A stretch of DNA of 64,000 nt, taken from contig NZ_BCRT01000021.1 of assembly GCF_001552735.1 (NCBI RefSeq), forward strand, positions 310,001-374,000, given 5' to 3'. The position numbers and the translations under genes were made by a program. Below are positions 1-64,000 of this stretch, piece by piece (position 1 is the first letter of the stretch; every line of letters starts with the position of its first letter). Source of the stretch: Sanguibacter suarezii NBRC 16159. GTDB taxonomy: Bacteria; Actinomycetota; Actinomycetes; Actinomycetales; Cellulomonadaceae. The notes beneath the pieces are model-generated. The model made no database searches and had not been told where the DNA came from. It saw nothing but the letters and a program-made list of their open reading frames with translations.

Positions 1-21
1 GCCCGCGCGGTGGGCGCGGGC
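1..21. repeat. GC-rich inverted repeat downstream of flhB
   Basis: Arms GCCCGCGC (1-8) and GCGCGGGC (14-21) flank a 5-nt loop, 20 bp beyond the flhB stop codon. It could pause or end transcription of the flagellar operon, but there is no T-run and the next gene lies outside the window. Confidence 0.35.
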
Positions 22-41
22 GGCGCGGTGCGGGGTGGGGA

Positions 42-1172
42 TCATGCGGCGACCTTCGGTTCGGGCGGGGTGGGGACAAGGGTGGGGGTAGCCATGGTGC
101 GGATGCCGTCGGTGGCCCCGCCGCGACGCTTGAGCGCCATGACGAAGGCCAGCACCTGGGCGACGGCGGTGTAGAGGTCGGCGGGGATCTCCTGGCCCAG
201 CTCGCAGGCCCCGTGCAGGGCCCGGGCCAGGGGGATGTCGGAGATCATCGGCACCCGGGACTCGGCGGCCTTCTCTCGGATGCGGGTGGCCACGTGCCCG
301 GCGCCCTTGGCCACCACGCGCGGTGCGCCGGTCCCGGGCTCGTACTTGATGGCCACCGCGACGTGGGTCGGGTTGACCAGCACGACGTCGGCGTCGGCCA
401 CCGCGGAGATCATCCGGTTGCGGCTCATCGACAGCTGCTTGGACCGGATCGCGCCCTTGAGCTGGGGATCGCCCTCGGAGGACTTGTTCTCCTGCTTGAT
501 CTCGTAGCGCGACATTCGCGTCTTCTTGCGGTTGCGGCGCATGATGACGATGATGTCCGCGATCGCGAGGGCGATGCCCGCCGCGATCGCGCTCCACAGC
601 AGGGTGGCGATGCCGCCGCCGGCCGCGGAGAGGAGCGACGCGACCGACAGTCCGCCGGCGGTGAGCAGCACCGGCATGAGGTTCTGGATGGCGAGGTAGA
701 GCACCCCGCCCACGACCGCGGTCTTGGCCAGCGCCTTGACGCCCTGCCACAGCGCCTGGCCGCCGAAGGTGTTCTTGATCCCCTTGGCGATGTTGAACTG
801 GGTGAACCGCGGCTTGAGCTTCTTGGTGGAGATGTGGAAGCCGCCCTGGGCGCCGTTGGCGATGATCGCGGCGAGCACGACGACGACGAGCATCGGCGTC
901 AGGGACCGCAGGATCGTGTCCAGGCCGTCCCCGAGCAGGTCGACGAGGACGAGCGGATCGGGGTTGGCGATGACGTCGCGGACCTGGATGAGCTGGCTGG
1001 AGGCGGCCTCGCTGGCGTTGGAGAGGACGGTCGGCAGCATGACGGCCGCCGCACCGATGCCCAGCCACGAGCTGAGGTCCTGGGACTTCTGGAGGGAGCC
1101 GTCCTTGCGGACCTCCTTCATCCGCTTCGGTGTGGCCTTCTCGCTCTTCTCTCCGGAGTCGCCGCCGCTCAT
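42..1172 (-). CDS. flhB: Flagellar type III export protein FlhB
   Basis: FlhB is the membrane switch protein of the flagellar export gate; self-cleavage of its cytoplasmic domain changes export from rod/hook to filament substrates. The 376-residue length is normal. The N-terminus has the family motif GEKSEKATPKR, followed by about four hydrophobic segments (roughly 36-50, 92-106, 150-172, 185-212). The autocleavage motif NPTH is intact at residues 267-270. The C-terminus has a short Pro/Thr tail. The ATG overlaps the fliR stop by 4 bp (ATGA), indicating translational coupling in the fliO-P-Q-R-flhB export-gate block. Family identity is certain; no start ambiguity. Confidence 0.97.
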   Translation of the reverse strand: MSGGDSGEKSEKATPKRMKEVRKDGSLQKSQDLSSWLGIGAAAVMLPTVLSNASEAASSQLIQVRDVIANPDPLVLVDLLGDGLDTILRSLTPMLVVVVLAAIIANGAQGGFHISTKKLKPRFTQFNIAKGIKNTFGGQALWQGVKALAKTAVVGGVLYLAIQNLMPVLLTAGGLSVASLLSAAGGGIATLLWSAIAAGIALAIADIIVIMRRNRKKTRMSRYEIKQENKSSEGDPQLKGAIRSKQLSMSRNRMISAVADADVVLVNPTHVAVAIKYEPGTGAPRVVAKGAGHVATRIREKAAESRVPMISDIPLARALHGACELGQEIPADLYTAVAQVLAFVMALKRRGGATDGIRTMATPTLVPTPPEPKVAA

Positions 1173-1927
1173 GAGGTCACCCCCACGATGGTTGACAAGG
1201 ACGTCCCGGTCAGGGACTTCACGATCCTGGGCAGCGCCAGGAAGGTCAGCGAGGACAAGGTGAGGGTGAGCAAGATCTTCAGCGGGAAGCCGAGGGCGAA
1301 GGCGTTGAGCGCGGGGGCGACCCGGGTGAGCAGGCCCAGCCCGACGTCGGCCAGGAAGAGCACGACGACGATGGGCCCGGCGATCTGCAGGGCTGCCAGG
1401 AACATCCCGGTGAGGCCTTCGGTGACGGCCGTGCCCATCCGGGCGAGGTCGAGGGTGGCACCCAGGGGCATCGCGTCGAAGGTCCGCACCAGGCCCAGGA
1501 TGACGAGCTGGTACCCGTCCGAGGCGAAGAGCAGCACGATCGCGGTGAGCTGGTAGAGACGGGCGAACTGCGCGCCGTTGACCTGGGTCATCGGGTCGAA
1601 GCCCTGGGAGAGGGAGAAGCCGCCCATGAGGTCGATGAGCGCGCCCGCGGACTGCACGGCGGAGAAGACGAGGGAGACGAGGAAGCCGAGGGCCGCGCCG
1701 ATGACGACCTGCTGGACGAGGGAGCCCATGTACGCGGCGGTGTCCGCCGCAGCCGGGGCGCTGACCCGTGGGGAGACCGCCAGAGCCAGGCCCATCGCGA
1801 GCATGACGCGGACCGTGGAGGGGATGCCCTTGTGCGCGAACGGCGGGGCGATCACCAGGAAGGCGATCATCCGCACGCTCACGAGCATGAGTGACTCCAG
1901 GGTGGCCAGCGACAGGCTCAGCGTCAT
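1169..1927 (-). CDS. fliR: Flagellar export gate protein FliR
   Basis: FliR, with FliP and FliQ, forms the membrane channel of the flagellar type III export apparatus. The protein is 252 residues, the usual length, with six or so hydrophobic stretches. It also has recognisable family segments such as FLVIAPPF near residue 25 and GFSLSQGFDP near the middle. The start codon lies just downstream of the fliQ stop (4-bp gap) and the stop overlaps the flhB start. The fliP-Q-R-flhB order is the conserved one. Confidence 0.96.
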   Translation of the reverse strand: MTLSLSLATLESLMLVSVRMIAFLVIAPPFAHKGIPSTVRVMLAMGLALAVSPRVSAPAAADTAAYMGSLVQQVVIGAALGFLVSLVFSAVQSAGALIDLMGGFSLSQGFDPMTQVNGAQFARLYQLTAIVLLFASDGYQLVILGLVRTFDAMPLGATLDLARMGTAVTEGLTGMFLAALQIAGPIVVVLFLADVGLGLLTRVAPALNAFALGFPLKILLTLTLSSLTFLALPRIVKSLTGTSLSTIVGVTS

Positions 1928-1931
1928 GAGG

Positions 1932-2204
1932 TCAGCCGCCCAGCAGGCCGGGGATGCGCGCGAAGAGCTCGTGGGTGAAGGCCACCATCTCCGAGATCAT
2001 CCAGTGCCCGGAGACGAGCAGGGCCAGGGAGACGGCGATGGCCTTGGGCACGAAGCTCAAGGTCACCTCCTGCACCTGGGTGATCGACTGCAGCAGGGAG
2101 ACGGCGAAGCCGACGACGAGGGCGGTGATGAGGATCGGAGCGCACAGCTTGGCCGCGATGATCAGGCCCTGCACGCCGAGGTCGAGAACTGCTGAGGTGT
2201 CCAC
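1932..2204 (-). CDS. fliQ: Flagellar export gate protein FliQ
   Basis: This is the small two-helix subunit of the export channel, 90 residues as expected for FliQ. It has two hydrophobic segments (about 15-38 and 50-74) and the family segment SLLQSITQVQE between them. The start is a GTG; no strong Shine-Dalgarno sequence is visible, so translation probably depends on coupling to fliP, which ends 7 bp upstream. It lies between fliP and fliR. Confidence 0.95.
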   Translation of the reverse strand: MDTSAVLDLGVQGLIIAAKLCAPILITALVVGFAVSLLQSITQVQEVTLSFVPKAIAVSLALLVSGHWMISEMVAFTHELFARIPGLLGG

Positions 2205-2211
2205 GGCGGGC

Positions 2212-3129
2212 CTATCCGTAGCTTCCGACGAGGGCGGTGACGATGAGGCCCCACCCGTCGATGAGGACGAAGAGCAGGAGCTTGAAGGGCAGCGAGATCA
2301 TCACCGGCGGCAGCATCATCATGCCCATGGACATGAGCGAGGCGGAGACGACGAGGTCGATGACGAGGAAGGGGATGAAGATGACGAAGCCGATGATGAA
2401 GGCCGCCCGGAGCTCGGAGAGCATGAAGGACGGGATGAGGGTGAGCATCGGCACCGACGCGGCGTCGGCCGGGTTGGCCTGCTCTGCCGCGCGGGTGATG
2501 AGGGCGATGTCCTCCTCCCGGGTCTGGCCGAGCATGAACTCGCGCAGCGGACCCGAGCCGGCGTCCAGGGCGGCGGCGAAGTCGAGGCCGCCGTTCAGGT
2601 AGGGCTGCACGCCCAGCTCGTTCACGCTGGAGAGCACCGGGGCCATGATGAACAGGGAGAGGAAGAGCGCGAGGCCGGCGAGGACCTGGTTGGGCGGGAC
2701 ACCGGTGAGCCCGAGGGCGTTGCGGGTCAGGGCGAGCACGACGAAGATCTTGGTGAAGCTCGTCATCATGAGCAGCAGCGAGGGCACCACTGACAGCAGC
2801 GTGATGCCCAGCAGCACCACGATCGAGCTGGACGGCTTGGCGTTCTCACCGTTGAGGTTGATGGAGACGACGCCGGTCTCCTCGACCGGGGCGACGGGGT
2901 CCACCGGGTCGATGGGGTCGCCCGGGGCGGCGGGCAGCACCGCGGCGATGCTCGAAGCCGTTGCGGCGACGCTCGACGGGGCCGCAGCGACGCCGGCAGG
3001 GGCCGCGTACGCCGTGCCGGAGACGCTCATCCCAGCCACGACCGCGGCCAGTGCCAGGACGGCGAGCAGGAGGAGCCGTGCCGTCCGCCCGATGCTGACG
3101 CTCGGCCGGACGGGGCAGGTGGGGCTCAC
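2212..3129 (-). CDS. fliP: Flagellar export gate protein FliP
   Basis: FliP is the pore-forming subunit of the flagellar export gate. The 305-residue protein opens with a clear N-terminal signal sequence (hydrophobic run about 18-42). An unusual Ala/Pro/Asp-rich linker follows (about 43-83, with PxDPxDPxxPV repeats), then the conserved core. The core has TSFTKIFVVLALTRNALG, the PPNQVLAGLALFLS block and a hydrophobic C-terminal half. The linker makes it about 50 residues longer than typical FliP. The GTG start overlaps the fliO stop (GTGA). Confidence 0.96.
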   Translation of the reverse strand: MSPTCPVRPSVSIGRTARLLLLAVLALAAVVAGMSVSGTAYAAPAGVAAAPSSVAATASSIAAVLPAAPGDPIDPVDPVAPVEETGVVSINLNGENAKPSSSIVVLLGITLLSVVPSLLLMMTSFTKIFVVLALTRNALGLTGVPPNQVLAGLALFLSLFIMAPVLSSVNELGVQPYLNGGLDFAAALDAGSGPLREFMLGQTREEDIALITRAAEQANPADAASVPMLTLIPSFMLSELRAAFIIGFVIFIPFLVIDLVVSASLMSMGMMMLPPVMISLPFKLLLFVLIDGWGLIVTALVGSYG

Positions 3130-3743
3130 GAGGTGGGTCCGGTGCGCAGGGCGGCGCGGGCCTGGCGCCAGGTCGCCGGCGACAGGATCGAGCCGTTGAC
3201 GCTGCGCGGGGCGGCGGTGGCCGCCGCGAACACCTCGTCGAAGTCGGGGACCACGAGGGCGGGCACCGGTTCGGTCGCAGGCGCGCCGGACGCGGTCGAC
3301 GTGCTGGGAGTGCTGGGCGCGGTCGACGCCGGAGCACGCTTCTCGATCGTCATGGGGGCGAGCGCAGCGGCGTCGGCAGTCTGCTCGGCAGCTGCCTCGA
3401 CCAGGGCCGGTGCCTCGACCGTCGTGAGCAGCGAGATCCCCGCCTCGCTCACGCCGAGCACAAGACGCTGCCCGCCGACGTCCACCACGGCGACGCTCGC
3501 CTTGGGGCCGATCGCCTGGCGGCCCACGACCGCCACGACCGGCGCCGGGCGCTCGGCGCGGCGTCGTCCCCGGGCCGGGGCGCGTCCGACGACGCCGCCG
3601 GCCTTGCGCACCCAGCCGGCGAGCATGCCGTCCCCGCCGCGTCCGCTCGTCGAGTCGTCGAGTCGACGGCCCGCGTACCAGATGAGGCCGAGGACGACTG
3701 CGAGCGACAGGATCGTGCGGACGGCGAGGACGAGAGTGTCCAT
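3126..3743 (-). CDS. fliO: Flagellar biosynthesis protein FliO
   Basis: FliO is a poorly conserved membrane chaperone that helps assemble the FliP ring. This 205-residue ORF has one N-terminal transmembrane segment (about 5-25), a basic Arg-rich stretch (about 55-66) and then the short FliO domain (VVGRQAIGPKASVAVVDVGGQ, LGVSEAGISLL). An Ala/Thr/Pro-rich tail follows. The call rests on that domain and on the position immediately before fliP. The ATG overlaps the fliN stop by one base (TGATG). Confidence 0.88.
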   Translation of the reverse strand: MDTLVLAVRTILSLAVVLGLIWYAGRRLDDSTSGRGGDGMLAGWVRKAGGVVGRAPARGRRRAERPAPVVAVVGRQAIGPKASVAVVDVGGQRLVLGVSEAGISLLTTVEAPALVEAAAEQTADAAALAPMTIEKRAPASTAPSTPSTSTASGAPATEPVPALVVPDFDEVFAAATAAPRSVNGSILSPATWRQARAALRTGPTS

Positions 3744-4477
3744 CAGGCGAAGGCCTCCGCCTGGTCGACGATCTCGGTGATCCGCAGGCCGTAGTCCTCG
3801 TCGATGACGACGACCTCGCCGCGGGCGATGAGCCGTCCGTTGACCATGAGGTCCGCGGGGCTGCCGGCGACGCGGTCGAGCTCGATGACGGTGCCGGGGA
3901 CGAGCTCGAGCACCTGACGCACGGGCAGCTTGGCGCGGCCGATCTCGGCGGTGAGGGTCATCTCCACGTCGTAGAGCAGGCGCAGGTTGTCCCCGGCCGT
4001 TCCCACGCGCGCTGTCGGAGCGGTGGCCGGTGCCACGTTCTGGTCGGCGCGCAGGCGCAGCCCGAACCAGCCACGCACCTGGCCGACGGCCTCGAGGGAG
4101 AACACGTGCACGTCGTCGGCCCCGAAGGCGCTCCCGGCGTCACGGATGTGCGCCTCCCCGAGCACGCCCTCGCCGAGGGTGGCCGCAGCGGACTCCAGCG
4201 CGGGACGCAGCGCGTCCGCGACCGAGACGAGCGCACCCGCGCCGGCGCCGGACAGCGCCTCCTCGATGGCGGACTTGGCGACGACGACGAGGTCGGCGCT
4301 GCGCGTGCCGACGAGCGAGGCGGTCACGCTCACCTCGTCGGGTGAGGGGCCGTAGCCGGGCTGCTGCGCGACGGCGGTGAGCGGCACGTCGGAGGGGACC
4401 AGCAGCGCGAGCGCGTCGGCCGCGGCCTGGGTGAGGCGGGCGGTCTCGGGGGTGCGCCCCGTGTCAGTGGTGTTCAT
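3743..4477 (-). CDS. fliN: Flagellar motor switch protein FliN with extra N-terminal domain (FliY-like architecture)
   Basis: FliN is part of the C-ring that sets rotation direction and docks export substrates. The last 85 residues are a typical SpoA/FliN domain (LLYDVEMTLTAEIGRAKLPV, LVPGTVIELDRVAGSPADL, ARGEVVVIDEDYGLRI). Ahead of it lie about 155 residues not present in proteobacterial FliN. Their arrangement resembles the CheC-like half of FliY, but the helix around VADALRPALESAAATLG lacks the Asn of a CheC phosphatase site. At 244 residues it is about twice the length of enteric FliN. It is translationally coupled to fliM upstream and fliO downstream. Confidence 0.92.
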   Translation of the reverse strand: MNTTDTGRTPETARLTQAAADALALLVPSDVPLTAVAQQPGYGPSPDEVSVTASLVGTRSADLVVVAKSAIEEALSGAGAGALVSVADALRPALESAAATLGEGVLGEAHIRDAGSAFGADDVHVFSLEAVGQVRGWFGLRLRADQNVAPATAPTARVGTAGDNLRLLYDVEMTLTAEIGRAKLPVRQVLELVPGTVIELDRVAGSPADLMVNGRLIARGEVVVIDEDYGLRITEIVDQAEAFA

Positions 4478-5409
4478 CAGTCTGTCTCCTCAGCGTCCAC
4501 GATCTTGCAGGCCAGTTGTCGTCCGTTGTTCCCGGCGACCCCGTGGGCCAGGACGAGGTCGCCCACCACCACGTCGAGGGGGCGGGAGACGGGGTGGTTC
4601 AGGTGGATGACCTCACCGACGGTGAGGTTGACGACGTCGCGCGGGTGAACGACGAGCGGGCGCATGCGCACCCCGACGTCGACCGGCACCGTGTGCATCG
4701 TGTGGTGCAGGCGCTCGCTGGAGGTCGCGTGCTCGGCGATCTCCTCCTTGGAGCGCACCACCACGCCTTCCCCCGCGCGCATCGGCGCGAGCAGCACGTC
4801 CGCGGGCACCATGAGCGTGGCTGACGTCGCCCGCTCCGCGATGACCAGCGTGAACGTCGCCACGATGACCGCGTCGGAGGCCGGGACGGCCTGCACGAAC
4901 TGCGGGTTGTACTGGATGGAACGCACACGCACGTCGAGGGGGACGACGGCGGCGAAGGCGTAGCGCAGGTCGGCGAGCGCACCGGAGAGCATGTCGGTGA
5001 TGAGCGTCGTCTCGATCTCGGTGAGCTCGCGCGGCTTCTCCTCGCGGACGAGGCCCGGGCCGCCCAGCACGTAGTCGACCCACAGCATCGCGGTGTCGCT
5101 GGGGAACTGGAGCACCGCCGTCGAGCGGGTCTGCTCGACGCCGCACATCACCATCGTGGTGTGCACCGGCAACCGGCGGACGTACTCGTCGTAGGAGACC
5201 ATCTCGACGCCGTCGAGCGACACCCCGACCATGACCCGCAGGCGGGAGGTGAGCTGGGTGCCCCACTGGCGGGCAAAGGTCTCGAAGGACATCTCGAAGG
5301 CCCGGCCGTGCTCGCGGGCGAGGGTCATCGGGCGGCGGAAGTCGTAGGCCTCCGGCTGAGCTGGGCGTTGTCGGCGCGTCGCAGTGCGCGCTGTGTCCTG
5401 AACCGTCAC
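4477..5409 (-). CDS. fliM: Flagellar motor switch protein FliM (start at GTG 5409)
   Basis: FliM is the C-ring protein that links the CheY signal to FliG. Visible features are YDFRRP near the N-terminus, the middle domain (MSFETFARQWG onward, VDYVLGGPG) and a C-terminal SpoA domain. The open frame reaches 5472, but the added residues are hydrophobic and uncharacteristic. A sigma-28-type promoter at 5418-5445 also predicts transcription from about 5411. I therefore place the start at GTG 5409, giving 310 residues and an essentially leaderless mRNA. The N-terminus then reads VTVQDTARTATRR and lacks the LSQxEIDxLL-like CheY-binding helix. The stop abuts fliN. Confidence 0.88.
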   Translation of the reverse strand: MTVQDTARTATRRQRPAQPEAYDFRRPMTLAREHGRAFEMSFETFARQWGTQLTSRLRVMVGVSLDGVEMVSYDEYVRRLPVHTTMVMCGVEQTRSTAVLQFPSDTAMLWVDYVLGGPGLVREEKPRELTEIETTLITDMLSGALADLRYAFAAVVPLDVRVRSIQYNPQFVQAVPASDAVIVATFTLVIAERATSATLMVPADVLLAPMRAGEGVVVRSKEEIAEHATSSERLHHTMHTVPVDVGVRMRPLVVHPRDVVNLTVGEVIHLNHPVSRPLDVVVGDLVLAHGVAGNNGRQLACKIVDAEETD

Positions 5410-5417
5410 GAAGGCCA

Positions 5418-5445
5418 CCATCGGCACGTGCAGTGCGGGTATGAG
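5418..5445 (-). promoter_or_regulatory. Sigma-28-type promoter of fliM
   Basis: On the minus strand CTCAT (5445-5441) is followed after 15 nt by GCCGATGG (5425-5418). It has the same spacing as five other sites in this locus. Predicted initiation about 7 nt downstream falls at 5411, right at the GTG start of fliM. Confidence 0.75.
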
Positions 5446-5583
5446 GAAAAGCACGACGGACGTGCTCTCCACCCCTGACGAGGAGTCGCCGCGTCCGAGA
5501 AGGGACGGGCGGACGGTCGTCAGGTCATGCGGCGCCCTCCATGGCGCCCCGGCTCACCGGCATCCGTGCCGGTCACTGATCAC

Positions 5584-6090
5584 TCACTGAGTGACGTAGT
5601 CGGTCAGGTAGACGCCCATCACCTCGCCGTCGTACAGCTCGGCCAGCTCGTCGGCGAGCTCGATCTTGAGCATCGCCCGGGTGGCGGGGTCGGAGACCTC
5701 TTCGACCGTGCGGCCGGAGAAGAGAGCGATGGCCGCGTCGCGTGCCTTGGCGGCGTCGACCTCGAGCGCCTCGGTGGTCAGCTGCAGGCCGAGGCCCAGG
5801 CGCAGGTAGTGCCCCTGAGCGAGGTTGATGCTCATCGCCTCGACGGCGAGCACCGCACCGGGCTCCGGAGCCGGCTCGGCGGCCTCGGTGTCCTTGGGGG
5901 CGAAGACGAGGAAGTAGGCGGCCGCCGCGATCGCGACGACCAGCACCATGACAATGATCAGCAGCTTCTTGCTCTTGCGGGCTTTCGGCTCGTCGCCCTT
6001 GCCTGCCGCGGCGGGCTCGGTGGGCGCGGCACCGGAACGGGCGCCGATCGGCTTGCGGGGGGCGTTCATCACGCGCTGTTCGATGGGCAT
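5584..6090 (-). CDS. fliL: Flagellar basal-body associated protein FliL
   Basis: FliL is a single-pass inner-membrane protein around the stators that stabilises them under load. The product has a short basic cytoplasmic N-terminus and one transmembrane helix (about residues 45-66). A FliL domain follows with the typical motif FLVFAPKD after the helix, and the C-terminus ends TDYVTQ. I prefer ATG 6090 (168 residues) over TTG 6099, because GAGGAGG lies about 10 nt upstream of the ATG but too close to the TTG. It follows motB directly; 174 bp separate it from fliM. Confidence 0.92.
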   Translation of the reverse strand: MPIEQRVMNAPRKPIGARSGAAPTEPAAAGKGDEPKARKSKKLLIIVMVLVVAIAAAAYFLVFAPKDTEAAEPAPEPGAVLAVEAMSINLAQGHYLRLGLGLQLTTEALEVDAAKARDAAIALFSGRTVEEVSDPATRAMLKIELADELAELYDGEVMGVYLTDYVTQ

Positions 6091-6095
6091 CCTGC

Positions 6096-6971
6096 TCAAC
6101 CCTCCTCAAGGGTAGGAATCAACGGGAGCAGCTCCCGGATACGTTCTGGTTCGTCGCTCAGCACGACGAGGTCGACCCGGCGGTTGCCGGCGAGCCCCTC
6201 GGGAGTCTCGTTGGGCAGGAGGGGGCGGGCCTCCCCGAACCCGACTGCGGCGGCGCGGCTGCCGGGCAGCCCGCCGTTCTCCACCAGCCGGCGCAGCACC
6301 TGCGTCGCGCGGTCGGAGGAGAGCTCCCAGTTGGTCAGGTAGCGCGAGGTGGTGGGTACCGAGTTGGCGTGGCCTTCGACCGAGATCTCGTTCGGCAGGA
6401 CGGTGAGGTACGGGGCGACCGTGTCGATGACGATCTGCGACGTCTCGGTCAGCACCGCGCTCTCAGCGGCGAAGAACACCTCGTCGGTGACCATCCCGAT
6501 GATCAGGCCGCGCTCGTTGATGCGGAACTGCAACGCCCCGTCGAGGCCGCGCTCGGCCAGTGCCGCCTCGATGCGCTCGGCGAGCGCCTCCATGTCCGCG
6601 TACTCCGCGCGTGCCGCGGCGAGGTCTGCCGCCGCGACGGACTCACCCGAGCCGTTCTCCGTGCCGGTCTGGTGCGCCGCACCGGCCAGGGTGGGCACGA
6701 TCCCGTCGATCGTGGGGGCCACGACCTGGGAGCTCGTGTCGTTCATGAGGCCGGCGCCGTCGGTGAGGATCGAGACCTGCGGTGCGCCGAAGCCCGCGGC
6801 CAGGGAGGTGCGCAGCTCGTTGAACTTGTCCACGTCGACCTGGCTCATCGCATAGAGCACGATGAACAGCGCGACGAGGACGGTCATCATGTCGGAGTAG
6901 CTGACGAGCCAGCGTTCCTTGTCATCGTGCTCCTCCTCGACCTCGCGCTTGCGACGTCTGGGGGCACTCAC
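6096..6971 (-). CDS. motB: Flagellar stator protein MotB (start at GTG 6971)
   Basis: MotB is the stator subunit that anchors to peptidoglycan and carries the proton-binding Asp. The frame is open to 7169, but the upstream residues are an Arg/Pro-rich shadow of motA. GTG 6971 overlaps the motA stop (GTGA) and begins VSAPRRRKREVEEE, the usual MotB N-terminus, giving 291 residues. One transmembrane helix follows with the family segment WLVSYSDMMTVLVALFIVLYA; the Asp in SYSDMM corresponds to the conserved proton-carrying residue. The C-terminal OmpA/MotB domain has VEGHANSVPT, SSDRATQVLRRLV and NRRVDLVVL. Confidence 0.95.
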   Translation of the reverse strand: MSAPRRRKREVEEEHDDKERWLVSYSDMMTVLVALFIVLYAMSQVDVDKFNELRTSLAAGFGAPQVSILTDGAGLMNDTSSQVVAPTIDGIVPTLAGAAHQTGTENGSGESVAAADLAAARAEYADMEALAERIEAALAERGLDGALQFRINERGLIIGMVTDEVFFAAESAVLTETSQIVIDTVAPYLTVLPNEISVEGHANSVPTTSRYLTNWELSSDRATQVLRRLVENGGLPGSRAAAVGFGEARPLLPNETPEGLAGNRRVDLVVLSDEPERIRELLPLIPTLEEG

Positions 6972-7738
6972 GCTGCGGCCTTGAGCCGGAGCTCTCCCGC
7001 CGGCACGAGGGACCGCAGCCGCTCCCCGACCAGGCGCGGGTTGGCGCCGGACTGGACCGCGAGCAGACCTTCCAGGACCAGCTCCATCTGGGCGCACTCC
7101 AGGTCGGAGAGCCGCTTGAGCCGGTTGCCGATGGGGAACCACATGACGTTGGCGGAGGCGATGCCCCACAGGGTCGCGACGAAGGCCGCGGCGATCATGT
7201 GCCCCAGCTCGGACGGTTCGGCGAGGTTCTCGAGCACGTGGACGAGGGAGACCACGGTGCCGACGATGCCGATCGTCGGGGCGTAGCCGCCCATGTCGTT
7301 GAAGAACTTGTACGACGTCTTGTCCGACTGCCGCTTGGAGTGGATCTGGTCCTCGAGGATGGTGCGCAGGTCCTCGGGGTCGGTCCCGTCGATCGCGGAG
7401 CGCAGGCCGGACTTGAGGAACTCGTCGTCGATGTCGCGTGCGGCGTCCTCGAGGGCGAGCAGCCCTTCGCGGCGCGCGCGCTCAGCCAGGGAGACGATCG
7501 TGGCGATCGAGTCGTCCGGGGAGGTGGGCTTGCGGGTGAATGCGCCCGGCATGGCCTTGAGCGCGCCGACGGCGTCGCGCAGCGTGCCACCGGCGAGGGT
7601 GGCACCGAAGGTCGCGACGAAGACGAGGATCATCGGTGCGGGGAGCAGCACCGACGTGGGGCTGGCGCCCTCGATGAAGATGGCGGTGATGATCGCGCCG
7701 AAGGCGACGACCAGGCCGATCAGGGTTGCCGGATCCAC
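6968..7738 (-). CDS. motA: Flagellar stator protein MotA
   Basis: MotA is the ion-channel partner of MotB, whose cytoplasmic loop drives FliG. The 256-residue product begins with transmembrane segments (about 4-22 and 30-50), followed by a charged cytoplasmic loop. The conserved PxxG-containing third and fourth helices follow (GGYAPTIGIVGTVVSLVHVL, AAFVATLWGIASANVMWFPI). The GTG start overlaps the flbD stop (TAGTG), and its stop overlaps the motB start, so flbD-motA-motB-fliL form one translationally coupled unit. Confidence 0.96.
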   Translation of the reverse strand: MDPATLIGLVVAFGAIITAIFIEGASPTSVLLPAPMILVFVATFGATLAGGTLRDAVGALKAMPGAFTRKPTSPDDSIATIVSLAERARREGLLALEDAARDIDDEFLKSGLRSAIDGTDPEDLRTILEDQIHSKRQSDKTSYKFFNDMGGYAPTIGIVGTVVSLVHVLENLAEPSELGHMIAAAFVATLWGIASANVMWFPIGNRLKRLSDLECAQMELVLEGLLAVQSGANPRLVGERLRSLVPAGELRLKAAA

Positions 7739-8139
7739 TATGCGTCCTCCTTGGGGGCTGCCGTGACCAGGGACAGCTCCGGCTGGCGGTCACGACGCGA
7801 TGCCGTGTCCTGTGCGGGTGCCTCGTCAGGGTCTGCGGGCAGGCTCGGAGCGCTGCGCAGGTCGGGACGGCCGTCGGCGCGGGCTGAGTCTGCTGACTCG
7901 CGCTGGATGTCCTGAGCGCGAGCGATCATCCGGGAACGGTGCTCGTTGACGAGCTCGATCACCTGGTACATCGACTCCTGGACGATGTACTTGGTGCCGT
8001 CGACCAACGTCAAGATCGTGTCGGGCGCGCTGTCGATGCGCTGCACGAGGTCAGGGTTGACCGCGAAGGGTGGGCCGTTGAGGCGCGTCACGACTATCAC
8101 TTGTACATCCGTCCGTGGATACTTCTCCGGCCCGTCCAT
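7738..8139 (-). CDS. flbD: FlbD-family flagellar protein (start 8139 or 8100)
   Basis: FlbD proteins of Gram-positives and spirochaetes are small proteins found before motA-motB; they are unrelated to the Caulobacter regulator of the same name. The core is VTRLNGPPFAVNPDLVQRID, DTILTLVDGTKYIVQES and VIELVNEHR, matching the family's full usual length of about 70. A Ser/Ala/Asp-rich tail of about 60 residues is extra. The open frame begins at 8208, upstream of the predicted transcription start (about 8148), so it cannot be the true start. ATG 8139 would give a 9-nt leader; GTG 8100 (VIVVTRLNG) matches the family N-terminus best. Confidence 0.85.
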   Translation of the reverse strand: MDGPEKYPRTDVQVIVVTRLNGPPFAVNPDLVQRIDSAPDTILTLVDGTKYIVQESMYQVIELVNEHRSRMIARAQDIQRESADSARADGRPDLRSAPSLPADPDEAPAQDTASRRDRQPELSLVTAAPKEDA

Positions 8140-8154
8140 GAACCGTCTGCCTAC

Positions 8155-8182
8155 CCTTCGGCTGTCGACGCGCTCATATGAG
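8155..8182 (-). promoter_or_regulatory. Sigma-28-type promoter of flbD-motA-motB-fliL
   Basis: On the minus strand CTCAT (8182-8178), 15 nt, then GCCGAAGG (8162-8155). The -10 has one difference from the GCCGATRG seen at fliC and fliS. The -35 sits in a perfect palindrome CTCATATGAG and is preceded by AAGTT, as at the fliC promoter. Confidence 0.65.
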
Positions 8183-8229
8183 AACTTCCCCGCCCCTCGC
8201 TCCCCCACCCCCCAAACCCGTGAACACCC

Positions 8230-8295
8230 CCGCCGAACTCGTGAGCCAGGCCGGTTCCGCGGGGGGCGGACGGGCCTGGCGCACGAGTTCGGCGG
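8230..8295. repeat. Long palindromic intergenic repeat, copy 1
   Basis: The 21-bp arms (8230-8250 and 8275-8295) pair with a single mismatch around a 24-nt spacer. The arm core is CGAACTCGTGAGCCAGG against CCTGGCGCACGAGTTCG. A related unit with the same mismatch lies at 61974-62091. It sits between flgE and the flbD promoter and may also act as a transcription terminator or mRNA-stabilising hairpin. Confidence 0.8.
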
Positions 8296-8316
8296 AGTGA
8301 CTGCGCCGGGGGGGTG

Positions 8317-8357
8317 GGGTCAGGGTGGGTCAGAGGGAGGGTCAGAGGGTGGGTCAG
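8317..8357. repeat. Short tandem GGGTCAG repeat at the flgE stop
   Basis: GGGTCAG occurs at 8317, 8327, 8339 and 8351, a 10-12 bp periodicity. The last copy contains the reverse complement of the flgE stop codon, so contraction or expansion could alter the end of flgE. Confidence 0.7.
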
Positions 8358-9520
8358 CGCTTGAGGTTGACGAGCTCCTGAAGGAGCTCGTCGGAGGTGG
8401 TGATGACGCGGGAGTTCGCCTGGAAACCGCGCTGGGCGATGATGAGGTTGGTGAACTCCGAGGACAGGTCCACGTTGGACATCTCCAGCGCGCCGCCGAC
8501 CAGCGCACCGCGCCCACCGGCCCCTGCCGTCCCGATCTGCGGGTCGCCGGAGTTGACCGAGGTCGTGTAGAGCGAACCACCGGCCTTCTCCAGGCCGACC
8601 GGGTTGGCGAAGGTGCTCAGCGCGATCCGGCCCACGGCAGACTTCATGCCGTTGGAGAAGGCCCCGATGATCGTGCCGTCCGGGTTGATGGTGAAGGACT
8701 GCAGCGAGCCGGCGGCCTGGCCGTCCTTGGTGGCCACCTCGACCGTGGAGAGCTTGGCGAAGCCGGTCACGGTGGACAGGTCCACGGTGACTCCACCGAT
8801 GGCCACGGACGTGGTGCCGGTCATGACGCCGGCCGCGTCGAAGGTGACGGGCTGGGTGGCCCCGCCGCCGGAGGGGGTCATGTCCCAGCCGGTCGCGGTC
8901 TTGGCGAAGGTCAGCGAGATGGTCTGGGAGTTGCCGAGGTTGTCGAAGACCTCGACGTCGCGGTTGAGGACTGTCCCCAGGGCCGCGTCGGAGGGCAGGT
9001 TGCCGTCGAAGGTGACGGTGGTGGTGGCCTGGGCGGGGTTGAGTGCGGTGACCGGCAGGCGCAGGTCGGTCAGCGGACCGTTGGGGTCCACCACACCGTT
9101 GACCGCGGCCCAGCCCTGGACCAGCGCACCTTCACCGGTCACGAGGTTGCCGTTGGCGTCGAAGTCGAAGGCACCGGACCGCGTGAAGAAGTCCTGACCG
9201 TTCTTGCTCACGACGAAGAACCCGTCACCGGAGATCATCATGTCGGTGCTGCGGTTGGTCACCTGAGCGGCGCCCTGCTGGAAGTTCGTCGTGATGCCGG
9301 CGACCTGCACGCCGAGTCCGACCTGCGCCGGGTTGGTGCCACCGACCCCGCCCTGTGCGCCACCGGCGTTGGTGAGCACCTGGGACAGGGTGTCCTTGAA
9401 CTGGATCTGGGAGGCCTTGAAGCCCGTGGTGTTGACGTTGGCGATGTTGTTGCCGGTGACGTCGAGCATGGTCTGGTGGGCGCGGAGGCCGGAGATGCCG
9501 GAGAACAGTGAGCGGAGCAT
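8354..9520 (-). CDS. flgE: Flagellar hook protein FlgE
   Basis: FlgE polymerises into the hook, the universal joint between rod and filament. The 388-residue product has the signature rod/hook N-terminus (LFSGISGLRAHQTMLDVTGN then NIANVNTTGFK) and C-terminus (SNVDLSSEFTNLIIAQRGFQ then ANSRVITTSDELLQELVNL), with a variable D1-D2 body between. It follows flgD after 104 bp that hold short tandem repeats. It is the only hook/rod protein of this size in the window; no flgF or flgG is present. Confidence 0.96.
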   Translation of the reverse strand: MLRSLFSGISGLRAHQTMLDVTGNNIANVNTTGFKASQIQFKDTLSQVLTNAGGAQGGVGGTNPAQVGLGVQVAGITTNFQQGAAQVTNRSTDMMISGDGFFVVSKNGQDFFTRSGAFDFDANGNLVTGEGALVQGWAAVNGVVDPNGPLTDLRLPVTALNPAQATTTVTFDGNLPSDAALGTVLNRDVEVFDNLGNSQTISLTFAKTATGWDMTPSGGGATQPVTFDAAGVMTGTTSVAIGGVTVDLSTVTGFAKLSTVEVATKDGQAAGSLQSFTINPDGTIIGAFSNGMKSAVGRIALSTFANPVGLEKAGGSLYTTSVNSGDPQIGTAGAGGRGALVGGALEMSNVDLSSEFTNLIIAQRGFQANSRVITTSDELLQELVNLKR

Positions 9521-9564
9521 GTGGAGGGTCCCTTCAGGTGGAGCAGGCGGTGGTGCGCTGAGTG

Positions 9565-9615
9565 GTGCGGTGCTGTGCGTGCGGTGCTGTGCGAGCTGAG
9601 CTGAGCTGAGCTGAG
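9565..9615. repeat. Tandem repeats in the flgD-flgE intergenic region
   Basis: Two perfect 14-bp copies of GTGCGGTGCTGTGC (9565-9578, 9579-9592) run directly into 4.6 copies of the 5-mer GAGCT (9593-9615). They lie in the 5' leader of flgE, about 45 bp from its start codon, so copy-number change could tune hook-protein translation. Confidence 0.8.
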
Positions 9616-9624
9616 GCGCGGCGG

Positions 9625-10116
9625 TCAGGCCGGGTCGGCGTCGGGATCGACGGGGGCGACGTCGCCGGGCGCGCCGGCCGGGCGCACGGAGGCGACCGCG
9701 TCGAGGGTGATCTCCTTGCCACCCACGGTGACCAGGGGCACGGAGTACTTGTAGGAGACCGATGTCGCGATCCCCTCGACCGTTGCACCGCCCTCACCGA
9801 TGTAGCTGACCTGCTTGCCGATGAGGCTCGAGGCGGTGTCACGCATCTGCAGCGCGAAGCTCTCGCCCATGGTGGTGTTGAGGGAGGTGAGCTGTTCCAT
9901 GCTGGCCAGCTGGGTGGTCTGGGCCATCATCTCGTTGGTGTCCATCGGAGAACTGGGGTCCTGGTACTTGAGCTGGGCGACGAGCAGCGTCAGGAAGGTC
10001 TCGGAGTCGAGGGACTTCTTGGCGTTGCTGATCCCCGCCGAGCCGGTGTACAGCCCGGTCGCGTTCTTGGTCGACGTCGTGTCGACCGGCGTGGTCATCG
10101 TGGTGTCGATGGGCAT
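9625..10116 (-). CDS. flgD: Flagellar hook assembly scaffold FlgD
   Basis: FlgD is the temporary cap needed to build the hook from FlgE. The 163-residue protein carries the family N-terminal block (LDSETFLTLLVAQLKYQDPS, SPMDTNEMMAQTTQLASMEQ). A short beta-rich C-terminal region (LIGKQVSYIG...) follows, ending in an Asp/Pro/Ala tail. The Ig-like FlgD C-terminal domains of enteric FlgD are truncated, which is common in Gram-positives. It sits between fliK and flgE. Confidence 0.94.
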   Translation of the reverse strand: MPIDTTMTTPVDTTSTKNATGLYTGSAGISNAKKSLDSETFLTLLVAQLKYQDPSSPMDTNEMMAQTTQLASMEQLTSLNTTMGESFALQMRDTASSLIGKQVSYIGEGGATVEGIATSVSYKYSVPLVTVGGKEITLDAVASVRPAGAPGDVAPVDPDADPA

Positions 10117-10125
10117 GTGCGGTCC

Positions 10126-11556
10126 TTAGGTGAGGATGTCGACGCCGTGGGCGCCCGAGGAGGTGGGGGTGACGGGGGCCGTCGGTACGGCGAGGGGCTC
10201 GCGGGTCGTCGTGGCTGCTGCGGGTCCAGACCGGGCGCGCCCGGAGCCGTCCCCGTTCCAGCCGAGGTCGGCGGCGGCGCCCTGCCCAGCCCGTCCCCCC
10301 GTACCAGAGTCCGCGCCGAGGGACAGGGACGCGTTCATCCCGGTGCCGGCGAGGTCGCGGCGCAGGTCGGTGAGCAGGTTCCGCAGGCCTTCCCGAGCGG
10401 CGTCGGTGGCGCCGACGAGCTCGATGCGGATGCCCTCAGCCCCGATGTGCGCGCGGACCTGGACCGGACCGAGGTTCTCCGGGGTGACCTTGAGCGTGAG
10501 CACGTGCTCCCCGGGGGCCGCGGTGCGCAGCGCGAGCACAGGTCCGCGGACCTGCTCGGCCAACGATGCCTGCGCCGTCGGGCCGGTGGCGGCCGTGGCC
10601 GTCGCCCGCTCGACGCCGGTCAGCCCGGACAGCGTCTGGGCGAAGGCTGCGGCGTGCGCGGCCGGCGCGGGGCCCGCGGCGGGGGCGGCGGCCTCCGCCA
10701 CCGGCACGTGCCCGGCACCGCCCGCGGTGCCACCCGAGGTCGCGTCGCCGGAGGCGGCGCCCTGGGCGGTCGTGACCGCGGCGAGCAGCACGGGGGCGGC
10801 GCCGGCGGCCGGCACCGGGGTGGTGGGGACGAGCGGGAGCACGGGCAAGCTCTCGCCGGGGCGGGTCGTCGCCTGTGCGGTGGCACCCGCCGCCGGCTGA
10901 TCGGTCGAGGCCAGCACCACGGCGGGCGTCGCCGTCGGCCCGGCGGCTGCTGCGCCGCCACCCGGGGCGCCGAGCGTCGGTTGAGCGAGGGCCGCCACGC
11001 CGGGCACGGGCTGCCCGACGACGGCCGCCGCCGCGGACGGCGCCCCACCCTGAGCGGGTGCGGCGCCGGTGAGCGCGGCGTCTACGGCTGACGCAGGAGT
11101 CGTGGCGCTGAGGTCTCCCGCACCGGTGACCGCCGCTGCCTCGCCGGGTACGCCGAGAATGCCCACGAGACCCGCCGGGACGGTGAGCACCGGTTGCACC
11201 GGCGTCTCCCCCGCGACGGCTGCGACTGCGTCGGCGGCCTCTGCGGCGGTCGTCGTCTGGGTGAGCGCGGTGTCGCCTGGACGGTCGGTCCCCCGGGTCG
11301 AACCAGCCCGGTCGCTCTGTGCTGCGCGGTCGACCCGGCGGGCGTCCAGACGGCCGGTCCGCGCGACGTCGCTGCGGTCGTCCCGGGTGCTCGGACGGTC
11401 CTCGGCGCGCGTGGTCGACGGTGACCTGTCACCTGTCTCCTTGCGCAGCGCACGCGCGAAGTCGTCCCCCGAGCGGGGTGCGGCCGACCGCTGGGCGCCC
11501 TGGACCGCGGGGGCGGTCTGCGGGGCGCGCGGGGCGGCGGGGATGAGCTGGCTCAT
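10126..11556 (-). CDS. fliK: Flagellar hook-length control protein FliK
   Basis: FliK is the secreted ruler that measures the hook and triggers the FlhB specificity switch. The 476-residue product has a long low-complexity Ala/Pro/Thr/Gly-rich N-terminal ruler region. A Flg_hook domain begins near residue 340 (PGEHVLTLKVTPENLGPVQV, then IELVGATDAAREGLRNLLTD). That motif and the position next to flgD and flgE make the call safe. The ATG overlaps the stop of the P60 gene by 4 bp. Confidence 0.93.
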   Translation of the reverse strand: MSQLIPAAPRAPQTAPAVQGAQRSAAPRSGDDFARALRKETGDRSPSTTRAEDRPSTRDDRSDVARTGRLDARRVDRAAQSDRAGSTRGTDRPGDTALTQTTTAAEAADAVAAVAGETPVQPVLTVPAGLVGILGVPGEAAAVTGAGDLSATTPASAVDAALTGAAPAQGGAPSAAAAVVGQPVPGVAALAQPTLGAPGGGAAAAGPTATPAVVLASTDQPAAGATAQATTRPGESLPVLPLVPTTPVPAAGAAPVLLAAVTTAQGAASGDATSGGTAGGAGHVPVAEAAAPAAGPAPAAHAAAFAQTLSGLTGVERATATAATGPTAQASLAEQVRGPVLALRTAAPGEHVLTLKVTPENLGPVQVRAHIGAEGIRIELVGATDAAREGLRNLLTDLRRDLAGTGMNASLSLGADSGTGGRAGQGAAADLGWNGDGSGRARSGPAAATTTREPLAVPTAPVTPTSSGAHGVDILT

Positions 11557-12281
11557 GCGGCGTCTCCAAGTCGAAGGGTGAGGGCGGAGCGGTGGGCTGC
11601 GCTCGTGGCGAGCGCCTGCTCCAGTGCGGCAGCCGCCGAGGTCGCGGCGGTGGCTGTCGTGTCGGTCGATCCGGTCCCCAGGACCCGTCGGATGGTCGTC
11701 GGGGTCTCGTAGACGTCCCGCTGACGCACCACGTCACCGGGCTTGGGGGCGTCGATCATCCGGCCACCACCGACGTAGATCCCGATGTGCGAGCCACCAC
11801 CGAAGACCAGCAGGTCGCCCGGGACCGCCTCGGCCAGGGAGGCCACCTCGGTCCCCTGGGTCATCTGGTCCCGGGCGACCCGTGGCATGTCCACACCGAG
11901 GGCGCCGAGCGACCGCTGGACAAGACCGGAGCAGTCCAGCCCGGCCGTCGTCGTGCCGCCCAGGACGTAGGGCACGCCGAGGTAGGTGCGCGCCTGCGCC
12001 ACGAGGTCTGCGCCCGTCGCAGGCCGCGCGGACGCCGCCTCGATGAGCGCGTCCACGCCGGTCGCGCTCGTGAGGTCGGCCTCGGCCAGCACCGTGGCGA
12101 AGTCCGCCGTGCCCGACGCCGCAGCCACGGCGGACGCTCCACCGGGCGCCGACGCGCCGGTCATCGCGGTCCCCATCACTCCGGAGGCCGCTGCCGGTCC
12201 GGAGACGGACGCTGCGAGGGCGGTCATCCGCTCCTCGATCTGACCGATCCGGCCCGCGATCGCGGCCATCCCGGCGGTCAC
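11553..12281 (-). CDS. NlpC/P60 (C40) peptidoglycan hydrolase in the flagellar operon
   Basis: This is a cell-wall endopeptidase domain of the NlpC/P60 family. The core at about residues 90-190 has LGGTTTAGLDCSGLVQRSL (catalytic Cys), SHIGIYVGGGRMID (catalytic His) and DAPKPGD. The frame is open to 12539, but GTG 12281 overlaps the fliJ stop (GTGA) and begins VTAGMAAIAGRIGQ, giving 242 residues. No signal peptide or transmembrane segment precedes the domain. Instead there is a 90-residue Ala/Gly/Ser-rich region. Position between fliJ and fliK suggests a FlgJ-like role in opening the wall for the rod, with export through the flagellar apparatus; both are inference. Confidence 0.88.
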   Translation of the reverse strand: MTAGMAAIAGRIGQIEERMTALAASVSGPAAASGVMGTAMTGASAPGGASAVAAASGTADFATVLAEADLTSATGVDALIEAASARPATGADLVAQARTYLGVPYVLGGTTTAGLDCSGLVQRSLGALGVDMPRVARDQMTQGTEVASLAEAVPGDLLVFGGGSHIGIYVGGGRMIDAPKPGDVVRQRDVYETPTTIRRVLGTGSTDTTATAATSAAAALEQALATSAAHRSALTLRLGDAA

Positions 12282-12715
12282 AGCTCCACCTCCAGGGTGT
12301 CGCGGGCAGGCCCGCGGGAGGCGATCTCGTCGAGCACGATCTGCTCCTGACGCAGGTCTTCGATCATCTCGGCCTCCTCGTGCCGCTCGGCGAGCTTCTC
12401 CAGAGGCACCGCGCGGCGGCGGGCATCCGCCCAGGCCATCTCCCGCTGGTGCACCTCGGTGGCGGCCATCGACGACGCCGCGGCGGACTCGACCGCGAGG
12501 CTGCGCAGGGACGCGCGGATCGCCACGGCGGACCGCCACGCGCCGACGTCGGTCGCGGGGTCGAAGTCGTGGTCGGCGAGGGCGTCGTCGGACCGGGACT
12601 GGCGCACGAGCGCGGCCCGGCGCGCGGCGTTGGCGGTGGCGAGGTCAGCGGCCGCCTGGTCCTCCTGGAGCCGGCGCAGCCGCAGCAGCCCGGCCAGGCG
12701 GTAGGGGCGGCTCAT
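12278..12715 (-). CDS. fliJ: Flagellar export protein FliJ
   Basis: FliJ is the central coiled-coil stalk of the FliI ATPase and helps recycle export chaperones. The 145-residue product is almost entirely helical and charged, starts MSRPYRLAGLLRLRRLQEDQ as FliJ proteins do, and has no catalytic motif. Sequence conservation of FliJ is low, so placement directly after fliI with a 4-bp overlap is a main part of the evidence. Confidence 0.87.
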   Translation of the reverse strand: MSRPYRLAGLLRLRRLQEDQAAADLATANAARRAALVRQSRSDDALADHDFDPATDVGAWRSAVAIRASLRSLAVESAAASSMAATEVHQREMAWADARRRAVPLEKLAERHEEAEMIEDLRQEQIVLDEIASRGPARDTLEVEL

Positions 12716-14040
12716 CCGGGCATCCCCGGTGCGTGCACGAGCGCGGAGAGCGCGGCCCAGGACTGCGCGGCCGCCGCGGGCTCGTCAACCCCCTGCTGCA
12801 GGAACGCGTCGATCGCCCCCTGGTGCGTCAGCGCGGCGTCGACCAGCGGGTTGGAGCCGGAGACGTACGCCCCGACGTCGACGAGGTCCTGCACGGACCG
12901 GCGCGCGGCCATGACCTTGCGCAGCGTCGTCGCGTCCGCGCGCTGGGCGGCGTCGGTGACGCGGGTGGCCACGCGGGAGATGGAGGCGAGGGCGTCGATG
13001 CTCGGGAAGTGGCCCGCGACGGCGAGCTTGCGGTCGAGCACGACGTGACCGTCCAGGATGGACCGGGCGGCGTCGGCGATGGGTTCGTTGTGGTCGTCGC
13101 CGTCGACGAGCACCGTGTAGATGCCGGTCACCGACCCGCGCGCGGAGGTTCCGGCACGCTCGAGGAGCTCGGCGAGCAGGGAGAAGGTGGACGGCGGGTA
13201 GCCGCGGGTGGCCGGGGGCTCCCCGACCGAGAGGCCGATCTCACGCTGGGCCATGGCCACCCGGGTGAGGGAGTCCATCATGAGCACCACGTCCTGGCCC
13301 GCCTCGCGGAAGTCCTCCGCGATCCGCGTCGCCACGAAGGCGGCACGCAGGCGGACGAGCGCCGGCTCGTCCGAGGTGGCCACGACGACGACGGAACGCG
13401 CCAGGCCCTCGGGGCCGAGGTCGTCCTCGAGGAACTCGCGGACCTCACGCCCACGCTCGCCGACCAGCGCGATGACCGAGACGGCGGCGTCGGTGCCGCG
13501 GGCGATCATCGACAGCAGGGTCGACTTGCCCACGCCGGAGCCGGCGAACAGGCCCATGCGCTGGCCGCGACCGACGGTGGTGAGGGTGTCCAGGGTGCGC
13601 ACGCCGAGGGTGAGCGGCTGGCTCACGCGCTGACGCTCCAGCGGGTGGGGGGCGCGTCCGTCGAGCGGGACGGTGCGGGTCCCGGTGAGCGGGCCGCGTC
13701 CGTCGAGGGGACGCCCGAGCCCGTCGACCACCCGGCCGAGCAGCCCGTGCCCCACGGGCACGCGCAGCGCCCCGCCGGTCGAGCGGGCCACGAGCCCGGG
13801 ACGGACCCCGCGCATGGCGCCCAGCGGCATGCACCGTGCGGCGGTCGGGGTGACCGCGACGACCTCGGCAAGCATGGAGGAGGTGGGGTCGTCGCCCTCG
13901 CCGAGGGCGATCACGTCACCGAGGGCGCAGTCCAGGCCCACCACGTCGAGGGAGAGCCCGACGGCGGAGCTCACCTTCCCCACGCGCTCGGGTCGGGCGG
14001 CGTGCAGCACCTGCGCCCACTCGGTCGCGGCGGTCATCAC
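12712..14040 (-). CDS. fliI: Flagellum-specific export ATPase FliI
   Basis: FliI is the F1-beta-like ATPase that energises early steps of flagellar export. The Walker A motif GSGVGKST is at residues 167-174, the Walker B segment is DVVLMMDSLTRVA, and the family motif EPPATRGYPPSTFSLLAELL is present. The C-terminus has the usual helical domain. Length (442) is normal. The start is GTG 14040 or the next codon, ATG 14037; the latter would make a TGATG junction with fliH like others in this operon. Confidence 0.97.
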   Translation of the reverse strand: MMTAATEWAQVLHAARPERVGKVSSAVGLSLDVVGLDCALGDVIALGEGDDPTSSMLAEVVAVTPTAARCMPLGAMRGVRPGLVARSTGGALRVPVGHGLLGRVVDGLGRPLDGRGPLTGTRTVPLDGRAPHPLERQRVSQPLTLGVRTLDTLTTVGRGQRMGLFAGSGVGKSTLLSMIARGTDAAVSVIALVGERGREVREFLEDDLGPEGLARSVVVVATSDEPALVRLRAAFVATRIAEDFREAGQDVVLMMDSLTRVAMAQREIGLSVGEPPATRGYPPSTFSLLAELLERAGTSARGSVTGIYTVLVDGDDHNEPIADAARSILDGHVVLDRKLAVAGHFPSIDALASISRVATRVTDAAQRADATTLRKVMAARRSVQDLVDVGAYVSGSNPLVDAALTHQGAIDAFLQQGVDEPAAAAQSWAALSALVHAPGMPG

Positions 14041-14705
14041 CGGCTCCCGGCGGCGCTCGGCATGAGCGCCGGGCTGTCCAGCAGCGCGGTCCGCGCGCGG
14101 TCGAAGGCGGTCTCGATGCGGGCGTCGAAGAAGCCACCCTCGAAGGTGCTCACCGCGTCTCCGGGGGCCAGCGACGGGTCGGCCACGAGGGTGACGCCGG
14201 CGAGGTCCCCGCCCGAGACCGTCCCGCCGTGGGCGCGGCCTGAGGCGGTCAGGGCCGCGAGGTCTCGCGGGTGCATCCGCACGGTCTGGACGCGGACGTC
14301 GTGGGGCAGCTGGGCGGCCCGTGCCAGGGCTGCCGTCGCGCCGTGCTCGACGTCGCGGAGCTCAGCGCCGAGCACGGCGCGAGCGAGCTCGAGGGCGCGC
14401 AGGTGCAGCAGGTCACGGGCCTCGTCCAGAACCGGGACCACCCGGTCCACAGCGGCCCGCGCCGCGAGCTCGAGGGCGCGGACGGCGGCCCGGTGGGCCT
14501 CCTCCCGCGCGGCCTCGGCTGCGGCAGCCTGGGCGAGCAGACGCTCGTGCAGGCCCTGGGTCGCCTCGGCCGCTGCGCGGCTGCCGGCGGCGAAGCCTGC
14601 CGCGTACCCGCTGACGTGGGCGCGCTCCTGGGTCTGGCGCACCCGCTCGTCGGTGACGACCGTCAGGCGCGCGGCGCCGAAGGCCTCCCTGGCCTCAGGA
14701 GACAT
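14037..14705 (-). CDS. fliH: Flagellar export regulator FliH
   Basis: FliH binds FliI as a dimer and tethers it to the C-ring. The start is ATG 14705 (MSPEAREAFGAARL); the longer open frame upstream to 15116 is a shadow of fliG. The 222-residue product has an Ala/Glu/Arg-rich helical central stalk (about 45-110) with GxxxG-like spacing (YAAGFAAGSRAAAEA). A C-terminal domain follows (VRMHPRDLAALTASG, GVTLVADPSLAPGDA, GGFFDARIETAFDR). It overlaps the fliG end by 11 bp and is coupled to fliI. Confidence 0.92.
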   Translation of the reverse strand: MSPEAREAFGAARLTVVTDERVRQTQERAHVSGYAAGFAAGSRAAAEATQGLHERLLAQAAAAEAAREEAHRAAVRALELAARAAVDRVVPVLDEARDLLHLRALELARAVLGAELRDVEHGATAALARAAQLPHDVRVQTVRMHPRDLAALTASGRAHGGTVSGGDLAGVTLVADPSLAPGDAVSTFEGGFFDARIETAFDRARTALLDSPALMPSAAGSR

Positions 14706-15708
14706 ACTCGTCTTCCCCGTCCCGACGGATGACGATCTGGCCGCCTTCCTCGAGCCTGCGGATGACCTGGACGATCGTGGCCCGGGCCTCCTCGACCTGG
14801 GACATGCGGACCGCACCGAGCAGCTCGATCTCCTCGAGCAGGTTCTCGCTGGCCCGCTCGGACAGGTTGCGCAGCACGGCGTCGCGCTCGCCCGGTCCGG
14901 CGCCCTTGAGCGCGAGAGCCAGGCTCCCCGACTCCACGCCGCGCAGCACGAGCTGCAGCGCGCGGTCTTCCAGCAGGACGATGTCGGCGAAGACGAACAT
15001 GCGCGAGCGCACCTCTTCGGCCAGCTCGACGTCGCGGGTCTCCAGGCCTTCGAGGATGAGCTTCTCGGTGCCCGGGTCAGCCCGGTTGATGATCTCCACC
15101 AGCGGTCCGACGCCACCGATCGCGGAGGTCTCCCGCGGGGTGAGCACGGCGGAGGCCTTGCGCTGCAAGGACTCCGCGACGACGGAGACGACGTCCGGCG
15201 CGGCCCGCTCCATGAGCGCGATGCGGTGGGCGACCTCGCCCTGGGTGTCGTTGGGCAGCCCCGCCAGGATGGCCGAGGCGTGCTCGGGACGCAGGTGCGC
15301 CAGCACGAGCGCCATGGTCTGGGGGTGCTCGCCGTTGAGCAGCGCGAGCACCTGGCGGGCGTCGGCCTGCTGGAGGAACTCGAAGGGCTGCCCCGCCATG
15401 GAGGTGGCGAGACGGTCGAGCATGTCCTGGGCGCGGGCGCTGCCCATGGAGCCCTCGAGGAGCTGCTGGGCGTAGCCGATGCCGCCGTTGGCGATGCTCG
15501 ACGTCCCGCCCAGGGTCACCGCGTAGAACTCCGAGATGACCTCGTCGGCGACCTCGCGGTCGACGCGTCCCATCTGCAGGATCTCCGCGGTGAGCTCTTC
15601 GATCGCGCTGTCGTCGAGCTGGGACATGACCTTGACTGCTCGCTCGCGCCCGATCTGCATGAGCACGAGGGCGGCCTTCTGGGTCCCGTTGAGCGTGGCT
15701 GACCTCAT
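14695..15708 (-). CDS. fliG: Flagellar motor switch protein FliG
   Basis: FliG sits on the MS-ring and transmits stator torque. The protein has the N-terminal domain (LNGTQKAALVLMQIGRERAV), the middle EHPQ motif (NGEHPQTMALVLAHL) and the C-terminal charged-ridge domain (FADIVLLEDRALQLVLRGVE). I choose ATG 15708 (337 residues), which overlaps the fliF stop as ATGA, rather than the codon at 15732, which adds MDGYEVQR from the fliF tail. Confidence 0.96.
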   Translation of the reverse strand: MRSATLNGTQKAALVLMQIGRERAVKVMSQLDDSAIEELTAEILQMGRVDREVADEVISEFYAVTLGGTSSIANGGIGYAQQLLEGSMGSARAQDMLDRLATSMAGQPFEFLQQADARQVLALLNGEHPQTMALVLAHLRPEHASAILAGLPNDTQGEVAHRIALMERAAPDVVSVVAESLQRKASAVLTPRETSAIGGVGPLVEIINRADPGTEKLILEGLETRDVELAEEVRSRMFVFADIVLLEDRALQLVLRGVESGSLALALKGAGPGERDAVLRNLSERASENLLEEIELLGAVRMSQVEEARATIVQVIRRLEEGGQIVIRRDGEDEYVS

Positions 15709-17303
15709 GCGTTGGACCTCGTATCCATCCACTCGCGCAGCAGCTCGGCGACCTGCTCCGGCTGCTCGTCGACGAGGGTGACCACGTCGGCTCGCTTGCG
15801 CTCGATCTGCAGCTGCTCCGGGCTGGGTCCGCTCGGCAGCTCGGGGAGCTCGACGATCGTCGCGCTGTCCAGGGCCGCGGCGCTGAGGGCCAGCGCGTCG
15901 TCGACGAGGCTCAGCTCGCCGAGGTCGAGGGACTCGCGGGGGTCAGCCTTGGGGCGACGACGCCTGCCGAGCATGATGGCCAGGAGCACCAGGGCGAGCA
16001 GCACGCCACCGGCGATGACGAGCGTCTGGATGGTCTTGGCCTTGGCGGCAGCGGCATCGACGGCCGCTGCGGCGTCGAGGGCGGACTGCGCCGCACTGGC
16101 CGAGGACGTGTCGAAGGCCATCCGGGCGACCGTGACCACGTCGCCGCGCTCGGCGTCGATCCCGGCCGCGGAGGAGACCATGGCCTGCAGGTCGGTCATG
16201 TTGATCGCTGCGGCGGCTTGCTGGTCCACCGCGACGGAGACGGACTGGCGGCGCACGGTGCCCGGCGCGGCGACCGTGTGCTCGGTGAGCTTGTCCACGG
16301 CGTTGTTGGACTCGGCGGTCTCGTTGCGGTAGGCGCCGTCGCCGTCCTCGCCGTCCGGGACAGCGATGTTGTCCGGGCCGAGCACGCCGGTGGCTGCAGA
16401 GTTCGTGCCGGTGTACTCCTCCAGGGTGCTGCGCTCGGTGAGCGCCGGCACTCCTTCGGTCGCGTTGAAGGTCTCCTGGGTGCGTTCGGTCGTGTCGTAG
16501 TCGAGGTCGGCCGTCACCGTGACGACGGCCTTGCCCACGCCGAGGATCGGGTCGAGCATCGACTGGATGGAGGCCGCCACGCGCTCCTCGTAGGCGAGGG
16601 TCTGCTTGTTGGCCCCGCTCGCCGCGGTGCCGGAGCCGACGGCGGAGAGCACGGTGCCGGTCGAGTCGATGACGGCGACGTCGGTCGTCTTCATGCCTTC
16701 CACGCTCGCCGAGACGAGGTGGACGATCGACTGCACCTGGTCGTCGTTGAGGACGGCACCGGACTTGGTCTTGATGAACACCGACGCGGTCGGGTCAGCC
16801 TTGGTGGAGACGAAGACGCTCTCCTCGGGCATGGCGAGCTTGACCGTGGCGGTCTCGACCCCGGCCATCGCCGAGACGGTCTTGCCGATCTCGCCCTCCA
16901 GGGCGCGCTTGTACGTGACGTCCTGCTGGAACTCCGAGGAGCTCATGCCCATGGAGTCGAGCAGCGAGTAGCCACCTTCGCTCGTGGGGGACATCCCGCT
17001 CGCGGCGATCTTCAGGCGCATGTCGTACACCGAGTCCGAGGGCACCAGGATGGTCGCCCCGCCGTTGGTCAGCTCGTAGGCCACGCCCTGCGCGGTGAGC
17101 TGGTCGACGATCGCGCTGGCGTCAGCCGGTGCGAGATCGGTGTACAGCGGGGAGAACTGGGGCCGGGACAGCCAGGCGCTCAGCCCGATCAGCGCGACCG
17201 CGAGGACCGCGACGCCGATCAGCGCGAGGGTGCGCTGGGCGACGGTGAACTCGCGGACGGAGGTGGTGATCCGTCCGAAGGCGGAGGTGATCTGCGGTGG
17301 CAT
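15705..17303 (-). CDS. fliF: Flagellar MS-ring protein FliF
   Basis: FliF forms the membrane ring that starts flagellar assembly. The 532-residue product has two transmembrane helices (about 26-46 and 430-450), a large periplasmic part with YscJ-type ring domains (FSPLYTDLAPADASAIVDQL), and a cytoplasmic C-terminal FliG-binding tail (QPEQVAELLREWM). The ATG shares one base with the fliE stop (TGATG). Confidence 0.96.
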   Translation of the reverse strand: MPPQITSAFGRITTSVREFTVAQRTLALIGVAVLAVALIGLSAWLSRPQFSPLYTDLAPADASAIVDQLTAQGVAYELTNGGATILVPSDSVYDMRLKIAASGMSPTSEGGYSLLDSMGMSSSEFQQDVTYKRALEGEIGKTVSAMAGVETATVKLAMPEESVFVSTKADPTASVFIKTKSGAVLNDDQVQSIVHLVSASVEGMKTTDVAVIDSTGTVLSAVGSGTAASGANKQTLAYEERVAASIQSMLDPILGVGKAVVTVTADLDYDTTERTQETFNATEGVPALTERSTLEEYTGTNSAATGVLGPDNIAVPDGEDGDGAYRNETAESNNAVDKLTEHTVAAPGTVRRQSVSVAVDQQAAAAINMTDLQAMVSSAAGIDAERGDVVTVARMAFDTSSASAAQSALDAAAAVDAAAAKAKTIQTLVIAGGVLLALVLLAIMLGRRRRPKADPRESLDLGELSLVDDALALSAAALDSATIVELPELPSGPSPEQLQIERKRADVVTLVDEQPEQVAELLREWMDTRSNA

Positions 17304-17665
17304 CAGGCCTGCATCCTCATGATCTCGGTGAAGGCGTCGACGGCCTTGTTGCGGATCGCAGCGGTGAGCTCGAGGGTCACCTTCGCCTCGGTCGAGGCGA
17401 CCGTGTAGTCGTGGATGTCGTCGAGGTCACCGGTGACCGCGCGGACCGCCAGGGCGTTGGAGGTGTCCTGCAGCCCTTGGAGGTTGTCCACCGCACCGGT
17501 GAGCACGGAACCGAAGGCGCCCGAGGATGCCGACGTCGCTGCGGCCCCGGCACTCGCAGCGAGGCTGCTCGGGTCGATCACGTCGGGCCGGGTCAGGTAC
17601 CCGGTCCCGGAGACAGCGGACCCGCTGGTCAGGGCCGAGATGGCGTCGAGGGCGGGGATGGTCAT
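17303..17665 (-). CDS. fliE: Flagellar hook-basal body protein FliE
   Basis: FliE joins the MS-ring to the rod. The start is ATG 17665 (MTIPALDAISAL), sharing one base with the flgC stop; the longer open frame upstream is an Arg-rich shadow. The 120-residue product has a variable N-terminus and the conserved FliE end (DIHDYTVASTEAKVTLELTA, then AIRNKAVDAFTEIMRM). Confidence 0.94.
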   Translation of the reverse strand: MTIPALDAISALTSGSAVSGTGYLTRPDVIDPSSLAASAGAAATSASSGAFGSVLTGAVDNLQGLQDTSNALAVRAVTGDLDDIHDYTVASTEAKVTLELTAAIRNKAVDAFTEIMRMQA

Positions 17666-18069
17666 CAGTTGCGTCCGATCTGGAGTGCTGCCTCGTAGGT
17701 CGCCTTGGCCCGGTCGACGACGGCGGCGCTGGCCTGGTAGCCGCGCTGCGCCATGATCATCTGGGACATCTGGCTGCCCATGTCGATGTCTGGGTACTTC
17801 ACGTAGCCCTCGGCGTCGGCGAGGGGGTGCTCGGGCTCGTAGACCATGCGCCCTTCGGCGCTGCCCAGCTCGATGCCCTTGACCTGGACGCCCTGGCCGT
17901 TCTCGGGATAGCCGATGGCCGTGGCCACGACGTAGCGCGCCTGGAAGGCGGCGCCGTCGGTCGCGGTGACGGTGTTCATGTTCGCGAGGTTGTCGCTCAC
18001 CGCGTCGAGCCACTTGCGGTTGACGGTCATCCCGGTGCTGGCGATCCCGATCGCGCCGAAGGTGCCCAT
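17665..18069 (-). CDS. flgC: Flagellar proximal rod protein FlgC
   Basis: A rod subunit of 134 residues. It has the rod/hook N-terminal motif (GIASTGMTVNRKWLDAVSDN, LANMNT) and the FlgC C-terminus (YVKYPDIDMGSQMSQMIMAQ, RGYQASAAVVDRAK). It lies between flgB and fliE with one-base or near-zero junctions on both sides. Confidence 0.96.
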   Translation of the reverse strand: MGTFGAIGIASTGMTVNRKWLDAVSDNLANMNTVTATDGAAFQARYVVATAIGYPENGQGVQVKGIELGSAEGRMVYEPEHPLADAEGYVKYPDIDMGSQMSQMIMAQRGYQASAAVVDRAKATYEAALQIGRN

Positions 18070-18410
18070 CAGTTCGTCCTCATGGCCGTGCGAAGGGAGG
18101 AGAAGGTGCCGTCCACCGCTTGTGTGGCCAGCTGATAACGCAGGTTCGTGTCGACATTGAGCAGCGTCTCTGCGTCGAGGTTGACGTTGTTGCCGTCCAA
18201 CCGGGTGGGCTCCAGGGACCGAGCCTCGCTCGCGGTGACTGCGCCGTCGCCGCGCCGGACTGCCGAGGCGAGCTCGCTCTCGAAGGAGACGCGCCCGGCG
18301 AGGTAGTTCGGGGTGTTGATGTTGGCGACGTTGTTCGCGATCACCCGCTGGCGGAGCGCGAGACCGTCCAGGGCGCTGTTGAGCGCCACATAGGTCACAG
18401 AATCGAACAC
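18069..18410 (-). CDS. flgB: Flagellar proximal rod protein FlgB
   Basis: A rod subunit. I place the start at GTG 18410 (VFDSVTYVALNSALDGL), giving 113 residues, because GGGGA lies 5 nt upstream and the FlgB family starts here. The codon at 18521 would add a 37-residue extension and would lie upstream of the predicted transcription start. The motif RQRVIANNVANINTPNYLAG and the C-terminal LRYQLATQAVDGTFSSLRTA are typical. It is the first gene of the long rod-ring-export operon and has its own sigma-28-type promoter. Confidence 0.94.
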   Translation of the reverse strand: MFDSVTYVALNSALDGLALRQRVIANNVANINTPNYLAGRVSFESELASAVRRGDGAVTASEARSLEPTRLDGNNVNLDAETLLNVDTNLRYQLATQAVDGTFSSLRTAMRTN

Positions 18411-18484
18411 GGCTGTCCCCTGAGTAGTGGGTTGGAACGGCCGATCCGTGGCCTGAGTACGCGAGCCGTCCTGGCTCACTCTGA

Positions 18485-18512
18485 CTATCGGTTGCCTGGT
18501 GGGAGCTATGAG
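18485..18512 (-). promoter_or_regulatory. Sigma-28-type promoter of the flgB operon
   Basis: On the minus strand CTCAT (18512-18508), 15 nt, then ACCGATAG (18492-18485). Predicted initiation is near 18478, giving about 68 nt of leader before flgB. Confidence 0.75.
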
Positions 18513-18549
18513 GACTTTCATCCGTCCGCTCTTGTCAGGACCGGGGGTG

Positions 18550-18936
18550 TCACCCCAGGGTGTCGAGGTAGACCGCCTGCGGGGCGTTGCGCCGGCGCAG
18601 GGTGTCAGCCACCCGCAGGTGCGCGCGAGTGGTCACCAACGTCTCGTTGAGGGTCGCGGTGAGCACGCGCTGCTGGTTGACGACGGCCTCTGCGCGTCCG
18701 CGCAGGGCGTCGGGCAGCGGGCCGAGGTCGGTCGGGGGGACCCACTGCGCTGCGAGGAGCAGGTCTGCGACGGCCGGAGCGTCGTCGCCCGGGGAGTCCT
18801 GAGCGGTGACCGTCGGCGGCCGGACGAGGAGCTGGTGCGTGCGCTGGATGTCAGTCTCGAGCTCGTCGAGAACAGCCTCCCAGCGAGCGGTCGCGGTCAC
18901 GGTCTCAGCCGACACCGAGGACACCACCGACGCCAA
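18550..18936 (-). CDS. FliT-like hypothetical protein downstream of fliS
   Basis: A small, mostly helical protein of up to 128 residues with no recognisable catalytic motif. Position directly after fliS, and size, suggest a FliT-type chaperone for FliD or other axial proteins, but I see no sequence signature that proves it. ATG 18936 overlaps fliS by 32 bp; GTG 18915 (VSAETVTATAR) or GTG 18900 are alternative starts with less overlap. It ends 38 bp before the flgB promoter. Confidence 0.7.
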   Translation of the reverse strand: MASVVSSVSAETVTATARWEAVLDELETDIQRTHQLLVRPPTVTAQDSPGDDAPAVADLLLAAQWVPPTDLGPLPDALRGRAEAVVNQQRVLTATLNETLVTTRAHLRVADTLRRRNAPQAVYLDTLG

Positions 18937-19375
18937 CCATGGTGGCGTTGGCCGAGGAACGGTTCGCCGCGGACGAGCGCGCAGCGGACGGGGTCAGGCT
19001 GGCGGCCGCCTCGTGCCAGGCCGCACGCAGCGGCTCGACCGTCGCACGGCAGGCCGCGGTGACCTGCGGGTCACGAGTGATGTTGGCGCGGATGAGCTCA
19101 CCGAGGAGGTGGGTGTACAGAGCGTGCAGCCCCGGCCCCCCGTCCCACGCGGTCACGTCGAGGGTGACCAAGAGCTCGGCAACGATGTCCTGAGCGTGGG
19201 TGAGCTGGGTGTTGGACTCCACGAGGTCACCAGCCAGCTGGGCCTTGCCCGCGCGGTCCAGGTCGAGGACCAGCCGGTCGTAGAGCATCGTCAGCAGACG
19301 AGCCGGGCTCGAGCTGAGGACGGTGTCGTTGAGAAACTGCGCACGCTGGGCGTCGGAGCTCATCAGGTTGCTCAT
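18905..19375 (-). CDS. fliS: Flagellin chaperone FliS
   Basis: FliS binds the C-terminus of newly made flagellin and prevents premature polymerisation. The start is ATG 19375 (MSNLMSSDAQRAQFLND); the frame upstream to 19462 overlaps the fliD 3' end and its promoter. The product has FLNDTVLSSSPARLLTMLYD, LDLDRAG and GLHALYTHLLGELIRANI, all family features, and a Ser/Ala/Gly-rich tail. The promoter -10 ends at 19383, so transcription is expected to begin at or within 1-2 nt of the ATG, making fliS essentially leaderless. MSSD (19363) is a possible alternative start. Confidence 0.9.
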   Translation of the reverse strand: MSNLMSSDAQRAQFLNDTVLSSSPARLLTMLYDRLVLDLDRAGKAQLAGDLVESNTQLTHAQDIVAELLVTLDVTAWDGGPGLHALYTHLLGELIRANITRDPQVTAACRATVEPLRAAWHEAAASLTPSAARSSAANRSSANATMVGVGGVLGVG

Positions 19376-19382
19376 GACGGAC

Positions 19383-19410
19383 CTATCGGCTCCGGGTGAG
19401 CGGGTATGAG
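19383..19410 (-). promoter_or_regulatory. Sigma-28-type promoter of fliS
   Basis: On the minus strand CTCAT (19410-19406), 15 nt, then GCCGATAG (19390-19383). It lies wholly between the fliD stop and the fliS ATG. Confidence 0.8.
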
Positions 19411-19419
19411 GACTCTGGA

Positions 19420-20805
19420 TCAGCTCGACGACGAGAGGCCGGCGAGCTGGCCGGCGAGCCACGAGGACTGCGCGTTGAGGCCGCTGAGAGTGACCTCGAG
19501 GGCTGAGTACGTCTTCTGCAGGCCTTCCTTGCGCACTGCGAGACGCCGGTCCCAGTCCTCGACCTGCGAGGACAGGTTCTTGCTGAAGCTCTCCTGGTTG
19601 ACGATCTTCTGGGTGAGGCTGCCGTCGATCTTGTCCGAGGCGCGCGTCGCGACCTCGGCGACGCGCTCGGCCACGCCTGAGACGATCCGCTGGACCTTGG
19701 CCGGGTCAGCGGCCATGGCGGCGGTGAACTTAGCCTCATCGAAGGTGAAGGTCCCGTCCTTGCCGATGACGATCCCGACCTCGGAGGGCGAGAACCCGTC
19801 GACGGGATACGAGACAGCAGAGACGATCGCCTGGTTGAGCGACCGGGTCGCGCTGTCACCACCCAGCACACCAGCGGTGATGACGGTCCCGCCATCAGAG
19901 GCTGTGGTCGTGGTGGTCGCGGTGCGGGACTTGATCTCGGACAGCACCACGCCCACCGCACCGACGAGGTCGGAGGCGAGCTTCTTCAGGGCCGTGTTGT
20001 CGCGGGCCACCGTCACGGTGACAGGCGTCGGCTCGAGGGCGGAGACGGTGATGCTCACGCCGCCGAGCACGTCGGAGAAGGTGTTGGTCGCGGAGGTCAC
20101 CGGCTGGTTGCCCCACAGGGTGATCTGCGCGTCGCCGGCCGCCACGATCGCGCCGGCACGGCCGATGAGCGGAGCCGGTGCCGTACCCGCCTGGATGTCC
20201 GCCTCGGCTACGGTGCCCACGTGCAGATCGAAGGCGGCGACCGCGCCGGTGTTCTTCGCGGTGAGCTGCAGGCGGGACTCGGTCTCGGAGATCTTCACCA
20301 CGCTCGCGGTGATGCCCGTGTCGGCCGTGTTGAGCTTGGCGGCGAAGCCCGCGAGGTCGGTGACGTCCGTGAGGTCGACGACGGTCGCCTTGGCGGTCGC
20401 GCCGCTGCCTGTGGCGAGCGTGACGCTGGACGGGAGCGGATCGCCGAGCAGACTCTCCAGGGTGGTGACGGTGCCGCTGACGGAGGTCTGCGCGGAGGCC
20501 AGCTTGTCGACGCTGAAGCTCAGCGAGGAGGCCTGCGCCCCTGAGGTGGCCGTCGCGGTCACCGACTTCCCCGAGCTCGTAGCGGTCACGGCGTCCCAGG
20601 AGGTGGGCTTCGCCGCAGCCTTGGCCGCATCGGCGAGGGAGGCCACCCGGGTGTTGAGGCCTTGGAGAGCGGTGATGAAGGACTGGGTGCTGGTGACCTT
20701 CGACTTGAGCAGGGTCTGGGGCATCGCCTCGACCTGCATGAGCTGGGTGATCAGCGCCGTGGTGTCCAGCCCGCTGACCAGTCCGTCGATGCCCATCCCT
20801 GCCAT
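19420..20805 (-). CDS. fliD: Flagellar filament cap protein FliD
   Basis: FliD is the cap under which flagellin subunits fold onto the growing filament. I start it at ATG 20805 (MAGMGIDGLVSGLDTTALIT), the usual FliD N-terminus, giving 461 residues; the codon at 20844 adds an unrelated 13-residue leader. The N-terminal coiled-coil (IDGLVSGLDTTALITQLMQV) and C-terminal region (SFSKNLSSQVEDWDRRLAVR, KEGLQKTYSALEVTLSGLNA) are conserved, with a Thr/Ala-rich variable middle. It follows fliC after a strong hairpin, so it is probably expressed by read-through or its own promoter; none was obvious. Confidence 0.95.
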   Translation of the reverse strand: MAGMGIDGLVSGLDTTALITQLMQVEAMPQTLLKSKVTSTQSFITALQGLNTRVASLADAAKAAAKPTSWDAVTATSSGKSVTATATSGAQASSLSFSVDKLASAQTSVSGTVTTLESLLGDPLPSSVTLATGSGATAKATVVDLTDVTDLAGFAAKLNTADTGITASVVKISETESRLQLTAKNTGAVAAFDLHVGTVAEADIQAGTAPAPLIGRAGAIVAAGDAQITLWGNQPVTSATNTFSDVLGGVSITVSALEPTPVTVTVARDNTALKKLASDLVGAVGVVLSEIKSRTATTTTTASDGGTVITAGVLGGDSATRSLNQAIVSAVSYPVDGFSPSEVGIVIGKDGTFTFDEAKFTAAMAADPAKVQRIVSGVAERVAEVATRASDKIDGSLTQKIVNQESFSKNLSSQVEDWDRRLAVRKEGLQKTYSALEVTLSGLNAQSSWLAGQLAGLSSSS

Positions 20806-20880
20806 GAGGTGCTCCTGTCTCCAGTGTCGTCGTGCATGCCCCACGGCGGGAGCAGCATGGTCGTGCCGTGCCGCGAAAGC

Positions 20881-20923
20881 CGACCGGCGGTGGCGGGACT
20901 GCCTGTCCCCCCACCGCCGGTCG
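20881..20923 (-). terminator. Hairpin terminator after fliC
   Basis: Arms CGACCGGCGGTGG (20881-20893) and CCACCGCCGGTCG (20911-20923) pair perfectly. The stem continues inside through GGGAC/GTCCC around a 5-nt loop. It lies 73 bp after the fliC stop. There is no long T-run, as is common in GC-rich genomes. It could cap highly expressed flagellin mRNA while allowing limited transcription of fliD. Confidence 0.75.
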
Positions 20924-20995
20924 ATGCTGCGGTCGTTCAGTCGAACTGTGATGCAGTGGCGCGGTGGTGCTTCGACTCAGTCAGTGCTGACCGGA

Positions 20996-22210
20996 TCAAC
21001 GCAGGAGCGAGAGCACGCCCTGGGGGATCTGGTTGGCCTGCGCGAGCATCGCCGTGCCAGCCTGCGAGAGGATCTGGGCACGGGTGAAGCTGACCATCTC
21101 GGAGGCCATGTCCGTGTCGCGGATGCGCGACTCGGAAGCCGAGAGGTTCTCGACCGCGACGTTGACATTCTTGATGGTGTGCTCGAGGCGGTTCTGCACG
21201 GCACCCAGGCCTGCACGAGCGGTCGAAACCTTCTCGATCTGAGCGTCGATGAGCTTGATCGAGTCCTGCGCGTTGGCGGCGGAGTCGAACTTGAGACCCG
21301 AACCCGCGCTGGTGCCAGGAGCGGTGGCAGCGGCGATACCGACACCCGGAGCCGTGATAGCAACCTTGCCACCGTCGTTGGCCTTCACGGTGATCCCGGT
21401 ACCGGCGCCGTTAGCGTCCTTGTTCACCGAGACCGTGAAGTTGGCTGCGAAGTTCGCGTCAGAACGGAGAGCGTTCGCGTAGTCCTCCACGCTCGTGACG
21501 GTCGTGTTGGGCACGGTACCGACCTTGCCGAAGTCCAGCGTCCCGGTAGTGACCGTGGTGGCTGTCGCAGGATCGGTGGGAAGGGGGCCGCCCTTGGTGC
21601 TGGTGAAGGTCGCTGCACCAGTGGTGAGTGCACTCACTGCAGCAATGTCGAAGGAGGTACCCGTGGCGGCGGTGGAGCCGCTCTTGAGTGCAGTCGCAAC
21701 CCCAGTGACACTTGCACCGGACAGGTCGACCGTGATCTGGCTGTTGCTGTCTGCGCCAGCGCCGACCTGGAAGGTCAGCTTGGTCTGGGAACCATCGAGC
21801 AGGTTGGTTCCGTTGAAGTTCGTCGACTTGCCGATGCGGTCCAGCTCGGAGACGAGGCTGTCGGACTCGGTCTGGATGTTCTCGCGAGCCTTGGTGTTGT
21901 TCGAGTCGTTGGCGCCCTGGACGGCCAGGTCACGCACGCGCTGCAGGATCGCGTGGACCTCGGTGAGTGCGCCTTCAGCGGTCTGCACCACGGAGATGCC
22001 GTCCTGGGCGTTGCGGGCGGCGACCTTGAGGCCACCGACCTGTGAGCGCAGGCCCTCGGAGATCGCGAGGCCGGCAGCGTCGTCGGCTGCACGGTTGATG
22101 CGGAAACCGGAGGAGAGCTTCTCGAGCGACTTGCTCAGGTCGTTCTGGGTGTTGGAGAGGTTGCGGTAGGAGTTGACTGCCGCGATGTTCTGGTTGATCG
22201 AGAGACCCAT
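20996..22210 (-). CDS. fliC: Flagellin FliC
   Basis: The filament subunit, 404 residues. The conserved N-terminal D0/D1 begins GLSINQNIAAVNSYRNLSNT and has SSGFRINRAADDAAGLAISE. The C-terminal D1/D0 has ESRIRDTDMASEMVSFTRAQ and ILSQAGTAMLAQANQIPQGV, ending LSLLR. A Thr/Ala/Gly-rich variable middle (about 180-320) lies between. ATG 22210 is preceded by GGAAGAAG; the longer frame to 22267 adds a non-conserved leader and would start at the predicted transcription start. Gene order fliA-fliC-fliD-fliS is typical. Confidence 0.97.
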   Translation of the reverse strand: MGLSINQNIAAVNSYRNLSNTQNDLSKSLEKLSSGFRINRAADDAAGLAISEGLRSQVGGLKVAARNAQDGISVVQTAEGALTEVHAILQRVRDLAVQGANDSNNTKARENIQTESDSLVSELDRIGKSTNFNGTNLLDGSQTKLTFQVGAGADSNSQITVDLSGASVTGVATALKSGSTAATGTSFDIAAVSALTTGAATFTSTKGGPLPTDPATATTVTTGTLDFGKVGTVPNTTVTSVEDYANALRSDANFAANFTVSVNKDANGAGTGITVKANDGGKVAITAPGVGIAAATAPGTSAGSGLKFDSAANAQDSIKLIDAQIEKVSTARAGLGAVQNRLEHTIKNVNVAVENLSASESRIRDTDMASEMVSFTRAQILSQAGTAMLAQANQIPQGVLSLLR

Positions 22211-22272
22211 GATGATCTTCTTCCGTGAAAGGGGGCCGAACAGAGGCGCCCGTCCGTGGGCTGCCACCCGTC

Positions 22273-22300
22273 CTATCGGCCCCGCCCACGTTCACATGAG
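22273..22300 (-). promoter_or_regulatory. Sigma-28-type promoter of fliC
   Basis: On the minus strand CTCAT (22300-22296), 15 nt, then GCCGATAG (22280-22273), giving about 56 nt of leader. Just upstream are two direct repeats of GAAAAGTTCT at a 13-bp period, AT-rich for this genome, possibly an UP element or an activator site. Confidence 0.82.
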
Positions 22301-22360
22301 AACTTTTCTGAAGAACTTTTCCGCAGAGGTTCTTCGGTGCCTCACACGCTCTAGGGGGCG

Positions 22361-23245
22361 TCAGCCGACGGCGATGAGCCCGGGCTGCCCGCCCGCCTCG
22401 ACAGCCCCGTCGAGGGCCGCACCCGCGACCGCCATCCCGGCGATCGCGACACTGGATGCGTTGCGGGTGGCGCGCTCCGCGATCGCGGCGAAGTACGTCT
22501 CGCGGCGCCGCTGAGCCACACCTTCGGGCTGAGCCGCCGCAGGGACCATCGCGGGGTCGAGGTGGGTGTTGAGCCCGTCCCGCAGGAGCAGCATCGCCTC
22601 CGCACGTAGCTGGCTAACCCGAGACTGCGTGACGCCCAGGTCCTTGGCGATATCTGTCACCGACCGGTCGTGGAAGAACACCTGCTCGACGACGACCCGC
22701 AGCCGCTCCGGAAGTGTCTCGACTGCGGCGCGCAGGTAGCGCAGACGCTCGTCGACGATCACGGTCTCCTCCGGTCCCACCTCGCGGGCCGGCAGAACCT
22801 CGGCAAGCGCGCCGTCGTAGCCCTCGAGGCTGAGCACCCGGGTCGCAGCGTGCTCGCGAGCGCTGTCCACCTCGCTGACGTCGACGCCGAGAGCCGCAGC
22901 CAGCTCGGTGCGGGTCGGGGTCCGGCCGAGGTCGGCAGTGAGGTCGTCGGCGACGGAGGTCAGGCGCCGGGCCCGCTGGCGAGCACCTCGGGTGACCCAG
23001 TCCATCGACCGGAGCTCATCGACCATGGCGCCCTTGATCCGGATCGCGGCATAGCGGTTGAACGGCACACCGGTGGTCACGTCGTACGCTCGCGCAGCTT
23101 GGACCAGCGCCAACGCTCCCGCCGACGCCAGCTCGTCCCGAGAGACATGGCTGGGGACGCGCATGAGCAGCTCGCTGACGTGGTACCCGATCAGCGGGAG
23201 GTTCTGGGTGACCAGAGATGCCTGGTCTGCGTCCAAGGGCTGCAT
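22361..23245 (-). CDS. fliA: RNA polymerase sigma factor FliA/WhiG (sigma-28) family
   Basis: This is the probable master sigma factor for the motility promoters seen in this window. Sigma region 2 (DELASAGALALVQAARAYDV, FNRYAAIRIKGAMVDELRSM, DWVTRGARQRAR), region 3 (LGRTPTRTELAAALGVDVSE) and the region 4 helix-turn-helix (SVTDIAKDLGVTQSRVSQLR) are all present. A 45-residue Ala-rich extension follows region 4, longer than usual. I use ATG 23245 (294 residues) because a promoter -10 ends at 23253; TTG 23254 is the other option. No flgM anti-sigma gene is in the window. Confidence 0.93.
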   Translation of the reverse strand: MQPLDADQASLVTQNLPLIGYHVSELLMRVPSHVSRDELASAGALALVQAARAYDVTTGVPFNRYAAIRIKGAMVDELRSMDWVTRGARQRARRLTSVADDLTADLGRTPTRTELAAALGVDVSEVDSAREHAATRVLSLEGYDGALAEVLPAREVGPEETVIVDERLRYLRAAVETLPERLRVVVEQVFFHDRSVTDIAKDLGVTQSRVSQLRAEAMLLLRDGLNTHLDPAMVPAAAQPEGVAQRRRETYFAAIAERATRNASSVAIAGMAVAGAALDGAVEAGGQPGLIAVG

Positions 23246-23252
23246 GTCAACC

Positions 23253-23281
23253 AATATCGGGGGTACGGCGGATTAGTTCAA
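23253..23281 (-). promoter_or_regulatory. Housekeeping-type promoter of fliA
   Basis: On the minus strand TTGAAC (23281-23276), a 17-nt spacer, then GATATT (23258-23253). Expected initiation falls at ATG 23245, so the sigma-factor mRNA may be leaderless. Confidence 0.55.
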
Positions 23282-23524
23282 CCTTGAGCAATCGTTTTCA
23301 CCCGCTCCACAAAGTGATCACGCAGTCTTGGCAATGGGGAGAAGTCCCCATGGGGCCTCGTCTCGCCTGACAGCGGTTTCATGCCATCCCTCGCTGACCT
23401 GCGTAAACGCTTACCAACCCGGTCAGCCGACCGCGAGGCGGACAATGGGCATGGCCACCACCTCGTCTACGCCGCGCACTCATGGGATCCTGGCCGCCCA
23501 GGTGACATCAGCATGCCCGAACAC
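23282..23524. other. Divergent intergenic region between fliA and flgN
   Basis: No convincing gene. The 320-bp gap between fliA and flgN holds the fliA promoter at one end and the flgN promoter at the other. Short open frames here have no homology that I recognise. This is the natural place for regulators of the flagellar hierarchy to bind. Confidence 0.6.
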
Positions 23525-23552
23525 CTCATGGCCGCAGCGGATCTACCGATGT
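23525..23552 (+). promoter_or_regulatory. Sigma-28-type promoter of flgN-flgK-flgL-fliW
   Basis: CTCAT (23525-23529), 15 nt, then ACCGATGT (23545-23552), the same spacing as the minus-strand sites. Predicted start near 23559 gives about 46 nt of leader to flgN. Confidence 0.65.
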
Positions 23553-23604
23553 GCATGGTGTAGGCATCACTGCACCAACGATCACGACAAGGAGCGAAGC
23601 CTTC

Positions 23605-24087
23605 ATGACCCTGCAAGCGCTGACCAGCGTCCTCTGGCGCGAACGCCAGCTCCTTGAGCTTCTGCTCTTCAAGCTCGAGGAGGAGCAGCTGCTCCTCACC
23701 AACGGGAAGACCCGCTGGCTCGGCCATGCCACCCGTGAGGTGGAGAACGTCCTCGAGCAGATCCGTGAGGTCGAGCTCGGTCGCTCCGTGGAGTCCGACG
23801 CCGTCGCCCGCAGCCTGGGCCTGGAGCCCGGCCGCAGCCTGCACGAGCTGGCCGAGGCCGCGCCGAGCCCGTGGGACGAGCTGCTGCGCGCGCACCGCCA
23901 GGCCTTCCTCGAGCTGACCACGCAGATCGACGCCCTCGCGGCCGGCAACCGTGAGCTCATCTCCACCTCGCACCGTGCCACCCAGGAGGCACTGGCGAAC
24001 CTCCAGCACGACTCCCAGACGTACGATGCGACTGGCTCAGCCGCCCAGCACGAGGTCACCGCCCGCATCCTCGACCAGAAATTCTGA
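23605..24087 (+). CDS. flgN: FlgN-family export chaperone
   Basis: FlgN keeps the hook-filament junction proteins FlgK and FlgL soluble before export. ATG 23605 (MTLQALTSVLWRERQLLELL) has AAGGAG upstream and gives 160 residues; the open frame from 23551 begins within the promoter. The product is helical with the family's Leu/Glu-rich N-terminal coiled coil (LLEFLLFKLEEEQ-like segment at 15-30). It sits directly before flgK, its expected client, in a unit running flgN-flgK-flgL-fliW. Confidence 0.87.
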   Translation: MTLQALTSVLWRERQLLELLLFKLEEEQLLLTNGKTRWLGHATREVENVLEQIREVELGRSVESDAVARSLGLEPGRSLHELAEAAPSPWDELLRAHRQAFLELTTQIDALAAGNRELISTSHRATQEALANLQHDSQTYDATGSAAQHEVTARILDQKF

Positions 24088-24093
24088 GACCCC

Positions 24094-25512
24094 ATGAGCA
24101 CCTTCTCCGGCCTGTCCACCGCCCTCTCCTCCCTGACCACCCAGCGCCAGGCCCTTGAGATCGCCGGGCAGAACATCGCCAACGTCAACACCCCGGGCTA
24201 CACCCGGCAGCGGTTGGACATGGCGGCCGTCAGCGCCGGGCAGGGTGCCACGCTCTTCTCTCAGGGCAGCCTCATCGGCAACGGCGTCCAGGCGACGAGC
24301 GTGTCCCGTCTCGGCGACCTGTTCATGGACGCCCGGGTCCGCACCACCACGTCGTCGGCCTCCTACCTGACCGCTCGCACCGACGCCTACAAGCGCCTCG
24401 AGTCCACGATCGCCGAGCCCGGCACCAACGGGATCGCCAAGCAGCTCGACGACTTCTGGGCCACCTGGCAGGACGTAGCCACGTCCCCGGGCAGCGCCGC
24501 CGTCGGGCAGGTGCTGCTGGAGGGCGCGAACTCGGTGCAGCGCTCCATCGCGACCGGGTACACCGCAGTGGTGACCCAGTGGGACCAGACCCGGTCCAAG
24601 GCCGAGTCGTTGGTCTCCGACATCAACTCCACCGCCTCAGCGGTCGCCGAGCTCAACGACAAGATCCGCTCGATCTCGGTCTCCGGCGGCAACGCCAACG
24701 AGCTCATCGACGCACGTAACGTCCTGACCACGTCGCTCTCGGCCCTGGCCGGAGCGACGGTGCGCCACCGCGAGGACGGCACAGTGGACGTCAACGTCGC
24801 CGGCAACACCCTCGTGGCCGGCGTCACCGCGAACAAGCTCAAGCTCACCGGGAGCACCGAGATGGTCGGCGCCGCCGGCAACGCGGTCCGCGTCGAGTGG
24901 GACCGGGTGCCCGCTGGCAGCTCGGCCGCCCTCGAAGGCGGCCAGCTCGCGGGAGTGCTCAGTGTGCTGGCTCCGGCCGACGCCCAGGGCACAGGCGGAC
25001 TGCTGGCCCAGGCCGCGGAGTCGTACAACGCGCTGGCCGCCAAGCTCGCAGCCTCCGTCAACACCCTCCACGCCCAGGGCACCCCCGGAGGCGACTTCTT
25101 CTCCCTGACGGCCGGAGCCCCCGCAGCCCTCGGCCTCACGGTCGCCATCACCGACACCACCCAGATCTCCACCGGGGACCCGACGCTCGGCCCCAACGAC
25201 TCCTCGATCGCCAACCTCATCTCCATGATCGGCGACTCCAAGGACAAGGACGCGCCGGACACGGTGTGGTCCAGCTTCGTCGTGACCACCGGCGTCAAGG
25301 CCAAGGCCGCGCTGCAGAGCGCCACGGTCTCCGAGGTCGCCCGCATGACCGCCGAGAGCCTCCAGCTCGCCCAGGCCGCCGTGGACCAGGACGAGGAGAG
25401 CATCAACCTGCTCTCCTTCCAGCGCGCCTACCAGGGCGCCGCCCGCGTCATGACCACGATCGACGAGATGCTCGACCAGCTCATCAACCGAACAGGAGTC
25501 GTTGGCCGATGA
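24094..25512 (+). CDS. flgK: Flagellar hook-associated protein FlgK (HAP1)
   Basis: FlgK is the first hook-filament junction protein. The 472-residue product has the axial-protein N-terminus (GLSTALSSLTTQRQALEIAG, QNIANVNTPGYTRQRLDMAA) and C-terminus (DEESINLLSFQRAYQGAARV, MTTIDEMLDQLIN), with a variable body. It starts 6 bp after flgN and overlaps flgL by 4 bp (ATGA). Confidence 0.96.
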   Translation: MSTFSGLSTALSSLTTQRQALEIAGQNIANVNTPGYTRQRLDMAAVSAGQGATLFSQGSLIGNGVQATSVSRLGDLFMDARVRTTTSSASYLTARTDAYKRLESTIAEPGTNGIAKQLDDFWATWQDVATSPGSAAVGQVLLEGANSVQRSIATGYTAVVTQWDQTRSKAESLVSDINSTASAVAELNDKIRSISVSGGNANELIDARNVLTTSLSALAGATVRHREDGTVDVNVAGNTLVAGVTANKLKLTGSTEMVGAAGNAVRVEWDRVPAGSSAALEGGQLAGVLSVLAPADAQGTGGLLAQAAESYNALAAKLAASVNTLHAQGTPGGDFFSLTAGAPAALGLTVAITDTTQISTGDPTLGPNDSSIANLISMIGDSKDKDAPDTVWSSFVVTTGVKAKAALQSATVSEVARMTAESLQLAQAAVDQDEESINLLSFQRAYQGAARVMTTIDEMLDQLINRTGVVGR

Positions 25513-26417
25513 TCACTCGCGTCACGCACCAGTCCACCCAGCGGACCTCGCTGGCGAACCTGCAGGCCAACCTCACCAAGATGGCGAACCTGCAGGCGCA
25601 GGCGTCCAGCGGCAAGCTCATCACCAAGGCCTCCGACGACCCGGCCAAGGCCGCCGACGCGATGGCGCTGCGCAAGGAAGAGCGGGCCGCGACGCAGTTC
25701 GCCCGCAACGTCCAGGACGGCGTGAGCTGGCTGAACACGACGGACACGGCGCTGACGACGTCGGTCGCCTTCCTGCAGCGGGCACGCGACCTCGTCGTCC
25801 AGGGAGCCAACACCGGTGCGATGAACGCGGAGAGCCGCGAGGCGATCGCGGTCGAGCTCGAGGGCATCACCCGCGCGCTCGCCGGCCAGGCCAACACCAC
25901 CTTCCTCGGACGCTCGGTCTTCGCCGGCACCGCCGACGGCGCCGCGTTCACCGAGACCGATGGCGTGTACACCTTCGCCGGAGCGGGCGGCGCCGTCGAA
26001 CGCCGGGTGGGCACCGGGACCACGGTCCGGGTCGACACGGACGGGTCCAAGGCCTTCGGCTCGGACACCGACCCCAACTCGGCCGACCCCACCGTCTTCG
26101 CGGTGCTCTCCGACATCGTGAAGACGTTGCGGGACCCCAACGGTGACGTGGCCTCCGGCATCGACAAGATCGACTCCCGCATGGCCTCGATGCTCAGCCA
26201 GGCGGCCAGCGTCGGCGCACGCACCAACCAGCTGACCGTCGCCCAGGAGAACCTGACCACCAAGATCATGACCCTCAAGAGCGACATCTCCGGTGTCGAG
26301 GACATCGACCTCGCGCAGACCCTCATCGAGCTCCAGATGCAGGAGGTCGCCTACCAGGCCGCCCTCGGCGCGACGTCACGGGTGCTGCAGCCGAGCCTGC
26401 TGGACTACCTGCGGTGA
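25509..26417 (+). CDS. flgL: Flagellar hook-associated protein FlgL (HAP3)
   Basis: FlgL is the second junction protein, related to flagellin. ATG 25509 overlaps the flgK stop; upstream extension of the frame is a shadow. The 302-residue product begins MITRVTHQSTQRTSLANLQ and has the flagellin-like SGKLITKASDDPAKAADAMA. The C-terminal DIDLAQTLIELQMQEVAYQA and ALGATSRVLQPSLLDYL are typical. Confidence 0.95.
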   Translation: MITRVTHQSTQRTSLANLQANLTKMANLQAQASSGKLITKASDDPAKAADAMALRKEERAATQFARNVQDGVSWLNTTDTALTTSVAFLQRARDLVVQGANTGAMNAESREAIAVELEGITRALAGQANTTFLGRSVFAGTADGAAFTETDGVYTFAGAGGAVERRVGTGTTVRVDTDGSKAFGSDTDPNSADPTVFAVLSDIVKTLRDPNGDVASGIDKIDSRMASMLSQAASVGARTNQLTVAQENLTTKIMTLKSDISGVEDIDLAQTLIELQMQEVAYQAALGATSRVLQPSLLDYLR

Positions 26418-26800
26418 TCACCGACGTCACGCTCGTCGAGCCGCTCACGGGACTGTCCGCAGGGACACGCTTCACGCTCGACCCCCTCGACACCAACGGC
26501 CACCTCTTCGCGCTGCGCGGCACCGGAGCAGACCCGACGCGGTTGTTCCTCATGCGCCCCGAACCGTACTTCCAGGAGTACTCCCCCACCATCGACCCGT
26601 CGGTCCTGGCTGCCCTGCACCTCGATGCCGACGACGCACGCTGCGCCGTGCTCGTCATCGTCACCCCGCGCTCGGGTGCGACCCAGGCGACCGCCAACCT
26701 GCTCGCCCCGCTCGTCCTCAACACTTCGACCGGGCACGCCCAGCAGGTCATCCTCGACGGGGCCACCTGGCCCCTGCGAGCCCCGCTCGTCGCCGCCTGA
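26414..26800 (+). CDS. fliW: Flagellar assembly factor FliW
   Basis: In Bacillus, FliW binds flagellin and antagonises the translation repressor CsrA. The 128-residue product matches the family in length and in segments such as FLMRPEPYFQEYSPTI and CAVLVIVTPR, followed by TANLLAPLVLNTSTGHAQQV. The GTG start overlaps the flgL stop (GTGA). No csrA gene follows; the next gene is an EAL-HDOD protein 41 bp away. Confidence 0.92.
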   Translation: MITDVTLVEPLTGLSAGTRFTLDPLDTNGHLFALRGTGADPTRLFLMRPEPYFQEYSPTIDPSVLAALHLDADDARCAVLVIVTPRSGATQATANLLAPLVLNTSTGHAQQVILDGATWPLRAPLVAA

Positions 26801-26841
26801 GCTCGACTACCGGCCCTGTGCCACACCCATCGAGGAGTTCC

Positions 26842-28074
26842 ATGAGCCACCCGAGTTCCCTGTCGCACGCTGACACCTACGCCGCGCCGGCCAAGCATGC
26901 CTCCGAGCACGCCCCGACGCCGGTGTTCAGCCGACTGGCCATCGTCGACCGCCGGCGCCAGGTCCTCGCCTACGCTCTGCCCATCGTGACCCCGAGCCTG
27001 GAGCCCGAGCACCGCTCCGAGGCCTTGCACCAGGCGTACCGCACGGTCGACCTCGAGAAGTACGTCGCCGACCGGCCCGCCTTCATCTGGTCCTCCCCGG
27101 AGATGCTCGCCGGCGAGGAGTCCATCCCGCCGAGCTCCGGCGGCGTCGGGCTGCTGCTCCACCCGAGCATCGTGCGCCGTGCCGACGGCGCGGAGAACGT
27201 CATCGCGCTGCGCGAGCGTCGTGTGCCCTCGATCCTCGTGGACTTCGCCGACGAGCCCGGCCAGCGCGCGTTGCTGCCCTTCGTCACCCACGTGATGATC
27301 GACGTGTCCGTGGCCGACCTCGACGTGCCGGGCCTGGTTCAGATCGCCCAGAACGCCGGCGTGAGCGTCATCGCCGAGAACGTCCAGGGCAAGCTCGGCC
27401 CCGCGCAGGCCTGGAGCTTCGGCGTGGACTACATCATGGGATCCATCTACCAGCACACCAAGCCCGTGGAAGCGCGAGCCCTCGACGCCGGAGAGATCCA
27501 GTGCCTGGAGGTCGTGCGGCTGCTCTCGGCTCCCGAGGTGGACACCGGCCGCATCGCCGAGGTCCTCTCGAGCGACCCGGAGATGGCCGTCCGGGTGCTG
27601 CACCTGGTGAACTCCGTGGCCATCGGGCTGCCGCAGCGGGTGGACTCGCTGCACCACGCGATCGTCATGCTCGGCCCCACCCGCCTGACCACGCTCGTCA
27701 TGGCCTCGCTCATCAGCTCCCGCGTGCAGCAGATGGACGCGCTGTGGTTCCTGCTGGCACGTGCGGCGGCCTGCCGCGAGCTGGTCGGTGACGACACCGG
27801 GTACACGGTCGGGCTGCTCTCGGCCTTCTCGGAGGAGACCGGCATCCCCGTGCACGTCCTGGTGGAGAAGGCGCTCGTCTCCCAGGAGGTCGCCGCCGCC
27901 CTGGAGAGCATGGAGGGACCGCTCGGGGAGACCCTGGCGGCCGTCATCGCCCACGAGCAGGGGGACTCCGCAGCCATCGCCGCGACCGGCTGGACCGAGG
28001 AGCAGGTCGCCCGGGCCTACCTCACGGCGTTGCCGTGGGCGCTGGAGACGGTGCGCCAGCTCAACCCGGCGTGA
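26842..28074 (+). CDS. EAL-HDOD domain protein (degenerate c-di-GMP phosphodiesterase)
   Basis: A YuxH-like two-domain signalling protein of 410 residues. The N-terminal EAL-type domain keeps ILVDFADEPGQRALLPF-like and GVDYIMGSIYQHTKP segments. The opening signature where active enzymes have YELL reads YALP, so the first catalytic Glu is missing. A C-terminal HDOD domain follows (SDPEMAVRVLHLVNSVAIGL, VDSLHHAIVMLGPTRLTTLV). ATG 26842 has GAGGAG 5 nt upstream. It lies 41 bp after fliW, so it is probably co-transcribed with the flagellar genes and could act as a c-di-GMP-binding effector; that is inference. Confidence 0.88.
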   Translation: MSHPSSLSHADTYAAPAKHASEHAPTPVFSRLAIVDRRRQVLAYALPIVTPSLEPEHRSEALHQAYRTVDLEKYVADRPAFIWSSPEMLAGEESIPPSSGGVGLLLHPSIVRRADGAENVIALRERRVPSILVDFADEPGQRALLPFVTHVMIDVSVADLDVPGLVQIAQNAGVSVIAENVQGKLGPAQAWSFGVDYIMGSIYQHTKPVEARALDAGEIQCLEVVRLLSAPEVDTGRIAEVLSSDPEMAVRVLHLVNSVAIGLPQRVDSLHHAIVMLGPTRLTTLVMASLISSRVQQMDALWFLLARAAACRELVGDDTGYTVGLLSAFSEETGIPVHVLVEKALVSQEVAAALESMEGPLGETLAAVIAHEQGDSAAIAATGWTEEQVARAYLTALPWALETVRQLNPA

Positions 28075-28627
28075 GCTCACCGAGGAAGATCTGGGAGCAG
28101 AGCATCTGCTCGCCTCCTGCGCCGTCGCTCACGACGCAGGAGACTCCCACCTCGGTGAACTCGGGAGTCACGATGTTCTCCCGGTGCCCCGGAGACCCCA
28201 TCCATGCGTCGACGACCGCCTCCGGTCCCAGGCTCGCCCGGCTGAGGTTCTCCCCGGCCATCGCCGCCGGCTGGCAGGCTTGCGTCACCGGCCCGAGCGG
28301 AGCGTGCTCAAGCTCCTCGCCGGCGTCGGCAAGGGCACGGGCGCGCACAGCGCCCTGCTCGGCAGCGCACTCGGAGACGGACATCGCCGGCAGGCCCAGG
28401 GCGGTTCGGGCGCGGTTGGTCTCCTCGACCAGCGCTGCCGCGTACTCCTCCGGCGAGCCCAGCACCGTCTCGTGGGTTGGCGTCGCCGGCGGGGGCGGCC
28501 CTTCGCCGTCGCCGCCCGCGCAGCCGGCGAGCATCACCAGCGCGATGGTCAGCGCGGCCAGGCGCCAGGGCCTCGCAGAGCTCTCACCTGCACCGTTGAG
28601 AACGAGCCCACGCGTCGAGAGAGTCAC
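28061..28627 (-). CDS. CAP/SCP-domain secreted lipoprotein
   Basis: GTG 28627 gives a 188-residue product with a lipoprotein signal (hydrophobic run ending LAGC, Cys about residue 36). A short Gly/Pro linker and a CAP (cysteine-rich secretory protein) domain follow. That domain carries ALVEETNRARTALGLPAM, MAGENLSRA, DAWMGSPGHRENIVTPEFTE and VGVSCVV. The His in SPGHRENI and the Glu in the GEN motif are the usual CAP cleft residues. TATGCT sits 6 nt upstream of the GTG, so the mRNA may be leaderless. It is convergent with and overlaps the end of the EAL-HDOD gene by 14 bp. Function of bacterial CAP lipoproteins is unknown. Confidence 0.85.
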   Translation of the reverse strand: MTLSTRGLVLNGAGESSARPWRLAALTIALVMLAGCAGGDGEGPPPPATPTHETVLGSPEEYAAALVEETNRARTALGLPAMSVSECAAEQGAVRARALADAGEELEHAPLGPVTQACQPAAMAGENLSRASLGPEAVVDAWMGSPGHRENIVTPEFTEVGVSCVVSDGAGGEQMLCSQIFLGELTPG

Positions 28628-28763
28628 CGAGACAGCATAGACACTCGCCACGAGGACGTCGTTCCCCGGCGAGCGGGACCCGATTCGACGGGGCCACCAT
28701 GAGAGAATCAACCTTCGTCACGGCTTCGGCCGGAGAGCCGAACCGACCCAGGAGCAGCTGCGC

Positions 28764-30398
28764 GTGGAACTTCAGGACTACATCAAGATCCTCCGAGCGC
28801 GGTGGGTCTCCATCGCGGTCATCACGGTCCTGGCCGCAGCAGCAGGTCTGGCAGTCTCCCTCGTCACCACACCCACCTATGAGGCTCGCGCCCAGGTGTT
28901 CGTCTCCGTGCGTACCGGCGGGTCGACCAACGACCTCCTCCAGGGGAGCAGCTTCACCCAGAAGCAGGTCAAGTCCTACACCGACCTCGTGACCAGCCCG
29001 CGGGTGCTGACCCCGGTCATCGAGCACCTCAACCTGGCGACCACGCCGGACGAGCTCGCCAAGGCGATCAGCGCGAGCTCGCCTCTGGACACGGTGCTCA
29101 TCAACATCACCGCGACCGACGAGGACCCTCAGGTCGCCAGCGACATCGCCAACGCGACTGCTGACTCCCTGGCGACTCAGGTCACCGAGCTGGAGAAGCC
29201 CGACGACGACGCCTCCCCGGTGAAGATCAGCCCGGTCCGCCTGGCGACGGCGCCGACCGTGCCCTCGGCCCCCAACACCAAGCTCAACATCGCGCTCGGT
29301 TTGCTGGTCGGTCTGGCCCTCGGCGTCGGCATCGCGGTGCTGCGCGAGGTGCTCGACACCGGCATCCGGACAGAGGCGCACATCCGCCAGGTCACCGACT
29401 CCTCGATCATCGGCAAGATCGACTACGACGAGGACGCCCCCGACCACCCGCTCATCGTGCAGAGCCACCCCCAGAGCCAGCGGGCGGAGGCCTTCCGCCG
29501 GCTGCGCACCAACCTGCAGTTCCTCGACATCGCAGGGCGACCGCGCACCATCGTCGTCACCTCCTCCCTCCCGGGCGAAGGAAAGTCCACGACCTCCATC
29601 AACCTCGCCATCACCCTGGCCGACGCCGGCGCGCGCGTCATCCTGGTCGACGCCGACCTGCGCCGCCCGTCGGTCGCGCCCTACATGGGCATCGAGGGCA
29701 ACGTCGGCCTGACGACGGTGCTCATCGGCCGGGCGAGCGTCGAGGACGTCGTCCAGCCCTGGGGCAACGGCAACCTCCACGTGCTGCCCTCCGGGCAGAT
29801 CCCGCCGAACCCCAGCGAGCTGCTCGGGTCGACCTCGATGGCGAACCTGCTGGAGTCCCTGAGCAACAGCTATGACATGGTGCTCATCGACACCCCGCCG
29901 CTGCTTCCGGTCACCGACGCTGCTGTGCTCTCCCGGATCACTGGCGGTGCGCTGGTCGTCGTGGGAGCCAACTCCGTCAACCGTCAGCAGCTCGGGGAGT
30001 CCATGCGTGCCCTCGACACCGTCGGTGCCCGGGTCCTCGGCCTGGTGGTCAATCGGCTCACCCACAAGAAGGGTCAGGGGTACGCGTACTACGACTACGC
30101 CCCGCTCGACGTCGAGACGAAGAAGACACCCAGGTCAGCAGGCAAGTCCGCACAGCGGAACGCTCGCAAGACGGCGCAGCCGGCCCGTAGGCCGGCCGTC
30201 AAGGCCAGGACCGGCGAACCGGCCGGCCAGCCGGCCTCGCACCCGACGGCGGAGGGCGGCTCGCACCCAGAGCGCGTCAGTGTGGCCCAGCGGTCCCGGC
30301 GCATGCCGGAGTCCCACACGATCGCGTCGTTGGAGACCTTGATGCAGGACGAGCCTGAGGAACCACGCACCTGGCCCGGCGCCCCGATGGGGCGCTGA
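28764..30398 (+). CDS. Polysaccharide chain-length regulator fused to BY-kinase (Wzz/Wzc-like)
   Basis: A 544-residue bacterial tyrosine kinase of the exopolysaccharide export type. It has an N-terminal Wzz domain with transmembrane helices at about 17-35 and 174-193, and an extracytoplasmic coiled region between them. The cytoplasmic ATPase has Walker A LPGEGKSTT (269-277), Walker A' VILVDADLRRP (292-302) and Walker B MVLIDTPPLLPV. A tyrosine cluster (GYAYYDYAPL) follows, as expected for autophosphorylation, then a long basic Lys/Arg/Pro tail that is unusual. GTG 28764 has AGGAG upstream. The LMW phosphatase 2.8 kb away is the likely partner. Confidence 0.92.
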   Translation: MELQDYIKILRARWVSIAVITVLAAAAGLAVSLVTTPTYEARAQVFVSVRTGGSTNDLLQGSSFTQKQVKSYTDLVTSPRVLTPVIEHLNLATTPDELAKAISASSPLDTVLINITATDEDPQVASDIANATADSLATQVTELEKPDDDASPVKISPVRLATAPTVPSAPNTKLNIALGLLVGLALGVGIAVLREVLDTGIRTEAHIRQVTDSSIIGKIDYDEDAPDHPLIVQSHPQSQRAEAFRRLRTNLQFLDIAGRPRTIVVTSSLPGEGKSTTSINLAITLADAGARVILVDADLRRPSVAPYMGIEGNVGLTTVLIGRASVEDVVQPWGNGNLHVLPSGQIPPNPSELLGSTSMANLLESLSNSYDMVLIDTPPLLPVTDAAVLSRITGGALVVVGANSVNRQQLGESMRALDTVGARVLGLVVNRLTHKKGQGYAYYDYAPLDVETKKTPRSAGKSAQRNARKTAQPARRPAVKARTGEPAGQPASHPTAEGGSHPERVSVAQRSRRMPESHTIASLETLMQDEPEEPRTWPGAPMGR

Positions 30399-30416
30399 CC
30401 CACCGCAGCAGGCACG

Positions 30417-30461
30417 ACGACGCCGTGGCGCACCGGATCTCTCGGTGCACCACGGCGTCGT
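30417..30461 (+). terminator. Hairpin terminator after the BY-kinase gene
   Basis: 18-bp arms (30417-30434 and 30444-30461) pair with one mismatch around a 9-nt loop, 18 bp after the stop codon, followed by TGTCTGTG. Confidence 0.75.
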
Positions 30462-30522
30462 TGTCTGTGCCCTGGTGAGTTTGTGCTCTGGTGACCACGC
30501 GTGCACATGCCGCGGGTACGCA

Positions 30523-30558
30523 GAAGGGCCTGAGCTCCCAGGGGAGCTCAGGCCCTTC
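30523..30558 (-). terminator. Hairpin terminator after the LPxTG gene
   Basis: Perfect 17-bp arms (30523-30539 and 30542-30558; core AGGGCCTGAGCTCCC) lie 21 bp beyond the LPxTG gene stop. Together with the neighbouring kinase terminator it insulates two convergent genes, and it may work in both directions. Confidence 0.8.
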
Positions 30559-30579
30559 CGTGTGACTGATCGGGGACGA

Positions 30580-31110
30580 TCAGGCGTTCTGCGAAGCCTG
30601 ACGACGACGGGTCAGGACGACCGCGCCACCACCGACGACGACGAGCGCGCTGGCGCCCATGACGAGGGCGGGAGCGTTCGATCCGGTGACAGGCAGCGAG
30701 CCGGTGTCGGTCGCCGTGGTGGTGGATGCGCCACCGCCGGCAACGGTGAGGACCTGGTCGCCGAGCGAGTTGCCCGCGGCGTCGGTGGCGACGGCGGTGA
30801 AGACGCCAGCCGTGCCGAAGCTCACCGTGAAGGTCGCCACGCCGTTGGCGTCAGCGTTCTTCGTCAGGGACTTGGTCCCGGCGATGGTGATCTGGTCGTT
30901 GGACAGCGAGGCCGGGTTCGAGGTCACGGTCAGCGTGACCGGACCGTTGGCCAGCGCGCCGGTGATGGTCATCGTGACCGGGGCCGAGAGCGAAGGCGTC
31001 GCGTCGGTGACCCTGACGGTCACGCCGGGAGCCTCGTAAGCCATGGCGGCGGAGGGAAGGGCGATGAGCGACAGTGCCGCGGTCGCGATCAGGACAGAAC
31101 GACGGTTCAT
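30580..31110 (-). CDS. Small LPxTG cell-wall-anchored surface protein
   Basis: A 176-residue secreted protein. It has a signal peptide (MNRRSVLIATAALSLIALP, cleavage near AMAYEAP), one Ig-like beta domain (VTMTITGALANGPVTLTVTS, GVATFTVSFGTAGVFTAVAT) and a Thr/Ser/Gly stalk. A sorting signal follows: LPVTG, a hydrophobic helix and RRRQ. ATG 31110 has AAGGGA upstream. No sortase is in the window. It lies downstream of the DUF4012 gene on the same strand (about 65 bp). Confidence 0.88.
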   Translation of the reverse strand: MNRRSVLIATAALSLIALPSAAMAYEAPGVTVRVTDATPSLSAPVTMTITGALANGPVTLTVTSNPASLSNDQITIAGTKSLTKNADANGVATFTVSFGTAGVFTAVATDAAGNSLGDQVLTVAGGGASTTTATDTGSLPVTGSNAPALVMGASALVVVGGGAVVLTRRRQASQNA

Positions 31111-31175
31111 GCGGATGGTCCCTTGCTTGAAGGCCCGTCGAGACACGACGACGGAGAGTGATTTCCCTGGTAACA

Positions 31176-33071
31176 CTACACGTCAGAGCCACATTTGGGT
31201 ACTAAATCGGTAGTCTTCACCCACAGGTCTTCGAGCGGAGTTGCCCGAATTGAGATCGGCCCGGGCAGATGCCCGGTCGTCACGTCATAACTGATCGTCA
31301 CCGACGCTCCGGGTATGAGTTGTGTCGTCACGACAGCGACCGCGAGCCCGTCGTGGACGTGGGACGAGAACCCCTGCGGTCCGTCACTGACTCGGACCGC
31401 ATCGATCAGTCCACCCTCAGGTGCGTAGAGGAGGACGTTCGTCCGCACCTCCCCCTCCGGGACCACGTTGCCACCCCCGGTCAGGTACGAGGGCAGGTCC
31501 GCTGCATCCGCCGGCGCCGTGCTGGTCAGGGTGACGTCCACGGTGACCGTGCGCGCGCCGGCGACGCACACGTCACTGCCCACGCTGACCTCCGCCCGGA
31601 GGTAGTGGCCCATCTTCGCTGCGGTGCCGTCGTTGAGATAGACGCCCAGCACGGGCGAGTCGCCGTCGGCGCCGCGAAGGTCCCCGGAGATCACCGTGCC
31701 GGTGAGGTGCACCTGCTCGTCCTCGTGCGCGGACCAGACCATGAGCCTGTCCTGGTCAGCCGCCTGGACGAGCGCGTCGACCATCGCCGAGGGGTCCCCC
31801 TGGCCCGAGGCGGCGGCGGCGAAGACCGTCGCGGCCGTCGCGTTGAAGAACAGGTCCTGCGCAGCCGGGTCGAAGATGCTCAGGTAGACCTGGTTGAGCA
31901 GCACCTGGCTCGCATTCTCAGCGGTCAGCGTGTCACCGGCCACCCGCGCGACGGGGCCGGGTGGCATCGGGACCGGGCCGGTGGCCCCCAGCACCAGCGC
32001 CAGCGTGCCGGGGTCCATGGACACGACCCCGTCGACCTCCCCGCCCACCTCCTGGGACCAGATCGACGCTGCGATCTGCGCCGAGCGGGGGAAGTCGGGG
32101 GTGAAGTTCACGTCTCGCATGTCAGCCCCGAGGTTGGTGCCGAACAATGACAGCTCCTCGGCGCTCAGCTCGACGACCGGGGCGGGCAGGTTGCCGAGAT
32201 CCCCGCCGGAGCGCTGGTCGACGATGGTGACCGCGCCGGCGTCGGCGCGCAGCAGCAGCACCGACCCGGGGATCCCCCCAGTCGCGCGCGGTTCGGCAGT
32301 GTTCTGGACGAGCAGCAGATAGTCGCGCGGCCCCTCGGCGCCGAGCATGGCGGGCAGCAGCACGACGGCCTTGACGGCCGTCTTCATGGTCGAGTCCACC
32401 CGGGCGAGCTGACTGCTCAGGTCCGCGACGGGCTCAGCGACGGCTGTGAGCAGACCGGTCGCGGGGAGCGCGTCGATGCGCGCCAGCTGGTCGCGGACGG
32501 ACGCCTGGGCGGCGAGCACGGTGGGTGCGGCAGCCGCGATGGGCGCGAGGTCGAGGCGACCGTCGACGAGCGCGAAGGACCCCGGGTCCACCTGGTCGAG
32601 CACCTCGAGCAGAGAGGGCAGGGTGCGCTGGGAGAGGTCATCGACGACCTCGCTGACCACCTGCACGGCGACCACGTTCTCCCCCAGACGCGGAATCTTC
32701 GTGGCGAGCCACCACTGCGGACCGTGCAACGCGTCACGGGCTGCAGTCGCGTGTCCCTGGAGATCAGCGAGAGTTGCTGAGCTCGTGGTGACGTCGCCAG
32801 CCAGCGCCTGCTCCTCGAAGGTCGAGACCAGCCCTGCTGCCTCCCGCAGGTCGTCGTAGGCGCTCAGTCCGTCAGCCGCCAACCATGCGCCCCAGCCGAT
32901 CACCAGTACCAGCACCCCGGTCGCGGTGAGCAGCACCCGGCGTGCGGTTCCACGCCGACGCTTACGGGCGTGTCGCCGCGTGGGGGCGTGGGTCGATCCG
33001 GTGGACTGGACCGGGCTGCGACCGGCCCCCTCGGGAATCTGCCACTGGCTGCCCCACTTCTCGTGCGTCAT
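31176..33071 (-). CDS. DUF4012 membrane-anchored protein
   Basis: A 631-residue protein with a basic cytoplasmic N-terminus (HARKRRRGTARR), one transmembrane helix (about 45-68) and a large extracellular DUF4012 region (segments YLLLVQNTAEPRATGGIPGS, DMRDVNFTPDFPRSAQIA). ATG 33071 has GGAG 6 nt upstream and is preferred over ATG 33095 or 33110. DUF4012 proteins are common near actinobacterial exopolysaccharide loci; their biochemical role is unknown. Location between the BY-kinase and LMW-phosphatase supports a role in polysaccharide or cell-wall work. Confidence 0.85.
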   Translation of the reverse strand: MTHEKWGSQWQIPEGAGRSPVQSTGSTHAPTRRHARKRRRGTARRVLLTATGVLVLVIGWGAWLAADGLSAYDDLREAAGLVSTFEEQALAGDVTTSSATLADLQGHATAARDALHGPQWWLATKIPRLGENVVAVQVVSEVVDDLSQRTLPSLLEVLDQVDPGSFALVDGRLDLAPIAAAAPTVLAAQASVRDQLARIDALPATGLLTAVAEPVADLSSQLARVDSTMKTAVKAVVLLPAMLGAEGPRDYLLLVQNTAEPRATGGIPGSVLLLRADAGAVTIVDQRSGGDLGNLPAPVVELSAEELSLFGTNLGADMRDVNFTPDFPRSAQIAASIWSQEVGGEVDGVVSMDPGTLALVLGATGPVPMPPGPVARVAGDTLTAENASQVLLNQVYLSIFDPAAQDLFFNATAATVFAAAASGQGDPSAMVDALVQAADQDRLMVWSAHEDEQVHLTGTVISGDLRGADGDSPVLGVYLNDGTAAKMGHYLRAEVSVGSDVCVAGARTVTVDVTLTSTAPADAADLPSYLTGGGNVVPEGEVRTNVLLYAPEGGLIDAVRVSDGPQGFSSHVHDGLAVAVVTTQLIPGASVTISYDVTTGHLPGPISIRATPLEDLWVKTTDLVPKCGSDV

Positions 33072-33237
33072 GGCGGTCTCCAGGTGGTCTGTCATCGGGC
33101 GTACAGGCACCGCGAGTGTAGCGGTGACCTGGTGTGACCTGGGCGGTCGTCAGGTGCGGGACACTAGAGCCCCGTCCCCGGGGGCGCCGCAGCGCGGCCC
33201 CATCTGGACCTCTTGGATGACAGAACTGGAGCCTGCC

Positions 33238-33816
33238 GTGCCCGAGCCCGTCCCCGTCGCCCCGTTCACCGTTCTCGCGGTATGCACCGGAAACATCTGC
33301 CGCTCCCCCGCCGTCGAGAGGCTGCTGGGCGCGGCGCTCGGTCCGGCGTCTGGCATCGAGGTGCGGTCCGCCGGGACCCGCGCCATGGTCGGGTCGGCGA
33401 TCCCCGCGGACATGGCCCGCCTCCTGGTCGCGGACGGCGTGTCCCCCGAGGGCTTTGCCGCCCGCCAGCTGACCGAGGCCATGCTGCGCGAGTCTCGGCT
33501 CGTGCTCGCGCTGACCCGGGAGCACCGCTCGCGGATCGTCGAGCTGTTCCCGGGTGCGGTCCGCCGGACCTTCACCGTCCGCGAGCTCGCGCGCCTCGCA
33601 GCGGGCGTGGCGCCGGGCGACCTCGGACCCGGCACGCCCGCCGAGCGGCTCGCTGCGCTGCTCCCGCTGGCCGCGGCTCAGCGCGGGCAGCGTCCCAGCA
33701 CTCCCGACGACGACGACGTCGTGGACCCGTACGGGAGGTCGGAGACGGTGTACGCGCAGTCCTTCGCCGAGCTCGCACCCGCCGTGCGTCAGATCGCGGC
33801 GACCGTCAGAGGGTGA
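33238..33816 (+). CDS. Low-molecular-weight protein tyrosine phosphatase
   Basis: A Wzb/Ptp-type phosphatase that would reverse BY-kinase phosphorylation. The P-loop CTGNICRS (C16 to R22 from the GTG start) begins the domain. The general-acid DPYGRS motif lies in the C-terminal part. GTG 33238 has GGAG 6 nt upstream and gives 192 residues; ATG 33217 is an alternative with no clear ribosome site. The frame upstream to 32926 is antisense to the DUF4012 gene. An insertion between residues about 120 and 155 (AAGVAPGDLGPGTPAERLAA) makes it longer than the 150-residue norm. Confidence 0.9.
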   Translation: MPEPVPVAPFTVLAVCTGNICRSPAVERLLGAALGPASGIEVRSAGTRAMVGSAIPADMARLLVADGVSPEGFAARQLTEAMLRESRLVLALTREHRSRIVELFPGAVRRTFTVRELARLAAGVAPGDLGPGTPAERLAALLPLAAAQRGQRPSTPDDDDVVDPYGRSETVYAQSFAELAPAVRQIAATVRG

Positions 33817-36800
33817 TGTCCCACGCGCTCCCGGCGACCAGGTCGCCGTGGCGCTGCCCGTCGCGCAACGCGATCTCGAGCAGATAGCGATCGGCCCACC
33901 GGCCCGCGGCCTGTGCGCAGGCCCGGGCCGGGGCCGACGCCGGCGCGCCCGCGCGCACGTGCAGCCCACCGTCCGCGGCGACCCACCAGTCGACGTCACG
34001 GCCGTCGACGCTGAGCTGAGCGTGCTCGGCCCACTGTCCCGGCACGCCGGGCACGAGCGTGCCGATCCATCCGGGGACGTCGCGGACTTGGGGCTCGGCG
34101 GTCCCGTCGACGTCGCCGTGGACGGAGGCACCCGCTGCGTCGGGCACCTCGCAGTCCAGCGCATCGGCCACTGCGCTGACGCGGTGCGGTCCGGTCACCG
34201 GGACCACCGCACGCACCTGCGCCCACATCGGCTGGTCGGTGACGACCACCTCCTCGGCTGCGGTGATCCGGGCGGTCGCGCCGTGCAGAGCGATGAGGGC
34301 GTCGGGCAACCGGTCGAGCTCGAGCCCGGCGGCGCAGGCATGCTCGAGCGCTCCCCACACCACGCGGGCCAGCGCCAGGTCGACGGCGGTGCCCGGCGTC
34401 GTCTCGCCGAGCGCGGCGAAGAAGCCGTCCCAGGCCACCGGGTCCGCGGGGGCCAGGAAGCTGGCCAGGTCTGCGTCGGTGCTCACTCCTCCCAGCACCC
34501 GGAGGAGCGCGGGGTCGGTGAGCTGGTCGAGCTCGGCAGGGCGCGGCGGGAGGATGGCCGCCACCGCCTGCGCCTCACCGGTGGCCCACGGCGCCCCGAA
34601 GGTGTCCCGCAGGTACCAGGCCGGATAGGACAGCGCCTCGTGGGCTCCGCCCGTCCCGGCCCGTACGCCGGTGCCCAGCGCCCGGTGGAGGTCTGCGTCG
34701 CGGGCGAGCAGGTCCATCACTGCCGGCCAGGCGTCGTCCTCGACGACGTCGAGGTCGGCGACGCTCCAGACCGCATCGACGATCTCGTCCGGCCCGAGCA
34801 CGGACTCGAGGTAGTCCTCGTAGTCGGACCACCCCGGTAGCGAGACCTCTGCGGCGTCGGGCGCGACGAGCTGAGCCGAGAGCGCGAAGCGGACGCCGAG
34901 CACCCGCGCGGTGGCCTCGGTCAGGCGCACGAGGCTCGCCGGGTCCACGACGGCGAGGTCGAGATGGTCGTCCGCCCAGCTGCCGGGCCACGACAGCTCC
35001 TCCGCGCGCTGCCAGGTGCCGTCCTCGTCCGGCAGCGGCACGAGGGAGAGCCAGCTCGGGAGGTCTGCCGGGGCGAGGTCATGGCCGGCGACCACGCGCT
35101 CGACGAGCATCAGCACGGCGGTGACGTCGTCCGTCTCGTCCGACTCCTCGACGTCGTGGCCCAGCAGCTCCTCGGCTGCCCGGCGCACCGCCCGCTCCAC
35201 TGCTGGCAGCGCCAGCACGGCAGGGTCGTCGTCCGGCAGGGCGCCGAGGCGGCGCAGCAACGGGTGTGCGGCGCCCGGGTGGACCACGCGGAGCCCGTCG
35301 AGCGCTGGTGGTTCGGCGCTCTGGCTCAGCACCAGCCCGTGCGCGCCGCGGACGGTGCCGCCGTCGGCGCAGGGGACGAGGATCGCGTCGAGAGCCTCGC
35401 GGACGGGTCGGTCGTCAGCAGAGGGGGCAAGGGCGTCGTAGAGGTCGCGCCACTGCCCCGGGGTCAGGCCGTCGGGCAGCGCGTCGACGATGTCAGCCAG
35501 GGTTCGCACCTGCATGCCGAGCAGCCGGGCAGCGCTCAGCCGGCGGCGATCCACCTCGATCACCCCGAGACCCGTGCGGGCCAGCGCGGCGACCAGGGCG
35601 GGGCTGCTCTCGCCGTCGATGACTGTCAGGTCGGTGGCCAGACGCCCGGAGAACACTGGAGCGGCACGCAGCTCGGAGATCGTCGCGTCGCACAGCTCGG
35701 CGTCCAGGCGCCCGCGGGGCAGCCCCGTGGGGACGAGGTCCAGGGGGTCCGGCACCTGCCGGGCCAGCTCGCCGAACGCCTCGGCTGCGGCGCGGACGAC
35801 GAACTGCGCGAGCGGTCCCTCGGCGACGTGCCGGCGCGAGGGATCGAGCGGGAAGGTGGCCAGGAGCAGAGCCGGGAGCGAGAGCGGCTCGTCGGTCGGG
35901 GTGGGCGCGTGCACCACGGCCCCGGTCACCGGGCGGCTCGGGTCGCGCGGGTATGCCCAGGTCACCGCCCACTGCGTGCGAGCCCGTTCCTCGACCGGGC
36001 GGTGCGCCAAGAGGTCCGCGGGCACGGCCCCGGTGCGGGTCACCGAGATCCACCGGGACTGGGCGTCGCTCAGCTCGCGCCGCTCGTGGCCGTCGTCGAC
36101 CTCGATGACGGCGAGGGCGGGCAAGGCGAGCAGGAGCGCGTCGTCGACCGCGGCGAGCTGCTGGCGGACCGCACCGACGGCCGTCGCGTCGCGCAGGACG
36201 AGGGTGACGACGGTGTCGAGGTCGGCGAGGTCGGCGAGGTCGGTGGTGCCGACGGTCGCTTCAGCGCCGGGCTGGTGGGCGGGCGCGGGGAAGGGCAGGC
36301 GCAGGACGGGGAGCGCGAGACCGCGGGCGTCGATCTGCTGGGCCAGGGCTGGTATCCCGGCCAGCGCCGGACGGCTCTGGTCCAGGCTGAACCGCACACC
36401 GCCCTCGCGGGAGGCGACCGTGATGTCGTCGGAGACGGACCGCACCGCGGCGAACCCGACGCCGAAGCGCCCGACGGCCCCGGCACTCGCCGCCGGGGTT
36501 GCGTCGGTCGTCGCGTAAGTCGTCGCGCCGGCCGTCGCACCGGTCTTCGCGGAGGCGCGCAGCGAGGACAGCGACGCGACACCGTCGGCGTCCAGGCCGG
36601 TGCCGGTGTTCGCAGCGATGAGACGGACGCCGTGGGCGTCCTCGACGAGCCGGAGCACGAGGCGACCAGCCACACCTGCCCGGGCCGCGGCGTCGGCGGC
36701 GTTCTGGGCGAGCTCGACGATCACGCGGTCCCGGTAGTAACCGGTCGCGTGGTCCTCCTCGGTGTTCGCGTCCTCGCGGAACCGGGCCGGTGACCGCTCC

Positions 36801-36856
36801 CACGCAGTCAGGACCGCCGAGCGCAGCTCGGCGGTCCTGAACGGGTCGGTCGTCAT
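33806..36856 (-). CDS. Sacsin/HSP90-like N-terminal ATPase domain protein
   Basis: A 1016-residue cytoplasmic protein with a GHKL ATPase fold at the N-terminus. ELAQNAADAA (about 48-57) is the N-box, an ANTGTGLDADGV-like G1 region follows, and GRFGVGFAAVRSVSD (about 128-142) is the G2 box. This arrangement is that of sacsin-type repeat regions. The remaining 800 residues are acidic, Leu/Ala/Asp-rich and have no motif that I recognise. It overlaps the phosphatase gene tail by 11 bp (convergent). Homologues are widespread in Actinobacteria next to DUF3027 genes, with unknown substrate; a chaperone-like or DNA-end role are both possible. Confidence 0.8.
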   Translation of the reverse strand: MTTDPFRTAELRSAVLTAWERSPARFREDANTEEDHATGYYRDRVIVELAQNAADAAARAGVAGRLVLRLVEDAHGVRLIAANTGTGLDADGVASLSSLRASAKTGATAGATTYATTDATPAASAGAVGRFGVGFAAVRSVSDDITVASREGGVRFSLDQSRPALAGIPALAQQIDARGLALPVLRLPFPAPAHQPGAEATVGTTDLADLADLDTVVTLVLRDATAVGAVRQQLAAVDDALLLALPALAVIEVDDGHERRELSDAQSRWISVTRTGAVPADLLAHRPVEERARTQWAVTWAYPRDPSRPVTGAVVHAPTPTDEPLSLPALLLATFPLDPSRRHVAEGPLAQFVVRAAAEAFGELARQVPDPLDLVPTGLPRGRLDAELCDATISELRAAPVFSGRLATDLTVIDGESSPALVAALARTGLGVIEVDRRRLSAARLLGMQVRTLADIVDALPDGLTPGQWRDLYDALAPSADDRPVREALDAILVPCADGGTVRGAHGLVLSQSAEPPALDGLRVVHPGAAHPLLRRLGALPDDDPAVLALPAVERAVRRAAEELLGHDVEESDETDDVTAVLMLVERVVAGHDLAPADLPSWLSLVPLPDEDGTWQRAEELSWPGSWADDHLDLAVVDPASLVRLTEATARVLGVRFALSAQLVAPDAAEVSLPGWSDYEDYLESVLGPDEIVDAVWSVADLDVVEDDAWPAVMDLLARDADLHRALGTGVRAGTGGAHEALSYPAWYLRDTFGAPWATGEAQAVAAILPPRPAELDQLTDPALLRVLGGVSTDADLASFLAPADPVAWDGFFAALGETTPGTAVDLALARVVWGALEHACAAGLELDRLPDALIALHGATARITAAEEVVVTDQPMWAQVRAVVPVTGPHRVSAVADALDCEVPDAAGASVHGDVDGTAEPQVRDVPGWIGTLVPGVPGQWAEHAQLSVDGRDVDWWVAADGGLHVRAGAPASAPARACAQAAGRWADRYLLEIALRDGQRHGDLVAGSAWDITL

Positions 36857-36880
36857 CGGTGGCTCGTCATGGCCGACGGG

Positions 36881-37732
36881 TCACTGCTCGGCTGCCGGGG
36901 CCTGCTCTGCCGGAGCCTGCTCTGCGTCGGCCGGCACGACGACCTGCTCGACGATCTCGAGCTGCATCTCGTTGATCACCGGGGCGGAGTCCGGCCAGTC
37001 GGTGGGGTGAGCCGGGACGTCCGTCTCCGAGTGCGCCCCGCAGCCGTGGTCGTAGGAGACGACCTTGCCGTCGTCGGGCGACCACTCGTTGACGCACACG
37101 CCGAAGACCTGGCCCAGCGCGCCCTGCAGCGGGACCAAGAAACCGCAGGTCCCACAGCCGGCAGCGGACTGGATGGCGCCGGGGGTCGTGGGGCCGTGAG
37201 AGCCCTCGTACCAGCGCTGCGCGGCCTCGTTGCGGCCCTCGGGTGACAGGACGCGGACGCGGGCCAGAGCCAGCTCCTCGATCGCGACGCGATCTTCTTC
37301 CTCGTCACCGGTCGGGGTGTAGCCCGGCTCCAGGCGTGGGTCGTCCGGCTGGAAGGGCAGCACGTCGCCAGGACCGATGTCGCCGGGGCGCAGGCGCTCC
37401 GACCACGGCAGCCACTCAGGGGCGAGGATCGCGTCGTCGCCCGGAAGGAGCTCGACCTCGCACACCGTGGCGTTCTTCGCCCGGGGAGCCCGGGCCAGGG
37501 TGACCGTCCAGTGCCATCCCCGGTAGCCGCGCATGGTGCACGCGAAGCTGTGCGAGACGAGCCGGTCCGCGTCCATCGTGGCACCGAGGTGCTCACCGAC
37601 GTCCGAGGGGTGCTCAGCCGTCTCCTGGGCAGCGTGGAGTGCAACCTCGACGGCCCCCATAAGGACGGCGTCTGGCTTTGGCCGAGACGCCCGCGTTCGC
37701 GGGGCCGAGCCGGTGGCAGGTGCTGCTGACAT
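36881..37732 (-). CDS. DUF3027 family protein
   Basis: A conserved actinobacterial protein of unknown function, 283 residues. Recognisable family segments are GWHWTVTLARAPRAKNATVC and LPWSERLRPGDIGPGDVLP. A Cys-rich strip (GCGTCGF, then FGVCVNEWSPDDGKVVSYDH, then GCGAHSE) may bind zinc. The C-terminus is an Ala/Glu/Pro-rich tail with QAPAEQAPAAEQ repeats. It lies 24 bp upstream of the sacsin-like gene and just after the cold-shock gene, so it is likely part of the same operon. Confidence 0.85.
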   Translation of the reverse strand: MSAAPATGSAPRTRASRPKPDAVLMGAVEVALHAAQETAEHPSDVGEHLGATMDADRLVSHSFACTMRGYRGWHWTVTLARAPRAKNATVCEVELLPGDDAILAPEWLPWSERLRPGDIGPGDVLPFQPDDPRLEPGYTPTGDEEEDRVAIEELALARVRVLSPEGRNEAAQRWYEGSHGPTTPGAIQSAAGCGTCGFLVPLQGALGQVFGVCVNEWSPDDGKVVSYDHGCGAHSETDVPAHPTDWPDSAPVINEMQLEIVEQVVVPADAEQAPAEQAPAAEQ

Positions 37733-37737
37733 GTGTT

Positions 37738-38121
37738 CTACGCCTCGATGTCGTCCGCGACGGCTCGGAGGACCGTGGCGACCTTGGTCGCCGCTGCCTT
37801 CTCTGGGTAGCGTCCCCGTCGCAACGAGTTCCCCAAGCCGTCCAAGAGTTTGATGAGATCCTCGACGATGACCGCCATGTCGTCAGCGGGTTTGCGCTGC
37901 GCCTTGGCGACCGAGGGCACGGGGTCCAGGAACGTCACGGAGAGAGCCTGCGGGCCCTTGCGTCCGTCGGCCACGCCGAACTCGACCTTGGCTCCCGGCT
38001 TGGGCGCAGTGACGCCCTCAGGCAGCGCGGAGGCGTGCAGGAACACCTGCTCGCCGTCATCGCTGGCGATGAAACCGAAACCGCGTTCTGCATCGAAGAA
38101 CTTGACCTTGCCGGTGGGCAC
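37738..38121 (-). CDS. Cold-shock domain protein with C-terminal extension
   Basis: The first 67 residues are a cold-shock (OB-fold) domain with RNP1 GFGFI and RNP2-like VFLHASAL, which bind single-stranded nucleic acid. A second, helical region of about 60 residues (SVAKAQRKPADDMAVIVEDL, ATKVATVLRAVADDIEA) is absent from CspA-type proteins but is seen in some actinobacterial homologues. Total 127 residues. It is followed 5 bp later by DUF3027. Confidence 0.92.
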   Translation of the reverse strand: MPTGKVKFFDAERGFGFIASDDGEQVFLHASALPEGVTAPKPGAKVEFGVADGRKGPQALSVTFLDPVPSVAKAQRKPADDMAVIVEDLIKLLDGLGNSLRRGRYPEKAAATKVATVLRAVADDIEA

Positions 38122-38248
38122 GTGAAACCTCGGAGTGCTCGTCGGGATATGACCTCACAGGGTATCGGACCAGAGCCCAACAGTGAGTCTCGATCATTAT
38201 CCGCGCAGAACGGGCCAGTCGCCTAACCAGCGGCGCGCCCCGCGCGCG

Positions 38249-39565
38249 TCACGGACGGCCCAGGCCGTAGTACGTCCACCCGGCAGAACGCCACTTGGCA
38301 GGGTTGAGGACGTTGCGTCCGTCGATGATCACGGGGGCGTTGACCAGCGTGGCTGTCTCCACCGGGTCGAGGATGACGAACTCGCGCCACTCGGTGACGA
38401 GCACGACGAGGTCTGCCCCCTTGAGCGCGCCGTCGATCTGCTCGGCCTGCTTGAGGGTCGGGTGCAGGCGCGCGAGCGGTGGGAGCGCTGCGGGGTCGGT
38501 GACCACCACGTCGGCGCCGAGCGCGCTCAGCCGAGTTGCGACCTCGACGGCGGGTGAGTCACGGAGGTCGTCGGAGTGCGGCTTGAACGCGGCGCCGAGG
38601 ATGGTCACCTTCGCCCCGGGGAGCCTGTCTCCGAGCGCTTCTTGTGCGAGGTGGACCACGCGGTCGCGGCGGCGCAGGTTGATCTTGTCCACCTCACGGA
38701 GGAACCCGACGGAGTCGTGGGCGCCGAGCTCGTCGGCGCGGGCGGTAAAGGCGCGGATGTCCTTGGGCAGGCACCCTCCCCCGAACCCGACGCCAGCCTG
38801 GAGGAACTTCTTGCCGATCCGGTCATCCATGCCGATAGCACCGGCCAGCTGGGTGACATCCGCTCCGGTGAGCTCGCAGATCTCGGCCATGGCGTTGATG
38901 AAGGAGATCTTCGTGGCGAGGAAGGAGTTGGCGGCCACCTTGACGAGCTCGGCGGTGGCGTAGTCAGTTGTCAGGCGGGGGATCTTGCGGCGCAGCTGGT
39001 CGGCGTAGACCTCGTCGAGGACCTCGCGCGCGGCCTCACCGGCGGGGCCTTGTGGGAGGCCGTAGACGATGCGGTCCGGGGACAGGGTGTCGTTGACTGC
39101 GTACCCCTCGCGCAGGAACTCGGGGTTCCAGATAAGCGTGGAGCCGACCGCCTCGAGCTGGGCGGCGAGGCGGGCGGCGGTGCCGACCGGGACGGTGGAC
39201 TTGCCCACGACGATGGGGGTGCGTCCGCTCGCCTTGTTCAGCTCGACTAGTGCCGTGACGGAGGCGTCGACGTAGGTCATGTCTGCTGCGTCGCTGCCTG
39301 GGAGTTGGGGGGTTCCGACGCAGACGAAGTGGACTTGAGCATCGGCCGTGCGGGCGATGTCGGTGGTGAACGTGAGGCGACCGCAGTCCAAGGCGCGAGC
39401 GAGCAGCTCGGGGAAGCCGGGCTCGTGGAAGGGTGCCCGCCCCTCGGCCAACGCGGCAATCTTGCCTGGATCGACGTCCACGCCGACCACGTGGTGTCCG
39501 AGGTCTGCCATACAGGCAGCGTGCACGGCACCGAGGTAGCCACAACCGATCACTGAGATACGCAT
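38249..39565 (-). CDS. ugd: UDP-glucose 6-dehydrogenase
   Basis: This enzyme oxidises UDP-glucose to UDP-glucuronate for polysaccharide synthesis. The 438-residue product has the Rossmann start (ISVIGCGYLGAVHAACMADL), the substrate-binding NPEFLREG segment and the catalytic Cys in FGGGCLPKDIRAF. A C-terminal UDP-binding domain contains LGAAFKPHSDDLRDSPAVEV. It is the last gene of the exopolysaccharide block on this strand, 81 bp after fcl. GC content is at the genome level, unlike the genes upstream. Confidence 0.96.
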   Translation of the reverse strand: MRISVIGCGYLGAVHAACMADLGHHVVGVDVDPGKIAALAEGRAPFHEPGFPELLARALDCGRLTFTTDIARTADAQVHFVCVGTPQLPGSDAADMTYVDASVTALVELNKASGRTPIVVGKSTVPVGTAARLAAQLEAVGSTLIWNPEFLREGYAVNDTLSPDRIVYGLPQGPAGEAAREVLDEVYADQLRRKIPRLTTDYATAELVKVAANSFLATKISFINAMAEICELTGADVTQLAGAIGMDDRIGKKFLQAGVGFGGGCLPKDIRAFTARADELGAHDSVGFLREVDKINLRRRDRVVHLAQEALGDRLPGAKVTILGAAFKPHSDDLRDSPAVEVATRLSALGADVVVTDPAALPPLARLHPTLKQAEQIDGALKGADLVVLVTEWREFVILDPVETATLVNAPVIIDGRNVLNPAKWRSAGWTYYGLGRP

Positions 39566-39646
39566 CTGAGTACCGCTCTCGCTAGCAGGTGCGTCTCGTC
39601 CGCACCCTCATCCAGGACTACTTCTCACACGACCGCGTCAGCAGCG

Positions 39647-40630
39647 CTACTTCCCACGGACTTCACTTGCATGCTGGTGGTACCAGTCCACAGTGGACTT
39701 CAGTCCGTCTTCAAGCGAAATCTTCGAGCGCCAGCCCGCCTCTGCCAACAGCGTGACGTCGAGGAGCTTCTGCGGCGTTCCATCGGGCTTCGACGTGTCC
39801 CAGGCAGTCCGCCCCTCGTAGCCGACTACCCGTGCGACGGTCTCTGCGATCTCACGGATGCTCACGTCGACGCCTGTCCCCACATTTACCTGCTGCGGGC
39901 CGTCGTAGTGCTCAAGCAGGTGCAGACAAGCGCTTGCCAAATCATCTACGTGCAGAAACTCTCTGCGCGGCGTTCCCGTCCCCCAGTTGGTCACAGACCC
40001 CGCACCCGAACGGGCTGCGTCGTCATACCGCCGGATCAAAGCCGGAAGCACGTGCGATCCCGTTGGAGAGAAATTATCGTTCGGCCCGTAGAGGTTGGTC
40101 GGCATGGCACTGATCCACGGCAGACCGTACTGACGTCGCACCGCCTGCACATGCAAGATTCCCGCGATCTTCGCGATCGCATAGGCATCGTTGGTCGGTT
40201 CAAGAAGACCCGTGAGCAACGAGTCTTCTCGGATGGGCTGCTCTGCAAACTTGGGATAGATACACGAAGAACCAAGAAATAGGACGCGCTCGACGTCGTG
40301 CGCGAGAGCTGCATCAAGCACATTAGTCTGGATTCGGAGATTGTCCGACAAGAAGTCGACGGGCATGGTGCTATTTGCCAGAATCCCACCGACCTTTGCT
40401 GCTGCGACTACCACATATCGCGGCTTGACCTCTTCGAAGAATTCAAAGACACTTTCACGCTTTTTGAGGTCCAGCTCACTAGATGATTTGCCCACCAAGT
40501 TGTGGAAGCCCTCTGCTTCCAGCAAGCGCCAGACCGCCGACCCGACGAGCCCTCTGTGACCAGCAACATAGAAGGTCCCGGCACGGTCCAACGGTCCTGG
40601 CGTGTAAACGTCCTGGGATCGCGTAGTCAC
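39647..40630 (-). CDS. fcl: GDP-L-fucose synthase
   Basis: This enzyme converts GDP-4-keto-6-deoxymannose to GDP-L-fucose (epimerase and reductase). GTG 40630 overlaps the gmd stop (GTGA) and gives 327 residues; the frame to 40669 adds a non-conserved leader. It has the short-chain dehydrogenase motif [10 protein letters not shown], the YAIAK catalytic Tyr-Lys pair and family segments [21 protein letters not shown] and [11 protein letters not shown]. It acts directly after Gmd. Confidence 0.96.
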
Positions 40631-41658
40631 TCGTGCCCCCAAGACGCGAGCTTCACGGTGTCGATCCAAGGGCGGCCCGAGTTCTCAAGCGCGCTAACGT
40701 CTGCGTCGACCATCAACTTGGCAAGCTCGTGTCCATCAACAGTGGCCTTCCAGCCCAACTTTTCGGCCGCCTTGCTTGGGTCTCCAATGAGCGCATCGAC
40801 TTCGGTGGGGCGCAAGTACCGCTCATCGAACCTCACGTGATCCTCCCAGTTCAGCCCCACGTGCTCGAAGGCCGTCTCCAAGAAGTCGCGAACCGTGAGC
40901 CCGACGCCGGTGGCGAGTGCGTAATCGTCAGGCTCGTCGACCTGCAGCATGCGCCACATACCCTCAACATACTCGGCCGCGTAGCCCCAGTCTCGAATCG
41001 AGTCGATGTTACCGAGATACACATGCTCCTGCTGGCCGGCCTTAATCGCTGCTACAGCACGTGTGATCTTTCGAGTGACAAACGTCTCTCCACGGCGAGG
41101 CGACTCATGGTTGAACAAGATGCCGTTTACGGCGTACAAGCCATACGCTTCCCGATAATTCTTGGTAATCCAGTAGCTGTAGAGCTTAGCGGCCGCATAA
41201 GGAGATCGGGGATAAAACTGCGTGGTCTCACTCTGCGGAGGAGGGGTAGCGCCGAACAACTCGGAAGACGACGCTTGATAGAAGCGGGTAGCGATCCCCG
41301 AGAGTCGAACTGCTTCCAGGAGCCGTACCGTGCCGGTACCAGTGGTGTCTGCAGTATGCTCCGGCTCATCGAAGGACACGCGAACGTGCGACTGTGCGGC
41401 CAAATTGTATACCTCGTCCGGCCGGATCTCTGACATCAATGTGACGAGTCGAGAGCCATCACTCAGGTCGCCATAGTGAAGAAACAGCTTCGCGGCGGGA
41501 TCGTGGGGATCGACGTAGAGATGATCAATTCGAGCGGTATTAAACGTGGATGCCCGCCGAATCAGCCCATGAACCTCATAGCCCTTGCTAAGCAGCAGTT
41601 CCGCAAGGTAGGAACCATCCTGACCCGTGATTCCAGTAATCAACGCGCGCTTTGTCAT
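40627..41658 (-). CDS. gmd: GDP-mannose 4,6-dehydratase
   Basis: This is the first step from GDP-mannose to GDP-fucose or related 6-deoxyhexoses. The 343-residue product has the NAD-binding start [19 protein letters not shown], then [20 protein letters not shown], a [10 protein letters not shown] catalytic segment and [20 protein letters not shown]. Its ATG directly follows the stop of the WcaI-like glycosyltransferase (TGAATG). GC content is lower than in the flanking housekeeping genes. Confidence 0.96.
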
Positions 41659-42939
41659 TCAACTACTCACTTTATCTAGGGGGCGTGACGAACGGGACTC
41701 TGCCGTCAAAGAGTACAGCCAATCCTCGAACTGGTCCAGCGCCGCGCGCTCGGTCAAAACTTCCTCACGAAAGCGTCTTCCTGACTCCCCAAGAGCGCTG
41801 GCCAGGAGAGGGGTACGGCCCAGATCCTCAGCGGCAATCAACAACGCCAGCGGATCCCCTGCCTCGACCCGAATTCCACCTCCCGATGCAGCGATTTCGC
41901 TAGCTGTCGCTCCACCTGGCGCCGTGGCAGCGAGGACAGGAACACCAGTGGTGAAATACGAGGTCAACTTGCTTGGCACAGACATCTCTGCCACACCGAC
42001 CAACTCGTTCACGAGCAACACGTCGGCTGCCCGCATCATGTCCTGGTACTCGCGGTCTCCAACGCTGTCGATGAAGGAGATCTTCTCAAGCCCCGACGCG
42101 GATCGCTCGAGCGCGGGCCGTTGGTTACCATTCCCCAGGAGCACAAATTTTACCCTTGATGAGCGACTTTGAGCGAGCTTGGCAGCCTCGACGACATTTC
42201 CCAACCCTTGCTTCACGCCCATATTGCCTGTATGCAAGACGACAACATCGCTATCGCTCCAACCATAACGCGCACGGGTCGCCACTCGATTCACCGGAGC
42301 ATGATCCTCCAGGTGTGACCAGTTGCGTATCACACGAACCGACGATTGCTTGACCCCCATTACGTCAACCAGTTGACTTCGGAAGAGTTCGTGAATGACC
42401 ACCACGCCGTTTGCGAGTCGCAAAGTCCGCGATTCGAACTTCGCAAGAATACCAGCAAAACGTCCGTTTAGCTGGCCCGTTTCCTGTGCGCCTTTTGAGT
42501 AAATATCTTGGATCCAAAATCCGATCACTGGCCGTCTGTATTTAAATCGGAAGAACCCCGATGCAATCGACGAAGATATTAGCGCCGGGCTCGTTGCAAT
42601 AACGACGTCAGCGCCCTTCCATCCTTTGAGTCCGGCTTGGACACCAAAGATTACTTCCATAGCTACGCGCGAGGCTAAAGTCGGACTAGCCGGGATTGGA
42701 TGACGGAATCGCGTCACATGGACCCCATCAATAACCTCGCTTCGCCGACGACCTCTGTAGCCTTCAACAAGCTTCCATTGGGGGTAGTGGGGCAAGCCCG
42801 CCAACACTCGAACCTCATGCCCCCTTTGCGAGAGCCCCTCGGCGAGCCCCGCTGTATAGGGAGCGCTACCACTGGGTTCAGGTCGGTAGTTCAGACCAAT
42901 TATTAGGATTCGGAGCGGTGCGGGTTTCATTGCCTGCAT
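41659..42939 (-). CDS. WcaI-like family 4 glycosyltransferase
   Basis: A GT-B glycosyltransferase of 426 residues, most like the colanic-acid WcaI group. Features are ILIIGLNYRPEPSGSAPYTA at the N-terminus, WIQDIYSKGAQETGQL, the donor-site segment VVLHTGNMGVKQGLGNVVEA and PSKLTSYFTTGVPVLAATAP near the C-terminus. Coupling to gmd and fcl suggests that it may transfer fucose, but the donor cannot be read from sequence. The start is ATG 42939 or ATG 42930; TACAAT lies 7 nt before the latter. Confidence 0.85.
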   Translation of the reverse strand: MQAMKPAPLRILIIGLNYRPEPSGSAPYTAGLAEGLSQRGHEVRVLAGLPHYPQWKLVEGYRGRRRSEVIDGVHVTRFRHPIPASPTLASRVAMEVIFGVQAGLKGWKGADVVIATSPALISSSIASGFFRFKYRRPVIGFWIQDIYSKGAQETGQLNGRFAGILAKFESRTLRLANGVVVIHELFRSQLVDVMGVKQSSVRVIRNWSHLEDHAPVNRVATRARYGWSDSDVVVLHTGNMGVKQGLGNVVEAAKLAQSRSSRVKFVLLGNGNQRPALERSASGLEKISFIDSVGDREYQDMMRAADVLLVNELVGVAEMSVPSKLTSYFTTGVPVLAATAPGGATASEIAASGGGIRVEAGDPLALLIAAEDLGRTPLLASALGESGRRFREEVLTERAALDQFEDWLYSLTAESRSSRPLDKVSS

Positions 42940-43260
42940 TGTACACGAAACTAGACGAGCCGGAGACGCTCATTGGCAGGACGCGCGATGCTGCCACACG
43001 TCTCCAGACGGCAGCGATTCAGCGACGAAGAGCCGAGCGTTAGTCGCCTAGATCGCCCTGGTCCCCAGGGTTTAGCAGAGACACGCGGTTGAGCGCAGTG
43101 AGGCGTTTTAATGTCGTACACGAGCAGCTTCGAGATAGTGAGCCCAAGTACACGCGTGCAATAGCTCTTCGCAGTTGAGAGTGCAGCGGGGTCAGGCGTG
43201 GCGGTCCCGGGATCGGCGCCTCGGCACAGTCGCCAAGTAGGGCCGTAGCCGGTGGGTTGT
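42940..43260. other. Gene-free spacer before the ISL3 element
   Basis: 321 bp with no credible coding region. It should hold the promoter of the WcaI-like gene (a possible TACAAT at its edge) and probably debris from earlier insertions; I could not assign the sequence to any known element. Confidence 0.5.
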
Positions 43261-44724
43261 GGCTCTTGCAATCGAGGGTGTAGTCGGGGGCAGGCCAGCC
43301 GCGGCGTGTCGTTGAGCAGGTAGCGGTCGAGGTCTTCCGATGATGGAGGTTCTCACACTGCCTATCCGGAAGACGTGTCTGACTGTGCGTCTTGGGATGG
43401 CTGGTCTGGGACCTGCTGTCGCTACCTTCACATGCCCTGACCTGAGCACATTCTGTCGCCTCGACGAGTTGGGCCTCGAAGCCGTTGGGCAGCACCTCGG
43501 GCCTGACCGGGCGGTGTTGGCGTGCCGGGTCACCGAACCTGATCAGTGGTGCCGGCGGTGCAGGTGCGAGGGGATCTCTCGAGAGAGCGTCACTCGTGAG
43601 CTCGCGCACGAACCTCTGGGTTGGCGCCCGGCCACGCTCGTGCTCACGGTGCGCCGCTACCAGTGCGCGGGCTTCTCTCATGTGTGGCGTTAGTACACCA
43701 GCGCCGCGGCCGAGCCGCGTTCGAAGATCTCCCGTCGCGGTCTTCGCTGGGCATTGGAAGGCCTGGTCGTGCAACATCTGACGGTCACCGGGGTAGCCGA
43801 AGGCCTCGCGGTTGCCTGGAACGCCGCCAACACCGCTGTCTTGGCCGAAGGTCGTCGCCTCCTGATTGCCGATCCCCACCGCTTCGAAGCAGTGACGACG
43901 ATCGGGGTCGACGAGCACGTCTGGCGACATGTCCGCCGGGGCGAGAAGTACGTCACCGTCATTGTCGACCTGACCCCGATCCGCGAGAAGACGAGCCCCG
44001 CCCGGCTCTTGGACACGGTCGAAGGCCGATCCAAGGCCGTGTTCAAACAGTGGCTCGCCGACCGCCCTAATCTCTGGCGGGCCGGCGTTGAGGTCGTCGT
44101 TGTGGACGGCTTCACCGGGTTCAAGATGGCGGCCGCCGAAGAGTTGCCCGACGCGGTCCCAGTCATAGACCCGTTCCACGTCGTCCGCCTCGCGGGCGAC
44201 GCGTTGGACCGCTGCCGCCGACGGGTTCAGCGCGATCTGCACTGCCACCGCGGACGTCGAGACGACCCGCTCTACCGCGCTCGCCGGATCCTGCACACCG
44301 GCGCCGACCTACTCCCCGAACGCCAACAGGCACGCCTGCACTCCGTGTTCGCTGACGACGAGCACGTGGAGGTCGAAGCGACCTGGGGCACCTACCAGGC
44401 GATGGTCGCGGCCTACCAGGAACCCGACCGCGCCCGTGGCCGCGACCTCATGCAAGCCCTGATCGACACGGTCAGCTCCAGCGTTCCCACCGCATTGACG
44501 GACATCGTCACGCTCGGGCGCACGCTGAAGAAATGAGCAGCCGACATCCTGGCCTACTTCGATCGCCCCGGCACCAGCAACGGACCCCGGAGGCGATCAA
44601 CGGCCGCCTCGAGCACCTCCGCGGCTCCTCCCTCGGCCTCCGCAACCTCACCAACTACATCGCCAGATCACTCCTGGAGACCGGCGGATTCAGACCGCTC
44701 CTACACTCTGGATTGCAATGAGCC
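43261..44724 (+). mobile_element. Decayed ISL3-family insertion sequence
   Basis: Terminal inverted repeats are visible: GGCTCTTGCAATCGAGGGTG at 43261 and, reversed, GGCTCATTGCAATCCAGAGT at 44724, continuing to TAG at about 23-24 bp with one indel. Total length is about 1.46 kb. No 8-bp target duplication is visible. The transposase is broken (see pseudogene). Confidence 0.85.
43397..44721 (+). pseudogene. ISL3 transposase, inactivated
   Basis: Reading along the plus strand gives an ISL3-type transposase: FCRLDELGLEAVG, HEPLGWRPATLVLTVRRYQC, GVDEHVWRHVRRGEKYVTVI, VVVVDGFTGFKMAAAEELPD, IDPFHVVRLAGDALDRCRRR, EVEATWGTYQAMVAAYQEP, INGRLEHLRGSSLGLRNLTN. Three lesions break it. A TAG at 43691-43693 follows HVWR, where related proteins have Gln. 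A TGA at 44534-44536 follows TLKK, where Arg is expected. A one-base deletion near 44588 lies between NGP and EAIN. One zinc-binding Cys is also lost (CAGFSHVW instead of CxGCxHVW). Confidence 0.88.
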
Positions 44725-45169
44725 CTCAAACCCTTAGGAGACACGCCCTAGGCCCAGGTCAGAGTCGCCGAGCAGGTCCTCTACTTCCCCGGCGGGGTCT
44801 AGGTCGCCCAGCTGCGACGCACGCGCACAGAGAAGGGCAAGAAGAGCGTCGAGTCGTCTACGTCATCACCTCGATGACCGCCCACGAGGCCTCACCCGAT
44901 CAGATTGCGACCTTGGTCAAAGGGCATTGCTCCATCGAAAACCGGCTGCACTTGGCCCGAGATGTCACCCTCGACGAAGACAGTTCCCAAATCCGCACCG
45001 GCAACGTACCCCCCCGCGTCATGGCGACCTTGCGCTCGTCAGCGATCAGTCGCATCCGCCTCGCCGGCCACGCCAACACCGCCCAGCCCCTGCGACATCA
45101 TGCCCGCGACGCCACCAGGCCCATCACGCTCCTGCTGACCTGCTGAAACACGACTTTGCCGAGGCCCTG
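44725..45169 (+). pseudogene. ISAs1-family transposase remnant (C-terminal part)
   Basis: The plus strand encodes the end of an ISAs1/H-repeat transposase: AEQVLYFPGG, then after a frameshift VYVITSMTAHEASPDQIATL, VKGHCSIENRLHLARDVTLD, EDSSQIRTGNVPPRVMATLR and HHARDATRPITLLLTC. An in-frame stop and at least one frameshift are present and the N-terminal two-thirds is missing. The element end is most likely the ...GCCGAGGCCCTG sequence at about 45169. Its left side was lost at the junction with the ISL3 element. Confidence 0.8.
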
Positions 45170-45845
45170 CAGTTTCGGGGCCCTGACACTGAGGGCGCGG
45201 CCATGGTCGGGAACCAAATACGCCCCTACGAAGCGCCAACTTAGCCAGCCGCTTCAATCCGGGCTTCACGCTCGCCATCCCGTGACGCAGATAATAGGTC
45301 AGCGGAACGTGGCTCTGAACGCGCATCGAAGACGGTGAGACTGAAAGGTCAAATGCGGTAGCTACACGATCAGCGATCAGCAACTGGCCGAGCGCCGTGG
45401 GATGGATACGGTCTGGACCGAGCAGTAGGGCACCACTGAGGGTGCCGTCGACGACGACCACTCCGGTGCCAACCTCCGTCGCGGCGCGCCGAAGTGCGGC
45501 TGTGTGATCAGCGGATCTCACCGTAATTACGGCGATCTGGTTGGCTACCCCTTGGAGCCGGTGCAAGATCAAGGAGGCATTCGCCTGGAGTATTTCCGGC
45601 GGAATCCCCTGGAGGGCATCATTCGTACCGACCGAGACGACCGCATAGTCGTAGGTGGTAGCGACCAGGAAGGCTAGCTCGGCTGCGACCACCTCGGAGG
45701 TGGCTCCTCCCCGTCCATAACGGGTGTACGAGCAGTCCGCGGCTTCGGCAACCCAGTGCCCGAAACCCATCGAAGGGATGTTCGCTAACGGGACGGTGAA
45801 CCCATTTACGATGCTGTCGCCAAGAGCGACCAGGCTACCGGCCAT
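45039..45845 (-). CDS. SGNH/GDSL hydrolase with IS-derived C-terminal tail
   Basis: An SGNH-fold esterase that could add to or remove acetyl groups from polysaccharide. Block I is LVALGDSIVNG (nucleophile Ser), block III SVGTNDALQG and block V DRIHPTALGQ (catalytic Asp/His). No signal peptide is present. Of 268 residues, the last 42 or so (from GPRQSRVSAG) are encoded by antisense ISAs1 sequence beyond the element end at about 45169. The natural C-terminus has thus been replaced. The catalytic core is complete, so activity may remain. It overlaps the rhamnosyltransferase-like gene by 11 bp. Confidence 0.8.
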   Translation of the reverse strand: MAGSLVALGDSIVNGFTVPLANIPSMGFGHWVAEAADCSYTRYGRGGATSEVVAAELAFLVATTYDYAVVSVGTNDALQGIPPEILQANASLILHRLQGVANQIAVITVRSADHTAALRRAATEVGTGVVVVDGTLSGALLLGPDRIHPTALGQLLIADRVATAFDLSVSPSSMRVQSHVPLTYYLRHGMASVKPGLKRLAKLALRRGVFGSRPWPRPQCQGPETAGPRQSRVSAGQQERDGPGGVAGMMSQGLGGVGVAGEADATDR

Positions 45846-46689
45846 GGGCGGCGCCCCTTAGTACGTTATTGACGCGCGCCCCGACAACCTTCGCTGCCCA
45901 GACCATACGACTTGGCTTCTGTACTATACGGACACCGAGGCGCCAAATAGACGTTACCTGGCTGCGCAGCAACTCGAGGCGTCCGACCAATGCCGCGTTG
46001 ACCGTCACTGTAAACCGCTCCGCAAGGAGTCCCGGTCGCGCCCTGATGCCTTGCACCGTGTTTGCGATGTTCCGGTCGTGCACCGCCTGCAACCACATGG
46101 GCTCAACAGCAACCTGAGTGACGGGCCCATGCGTCGCGAGGCGGTCATGCCAGTCGACGTACACCCCCACTGCATCCTCACGACGCTCGATAAGAGTCAT
46201 GAAAGCATTCGACGGATCGGAGCGATGGAAGAGCCGACCATCGTCGGCCATCTGGAGGCCGTTTGTAAAGTTGATGAACTCGCGATCCTGGCCCGTGAAC
46301 TGTCCCTGCACACGCACGACGAAGCCATCAGCGATCGCATCGTCGTTGTCAAGACGCGTTGTAAGGATGTGGACAGCCTCTGACCTTGCTGTTGCGGGAG
46401 CGACGAGGTCAGCCGCTGTGGGCATACCCGAGATCCAGATCGGCTCAAAGCCGCAGCCGACTTTAGAAAGCCGAGAGATCTCATCATCGAACCAGTCCTC
46501 TCGCTCCTCGTCCAGCAAGATCAGCCATCGGAAGTCACCGGATTGCGATGAGACAGACGGAAGACATACACGCTCGAAATAGCCGAGTCGGTGACGAAGC
46601 CACGACTCGGGTGCTGGATCCGCACCGTAGCGCAAGTTGAACCGCGTGAGTATGAAGTGGTCGTATGCTGCGGACATGCGGTCCACCAT
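45835..46689 (-). CDS. Putative rhamnosyltransferase-like glycosyltransferase
   Basis: A 284-residue GT-A-like protein resembling the putative rhamnosyl transferase family. It has FILTRFNLRYGADPAPESWL, RVCLPSVSSQSGDFRWLILL, DEEREDWF and the DxD-like HILTTRLDNDDAIADGFV. The sugar is not provable. ATG 46689 has GAGG 7 nt upstream; ATG 46677 is an in-frame alternative. It is upstream of and overlapping the SGNH gene. Its own promoter region is cut by an IS3 remnant that begins about 60 bp away, so expression may now depend on IS-derived sequence. Confidence 0.78.
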   Translation of the reverse strand: MVDRMSAAYDHFILTRFNLRYGADPAPESWLRHRLGYFERVCLPSVSSQSGDFRWLILLDEEREDWFDDEISRLSKVGCGFEPIWISGMPTAADLVAPATARSEAVHILTTRLDNDDAIADGFVVRVQGQFTGQDREFINFTNGLQMADDGRLFHRSDPSNAFMTLIERREDAVGVYVDWHDRLATHGPVTQVAVEPMWLQAVHDRNIANTVQGIRARPGLLAERFTVTVNAALVGRLELLRSQVTSIWRLGVRIVQKPSRMVWAAKVVGARVNNVLRGAAHGR

Positions 46690-46746
46690 ATCTGGTCCTC
46701 GTATCGGCAGGTACCACCACGGTGCGCTCAGGCCCTCGGGCGACGT

Positions 46747-46895
46747 GGGGTCTGCTGCACGAATCGGCGACAGTTCGTTTCAGGCTGCGAGTGCTACCTG
46801 AGTGGTCATGATGGCTTCGTATTCGATGGGGGTCAATCGGCCGAGGCGGGCTTGGCTGCGGCGGCGGCAGGTGCGTTCGATCCAGGTGATGATCG
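46747..46895 (-). pseudogene. IS3-family transposase remnant (C-terminal end)
   Basis: About 35 codons on the minus strand, ending 46780, encode the end of an IS3-family OrfB: IITWIERTCRRRSQARLGRL, then TPIEYEAIMTTQVALAA. The following bases to about 46747 (a TGCTGCACGAATCGGCGACA-type end) look like its terminal repeat. The rest was displaced by the IS5 fragment that abuts it. Confidence 0.72.
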
Positions 46896-47138
46896 CTAGG
46901 GCGTGTCTCCTGATGTGCGGAGCCAAACGATGATGGCTCCCAGGACTGCTACGCCGCGGTAGATGACAGCGAGTTTGTCGTAGCGGGTGGCCAGGCAACG
47001 CCATTGTTTGAGAACGGCGAAGGAGCGTTCGACGACGTTGCGGTTCTTGTAGAGGACGGGGTCGTAGCTGACGGGTCGTCCCCCGCGCGATCCGCGCCGG
47101 GTGCAATTGGCGCGTTGGTCGCGCGGCTCGGGAACGAC
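46896..47138 (-). pseudogene. IS5-family transposase remnant (C-terminal part)
   Basis: On the minus strand the frame reads VVPEPRDQRANCTRRGSRGG, then RPVSYDPVLYKNRNVVERSF, AVLKQWRCLATRYDKLAVIY and RGVAVLGAIIVWLRTSGDTP, followed by TAG at 46896-46898. This is the C-terminal third of an IS5-type DDE transposase. It has no start codon and is cut at 47138 by the end of the intact IS3 element. Confidence 0.82.
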
Positions 47139-47153
47139 TGTCTCGTACCGGGT

Positions 47154-48011
47154 TTAGTGGAGGCTCGGAACTGACGCTTCGACGGTAGCCGAGGCGGGGT
47201 TGTGACGGTAGTGGTTGGTCTCATGTTCGGCGGGTGGGATCAGGCCGATCTCCCCGTGTAGGCGTCGGTGGTTGAACCAGTCGATGTACTCGGCTGTGGC
47301 GATCTCGAGGTCGTCGATGCCGTTCCACGGGCCTTTGTTGCGGACGAGCTCGGCTTTGAACAGGGAGTTGAAGGCCTCGGCGAGGGCGTTGTCGTAGGAG
47401 TCGCCTGTCGTGCCGACCGATGCGACGGCGCATGCTTCGGCGAGGCGCTGGGTGTAGCGAATAGCGACATATTGAACGCCTCGATCGCTGTGATGCGTCA
47501 GGCCCGACAGGTCGCGGCCTTCGCGTTTGCGGGTCCAGATCCCCATCTCCAGGGCGTCCAGGGCGAGGTCAGTGCGCAGCGACGTCGACAACTGCCAGCC
47601 GACCATGCGCCGGGAGAACACGTCGGTGACGAACGCCGCGTAGACCCACCCGGTGAAGGTCCGGCAGTAGGTGATGTCGGCGACCCACAGCTGGTCGAGT
47701 GCGGTCGCGGTGAACGCTCGCTTGACCAGGTCCGGACGGTCGTCAGGGCCGCGGCCAGGGACGGTCGTGCGTGGCCCCTTCACCCGGCTGATCCCACGCA
47801 GCCCAGCCGTTTTCATGAGCCGGCCGACCGTGCAGCGCGCCACCGCGCGTCCTTGCCGATGGAGTTCGGCGTGGACTTTGCGGATTCCGTAGACACCGTC
47901 GTTGGCCGTGTTGACCTCCTCTATGACCGCGGTCATAGAGGTATCTGAGGCCGAACGCGCCGAGGGTGGGCGCGCCCTGGCCGCGTAGTACGTGCTCGGG
48001 GCGACCTGCAA
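47154..48011 (-). CDS. IS3-family transposase OrfB (DDE integrase)
   Basis: The catalytic half of an IS3 transposase. The first 60 residues include the HTH_21-type domain (YGIRKVHAELHRQGRAVARC). The rve-type DDE core has the Asp in LWVADITYC, the Asp in LTHHSDRGVQY and the Glu in NALAEAFNSLFKAEL, so it looks active. The annotated ATG gives 285 residues. The frame is open further upstream (VAYIEATKDEFGVEPICTAL) and overlaps the end of OrfA, so the working enzyme is presumably an OrfAB fusion made by programmed frameshifting. Confidence 0.9.
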   Translation of the reverse strand: MQVAPSTYYAARARPPSARSASDTSMTAVIEEVNTANDGVYGIRKVHAELHRQGRAVARCTVGRLMKTAGLRGISRVKGPRTTVPGRGPDDRPDLVKRAFTATALDQLWVADITYCRTFTGWVYAAFVTDVFSRRMVGWQLSTSLRTDLALDALEMGIWTRKREGRDLSGLTHHSDRGVQYVAIRYTQRLAEACAVASVGTTGDSYDNALAEAFNSLFKAELVRNKGPWNGIDDLEIATAEYIDWFNHRRLHGEIGLIPPAEHETNHYRHNPASATVEASVPSLH

Positions 48012-48067
48012 CGCCGTGCAGATCGGCTCGACCCCGAACTCGTCCTTGGTGGCCTCGATGTAGGCGA

Positions 48068-48397
48068 CTACCTGGTGTGTGGGCGGTCGAGCTCCGCCGC
48101 GAAGAAAGCCGACGCCGACTTCAAGATCGCGTTCGCCCGGCGCAGCTCACGATTCTCACGCTCCAGTTCAAGAAGACGCTGCGCATCCGCCGTCGATGTG
48201 CCCGGCCGATCCCCCTCATCGATCTCAGCCTGATTGACCCATCCTCGCAGCGTCTCAGGGTTGATCCCCAACTGCTCCGCGACGCGGCGCACAGCGCCAG
48301 GCCGGGCTGCCGGGTCTCGCCGGGCATCCACGGCCATCCTGATCGCTCGTTCCCGAAGCTCCTCGGGGTACTTCCTCGGTGCTGCCATGACACTCAT
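48068..48397 (-). CDS. IS3-family transposase OrfA (HTH protein)
   Basis: The DNA-binding half of the IS3 transposase, 109 residues. It has a helix-turn-helix (RKYPEELRERAIRMAVDARR, VRRVAEQLGINPETLRGWVN) and a leucine-zipper-like coil (AQRLLELERENRELRRANAI, LKSASAFFAAELDRP). It ends TR at the overlap with the OrfB frame. ATG 48397 or ATG 48388 (MAAPRKYPEE) are both possible. Confidence 0.9.
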   Translation of the reverse strand: MSVMAAPRKYPEELRERAIRMAVDARRDPAARPGAVRRVAEQLGINPETLRGWVNQAEIDEGDRPGTSTADAQRLLELERENRELRRANAILKSASAFFAAELDRPHTR

Positions 48398-48489
48398 CCT
48401 TTCGTGGAATGAGAGCCTCCATCAAACCCGGTACGAGACACCCTGCGCCCCACGCCCGCACTATGACACCAAGAAGGCCTTGGCGCGAG

Positions 48490-49788
48490 TCAGGTCCGAT
48501 GTGAGCGTAGTTCAGAACATCCTTCCGCAGCGGGACCGATAGAAATCGAGATCGCCATGACAAGCAGCAGCCAGCCGCCAGCCTGCCACTGAATAGGCTG
48601 AGAAAAGACTGCGGTAACCAGGAACATAACTAGTGGCATTAAGCCGAATGGATGGCGAACCGCAATCAGGACTGTTAGCACCAGCGCAATTGAGAGAGTC
48701 GCGGCTAGAGTTGGAGAATGCTGAAAAGCGACAATAAGGTTAATGTTCCCAAGCGAAGCAGACGTTGCCGCAGTCGACTCGAAAATCCCGCGGTCGGAGA
48801 CGGATTCTGGTGCCAGCGAGCCCTTTTCCGAGATCAATCGCATCGAGAACCACAAGCCCACCGCGAGCAGCCCCAACCCGGCGAGCATCGCCAACAACGG
48901 TTGCCGACCCCTCTTCGATAGCCACAGGCACACATAAAGGGCCAAACCCGCAAGGAAGGCGACATACACCCCAAAAGATTGTGTGGCTAGCGCAACGAAA
49001 GAAAGCGAGATTACAGCAAGGATCCTATGCGCCCTTCGCTGGAGAAGAGTCAAAGCAGCCGTCAGCAATGGAATGAGGAGAAAAACGGTCAACCCAGGCT
49101 CACCGACCAGTGGGGCGAATCTGCGCGTGCCCTCGATAAGAGGTGGACCGGCGCTAGAAAGAGTTACGGGGGCATACACAAACACCAGCCGTTCGCCCAC
49201 CTCGACCACCCGGGCGGGACCACTTGGAAAGCCGGTGATAACCGTCGTAAAATACGAAAAGGCGAGCGTCCCAAGGACCAGAGATAATCCCCGACAGGCG
49301 TCTCGAGTAAAATCCGTCCGTTGCATCACGAGCATTGCACATATGCCGATCAAGACATAAAGAGCCCCAACTTGCGCTTGACCAACTAGAAGCATCGCAA
49401 TGAAGCAGCAAGAAAAGACGCCAGCAACGGCAACGGATGTAGCTAAACGAGGGCTCTTCGCGGCCGGATATGTACAGATGATGACCAATAGCCCCGCCGC
49501 CCCGCAAAGCGCCACCAATAGCGAGCTTTCGCCGAACACTCCCGGCGGGATTCCTAGAATGCAAAGCGCAGCAAGCGTTCCACGAACGCCACATATTACG
49601 GCGGAGAGCAGTATGAAGGCCGCAACCAGCAGCGATTGTGCTATCAGCACATCGCCGCCCATCGTCACTGCCACAACTGCGCCAACAATCGCGAGCACGC
49701 AACCCGACAGGAAGTACGGGCGGCTGACAACGCGGCGCAAATAGATGTCGCGTCTCCCGTCGATCAATCTTGGTTCAGAGCGAGTCAT
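48490..49788 (-). CDS. Polytopic membrane protein, candidate Wzy-type polysaccharide polymerase
   Basis: A very hydrophobic protein with about ten transmembrane segments and one longer extracytoplasmic loop (about residues 175-230, containing RVVEVGERLVFVYAPVTLSS, then FAPLVGEPG). That topology and the setting beside a flippase and glycosyltransferases fit a Wzy or O-antigen-ligase-like enzyme; sequence alone does not prove it. ATG 49788 is chosen; TTG 49803 is also open. The stop lies 50 bp from the end of the IS3 element, so the C-terminus may have been shortened. Confidence 0.7.
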   Translation of the reverse strand: MTRSEPRLIDGRRDIYLRRVVSRPYFLSGCVLAIVGAVVAVTMGGDVLIAQSLLVAAFILLSAVICGVRGTLAALCILGIPPGVFGESSLLVALCGAAGLLVIICTYPAAKSPRLATSVAVAGVFSCCFIAMLLVGQAQVGALYVLIGICAMLVMQRTDFTRDACRGLSLVLGTLAFSYFTTVITGFPSGPARVVEVGERLVFVYAPVTLSSAGPPLIEGTRRFAPLVGEPGLTVFLLIPLLTAALTLLQRRAHRILAVISLSFVALATQSFGVYVAFLAGLALYVCLWLSKRGRQPLLAMLAGLGLLAVGLWFSMRLISEKGSLAPESVSDRGIFESTAATSASLGNINLIVAFQHSPTLAATLSIALVLTVLIAVRHPFGLMPLVMFLVTAVFSQPIQWQAGGWLLLVMAISISIGPAAEGCSELRSHRT

Positions 49789-50332
49789 CCACCTGCACGC
49801 CAACCTCTCTTGTGAATCGCTGCCGGATAAGTGATGCGGGATTCCCTCCTACGATCGTATACGGATCGACGTTCCGAGTTACCACCGATCCGGCACCAAT
49901 TACTGCTCCATCTCCAATAGAAATGCCAGAAAGGATAACGGAGCCGTAGCCAATCCAAACACCCTCTCCGATATCGATTCGGTCACTAGGTGAGGCTCCG
50001 CGGTCGCCCACCCATGTCGCCTCCAGGATAGTTATGCCGATCTCATCGATAGCATGATCGGAACGCCCCACAATACCAACGTTGGCAGCGATTAGAGTCT
50101 TGCTTCCAATTCTTCCTGCAACTTCGATAGTGCAATTTCTACCTATAGCGACATCATCTTCGATGTGAAGTCCATGAAAAGATCTTATGATCGTACCAGA
50201 TCCTATACGAACTGACTGGCCAAGTGTTACATCGCCAAAGACAGTCAGGCGCGTTGCGAACTTCTGCCATACGGCTCGAATAGCCGATCCTCCCGGCACA
50301 CTTCCCAGCCTTCCGCGGTCACGAGCAATCAC
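49775..50332 (-). CDS. Left-handed beta-helix acyltransferase (serine acetyltransferase-like)
   Basis: A 185-residue hexapeptide-repeat transferase that probably O-acetylates a sugar of the exopolysaccharide. The imperfect [LIV]-G-x4 repeats run through VTLGQSVRIGSGTII, VAIGRNCTIEVAGRIGSKTL, IDIGEGVWIGYGSVILSGI and SIGDGAVIGAGSVVTRNVDP. The family end YTIVGGNPASLIRQRF follows, with a loop His (GRSDHAID) as candidate catalytic residue. The GTG start overlaps the upstream gene by 4 bp, and the downstream gene by about 14 bp. Confidence 0.88.
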   Translation of the reverse strand: MIARDRGRLGSVPGGSAIRAVWQKFATRLTVFGDVTLGQSVRIGSGTIIRSFHGLHIEDDVAIGRNCTIEVAGRIGSKTLIAANVGIVGRSDHAIDEIGITILEATWVGDRGASPSDRIDIGEGVWIGYGSVILSGISIGDGAVIGAGSVVTRNVDPYTIVGGNPASLIRQRFTREVGVQVDDSL

Positions 50333-51408
50333 AATCGTCCTTTCGGATCGTCCTGAAGGGCAGAAAAGAAACCTTGAGCCATGGCGGTTGAGGAGTAGCT
50401 TCGCGCCACCGACTCAACGATTCCGGTGTGATTCCACGCAGCCCTTGTGCGCCAAAGTTCGACAATAGCCCGGGATAGGCTTTCAGAGTCATCCTCTCGA
50501 AAGTGAACGCCCACGTCCTTGTTCATGAGTTCGATTTCAGGTGCGTGCGGTTCTCGATCCGCAACTATCATCGGGACACCGAAGCCAAGCGACTGGGTAA
50601 GGCTGAGGCCAGCATAGCCGGGAGAAGCAGAAGCAAACGCCTCTGAATAGAGTTGCTTAAGAACATCATAGTCGGCGATGTGACCTAGTGTGTCGACGCG
50701 CGTTGAAATTCCTCGTTGGTGAGAGCTGGATTCGATTCTCTCAGCCAACGATCCTCCCCCCACAAATGTCAGCCTGACCTCTTCCGGCAAGTGGCGGAGC
50801 GCTCTCTCGAATCCGTCTAGGAGCAGTTCGGGCTTCTTGGCTGGCTCCATCCGACCTACATAGAGGAGACGGAAGCGGCTCGTCGTCTCGTCCCAGCCGA
50901 GTGCATCCACAGGGTATAGGCCATTTGCCGCAACCCAGACCGCTACTGAAGGCTCATCTTTAAGCACTGCTCGAGCATCGTCCCAAGTGTAGGCTATCAA
51001 CCCCGTGGCCAATCGACGCATCACTCTACGCAACGGGGCCGTTCGCGCTGCTGGCCCCCGTCGCGGATACATGTGGCCCCACAACAGGATTCGCTTTCTC
51101 GTTATTCGTGCGTACGCAATTAGTGCCCACGCGGTCAGGGACCTAGGGTTGAGGTCAGCGACGATAGTGTCGACATGCCGGGCTCGACTCAGAGCGCCTT
51201 TTTGCCAAAGCAGCCGATGGCCGAGCAAATGGCGGTTCTCGAGGTGCCGGACTCCCTTGAACCCAGCGCTTTGAACTGTGATGTCGAGATGCTTATCGCC
51301 TGCGGCGATCTCAATTTCGTCGCCGCTATCTCTCGAAAGCGCCAAAAGCTCGTTAAGGAAGTTGCCTCGATAGTCAGGTAGCACGGCCAATATAACGGCT
51401 GTTCTCAT
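50329..51408 (-). CDS. Family 4 glycosyltransferase
   Basis: A GT-B enzyme of 359 residues from ATG 51408 (MRTAVILAVLPDYRGNFL). The C-terminal donor domain is recognisable: FRLLYVGRMEPAKKPELLLD, FVGGGSLAERIE, and the E-x7-E-like region ASPGYAGLSLTQSLGFGVPM. Donor and acceptor are unknown. It is coupled to the acetyltransferase (GTGA) and separated from the next upstream gene by 360 bp. Confidence 0.85.
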   Translation of the reverse strand: MRTAVILAVLPDYRGNFLNELLALSRDSGDEIEIAAGDKHLDITVQSAGFKGVRHLENRHLLGHRLLWQKGALSRARHVDTIVADLNPRSLTAWALIAYARITRKRILLWGHMYPRRGPAARTAPLRRVMRRLATGLIAYTWDDARAVLKDEPSVAVWVAANGLYPVDALGWDETTSRFRLLYVGRMEPAKKPELLLDGFERALRHLPEEVRLTFVGGGSLAERIESSSHQRGISTRVDTLGHIADYDVLKQLYSEAFASASPGYAGLSLTQSLGFGVPMIVADREPHAPEIELMNKDVGVHFREDDSESLSRAIVELWRTRAAWNHTGIVESVARSYSSTAMAQGFFSALQDDPKGRL

Positions 51409-51768
51409 GATCAGTGTTTCCTTCTGAGTAGTTGAATGCGCTTGCAACCACCGCTGGGGAAGCTGCGCACAAGGTCTCCATCCAAGCGCCCGCCGTACAT
51501 GCCAGCACGCACTTTTTAGCCGTTGACTTACGCAGGATCATAGGGGAATTCTCGTTACATACGCTAAGTTCAGTTTTGGGCAATCTTTCCGGAATTGATG
51601 ATCGTGTGTTAATTCCCATCTTCACCGGGCAGACCGCGCCCGCATCTCAACCGGTCCGGTGCGTCGCCACAAACCCCGGGGTGAGGACCCTACCCGGCGA
51701 CATTGCCGAGGCCCCGGCTCCAGCCCCAGCACGACACCGCCTACCACGCCATCGCTACTAGCTACTAG
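51409..51768. other. 360-bp intergenic region within the polysaccharide locus
   Basis: Two small open frames on opposite strands (51374-51625 and 51432-51761) lack ribosome sites and recognisable domains. The 51640-51760 stretch is sharply more GC-rich than its surroundings and may be a small fragment of an old insertion. A promoter for the downstream glycosyltransferase is likely here. Confidence 0.45.
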
Positions 51769-52776
51769 TTAACCGGCGATGAGGTTAGAATCCACCATCC
51801 AGTCAAGGTAGCAAACCTCAAGTGGTGGTTCTACCCTCTGGTCTTGCGCTACTGCCTCAGCGTGCGATCTGGCGGAATGCAGGTCCCAGTCTGCGAGTAG
51901 ATCACCAAGCACTCTCACCGCATCCGCAGGATCATCTCGGGTGTATCTCAAACCCCAGACCACGGAATCGGTCGGAGGTTCGATCGAGTCCGCGTAGATC
52001 ACCGGCAATCCGACGCCGGCCGCCTCTTGCATCGCGAGGCTATTCGCTTCATGGGCCGACGTATGGAAGAGGACATCCGACATTCTCAGCACCTCGCTGG
52101 GAGAATCGGTCGAGCCACAATAGCTGCCCGCCAATGGGGGCTTTTCATTCAACGCCGAGTCGAGATGCGTGTCGCCCGATAGTGGGCCCCACCATTCAAA
52201 ACGGAGATCCGGGTACTTCTCGCTGGCCAATTCAACCACCTGACGCCAGAATAACGGCCGCTTCACCGGGTCCACCCGGGCCAGAGTTACAACTCTGCGA
52301 GGCACGCTACTGATTGCCGGCTTCGGCGAGAATTTGCAAGAAGGTCGGTTTAAGATCACCGTCGCTCGCTTTGTATTCCCGAAATGTGCCCTATACCTTG
52401 TCAATTGAGCTTCGCTGACCGCAATGACACTAGCTGTGATAGGCAGAAGGATGCGTTCTAATATTCTTGCGGAAACCCTGGCGAAATCGTCGCTCCCACT
52501 GTGGAGAACGACATGAACTGGCGCAACACCTATGCTAGCTACGCGCGCATAAAGCGCGGGAAGATATGAGTGGGCGACGACAAGGGCCGGGTTCAGCCGC
52601 TTAAGTTCCTTCCGCAGGCCGATTAGCCGTCTCCAGCGACCCGAGCGCACCTGCTCTGGGTCTAAATAAACCGTCTCTGACTCGTGAGTCATGGCCTTCC
52701 AACCGACACCGAGGTCAGCCACAAGGCTTTCAGCACCGCCGATACGCTCGCTCAATAGAACCTGAACGATCATCAT
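51769..52776 (-). CDS. Family 4 glycosyltransferase
   Basis: A 335-residue GT-B enzyme. The N-terminal acceptor domain begins MMIVQVLLSERIGGAESLVA. The C-terminal domain has RRVVTLARVDPVKRPLFWRQ, a SDVLFHTSAHEANSLAMQEA segment matching the conserved E-x7-E site, and GVGLPVIYADS. The specific sugar is unknown. The ATG overlaps the flippase stop by 4 bp. Confidence 0.84.
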   Translation of the reverse strand: MMIVQVLLSERIGGAESLVADLGVGWKAMTHESETVYLDPEQVRSGRWRRLIGLRKELKRLNPALVVAHSYLPALYARVASIGVAPVHVVLHSGSDDFARVSARILERILLPITASVIAVSEAQLTRYRAHFGNTKRATVILNRPSCKFSPKPAISSVPRRVVTLARVDPVKRPLFWRQVVELASEKYPDLRFEWWGPLSGDTHLDSALNEKPPLAGSYCGSTDSPSEVLRMSDVLFHTSAHEANSLAMQEAAGVGLPVIYADSIEPPTDSVVWGLRYTRDDPADAVRVLGDLLADWDLHSARSHAEAVAQDQRVEPPLEVCYLDWMVDSNLIAG

Positions 52777-54020
52777 AACAATCCAGCCCCTTCAGCAGGC
52801 ACGTGACTCTCTCTACGAAACGCTCTCAAAAGCACCGTCACCAAACTCGCGCTGAGAATGGTCTGCAGCGCGCAAAATGCGAGTCCCGCTCCAACCGCGC
52901 CATAGGCGTGCCCGAGCGATCCAACAAGTATCAATTGGGCGGCAACCGATACGGAGAAGGTTAATGCGACCGCTCGGTCGTGCCCGCGTGCTTGCAATGC
53001 GGTAGCCATTGGTTGATTCAGAATGGCCGGTATAGTGCCGAGCGCGAGGAGACGCAGAACTGTTGCGGAACTCTCGAAAGCGTCTCCTAGAAGCACCGTG
53101 ACTATTCTGGGGGCCGCCCAAGCCATTAGGCCAGAAACGAGTACTGCAACCAGGAGGAGCCATGCGGACTTCGACACATGCCTGAGCGCGCTGCGTAAGT
53201 CCTTCGCGCTCGCCACGAATGGCACTGAAGCACTCGAGAATGCTGATGCAAAAAGGCCCATGGGCTGGGTCCAACGATTCACCGCGCCATACAGACCGGC
53301 TGCGCTGCTTCCACCAACGAATGCCAAGGCAGGCAAATCCAACTGTTGTCCGCTTAGAGCGACTGCGCTAATTCCGTAGTATCTTGCGCCGGTCCAGGGA
53401 TTGGATCCTTTGACTCGCCAAAATCGCGGACGTCCCCAGGTCGCGATACTGAACCAAGCAGCCGTGGACGCCGCGGAAGTGCCAACAACGAGACTGAGCC
53501 AGAGGCCCCATGCCAGGGAAGCGTCGAAAAAGACTAGAAGAGCGAAAGTAGCGAACGCTACTATGCGCTCAACCAGTAGAAGCATTGCAATTTGACCTCC
53601 CCTCTTTTCAGCGCGCAGAGGCACTAGGATGGATTGAAACACTAGCCCCGAGAGAAATATTGCAGCCGCACCCGTCAGGGCCGGAGCGAATGGAATGCAA
53701 ATCGCGGCATAGACAGCTGCGACCATTATACCCAAGAGCAGTTTGCGTTTTAGGCGTGCCGCATATTCAAGTGAGGTCATCCGACCGCTCGACATTTCTC
53801 GAACGGCGTACGGGTTGGCACCAAAATCTACAATTCCTAGGGCACTTAGGCCAAGGGCTATCGTTGTGACGGTGCCGCCATAAGCAACGGGTCCCACTTC
53901 CCGCGCCGTGAAAATGTACAATAGAGAAACCACTACCTGCGCTGCGGCAGTTGCTATCGAGAGCGCAATGGCTTGCTTGCCGACGCTCGCTAGTCTCGGC
54001 TTCCCCTCTAGAGTCCTCAC
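52773..54020 (-). CDS. Polysaccharide flippase (Wzx-type)
   Basis: A membrane protein of 415 residues with about 12 transmembrane helices spread evenly and few extracytoplasmic residues, as in the MOP/Wzx superfamily that flips lipid-linked repeat units. Family-like segments are REVGPVAYGGTVTTIALGLS near the N-terminus and VNRWTQPMGLFASAFSSASV in the middle. The GTG start overlaps the upstream glycosyltransferase stop (GTGA). Its presence implies a Wzx/Wzy-dependent pathway. Confidence 0.85.
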   Translation of the reverse strand: MRTLEGKPRLASVGKQAIALSIATAAAQVVVSLLYIFTAREVGPVAYGGTVTTIALGLSALGIVDFGANPYAVREMSSGRMTSLEYAARLKRKLLLGIMVAAVYAAICIPFAPALTGAAAIFLSGLVFQSILVPLRAEKRGGQIAMLLLVERIVAFATFALLVFFDASLAWGLWLSLVVGTSAASTAAWFSIATWGRPRFWRVKGSNPWTGARYYGISAVALSGQQLDLPALAFVGGSSAAGLYGAVNRWTQPMGLFASAFSSASVPFVASAKDLRSALRHVSKSAWLLLVAVLVSGLMAWAAPRIVTVLLGDAFESSATVLRLLALGTIPAILNQPMATALQARGHDRAVALTFSVSVAAQLILVGSLGHAYGAVGAGLAFCALQTILSASLVTVLLRAFRRESHVPAEGAGLL

Positions 54021-55291
54021 GTCAACTTCCTGACGAACAACTCTACTCCGGCATTCAAGTCGAGCGGTGCGTGCCTACTTCCCTGGGATGCCAGGATACC
54101 TGCGGCAATACCGCGCTCGTTCAATGAGCACCAACGAGCCCTCCCGTGGAGCGAACGTGCATCTTTCCGCAAGGAGGAAGCTCCTGCGAGCACGAGTGGA
54201 GTACCCACAATTGCGGCTTTTCCCACAATGCCACTCGGACCCTCGTTTGAATGCGCTGCCACTATGCAATCAACTTCGTGGATAATTGCGTCGAACTCCG
54301 CGTCGCCGACGGTACCGGGCCATCGAACGAGTCGGCCCGAATCTCGGAGAGCATTTAGGAGTACAGCATTATCCCGCTCGACGGATGCCTCCACAGAACC
54401 AGCGATCGCAAGCCCGGCGCCAGGGGTAGCAAGTACAGCGCGTGCCACAATGTCAAGGTTCTTGCGGGGCGTAATCGAGCCGACTACGCCCACCCAGTAC
54501 AGGCCTGCGCCGCTGGACAACTTCTTTCGCACCGATTTCCGAGCATCGTCGTCATTTATCACTGCCACAGGATCGGCGACCCATGAAATTGGCCAGGTGC
54601 GATTTACGAGCGGACTCCTCAAGGCAGATACTTGCGTCTTGCGACGTCGATCGGCAGCCATGATGAGAAGTTTCTTCGCGTGTCCGGTAATGAGCATCCT
54701 AGCTGCGGATCCCGTGGGCTGCGCATCCGGTCGCATAGCGAGAAGCGAGAGGTCTCCATGGCCATGCCACCCTCTCTTGAGCACCTGGAGGACATGCCGG
54801 TCACCGTCAGGGATCACCGTAATACTGGAGCGCACATTGTGAGCAAGCTGGGCGATCGCCTCTAGTTCAAACTTGCGCGTGGTGATCACAGTGACGGACC
54901 CGTGGACTATGTCTGACAGATGGACCTTCCATTCATCAGCCGTACTGGCACCAGGAGATGTGGCTATGACAACCCGATCGCCAGCACTCGCACAATTGCG
55001 AACAAGAAGGGCAACGTAGTAGAGGCGATGTCCAGAGACGTTCGGTTCTACGATGAGGACTGTTCGGCCACTATGCGCACCACCGATTAGTCTCTGGCTA
55101 ATAGGCACCGTCACGCCTCGCAAGTGCTCTTTGGGTCGGAATGAAATTCTGGATGCGGTCAGCCACCAACACACTCTCCAAGTTGTAGGACTCGCGCACA
55201 ATTCGGTCGCCTTCGCCAGATACTCGAACGGCGTCTGGTTTAGGAATGGCCCTAGATCGTCCCGCCATCTCGAATCGATGGGCACTTCCAA
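54017..55291 (-). CDS. Glycosyltransferase (GT-B type), N-terminus uncertain
   Basis: The part from residue about 75 (TVLIVEPNVSGHRLYYVALL) onward looks like a GT-B glycosyltransferase. It has a donor domain (YWVGVVGSITPRKNLDIVAR, IVAAHSNEGPSGIVGKAAIV, GTPLVLAG). The open frame begins at 55291, but GTG 55114 (VTVPISQRLIGG) is a reasonable internal start. The region between shares DNA with a second open frame carrying a good ribosome site (55098-55565). Either the gene starts at 55114 after a small upstream ORF, or one longer gene has been split by a frameshift near 55280. Start confidence is low; family confidence is good. Confidence 0.72.
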   Translation of the reverse strand: MEVPIDSRWRDDLGPFLNQTPFEYLAKATELCASPTTWRVCWWLTASRISFRPKEHLRGVTVPISQRLIGGAHSGRTVLIVEPNVSGHRLYYVALLVRNCASAGDRVVIATSPGASTADEWKVHLSDIVHGSVTVITTRKFELEAIAQLAHNVRSSITVIPDGDRHVLQVLKRGWHGHGDLSLLAMRPDAQPTGSAARMLITGHAKKLLIMAADRRRKTQVSALRSPLVNRTWPISWVADPVAVINDDDARKSVRKKLSSGAGLYWVGVVGSITPRKNLDIVARAVLATPGAGLAIAGSVEASVERDNAVLLNALRDSGRLVRWPGTVGDAEFDAIIHEVDCIVAAHSNEGPSGIVGKAAIVGTPLVLAGASSLRKDARSLHGRARWCSLNERGIAAGILASQGSRHAPLDLNAGVELFVRKLT

Positions 55292-55565
55292 CGAGCGGCT
55301 GCGAAATCGTCGGGAGAACTAGCGCGCATTGGATTTTTTCCAAGCGCATCTTGAGCCATTTGAGCTTTCCATTCACTCCACGCAAGGGTCGTGCTAGTGC
55401 AATGATGGATGCCTTGGGTTTGTCAGCCTCTGCATCGCCGTGTAACTGGAGGGAGGCGCTCGGTTTTAGTTGAAAGTCGCGATCCGACTCTCCATGCGCG
55501 TCCACAGCAGTTGGGGCTCCAAGTGACACGCCGATAGGCATGGGTGGCGTGAGTGAGGAATCCAT
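55098..55565 (-). CDS. Hypothetical ORF upstream of glycosyltransferase
   Basis: A 155-residue open frame whose ATG is preceded by AAAGGAG at 9 nt spacing, one of the better ribosome sites in the locus. The first 95 residues look protein-like (KPKASIIALARPLRGVNGKL, KWLKMRLEKIQCALVLPT); the remainder, overlapping the next gene, is less convincing. No family recognised. It may be the 5' part of the downstream glycosyltransferase gene split by a frameshift. Confidence 0.4.
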   Translation of the reverse strand: MDSSLTPPMPIGVSLGAPTAVDAHGESDRDFQLKPSASLQLHGDAEADKPKASIIALARPLRGVNGKLKWLKMRLEKIQCALVLPTISQPLVGSAHRFEMAGRSRAIPKPDAVRVSGEGDRIVRESYNLESVLVADRIQNFIPTQRALARRDGAY

Positions 55566-55796
55566 ACTGTCTCGCTCCTTTCAGACGCGAATAGAATAGT
55601 GACGGTTTCGTGAGTTGATGCGGACGTTCGACGATTCTTTCTAACGTGCGCCATTGTGAGTCGATCTGAGAAACCGAAATAGATGTGATAGGGCATCCTC
55701 TGGCGGGGTCGCAATTTTGCACAGTGGTCTGTGTCCAAAGGTGGATTCGCGGTCACACGCTGACTGCGAGAGCAGAGGAGAGTACTGCATGATGGA
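55566..55796. other. Intergenic region downstream of the sugar transferase
   Basis: 231 bp with no gene. It separates the initiating sugar transferase from the glycosyltransferase cluster, so a promoter or processing site is expected here; I could not define one by eye. Confidence 0.5.
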
Positions 55797-57293
55797 TCAG
55801 TAGGCCCCTTCGCCTGCGATCATAGCTTTCGCGGTCCGCGCGAGGATAAGAAGATCTCCGAAGAGTGTCCAATTTTCTGCGTAGAAGACGTCCATGCGAA
55901 TTCCCTCTTCGGCGCTCAGGTCAGACCTCCCCGAGACCTGCCACAACCCAGTCAGACCCGGGTTCACAAGGAGTCGCCGATTCGCCGTACGGTCGTACTG
56001 TGCCACCTCTTGATCAATCTGCGGTCGCGGACCAACGAGGCTCATTTCGCCACGCAGCACGTTGAGAAGCTGGGGAAGCTCATCCAGGGAGTACTTGCGC
56101 AGCACCCGCCCAACTTTGGTCACGCGGGCATCGTTCTTTGGCTTGTAGAAGAGGCCCACGCTCTCGATCCCCTCGGCTGCGAGCACCTCATCTAGGCGGC
56201 TGTGGGCGTCAGCTACCATCGAGCGGAACTTGATCATCTTGAATGGCTTGCTACCGACCCCCACGCGCTCCTGTTGGTAGAATACGGGTCCTCTGCTCGT
56301 AACCTTCACGAACACCGCGATGACCACGAGCATCGGAGAGATCATCACAAGGATCACTAATGCCAGTATCCAGTCCATGACGGACTTGAGTGCGTACTTG
56401 GGACCTGCGAAGCGTGGCTCGTCCACGTAGACCAGAGGGAGTCCGTTGACCGGCTGCATCGTCACCCGTGGTCCCGCCACATCCCTGATCGCCATCGTCA
56501 GTGCGATCTCGACGCCCGTTCCCTCAAGATCCCATCCGAGCCGGCGCAGCGCCTCAGTCGTCATGTTGTCCGAGCCGACGACCACCACGATGTCCGCTTT
56601 GTAATCGAGTGCGACCGACGCGGCATCGTCCATTGTCCCAAGGATCTCGATGCCCCCGGCTTCCCCACCGACGGCTTCGCCGGCGGGAATGCATGCCCCG
56701 ATCACCCCAAACCCGGTGTTCGGCGCCTCCTTGAGCTCCTCAACCATCAACGCGGCCTTGCGCAGGTGTCCCACCACGAGCGCCCTGGACTGGAAACGCC
56801 CTGCAGCGCGCTGACGGTGCAGCCATTGGCGCCATGAGTACCGCCCGAGAAACACGAGAGTGAGTCCGAGAGGGAACGCAACTCCCAGGTACCCCCGGCC
56901 GATCTCCATCCGCAGCATGTACGCAACCACGGCGACAACCGCGCCCAGCCGCCACGACGCCTGCCAGACGCGCTGATACTCGGTGGGGCCCGAGCCGATG
57001 AGCCGGTGGTCATGGGTGCGGCCGAGGAAGAGCGCCGCGGTCCACGCAGCGAAGAGCACGACGGACACGACCAGGTAGCTGGGCGCAAATGCGCCGCTGA
57101 CTCGCGCGACCCCGTCAGTGTCGAACCGCAGGACATAGGCGACTGCCACGGCCACGGCGACCGCGATGACGTCAGTGACCATGATGCGGAGAATGTAGGG
57201 CCGGAATCGCCGCTCCTGGGGTGTCGAGCCGCCCGCTGCCAGACCGATTTGTTCGTCGACGACAGCCCGACGGACTTGCTCGGTCGCAGTCAC
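55797..57293 (-). CDS. Polyprenyl-phosphate sugar phosphotransferase (WbaP/CpsE-like)
   Basis: This initiates repeat-unit assembly by moving a sugar-1-phosphate onto undecaprenyl phosphate. GTG 57293 has AGGGGG 5 nt upstream and gives 498 residues; the frame to 57359 is an unlikely extension. Five transmembrane segments cover about residues 35-155. A CoA-binding-like cytosolic domain follows. The catalytic bacterial sugar transferase domain (from about 300) has [46 protein letters not shown] and VGPRPQ, with [19 protein letters not shown] at the end. It is the first gene of the minus-strand locus. Confidence 0.95.
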
Positions 57294-57415
57294 GGATCCC
57301 CCTAGATGCGCTGTGGGCCGGCGCGACCCAGGTAGATTCTGGCATGTCGATGCATTCATCCCAGCCGTCTGATCAGTGATTCTGCTCTCTGATCGGGTGA
57401 TTTCTGGGCTCCTGA

Positions 57416-57868
57416 TTGGACATAAGGGCCATCTGCCAACACAATCGGCACCTCGTCGTAGCCATGCTCGCCGCCTACACCCTCGGGGTACTCGCGGTGC
57501 TGGCTTGGCCTACCCCCGTTGACTCCTCTGCCGCCGGCCCACTCACCGCCCTGACCCGCTGGCTGGCCGCCCACGGCTTCGCATGGCTGACCTACTCCGT
57601 CATCGAGTTCACTGCGAACGTCGCCCTCTTCGTCCCGATCGGCCTCCTCGTCACGCTCACCAGCCCGCGGCTTCGGTGGTGGCAGGTGGTGGGCGGCGCC
57701 GCAGTTCTGTCGTCGCTGGCCGAGATCGCGCAGGCGACACTGCGCCCGGAACGGTTCGGCACCGTCCAGGACGTTCTCGCCAACACCGCTGGCGCGGCCC
57801 TCGGATTCATCGCCGCCCGGTACCTGCAGACCCGGCGCACCGCACCACAGGACACCCCGACGACGTAA
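57416..57868 (+). CDS. VanZ-family membrane protein
   Basis: A 150-residue protein with four hydrophobic segments and the VanZ-like pattern IEFTANVALFVPIGLLVTLT, then LAEIAQATLRPERFGTVQDV and LANTAGAALGFIAARYL. The role of VanZ-like proteins outside teicoplanin resistance is unknown. The start TTG 57416 lacks a ribosome site; ATG 57464 (MLAAYTLGVLAVLAWP) is an alternative. It is divergent from the sugar transferase and 10 bp upstream of the helicase-associated gene. Confidence 0.82.
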   Translation: MDIRAICQHNRHLVVAMLAAYTLGVLAVLAWPTPVDSSAAGPLTALTRWLAAHGFAWLTYSVIEFTANVALFVPIGLLVTLTSPRLRWWQVVGGAAVLSSLAEIAQATLRPERFGTVQDVLANTAGAALGFIAARYLQTRRTAPQDTPTT

Positions 57869-57878
57869 GGTCACTGAC

Positions 57879-60254
57879 GTGGTGACGTTCAGCGACTGGC
57901 TCCGTGCACGCTCCGACGAGCAGTTCGTCGCGCTGCTGTCCCGGCGCGGCGATCTCGCTTCGCCGTCGCCGTCCACTTTGCTCTCTCTCGCGGCCCGGGC
58001 CACCAGCCGCGCGAGCCTGCTGCGGGCCGCCGCGGCCCTGGACGCCGCCCACCTGACCGTGCTGGAGTCGGTGGCCGTGCTCGACGCCCTCGGCGAGGAG
58101 GCCACAGCCGATCGCGTCGTCGCCGCGATCGCCGCGCCGTCGGCCCCCGGCACCCAGGACCCCCCGCCCCCGGACGACGCTGCCACCGTCCGCGCTCTGC
58201 TCGAGGACCTCACCACCCTTGCGCTGCTGTGGCACCCGACCCCGGGCACCTACCGCCCAGCTCCCGGCATCGAAGAGACCCTCGACGCCTACCCCGCCGG
58301 CCTCGGGCCCGCCCTGCGTCCTCAGGACACACGGCCCGACCTGGCGCTGCTGGACTCCCCCGATGCCCCCGCCGGCGCCCGCGCCATCCTCACCGCGCTG
58401 CAGTGGGGTCCGCCGGTGGGCCGCATCCCGGCCTCGACCGACAGCCCGACGTACACCCCCACCCGCTGGCTCCTCGACCACGGCTTCCTCCGCCAGGTCG
58501 ACGCCCACCACGTCACCCTCCCCCGCGAGGTGGCCCTGGACCTGCGGTCGGGGCGCACCCACCAGGGCCTGCCCCCGGCGCCCCCGCTGCCCATCCCCAC
58601 GCTCACCCCGGAGACCGTCGACGCGGAGTCGGCCCGCGCCGCCCAGGAGATCGTCCGCAGAGTCGCCCAGGTCATCAGCCTCTGGCAGACCACCCCGGCT
58701 CCTGCGCTGCGCTCGGGCGGGCTGGGCGTCCGCGAGCTGCGGCGCCTCGCCGGCCAGCTGGACGCCGACGAGGCGGCTACCGCCGTCGTCGTCGAGCTCG
58801 CCCTGATGGCCGCTCTGATTGCCGACGACAGCGGCGACCCGGCCACCTTCGCCCCGACTGACACGGCCGACGAGTGGCTCGCCGCCGACCTGCCGACCCG
58901 CTGGGCCACGCTCGTCGCCGCGTGGTTCGCCTCGGCGCGGGCGCCGTGGCTGGTGGGGACGCGCGACGACCGCGGCGCCCTGCGCTCCGCCCTCGAACCC
59001 GAGCTGCACCGGGTGTGGGTGCCGCGGCTGCGTTCCCAGGTGCTCCGCGTCGCCGCGCAGGCCCCGCTCGCAGCGGTCGACGCCGAGTCCGTCGTCGCGG
59101 TCCTGGCCTGGCGCACCCCGCGCTCGGTCCCCCCGCAGGCAGCCGTCGCCGCGCTGCTGCACGAGGCGGCTCTGCTCGGGGTCACCGGCGCTGACGCCCT
59201 GGCCGCGGGCGGCCTGCTGCTCGCCGCCGCCCCTCCCCTGACCGTGCTCGACGACGACGCCCACCGCGCCCTGGCCGACACCCTCGAGCGCACCCTGCCC
59301 GAGCCGGTCGACGAGGTGCTGCTGCAGGGCGACCTCACCGGCATCGTTCCGGGCCGCCCCACCCCCGAGCTCGAGGCGCTGCTGGCCGACGCCGCCGAGG
59401 TGGAGTCCCGCGGCGGGGCGATCACCGTGCGGTTCACCGCTGCCTCGGTCATCCGTGCCCTCGATGCCGGGCGGACCGCCGAGGACCTGCTCGCCGACCT
59501 GGCCCGGCACTCCCGCTCAGCGATCCCCCAGCCCCTCGACTACCTCGTGCACGACGCCGCCCGCCGCCACGGTCAGGTGCGCCTGGGCGTGGCAGCCAGC
59601 TACATCCGGGTCGACGACCCGGTGCTGCTGGCCGGCCTCGTCGAAGACCCCGCGCTGAGCGCGCTGGGCCTGTTCCGCCTCGCCCCGACCGTCCTGGCCT
59701 CGACCGCACCGGCGAGCCAGCTGCTCACCGCCCTCCGCGAGCGCGGCCTGGCCCCCGCCATGGAGGACGCCGAGGGGAAGGTGGTCCACTCCGACCGGCT
59801 GACGCCGCGGGTGCGCGTGCCTGGCCGGCGCTCGCGGCGGGCGAGCCAGCATTCCCGCGCGGTCGACGGCTCGCCCGAGCACGGCACGGGCGGGGCGCTG
59901 CGCACGGACCGGCTGCAAGCCCTCGTCGCCCGGCTGCGCGAGCAACATCAGCTAACCCAGGAACGACGCGCGCAGGGCGCAGGCTCAGCGGGATCACTGG
60001 GCGGGACAGGAACACCGAGCGAGATGGGAACACCCGACCCGCTCGTGGCGTTGGGACTGCTGCGTGAGGCAGCCGCCGACGGCCATGAGGTGTGGCTCGA
60101 GGTGGCCGGGCCCACCGGTGCGCTCACCCGGCGCCGGGTCCGCCCGCTGCGGATCGACGCCGGACGGCTGCGCGCCGTCGACGTGGCCCGTGAGGCTGAG
60201 CTCACCGTGGCGGTGCACCGCATCGCCGGGGTCGAGCCCGTCGCCGACGCCTGA
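57879..60254 (+). CDS. Helicase-associated (XPB/Ssl2-like N-terminal) domain protein
   Basis: A 791-residue actinobacterial protein annotated in relatives as helicase-C3 / helicase-associated. It has winged-helix-like segments (DWLRARSDEQFVALLSRRGD at the start) and a C-terminal domain (LLQGDLTGIVPGRPTPELEA, RFTAASVIRALDAGRTAEDL, PLDYLVHDAARRHGQVRLGV). That domain resembles the damage-recognition part of XPB. No Walker A or DEAD motif is present, so it is not itself a motor. It is immediately upstream of the XPB gene, a conserved pairing that suggests that they work together. Confidence 0.82.
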   Translation: MVTFSDWLRARSDEQFVALLSRRGDLASPSPSTLLSLAARATSRASLLRAAAALDAAHLTVLESVAVLDALGEEATADRVVAAIAAPSAPGTQDPPPPDDAATVRALLEDLTTLALLWHPTPGTYRPAPGIEETLDAYPAGLGPALRPQDTRPDLALLDSPDAPAGARAILTALQWGPPVGRIPASTDSPTYTPTRWLLDHGFLRQVDAHHVTLPREVALDLRSGRTHQGLPPAPPLPIPTLTPETVDAESARAAQEIVRRVAQVISLWQTTPAPALRSGGLGVRELRRLAGQLDADEAATAVVVELALMAALIADDSGDPATFAPTDTADEWLAADLPTRWATLVAAWFASARAPWLVGTRDDRGALRSALEPELHRVWVPRLRSQVLRVAAQAPLAAVDAESVVAVLAWRTPRSVPPQAAVAALLHEAALLGVTGADALAAGGLLLAAAPPLTVLDDDAHRALADTLERTLPEPVDEVLLQGDLTGIVPGRPTPELEALLADAAEVESRGGAITVRFTAASVIRALDAGRTAEDLLADLARHSRSAIPQPLDYLVHDAARRHGQVRLGVAASYIRVDDPVLLAGLVEDPALSALGLFRLAPTVLASTAPASQLLTALRERGLAPAMEDAEGKVVHSDRLTPRVRVPGRRSRRASQHSRAVDGSPEHGTGGALRTDRLQALVARLREQHQLTQERRAQGAGSAGSLGGTGTPSEMGTPDPLVALGLLREAAADGHEVWLEVAGPTGALTRRRVRPLRIDAGRLRAVDVAREAELTVAVHRIAGVEPVADA

Positions 60255-60290
60255 CCCGCTGCCCGACCGAGTAGTACGGAGACCCACCCG

Positions 60291-61955
60291 ATGGCTGACG
60301 GCCCGCTGATCGTCCAGAGCGACAAGACCCTGCTCCTCGAGGTCGACCACCCCCAGGCCGACGCCGCGCGCCGCGCGATCGCGCCCTTCGCCGAGCTCGA
60401 GCGTGCCCCCGAGCACGTGCACACCTACCGGCTCACCCCGCTGGGGCTGTGGAATGCCCGCGCCGCCGGGCACGACGCCGAGCAGGTGGTCAACGTGCTG
60501 CTCGCGTTCAGCCGGTACTCCGTCCCGCACGCCCTGCTGGTCGACGTCGCCGAGACGATGTCCCGCTACGGGCGGCTGCAGCTGTCCCAGCACCCGGTGC
60601 ACGGGCTGGTGCTCACCTCGACCGACCGCGCCGTGCTCGCCGAGGTGCTCAAGTCCAAGCGCACCGCCGGGCTGGTGGGTGAGCGGATCGACGAAGACAC
60701 AGTCGTGGTGCACCCCTCCGAGCGCGGTCACCTCAAGCAGGTGCTGCTCAAGCTCGGCTGGCCGGCCGAGGACCTTGCCGGCTACGTCGACGGCGAGAAG
60801 CACCCCATCGCGCTGAGCCCCACCGACCCCGCCCACGGCGACGCCCCGTGGGAGCTGCGGCCCTACCAGGAGCAGGCCGTGGACGGGTTCTGGCACGGCG
60901 GGAGCGGCGTCGTCGTGCTGCCGTGCGGGGCCGGCAAGACGATCGTGGGGGCCGGTGCGATGGCCCGGTCGGCCACGACCACGCTCATCCTGGTGACCAA
61001 CACCGTCTCGGCGCGGCAGTGGCGCGACGAGCTGCTGCGCCGGACCACGCTCACCGAGGACGAGATCGGGGAGTACTCCGGAGCGCGCAAGGAGGTGCGC
61101 CCGGTGACCATCGCGACGTACCAGGTGCTCACCACGAAGCGGAAGGGCGTCTACACCCACCTCGAGCTGCTCGACGCCCGCGACTGGGGCCTGGTCATCT
61201 ACGACGAGGTGCACCTGCTGCCGGCGCCCATCTTCCGGATGACCGCGGATCTGCAGGCCCGCCGCCGGCTGGGGCTGACCGCGACGCTGGTCCGCGAGGA
61301 CGGGCGTGAGGACGAGGTGTTCTCGCTCATCGGGCCCAAGCGCTACGACGCGCCGTGGAAGGACATCGAGGCTCAGGGGTACATCGCCCCGGCCGACTGC
61401 GTCGAGGTGCGTCTGACCCTGCCTGAGCGTGACCGCATGCTCTACGCGACGGCCGAGCCGGAGGACAAGTACCGCCTGGCCGCCTGCGCGCCGGGCAAGA
61501 ACCAGATCGTGGAGCAGCTGGTCGCCCGGCACCAGGGCGACCCGACCCTCATCATCGGCCAGTACATCGACCAGCTCGAGGAGCTCGCTGACCACCTCGG
61601 GGCGCAGATCATCACCGGCGCCACCTCCGTCCGCGAGCGCCAGCGGCTCTTCGACGCCTTCCGCACCGGGGAGATCACCACGCTCGTGGTGAGCAAGGTC
61701 GCGAACTTCTCGATCGACCTGCCCGAGGCGTCTGTGGCGATCCAGGTGTCAGGCTCCTTCGGCTCACGCCAGGAGGAGGCGCAGCGGCTGGGCCGGATCA
61801 TGCGCCCCAAAGCCGACGGCCGCACGGCCCACTTCTACGCCGTCGTCGCCCGGGACACCGTGGACCAGGACTTCGCCGCCCACCGCCAGCGCTTCCTCGC
61901 CGAGCAGGGCTACGCCTACCGCATCGTCGACGCCGACGACCTCCCCGTCACCTGA
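60291..61955 (+). CDS. DNA repair helicase XPB
   Basis: A bacterial homologue of the TFIIH helicase XPB, 554 residues. It has the helicase-C3 N-terminal domain (about 1-120), Walker A PCGAGKT (211-217), the DEVH box in LVIYDEVHLLPAPIFR and the XPB-specific RED motif in LVREDGREDEVF. A second RecA domain has VVSKVANFSIDLPEASVAIQ and the arginine-finger motif VI, QRLGRIMRPKADG. All motifs look intact. ATG 60291 lies 36 bp after the upstream gene with ACGGAGACC before it. It is followed by the second copy of the palindromic repeat. Confidence 0.95.
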   Translation: MADGPLIVQSDKTLLLEVDHPQADAARRAIAPFAELERAPEHVHTYRLTPLGLWNARAAGHDAEQVVNVLLAFSRYSVPHALLVDVAETMSRYGRLQLSQHPVHGLVLTSTDRAVLAEVLKSKRTAGLVGERIDEDTVVVHPSERGHLKQVLLKLGWPAEDLAGYVDGEKHPIALSPTDPAHGDAPWELRPYQEQAVDGFWHGGSGVVVLPCGAGKTIVGAGAMARSATTTLILVTNTVSARQWRDELLRRTTLTEDEIGEYSGARKEVRPVTIATYQVLTTKRKGVYTHLELLDARDWGLVIYDEVHLLPAPIFRMTADLQARRRLGLTATLVREDGREDEVFSLIGPKRYDAPWKDIEAQGYIAPADCVEVRLTLPERDRMLYATAEPEDKYRLAACAPGKNQIVEQLVARHQGDPTLIIGQYIDQLEELADHLGAQIITGATSVRERQRLFDAFRTGEITTLVVSKVANFSIDLPEASVAIQVSGSFGSRQEEAQRLGRIMRPKADGRTAHFYAVVARDTVDQDFAAHRQRFLAEQGYAYRIVDADDLPVT

Positions 61956-61972
61956 CCCCGCCCCCTCCCTCC

Positions 61973-62093
61973 CCGAACTCGTGACCCGCCCGTCGAACTC
62001 GTGAGCCAGCGTCCCTGGCGGGGCGCGGAACGGTCGTGGCGCACGAGTTCGGGGGATCGTTCACGAGTTCGGGGGCCGGCTCACGAGTTCGTG
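61973..62093. repeat. Palindromic intergenic repeat cluster, copy 2
   Basis: Five copies of the GAACTCGTG core occur in 120 bp: two forward (61975, 61995) and three reversed (62042, 62061, 62081). The pair at 61993-62009 and 62037-62052 forms CGAACTCGTGAGCCA...TGGCGCACGAGTTCG with the same T/G mismatch as copy 1. The inner GTTCCGCG (as CGCGGAAC at 62024-62031) is shared too, in inverted orientation. Confidence 0.85.
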
Positions 62094-62133
62094 TGGCGTT
62101 GCGTTATGTAGCGGGGTAGTTGAGGATCGCAGT

Positions 62134-64000
62134 GTGCCAACTCGCTCAGTGCTGACGACGAACTCCCTGCTCATCCGCGTCTTCACGGGAGCCCTGCTCA
62201 GCTGCGCGCTGCTCGTCGGGCTCCTGGTCGGCGGCGCGTCGTCGGCCCGTGCGCAGGACCCGATGAACGTCCCGGGCGAGATCACCGACCCGGCTGGCGC
62301 GCTCACCGACGTCTCCGCGGTGCAGGGTGCGCTGGACCGCCTGCGCGACAGCACCGACATGCAGCTCTTCGTCGTCTACGTCGACACCTTCGACGGCCTG
62401 AGCGGCGAAGAGTGGGCCGACGAGACCTACGACCTCTCCGGCATGGGCGTCGACGACGCGCTCCTCGCCGTGGCCATCGAGGACAGGAGCTACGGGCTGG
62501 TCATCGACCTCGACGCCCCCATCACCGACGAGGAGTTCGACCGGATCTCCCGCGCTGTGGAGAGCGACCTCTCCGACGATGACTGGGACGGAGCCGCGAT
62601 CACCGCCGCCGAGACGCTGCGCGGCGCGCTCGTGGGGGGCGACGGCGTGAGCGCCTTCACCGTCCTGCTCGTGGCGGGCCTGGTCATGCTGGCGATCGTG
62701 GCCGTCATCATGTGGCGCTCGAGCCGCAAGCGCGCCTCCGCGGGCAACCCCGCCGAAGGCCAGCTCTCCACCCTGGCGACCGCAGAGCTCAACCGCCGGG
62801 CGAGCAGCGCCCTCGTCGCGATCGACGACGAGCTCAAGACCGCCGAGCAGGAGCTCGGCTTCGCCCAGGCCCAGTTCGGGGACGAGGCGACGAAGGAGTT
62901 CGCCGCCACCCTCGAGCAGTCCAAGGCCCGGGTCACCCGCGCCTTCACCCTGCGCCAGCAGCTCGACGACGCCACCGCGGAGGCCGAGCCCCAGGCCCGC
63001 CTCATGATGGCGGAGATCGTCACCATCTGCACCGAGGTCGACGCCGCCCTGGCCCAGAGCTCCAAGCCCTTCGACGACCTGCGCGACCTGCAGGCCAAGG
63101 CCCCCGAGCTGCTCGCCGCGACCGGTCGTGACATCCCGACCATCCGCGCCCGCATCGAACCAGCCCGGGCCACGCTGACCGGCCTCGCGCTCACCTACCC
63201 CGCGTCCGCCCTCGCCTCCGTCTCCACCAACCCCGACCAGGCAGACCAGCTGCTCGACGCCGCCGCCCAGGCCGTCACCGCGGGCGAGGCGAACGTCGCC
63301 TCCGGTGACCGTGCCTCCGCCGTCGCCCAGCTGCGCGCGGCGACCCACGCCGTCGGGCAGGCGGTGACGCTGCTCGACGCGGTGGACCGGGCCGGCGACG
63401 ACCTGGCCTCGGCCGGGCCACGCCTGGACGCGGCGCTCGCCTCGATCCGCTCCGACCTCGCCGACGCCCGCTCCATCGGGGCGGGCGACCCGGCGGTCAC
63501 CGCAGCCGCGGCCCGCGCCGAGCAGGTCGTGGCGAGCGCGCAGGGCGCTCGCGACGGCGGCGACCCGCTCGCCGCCCTGGCAGCCCTGGCCGACGCCGAG
63601 GCGAGCCTGGACGCCGCCCTCGCGCCCTCGCGTGAGGTGGCCGAGCAGCGCGCCCGCGCCGCGGCGCTGCTGCGCGAGGGTCTGGGCCGCGCGGAGTCCC
63701 AGATCCGGGCGGTCAACGACTTCATCGACACCCGCAAGGGCGCGGTCGGGCCGGAGGCACGCACCCGGCTGTCCGAGGCGATCAGGCTGCTCGGGGAGGC
63801 CCGGTCCCTGGAGACCTCCGACCCGGTCGCTGCTCTGGACGCTGTCCGCCGGTGCGAGCAGCTGGTGCAGTCCGCCCAGCAGCTGGCCCAGATCGACGTG
63901 CAGAACTGGGAGAACCAGCAGCGCGGCGGTGGTGGTGGATCGAACATCGGCGGGATGGTGCTCGGCGGCATCCTCATCGACTCGATCCTGCGCGGGGGCG
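62134..64000 (+). CDS. TPM-domain membrane protein (partial, runs off the window)
   Basis: An exported protein whose start I place at GTG 62134 (VPTRSVLTTNSLL), with GAGG 8 nt upstream. A signal peptide (hydrophobic run about 16-36, cleavage near SARAQDP) precedes a TPM domain (PGEITDPAGALTDVSAVQGA, VDDALLAVAIEDRSYGLVID). A transmembrane helix follows (about 172-192), then a long Ala-rich cytoplasmic coiled-coil region. The last visible residues (GGGGSNIGGMVLGGILIDSI, LRGG) begin the Gly-rich tail common to these proteins. At least 622 residues are present. The function of TPM proteins in Actinobacteria is unknown. Confidence 0.85.
   Translation, partial: MPTRSVLTTNSLLIRVFTGALLSCALLVGLLVGGASSARAQDPMNVPGEITDPAGALTDVSAVQGALDRLRDSTDMQLFVVYVDTFDGLSGEEWADETYDLSGMGVDDALLAVAIEDRSYGLVIDLDAPITDEEFDRISRAVESDLSDDDWDGAAITAAETLRGALVGGDGVSAFTVLLVAGLVMLAIVAVIMWRSSRKRASAGNPAEGQLSTLATAELNRRASSALVAIDDELKTAEQELGFAQAQFGDEATKEFAATLEQSKARVTRAFTLRQQLDDATAEAEPQARLMMAEIVTICTEVDAALAQSSKPFDDLRDLQAKAPELLAATGRDIPTIRARIEPARATLTGLALTYPASALASVSTNPDQADQLLDAAAQAVTAGEANVASGDRASAVAQLRAATHAVGQAVTLLDAVDRAGDDLASAGPRLDAALASIRSDLADARSIGAGDPAVTAAAARAEQVVASAQGARDGGDPLAALAALADAEASLDAALAPSREVAEQRARAAALLREGLGRAESQIRAVNDFIDTRKGAVGPEARTRLSEAIRLLGEARSLETSDPVAALDAVRRCEQLVQSAQQLAQIDVQNWENQQRGGGGGSNIGGMVLGGILIDSILRGG

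Follow-up and report, generated by a model that had tools for sequence, protein, structure and literature searches.

The flagellar gene cluster in the 64-kb stretch of DNA analyzed here (the window) raises the question of whether its operons, early and late, share one sigma factor, and through what kind of promoter. An earlier note on this DNA had described six flagellar sites with the pattern CTCAT-N15-RCCGAWRK as a sigma-28 regulon whose −35 element has changed. We propose that the six sites are promoters of the FliA regulon with CTCA as their −35, that most of the flagellum would be switched on at one level, and that timing would be adjusted on the mRNA (probability of roughly 0.87).

All six 28-bp footprints were found letter for letter at the coordinates claimed, five on the minus strand and the flgN site on the plus strand. 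The motif precedes fliC (22273..22300) and fliS (19383..19410), both with CTCAT-N15-GCCGATAG; the flgB operon (18485..18512; CTCAT-N15-ACCGATAG); the fliM operon (5418..5445; CTCAT-N15-GCCGATGG); the flbD-motAB operon (8155..8182; CTCAT-N15-GCCGAAGG); and flgN-flgK-flgL-fliW (23525..23552; CTCAT-N15-ACCGATGT). These are the only exact matches in the window, compared to a mean of 0.02 in dinucleotide shuffles (0 of 100 shuffles with six or more). Spacing after CTCAT is 15 at every site, the −10 resembles the known sigma-28 box (GCCGATAA), and the 15-base spacers all differ in sequence. Gene names are backed by Pfam; FlgB, which shows only a general rod-protein domain, was named from its cluster position.

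Some of the sites fall within program-listed open reading frames; reading of the start codons places the likely true starts downstream of the sites, at 22210 (fliC), 19375 (fliS), 18410 (flgB), 8100 (flbD), 5409 (fliM), and 23605 (flgN). The fliS ATG lies 7 nt past the −10 box and the fliM GTG lies 8 nt past it, and both messages are probably leaderless. A TAAA −35 with spacing of 13 to 18 has three matches in the window (23404, 46440, and 54332; the first on the plus strand between fliA and flgN), none of them at the six promoters.

To follow the sites into relatives, we used orthologous upstream regions from 16 genomes of the order and 63 FliA loci (L096 to L158), which by title are mostly Actinomycetes (L142 is Thermoleophilia and L146 "uncultured bacterium"). 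Two of these loci (L096 and L104, duplicates of G002 and G017) were excluded from the counts over named loci, fliA upstream regions, leader hairpins, and the residue tree, and were kept in the dyad, spacing, and residue tallies, where a few repeats are possible. In the order genomes, CTCA-N15..17-CCGA[AT] was present in 54 of 91 orthologous upstream regions, 49 of them with N16 (N16 after CTCA being the same as N15 after CTCAT). By comparison, the N16 site occurred in only 2 of 228 control upstream regions, both of which proved to be the fliC promoter reached via a mis-assigned flgL. The sites thus recur at the same genes. Conservation is nevertheless incomplete: the site was found in 9/16 order genomes for fliC (8/16 with N16) and for flgB (7/16 with N16), in 11/16 for flgN (10/16 with N16), in 11/14 for flbD (10/14 with N16), and in 10/13 for fliM (the same with N16 only), where a GTG follows 6 to 8 nt past the box in all 10. 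The fliS site was present in only 4/16, with or without restriction to N16, and all four genomes belong to the same genus.

In the named loci, 34/61 of which contain CTCA-N16-CCGA[AT], the site was present at 26/34 for fliC, 16/22 for flgB, 14/35 for flgN, and 0/30 for fliS; fliM and flbD were reached by no named locus. Many of the named loci contain no flagellar operons, which partly explains those in which no site was seen. A dyad search over the 63 FliA loci returned CTCA-N16-CCGA[TA], with CTCA at −21 (61 seen versus 1.2 expected). TAAA and the reversed word were found zero times in every flagellar gene set of the named loci; together with its absence from the window promoters, this led us to reject TAAA as the −35 of the cluster. 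That the −35 of this sigma-28 regulon is altered is well supported, but the conserved element is CTCA, and a T in fifth place is specific to this lineage. On the sequences compared, CTCA is a usual −35 of flagellated Actinomycetes and not peculiar to this genome.

Scanning the whole genome (3.80 Mb in 31 contigs) with the strict pattern gave 11 matches, more than half of them (6) in the flagellar window, versus 2 for the backwards pattern. One match outside the window lies ~50 bp upstream of a chemoreceptor gene (C16:330440), those on contigs C4 and C5 and at C21:245155 lie within open reading frames, and the fifth is at C13:237795. A looser −10 gave 15 matches versus 4 backwards; three of the four additional matches are within open reading frames, and the other is at C6:48448. 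Sites were also observed upstream of cheA (C21:306271; Hpt and kinase dimer domains) and of 2 of the 7 chemoreceptor genes, a count that leaves out loose-pattern matches inside chemoreceptor or other reading frames. Among the matches listed, the strict pattern occurred 4 to 11 times in each of six same-genus genomes and 1 to 4 times in the flagellated family genomes outside the genus (G008, G010, G013, G017, and G018), compared to 0 to 2 times in each of eight family genomes lacking a FliA ortholog. Across the family, at least 125 of 200 genomes had at least one match, and outside the genus matches were near chance, since neither the fifth base nor the −10 tail is constant. For this reason, the orthologous upstream regions described above were scored with the more permissive CTCA-N15..17-CCGA[AT].

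The sigma factor that would read these promoters is encoded in the window by fliA (22361..23254, minus strand), whose true start is probably an ATG three codons into the listed open reading frame. The product has Pfam sigma70 regions 2, 3, and 4, and its closest solved structures are 6pfv (WhiG of Rubrobacter) and 6pmi (FliA of E. coli), placing it in the sigma-28 (FliA/WhiG/SigD) family. RNA polymerase carrying this FliA would recognize the sigma-28 −10 (GCCGAT-like) together with the actinobacterial −35 CTCA. Compared with TAAA, CTCA sits one base upstream of the usual register: the T and the second A are common to both, the first A is replaced by C, an extra C stands in front, and the last A is free. 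In the recognition helix of region 4.2 (GVTQSRVSQLRAEA; 22595..22636, minus strand), Q210 and R217 correspond to E and H in E. coli FliA. Position 217 is R (K in one) in all 63 loci and all 16 order genomes. Among 11 non-actinobacterial sequences it is H in 10 and L in one (L166); it is also H in L171 (Acidimicrobiales) and R in L159, L161, and L162. A basal actinobacterial set of 20 FliA stretches has R in 15 (L215 to L229 except L219, and L231), H in L230, L232, and L234, C in L219, and N in L233. The 35 flagellar upstream regions of this basal set contain 20 −10-like words, but none of the −35 words reached four occurrences; the H-type outgroup, with only 7 upstream regions, is too small a set to reveal TAAA.

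R217 as the only cause of CTCA is thus unsupported, since basal FliA proteins with R show no CTCA signal. The earlier suggestion that region 4 had changed its specificity is plausible, in that Q210 and R217 fit such a shift, and the two residues probably explain part of the −35 change. The basal R-type proteins also favor an alternative in which these are FliA promoters with region 4 unchanged, CTCA being read by a −35 activator or by the alpha subunit of polymerase on upstream A-rich bases, and A-rich bases are indeed present at −26/−25 upstream of CTCA. However, of 129 CTCA sites in relatives scanned for N15 to N17, 114 have N16, 8 have N17, and 7 have N15. Spacing is therefore less rigid in relatives (15/129 deviating), yet the distance from CTCA to the −10 remains nearly fixed, as contact by a sigma factor predicts. 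An unsystematic look noticed no activator site conserved alongside CTCA. We regard this alternative as unlikely.

If FliA itself reads CTCA, as we favor, residue 210 may bear on the base that follows. The fifth base was T at 38 sites, C at 19, G at 8, and A at 3 where residue 210 is Q; G at 19, A at 12, and C at 2 where it is E; G at 6, A at 1, and C at 1 for D; A at 2 and C at 2 for R; and A at 1 for P. We put forward, as a new hypothesis, that the fifth base goes with the Q/E residue. The association amounts to about one evolutionary event (residue and base each change 3 times on the tree), and a test of independent pairs gave no significance; three Cellulomonas loci with Q have G at 6 of 8 sites.

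The operons with a site span the early flgB genes, the switch (fliM), the stator (flbD-motAB), the filament (fliC and fliS), and the hook-associated genes (flgN-flgK). Because early through late operons carry it, the hierarchy appears flat, and flgB, fliM, and flbD, early structural genes of the kind that lie outside the FliA regulon in the enteric hierarchy, are here among its putative members. The earlier note's suggestion of a hierarchy flatter than that of enterics is thus supported, but the promoter form is a usual one in flagellated Actinomycetes and no peculiarity of this genome. With sites on rod, switch, stator, filament, hook-associated, and chemotaxis operons, FliA would activate most flagellar genes together. 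Some sites could be read by another sigma factor. A hierarchy would be restored if flgB, fliM, and flbD were mainly read by one sharing the promoter form; the genome has 23 region-4 matches, and Actinoplanes, according to an excerpt of PMC13293333, has three FliA-family sigma factors. In this genome, however, only a single close FliA was found, three further matches to it being 29 to 35% identical over all or part of the protein, and the motif is identical at early and late genes, such that we consider this version improbable. That the sites are chance or repeat copies without a promoter role is very improbable, as nothing but the common motif favors it, whereas the spacers differ in all six, only 0.02 matches are expected by chance, and conservation at orthologous genes contradicts it.

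For fliA itself, the preceding 150 bases contain no FliA site in any of the six same-genus genomes. Overall, CTCA-N17-NCCGA, with one spacer base more than the other sites, precedes fliA in 15 of 77 cases (9/61 named loci and 6/16 order genomes), compared to 2 of 158 upstream regions of seven control genes; in the same search, the remaining spacings between 12 and 20 gave 1 in total, and the reversed word gave 1 at N17 and 5 overall. The N17 variant suggests self-activation in several other genera, and in this genus fliA is presumably controlled from above, with a palindrome upstream of the gene (ATGGGGA-CTTC-TCCCCAT; 23334..23351, minus strand) as a candidate operator. The FlgM profile PF04316 matched in 0 of 29 genomes; since this profile matched in just 3 of 14 control genomes, it could have missed a diverged FlgM. 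An excerpt of PMC10746217 likewise gives FlgM as missing in later actinobacterial classes.

Timing among operons transcribed together would be adjusted on the mRNA. CsrA-type ANGGA hairpins with conserved pairing were present in the leaders of flgB (25/25), flbD (11/11), and fliC (27/35), and in 64 of 122 leaders overall versus 2.1 in shuffles (maximum of 7). In the window, all on the minus strand, the fliC leader carries GCCC-ACGGAC-GGGC in its 5′ part (22248..22261; in the predicted minimum-energy fold) and a second ANGGA covering the Shine-Dalgarno sequence (22222..22226). The flgB leader carries two hairpins in tandem, GAGCC-AGGAC-GGCTC (18463..18477; a GGA loop, ANGGA in many relatives) and GGCC-ACGGATC-GGCC (18439..18453), and the flbD leader carries CGGTTC-ATGGAC-GGGCCG (8128..8145); the latter two lie outside the minimum-energy fold of an 84-nt stretch. 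The flgN leader is hairpin-free. The partner genes are present: fliW in the window (26414..26800, plus strand; Pfam FliW E value of 2.5e-22) and csrA at C21:306423-306581. Among the genomes compared, csrA was present in all 16 that have a FliA ortholog and in none of the 13 that lack one. The flgB, flbD, and fliC hairpins look like candidate CsrA landing sites, newly described here.

Taken jointly, these elements suggest a wider scheme for flagellated Actinomycetes without FlgM, which we offer tentatively and at somewhat less than even odds. Transcriptional order would have been abandoned, one CTCA-reading FliA would start the operons together, and the order of assembly would be set at the RNA level. 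FliW would free or hold CsrA in response to unexported flagellin, and CsrA would gate the leaders of flgB, flbD-motAB, and fliC; the messages of fliM and fliS, lacking a leader, and the flgN leader would escape it. The −35 would have changed in two steps, an H-to-R replacement in region 4.2 giving CTCA and, in one Micrococcales-type lineage, an E-to-Q replacement moving the fifth base from purine towards pyrimidine. Promoters of the form described here would escape a search for flagellar regulons in Actinomycetes that relies on the textbook TAAA. A flat program with no recognizable FlgM also leaves the maintenance of assembly order to be explained, to which conserved CsrA-type hairpins on early and late operons would be a directly testable answer, and the FliA residues provide a small testable case of a change in sigma-factor −35 specificity.

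Jang et al. (2016, J Bacteriol) reportedly mapped the flagellar promoters of Actinoplanes missouriensis to CTCA-N15-17-GCCGAA. The operons described here, early ones included, are preceded by CTCA-N15-17-GCCGA and share with that motif the CTCA −35 and the sigma-28 −10. In contrast, the fifth base here is T and FliA has Q210, whereas the Actinoplanes loci have E, and Actinoplanes belongs to a different order and makes zoospores. An excerpt of PMC8306008, citing Jang 2016, describes 33 flagellar genes of A. missouriensis as transcribed simultaneously, with no hierarchical coordination. Classical sigma-28 and WhiG promoters, as given in part of PMC8325347, combine a TAAA −35 with the GCCGATAA −10; the sites here share the −10 box, the spacing, and the in-register T and second A, but have CTCA where those have TAAA, and no TAAA at N15. 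The motility island of Kineococcus radiotolerans has a similar gene order and, according to passages of PMC2587704, csrA inside it, neither a FlgM homolog nor a known master regulator, and a predicted CsrA site covering the Shine-Dalgarno sequence of fliC; the word promoter is absent from that text, and those passages name no hairpins before flgB or flbD. In Bacillus and Campylobacter, FliW is a protein antagonist of CsrA in flagellin control, and CANGGANG hexaloops are given as the high-affinity form (excerpt of PMC4894983). The present cluster resembles these systems in the ANGGA hairpin loops of its flagellin leader, the second site over the ribosome-binding site, and the presence of fliW; unlike in those systems, predicted hairpins here also head flgB and flbD-motAB, directly after the putative FliA promoter.

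To examine the proposed flagellar promoters, we searched the window and genome for CTCAT-N15-RCCGAWRK, where N15 is the spacer length. The six sites before fliC, fliS, flgB, fliM, flbD and flgN were all found exactly as the earlier note described them, and they were the only exact matches in the 64-kb window (100 window shuffles gave a mean of 0.02 matches, and none reached six). Genome-wide, the strict pattern gave 11 matches versus 2 for the reversed control; of the five beyond the window, one precedes a chemoreceptor gene and three lie within open reading frames. CTCA-type sites outside the window stand before two chemoreceptor genes (contig C16:330440 and C21:299746 of the window's genome, G000) and before cheA (C21:306271), so that cheA and 2 of 7 chemoreceptor genes carry the site.

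The window sites lie in a compact flagellar cluster in which Pfam supports FliA, FliC, FliS, FliM, FlbD, FlgN, FlgK, FliJ, FliK and FliW; the match for FlgB is to the general rod domain only. The closest FliA in the named scan, which may have left out records very near the window, is that of Sanguibacter suaedae (83% identical), and five same-genus genomes encode orthologs at 81-85%. Gene order was mostly retained across the 15 relatives examined, with insertions in some (e.g., genomes G010, G025 and G027; coverage was partial for these and for G008). An NlpC/P60 domain protein gene lies between fliJ and fliK (11553-12539, minus strand), perhaps encoding a wall hydrolase for rod passage. Separately, Rfam matched an ALIL pseudoknot (79.4 bits) at 47997-48110, minus strand, a motif known as a frameshift signal of insertion sequences.

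Conservation was assessed with CTCA-N15..17-CCGA[AT] upstream of orthologous genes across the order. Sites were present at fliC (9/16 genomes), flgB (9/16), fliM (10/13), flbD (11/14), flgN (11/16) and, in the same genus only, fliS (4/16), totaling 54/91 flagellar upstreams, or 49/91 with N16 alone (equivalent to N15 after CTCAT). Of 228 control upstreams, 2 matched with N16; in both, a wrongly assigned flgL had led the scan to the promoter of fliC. Among 61 named loci with FliA, whose extent did not reach flbD and fliM, N16 sites preceded fliC in 26/34, flgB in 16/22, flgN in 14/35 and fliS in 0/30 (fliD, 1/32; fliF, 1/20; flgK, 1/34; fliA, 3/61); TAAA and the reversed control gave zero in all gene sets of these loci. 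A dyad search assuming CCGA[TA] alone returned CTCA as its top word, 21 bases upstream (61 seen versus 1.2 expected). Among the genera in which fliC carries the site are Kineococcus, Nocardioides, Dactylosporangium and Planomonospora. We conclude that the six sites are a real, conserved promoter set of FliA type in its actinobacterial form. The altered −35 stands insofar as CTCA replaces TAAA, but the form is common to several genera. Aligned with TAAA, CTCA agrees at the T and at the second A; C takes the place of the first A, the base matching the last A is free, and an extra C stands in front; A-rich bases recur at −26/−25. The fifth base is T in 6/6 window sites and T or C at the remaining sites of the genus.

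Region 4.2 reads VTQSRVSQLR in the window FliA, VGESRVSQLH in Escherichia coli FliA and VTESRVSQIH in a WhiG chain. Going by sigma-70 structures, the Q and H positions (residues 210 and 217) presumably contact the −35. The H position is R in 63/63 FliA rows (L096-L158) and 15 R plus 1 K among 16 order genomes; at the Q position, most Actinomycete rows have E and a few have D, R or P. The residue at this position was associated with the fifth base, but on a tree that omits the columns concerned the association amounts to about one change. The proposed shift in region 4 specificity is plausible, with R and Q in place of H and E; however, basal actinobacterial groups share the R with no CTCA signal detected in their flagellar upstreams. 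A possible two-step −35 change would be an addition to what was known.

ANGGA-loop hairpins were found directly 3′ of the −10 boxes in fliC, flgB and flbD leaders across Actinomycetes (window, CsrA type: 22248-22261, 18439-18477 for the flgB hairpins, and 8128-8145, respectively). They occur in 25/25 flgB, 11/11 flbD and 27/35 fliC leaders, versus flgN 0/26, fliM 0/10, fliS 0/4, fliA 1/8 and others 0/3. The total was 64/122. Over 200 dinucleotide shuffles the count averaged 2.1 and peaked at 7; control upstreams gave 3/199, and six alternative loop words gave 1-4. Paired cells numbered 170/204 for fliC (74-102 when slid), 63/66 for flbD (27-46), and 94/126 and 78/100 for the two flgB hairpins (39-49 and 27-59). 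Two-sided changes affected 4/6 pairs in fliC (slid controls, 2-4), 4/6 in flbD (1-3), and 2/6 and 0/4 in flgB (3-5 and 1); because slid controls exceed the flgB values, this count alone does not support the flgB hairpins. For the window's own leaders, the minimum-energy fold contained the fliC and first flgB hairpins but not the second flgB or flbD hairpin, and Rfam at gathering scores gave no match within the flagellar cluster. A second ANGGA in the fliC leader covers the Shine-Dalgarno sequence. csrA was present in 16/16 genomes with a FliA ortholog, including the window's, versus 0/13 without, and fliW is encoded in the window. The loops fit the high-affinity CANGGANG form named in a passage of PMC4894983, and in Kineococcus the Shine-Dalgarno sequence of fliC had earlier been predicted to be covered by a CsrA site (PMC2587704). 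The literature searched gave no report of hairpins before flgB or flbD, and the predicted leader hairpins on these early operons would add to what was known.

In every upstream with a site, the fliM (10/10) and fliS (4/4) start codons lie 6-8 nt past the −10 box (window, 5409, 8 nt; 19375, 7 nt), suggesting that these messages are probably leaderless inside a leadered regulon.

No CTCA site stood upstream of fliA in the six same-genus genomes. Elsewhere fliA often has one whose spacer is a base longer: CTCA-N17-NCCGA preceded the gene in 15 of 77 upstreams (reversed word at that spacing, 1), namely at FliA loci L099, L100, L102, L103, L105, L110, L112, L113 and L117 and in genomes G010, G013, G019, G022, G025 and G027; many have GTG a few bases past the box. 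Self-activation of fliA is possible outside the Sanguibacter-like genus. A palindrome, ATGGGKASTTCTCCCCAT, lies ∼90 bp upstream of fliA in 6/6 same-genus genomes. The form ATGGGGA-STTC-TCCCCAT occurs at window 23334-23351, at G000 C1:184748, C4:269529, C21:164865 and C23:20016, and at L101, L107, L259, L252 and L263. With ≤1 mismatch, ATGGGGASTTCTCCCCAT occurs five times in this genome and in 15/29 genomes, flagellated or not; the backwards control gave none in 29. It precedes flgB in two Georgenia loci and G017; in two genomes it stands ahead of WXG100-like (type VII secretion) genes (assigned from 50-residue pieces, one above and one just below the Pfam cut-off), and elsewhere it lies before other genes, some without assignment. 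The palindrome is likely a shared candidate operator of one regulator.

The same promoter stands before early and late operons alike, consistent with the flatter hierarchy proposed in the earlier note. A FlgM profile matched 0/29 genomes, and just 3/14 control genomes. In Actinoplanes missouriensis, Jang 2016 reportedly gave CTCA as the −35. A passage of PMC8306008 on that species, in which 33 flagellar genes are switched on at the same time, indicates that a flat hierarchy was already known in kind. Passages of PMC10746217 and PMC2587704 describe later actinobacterial classes and Kineococcus, respectively, as without FlgM. According to part of PMC8325347, WhiG-like sigma factors direct Actinoplanes flagellar genes, and the Rubrobacter WhiG regulon, with mapped starts, uses TAAA.
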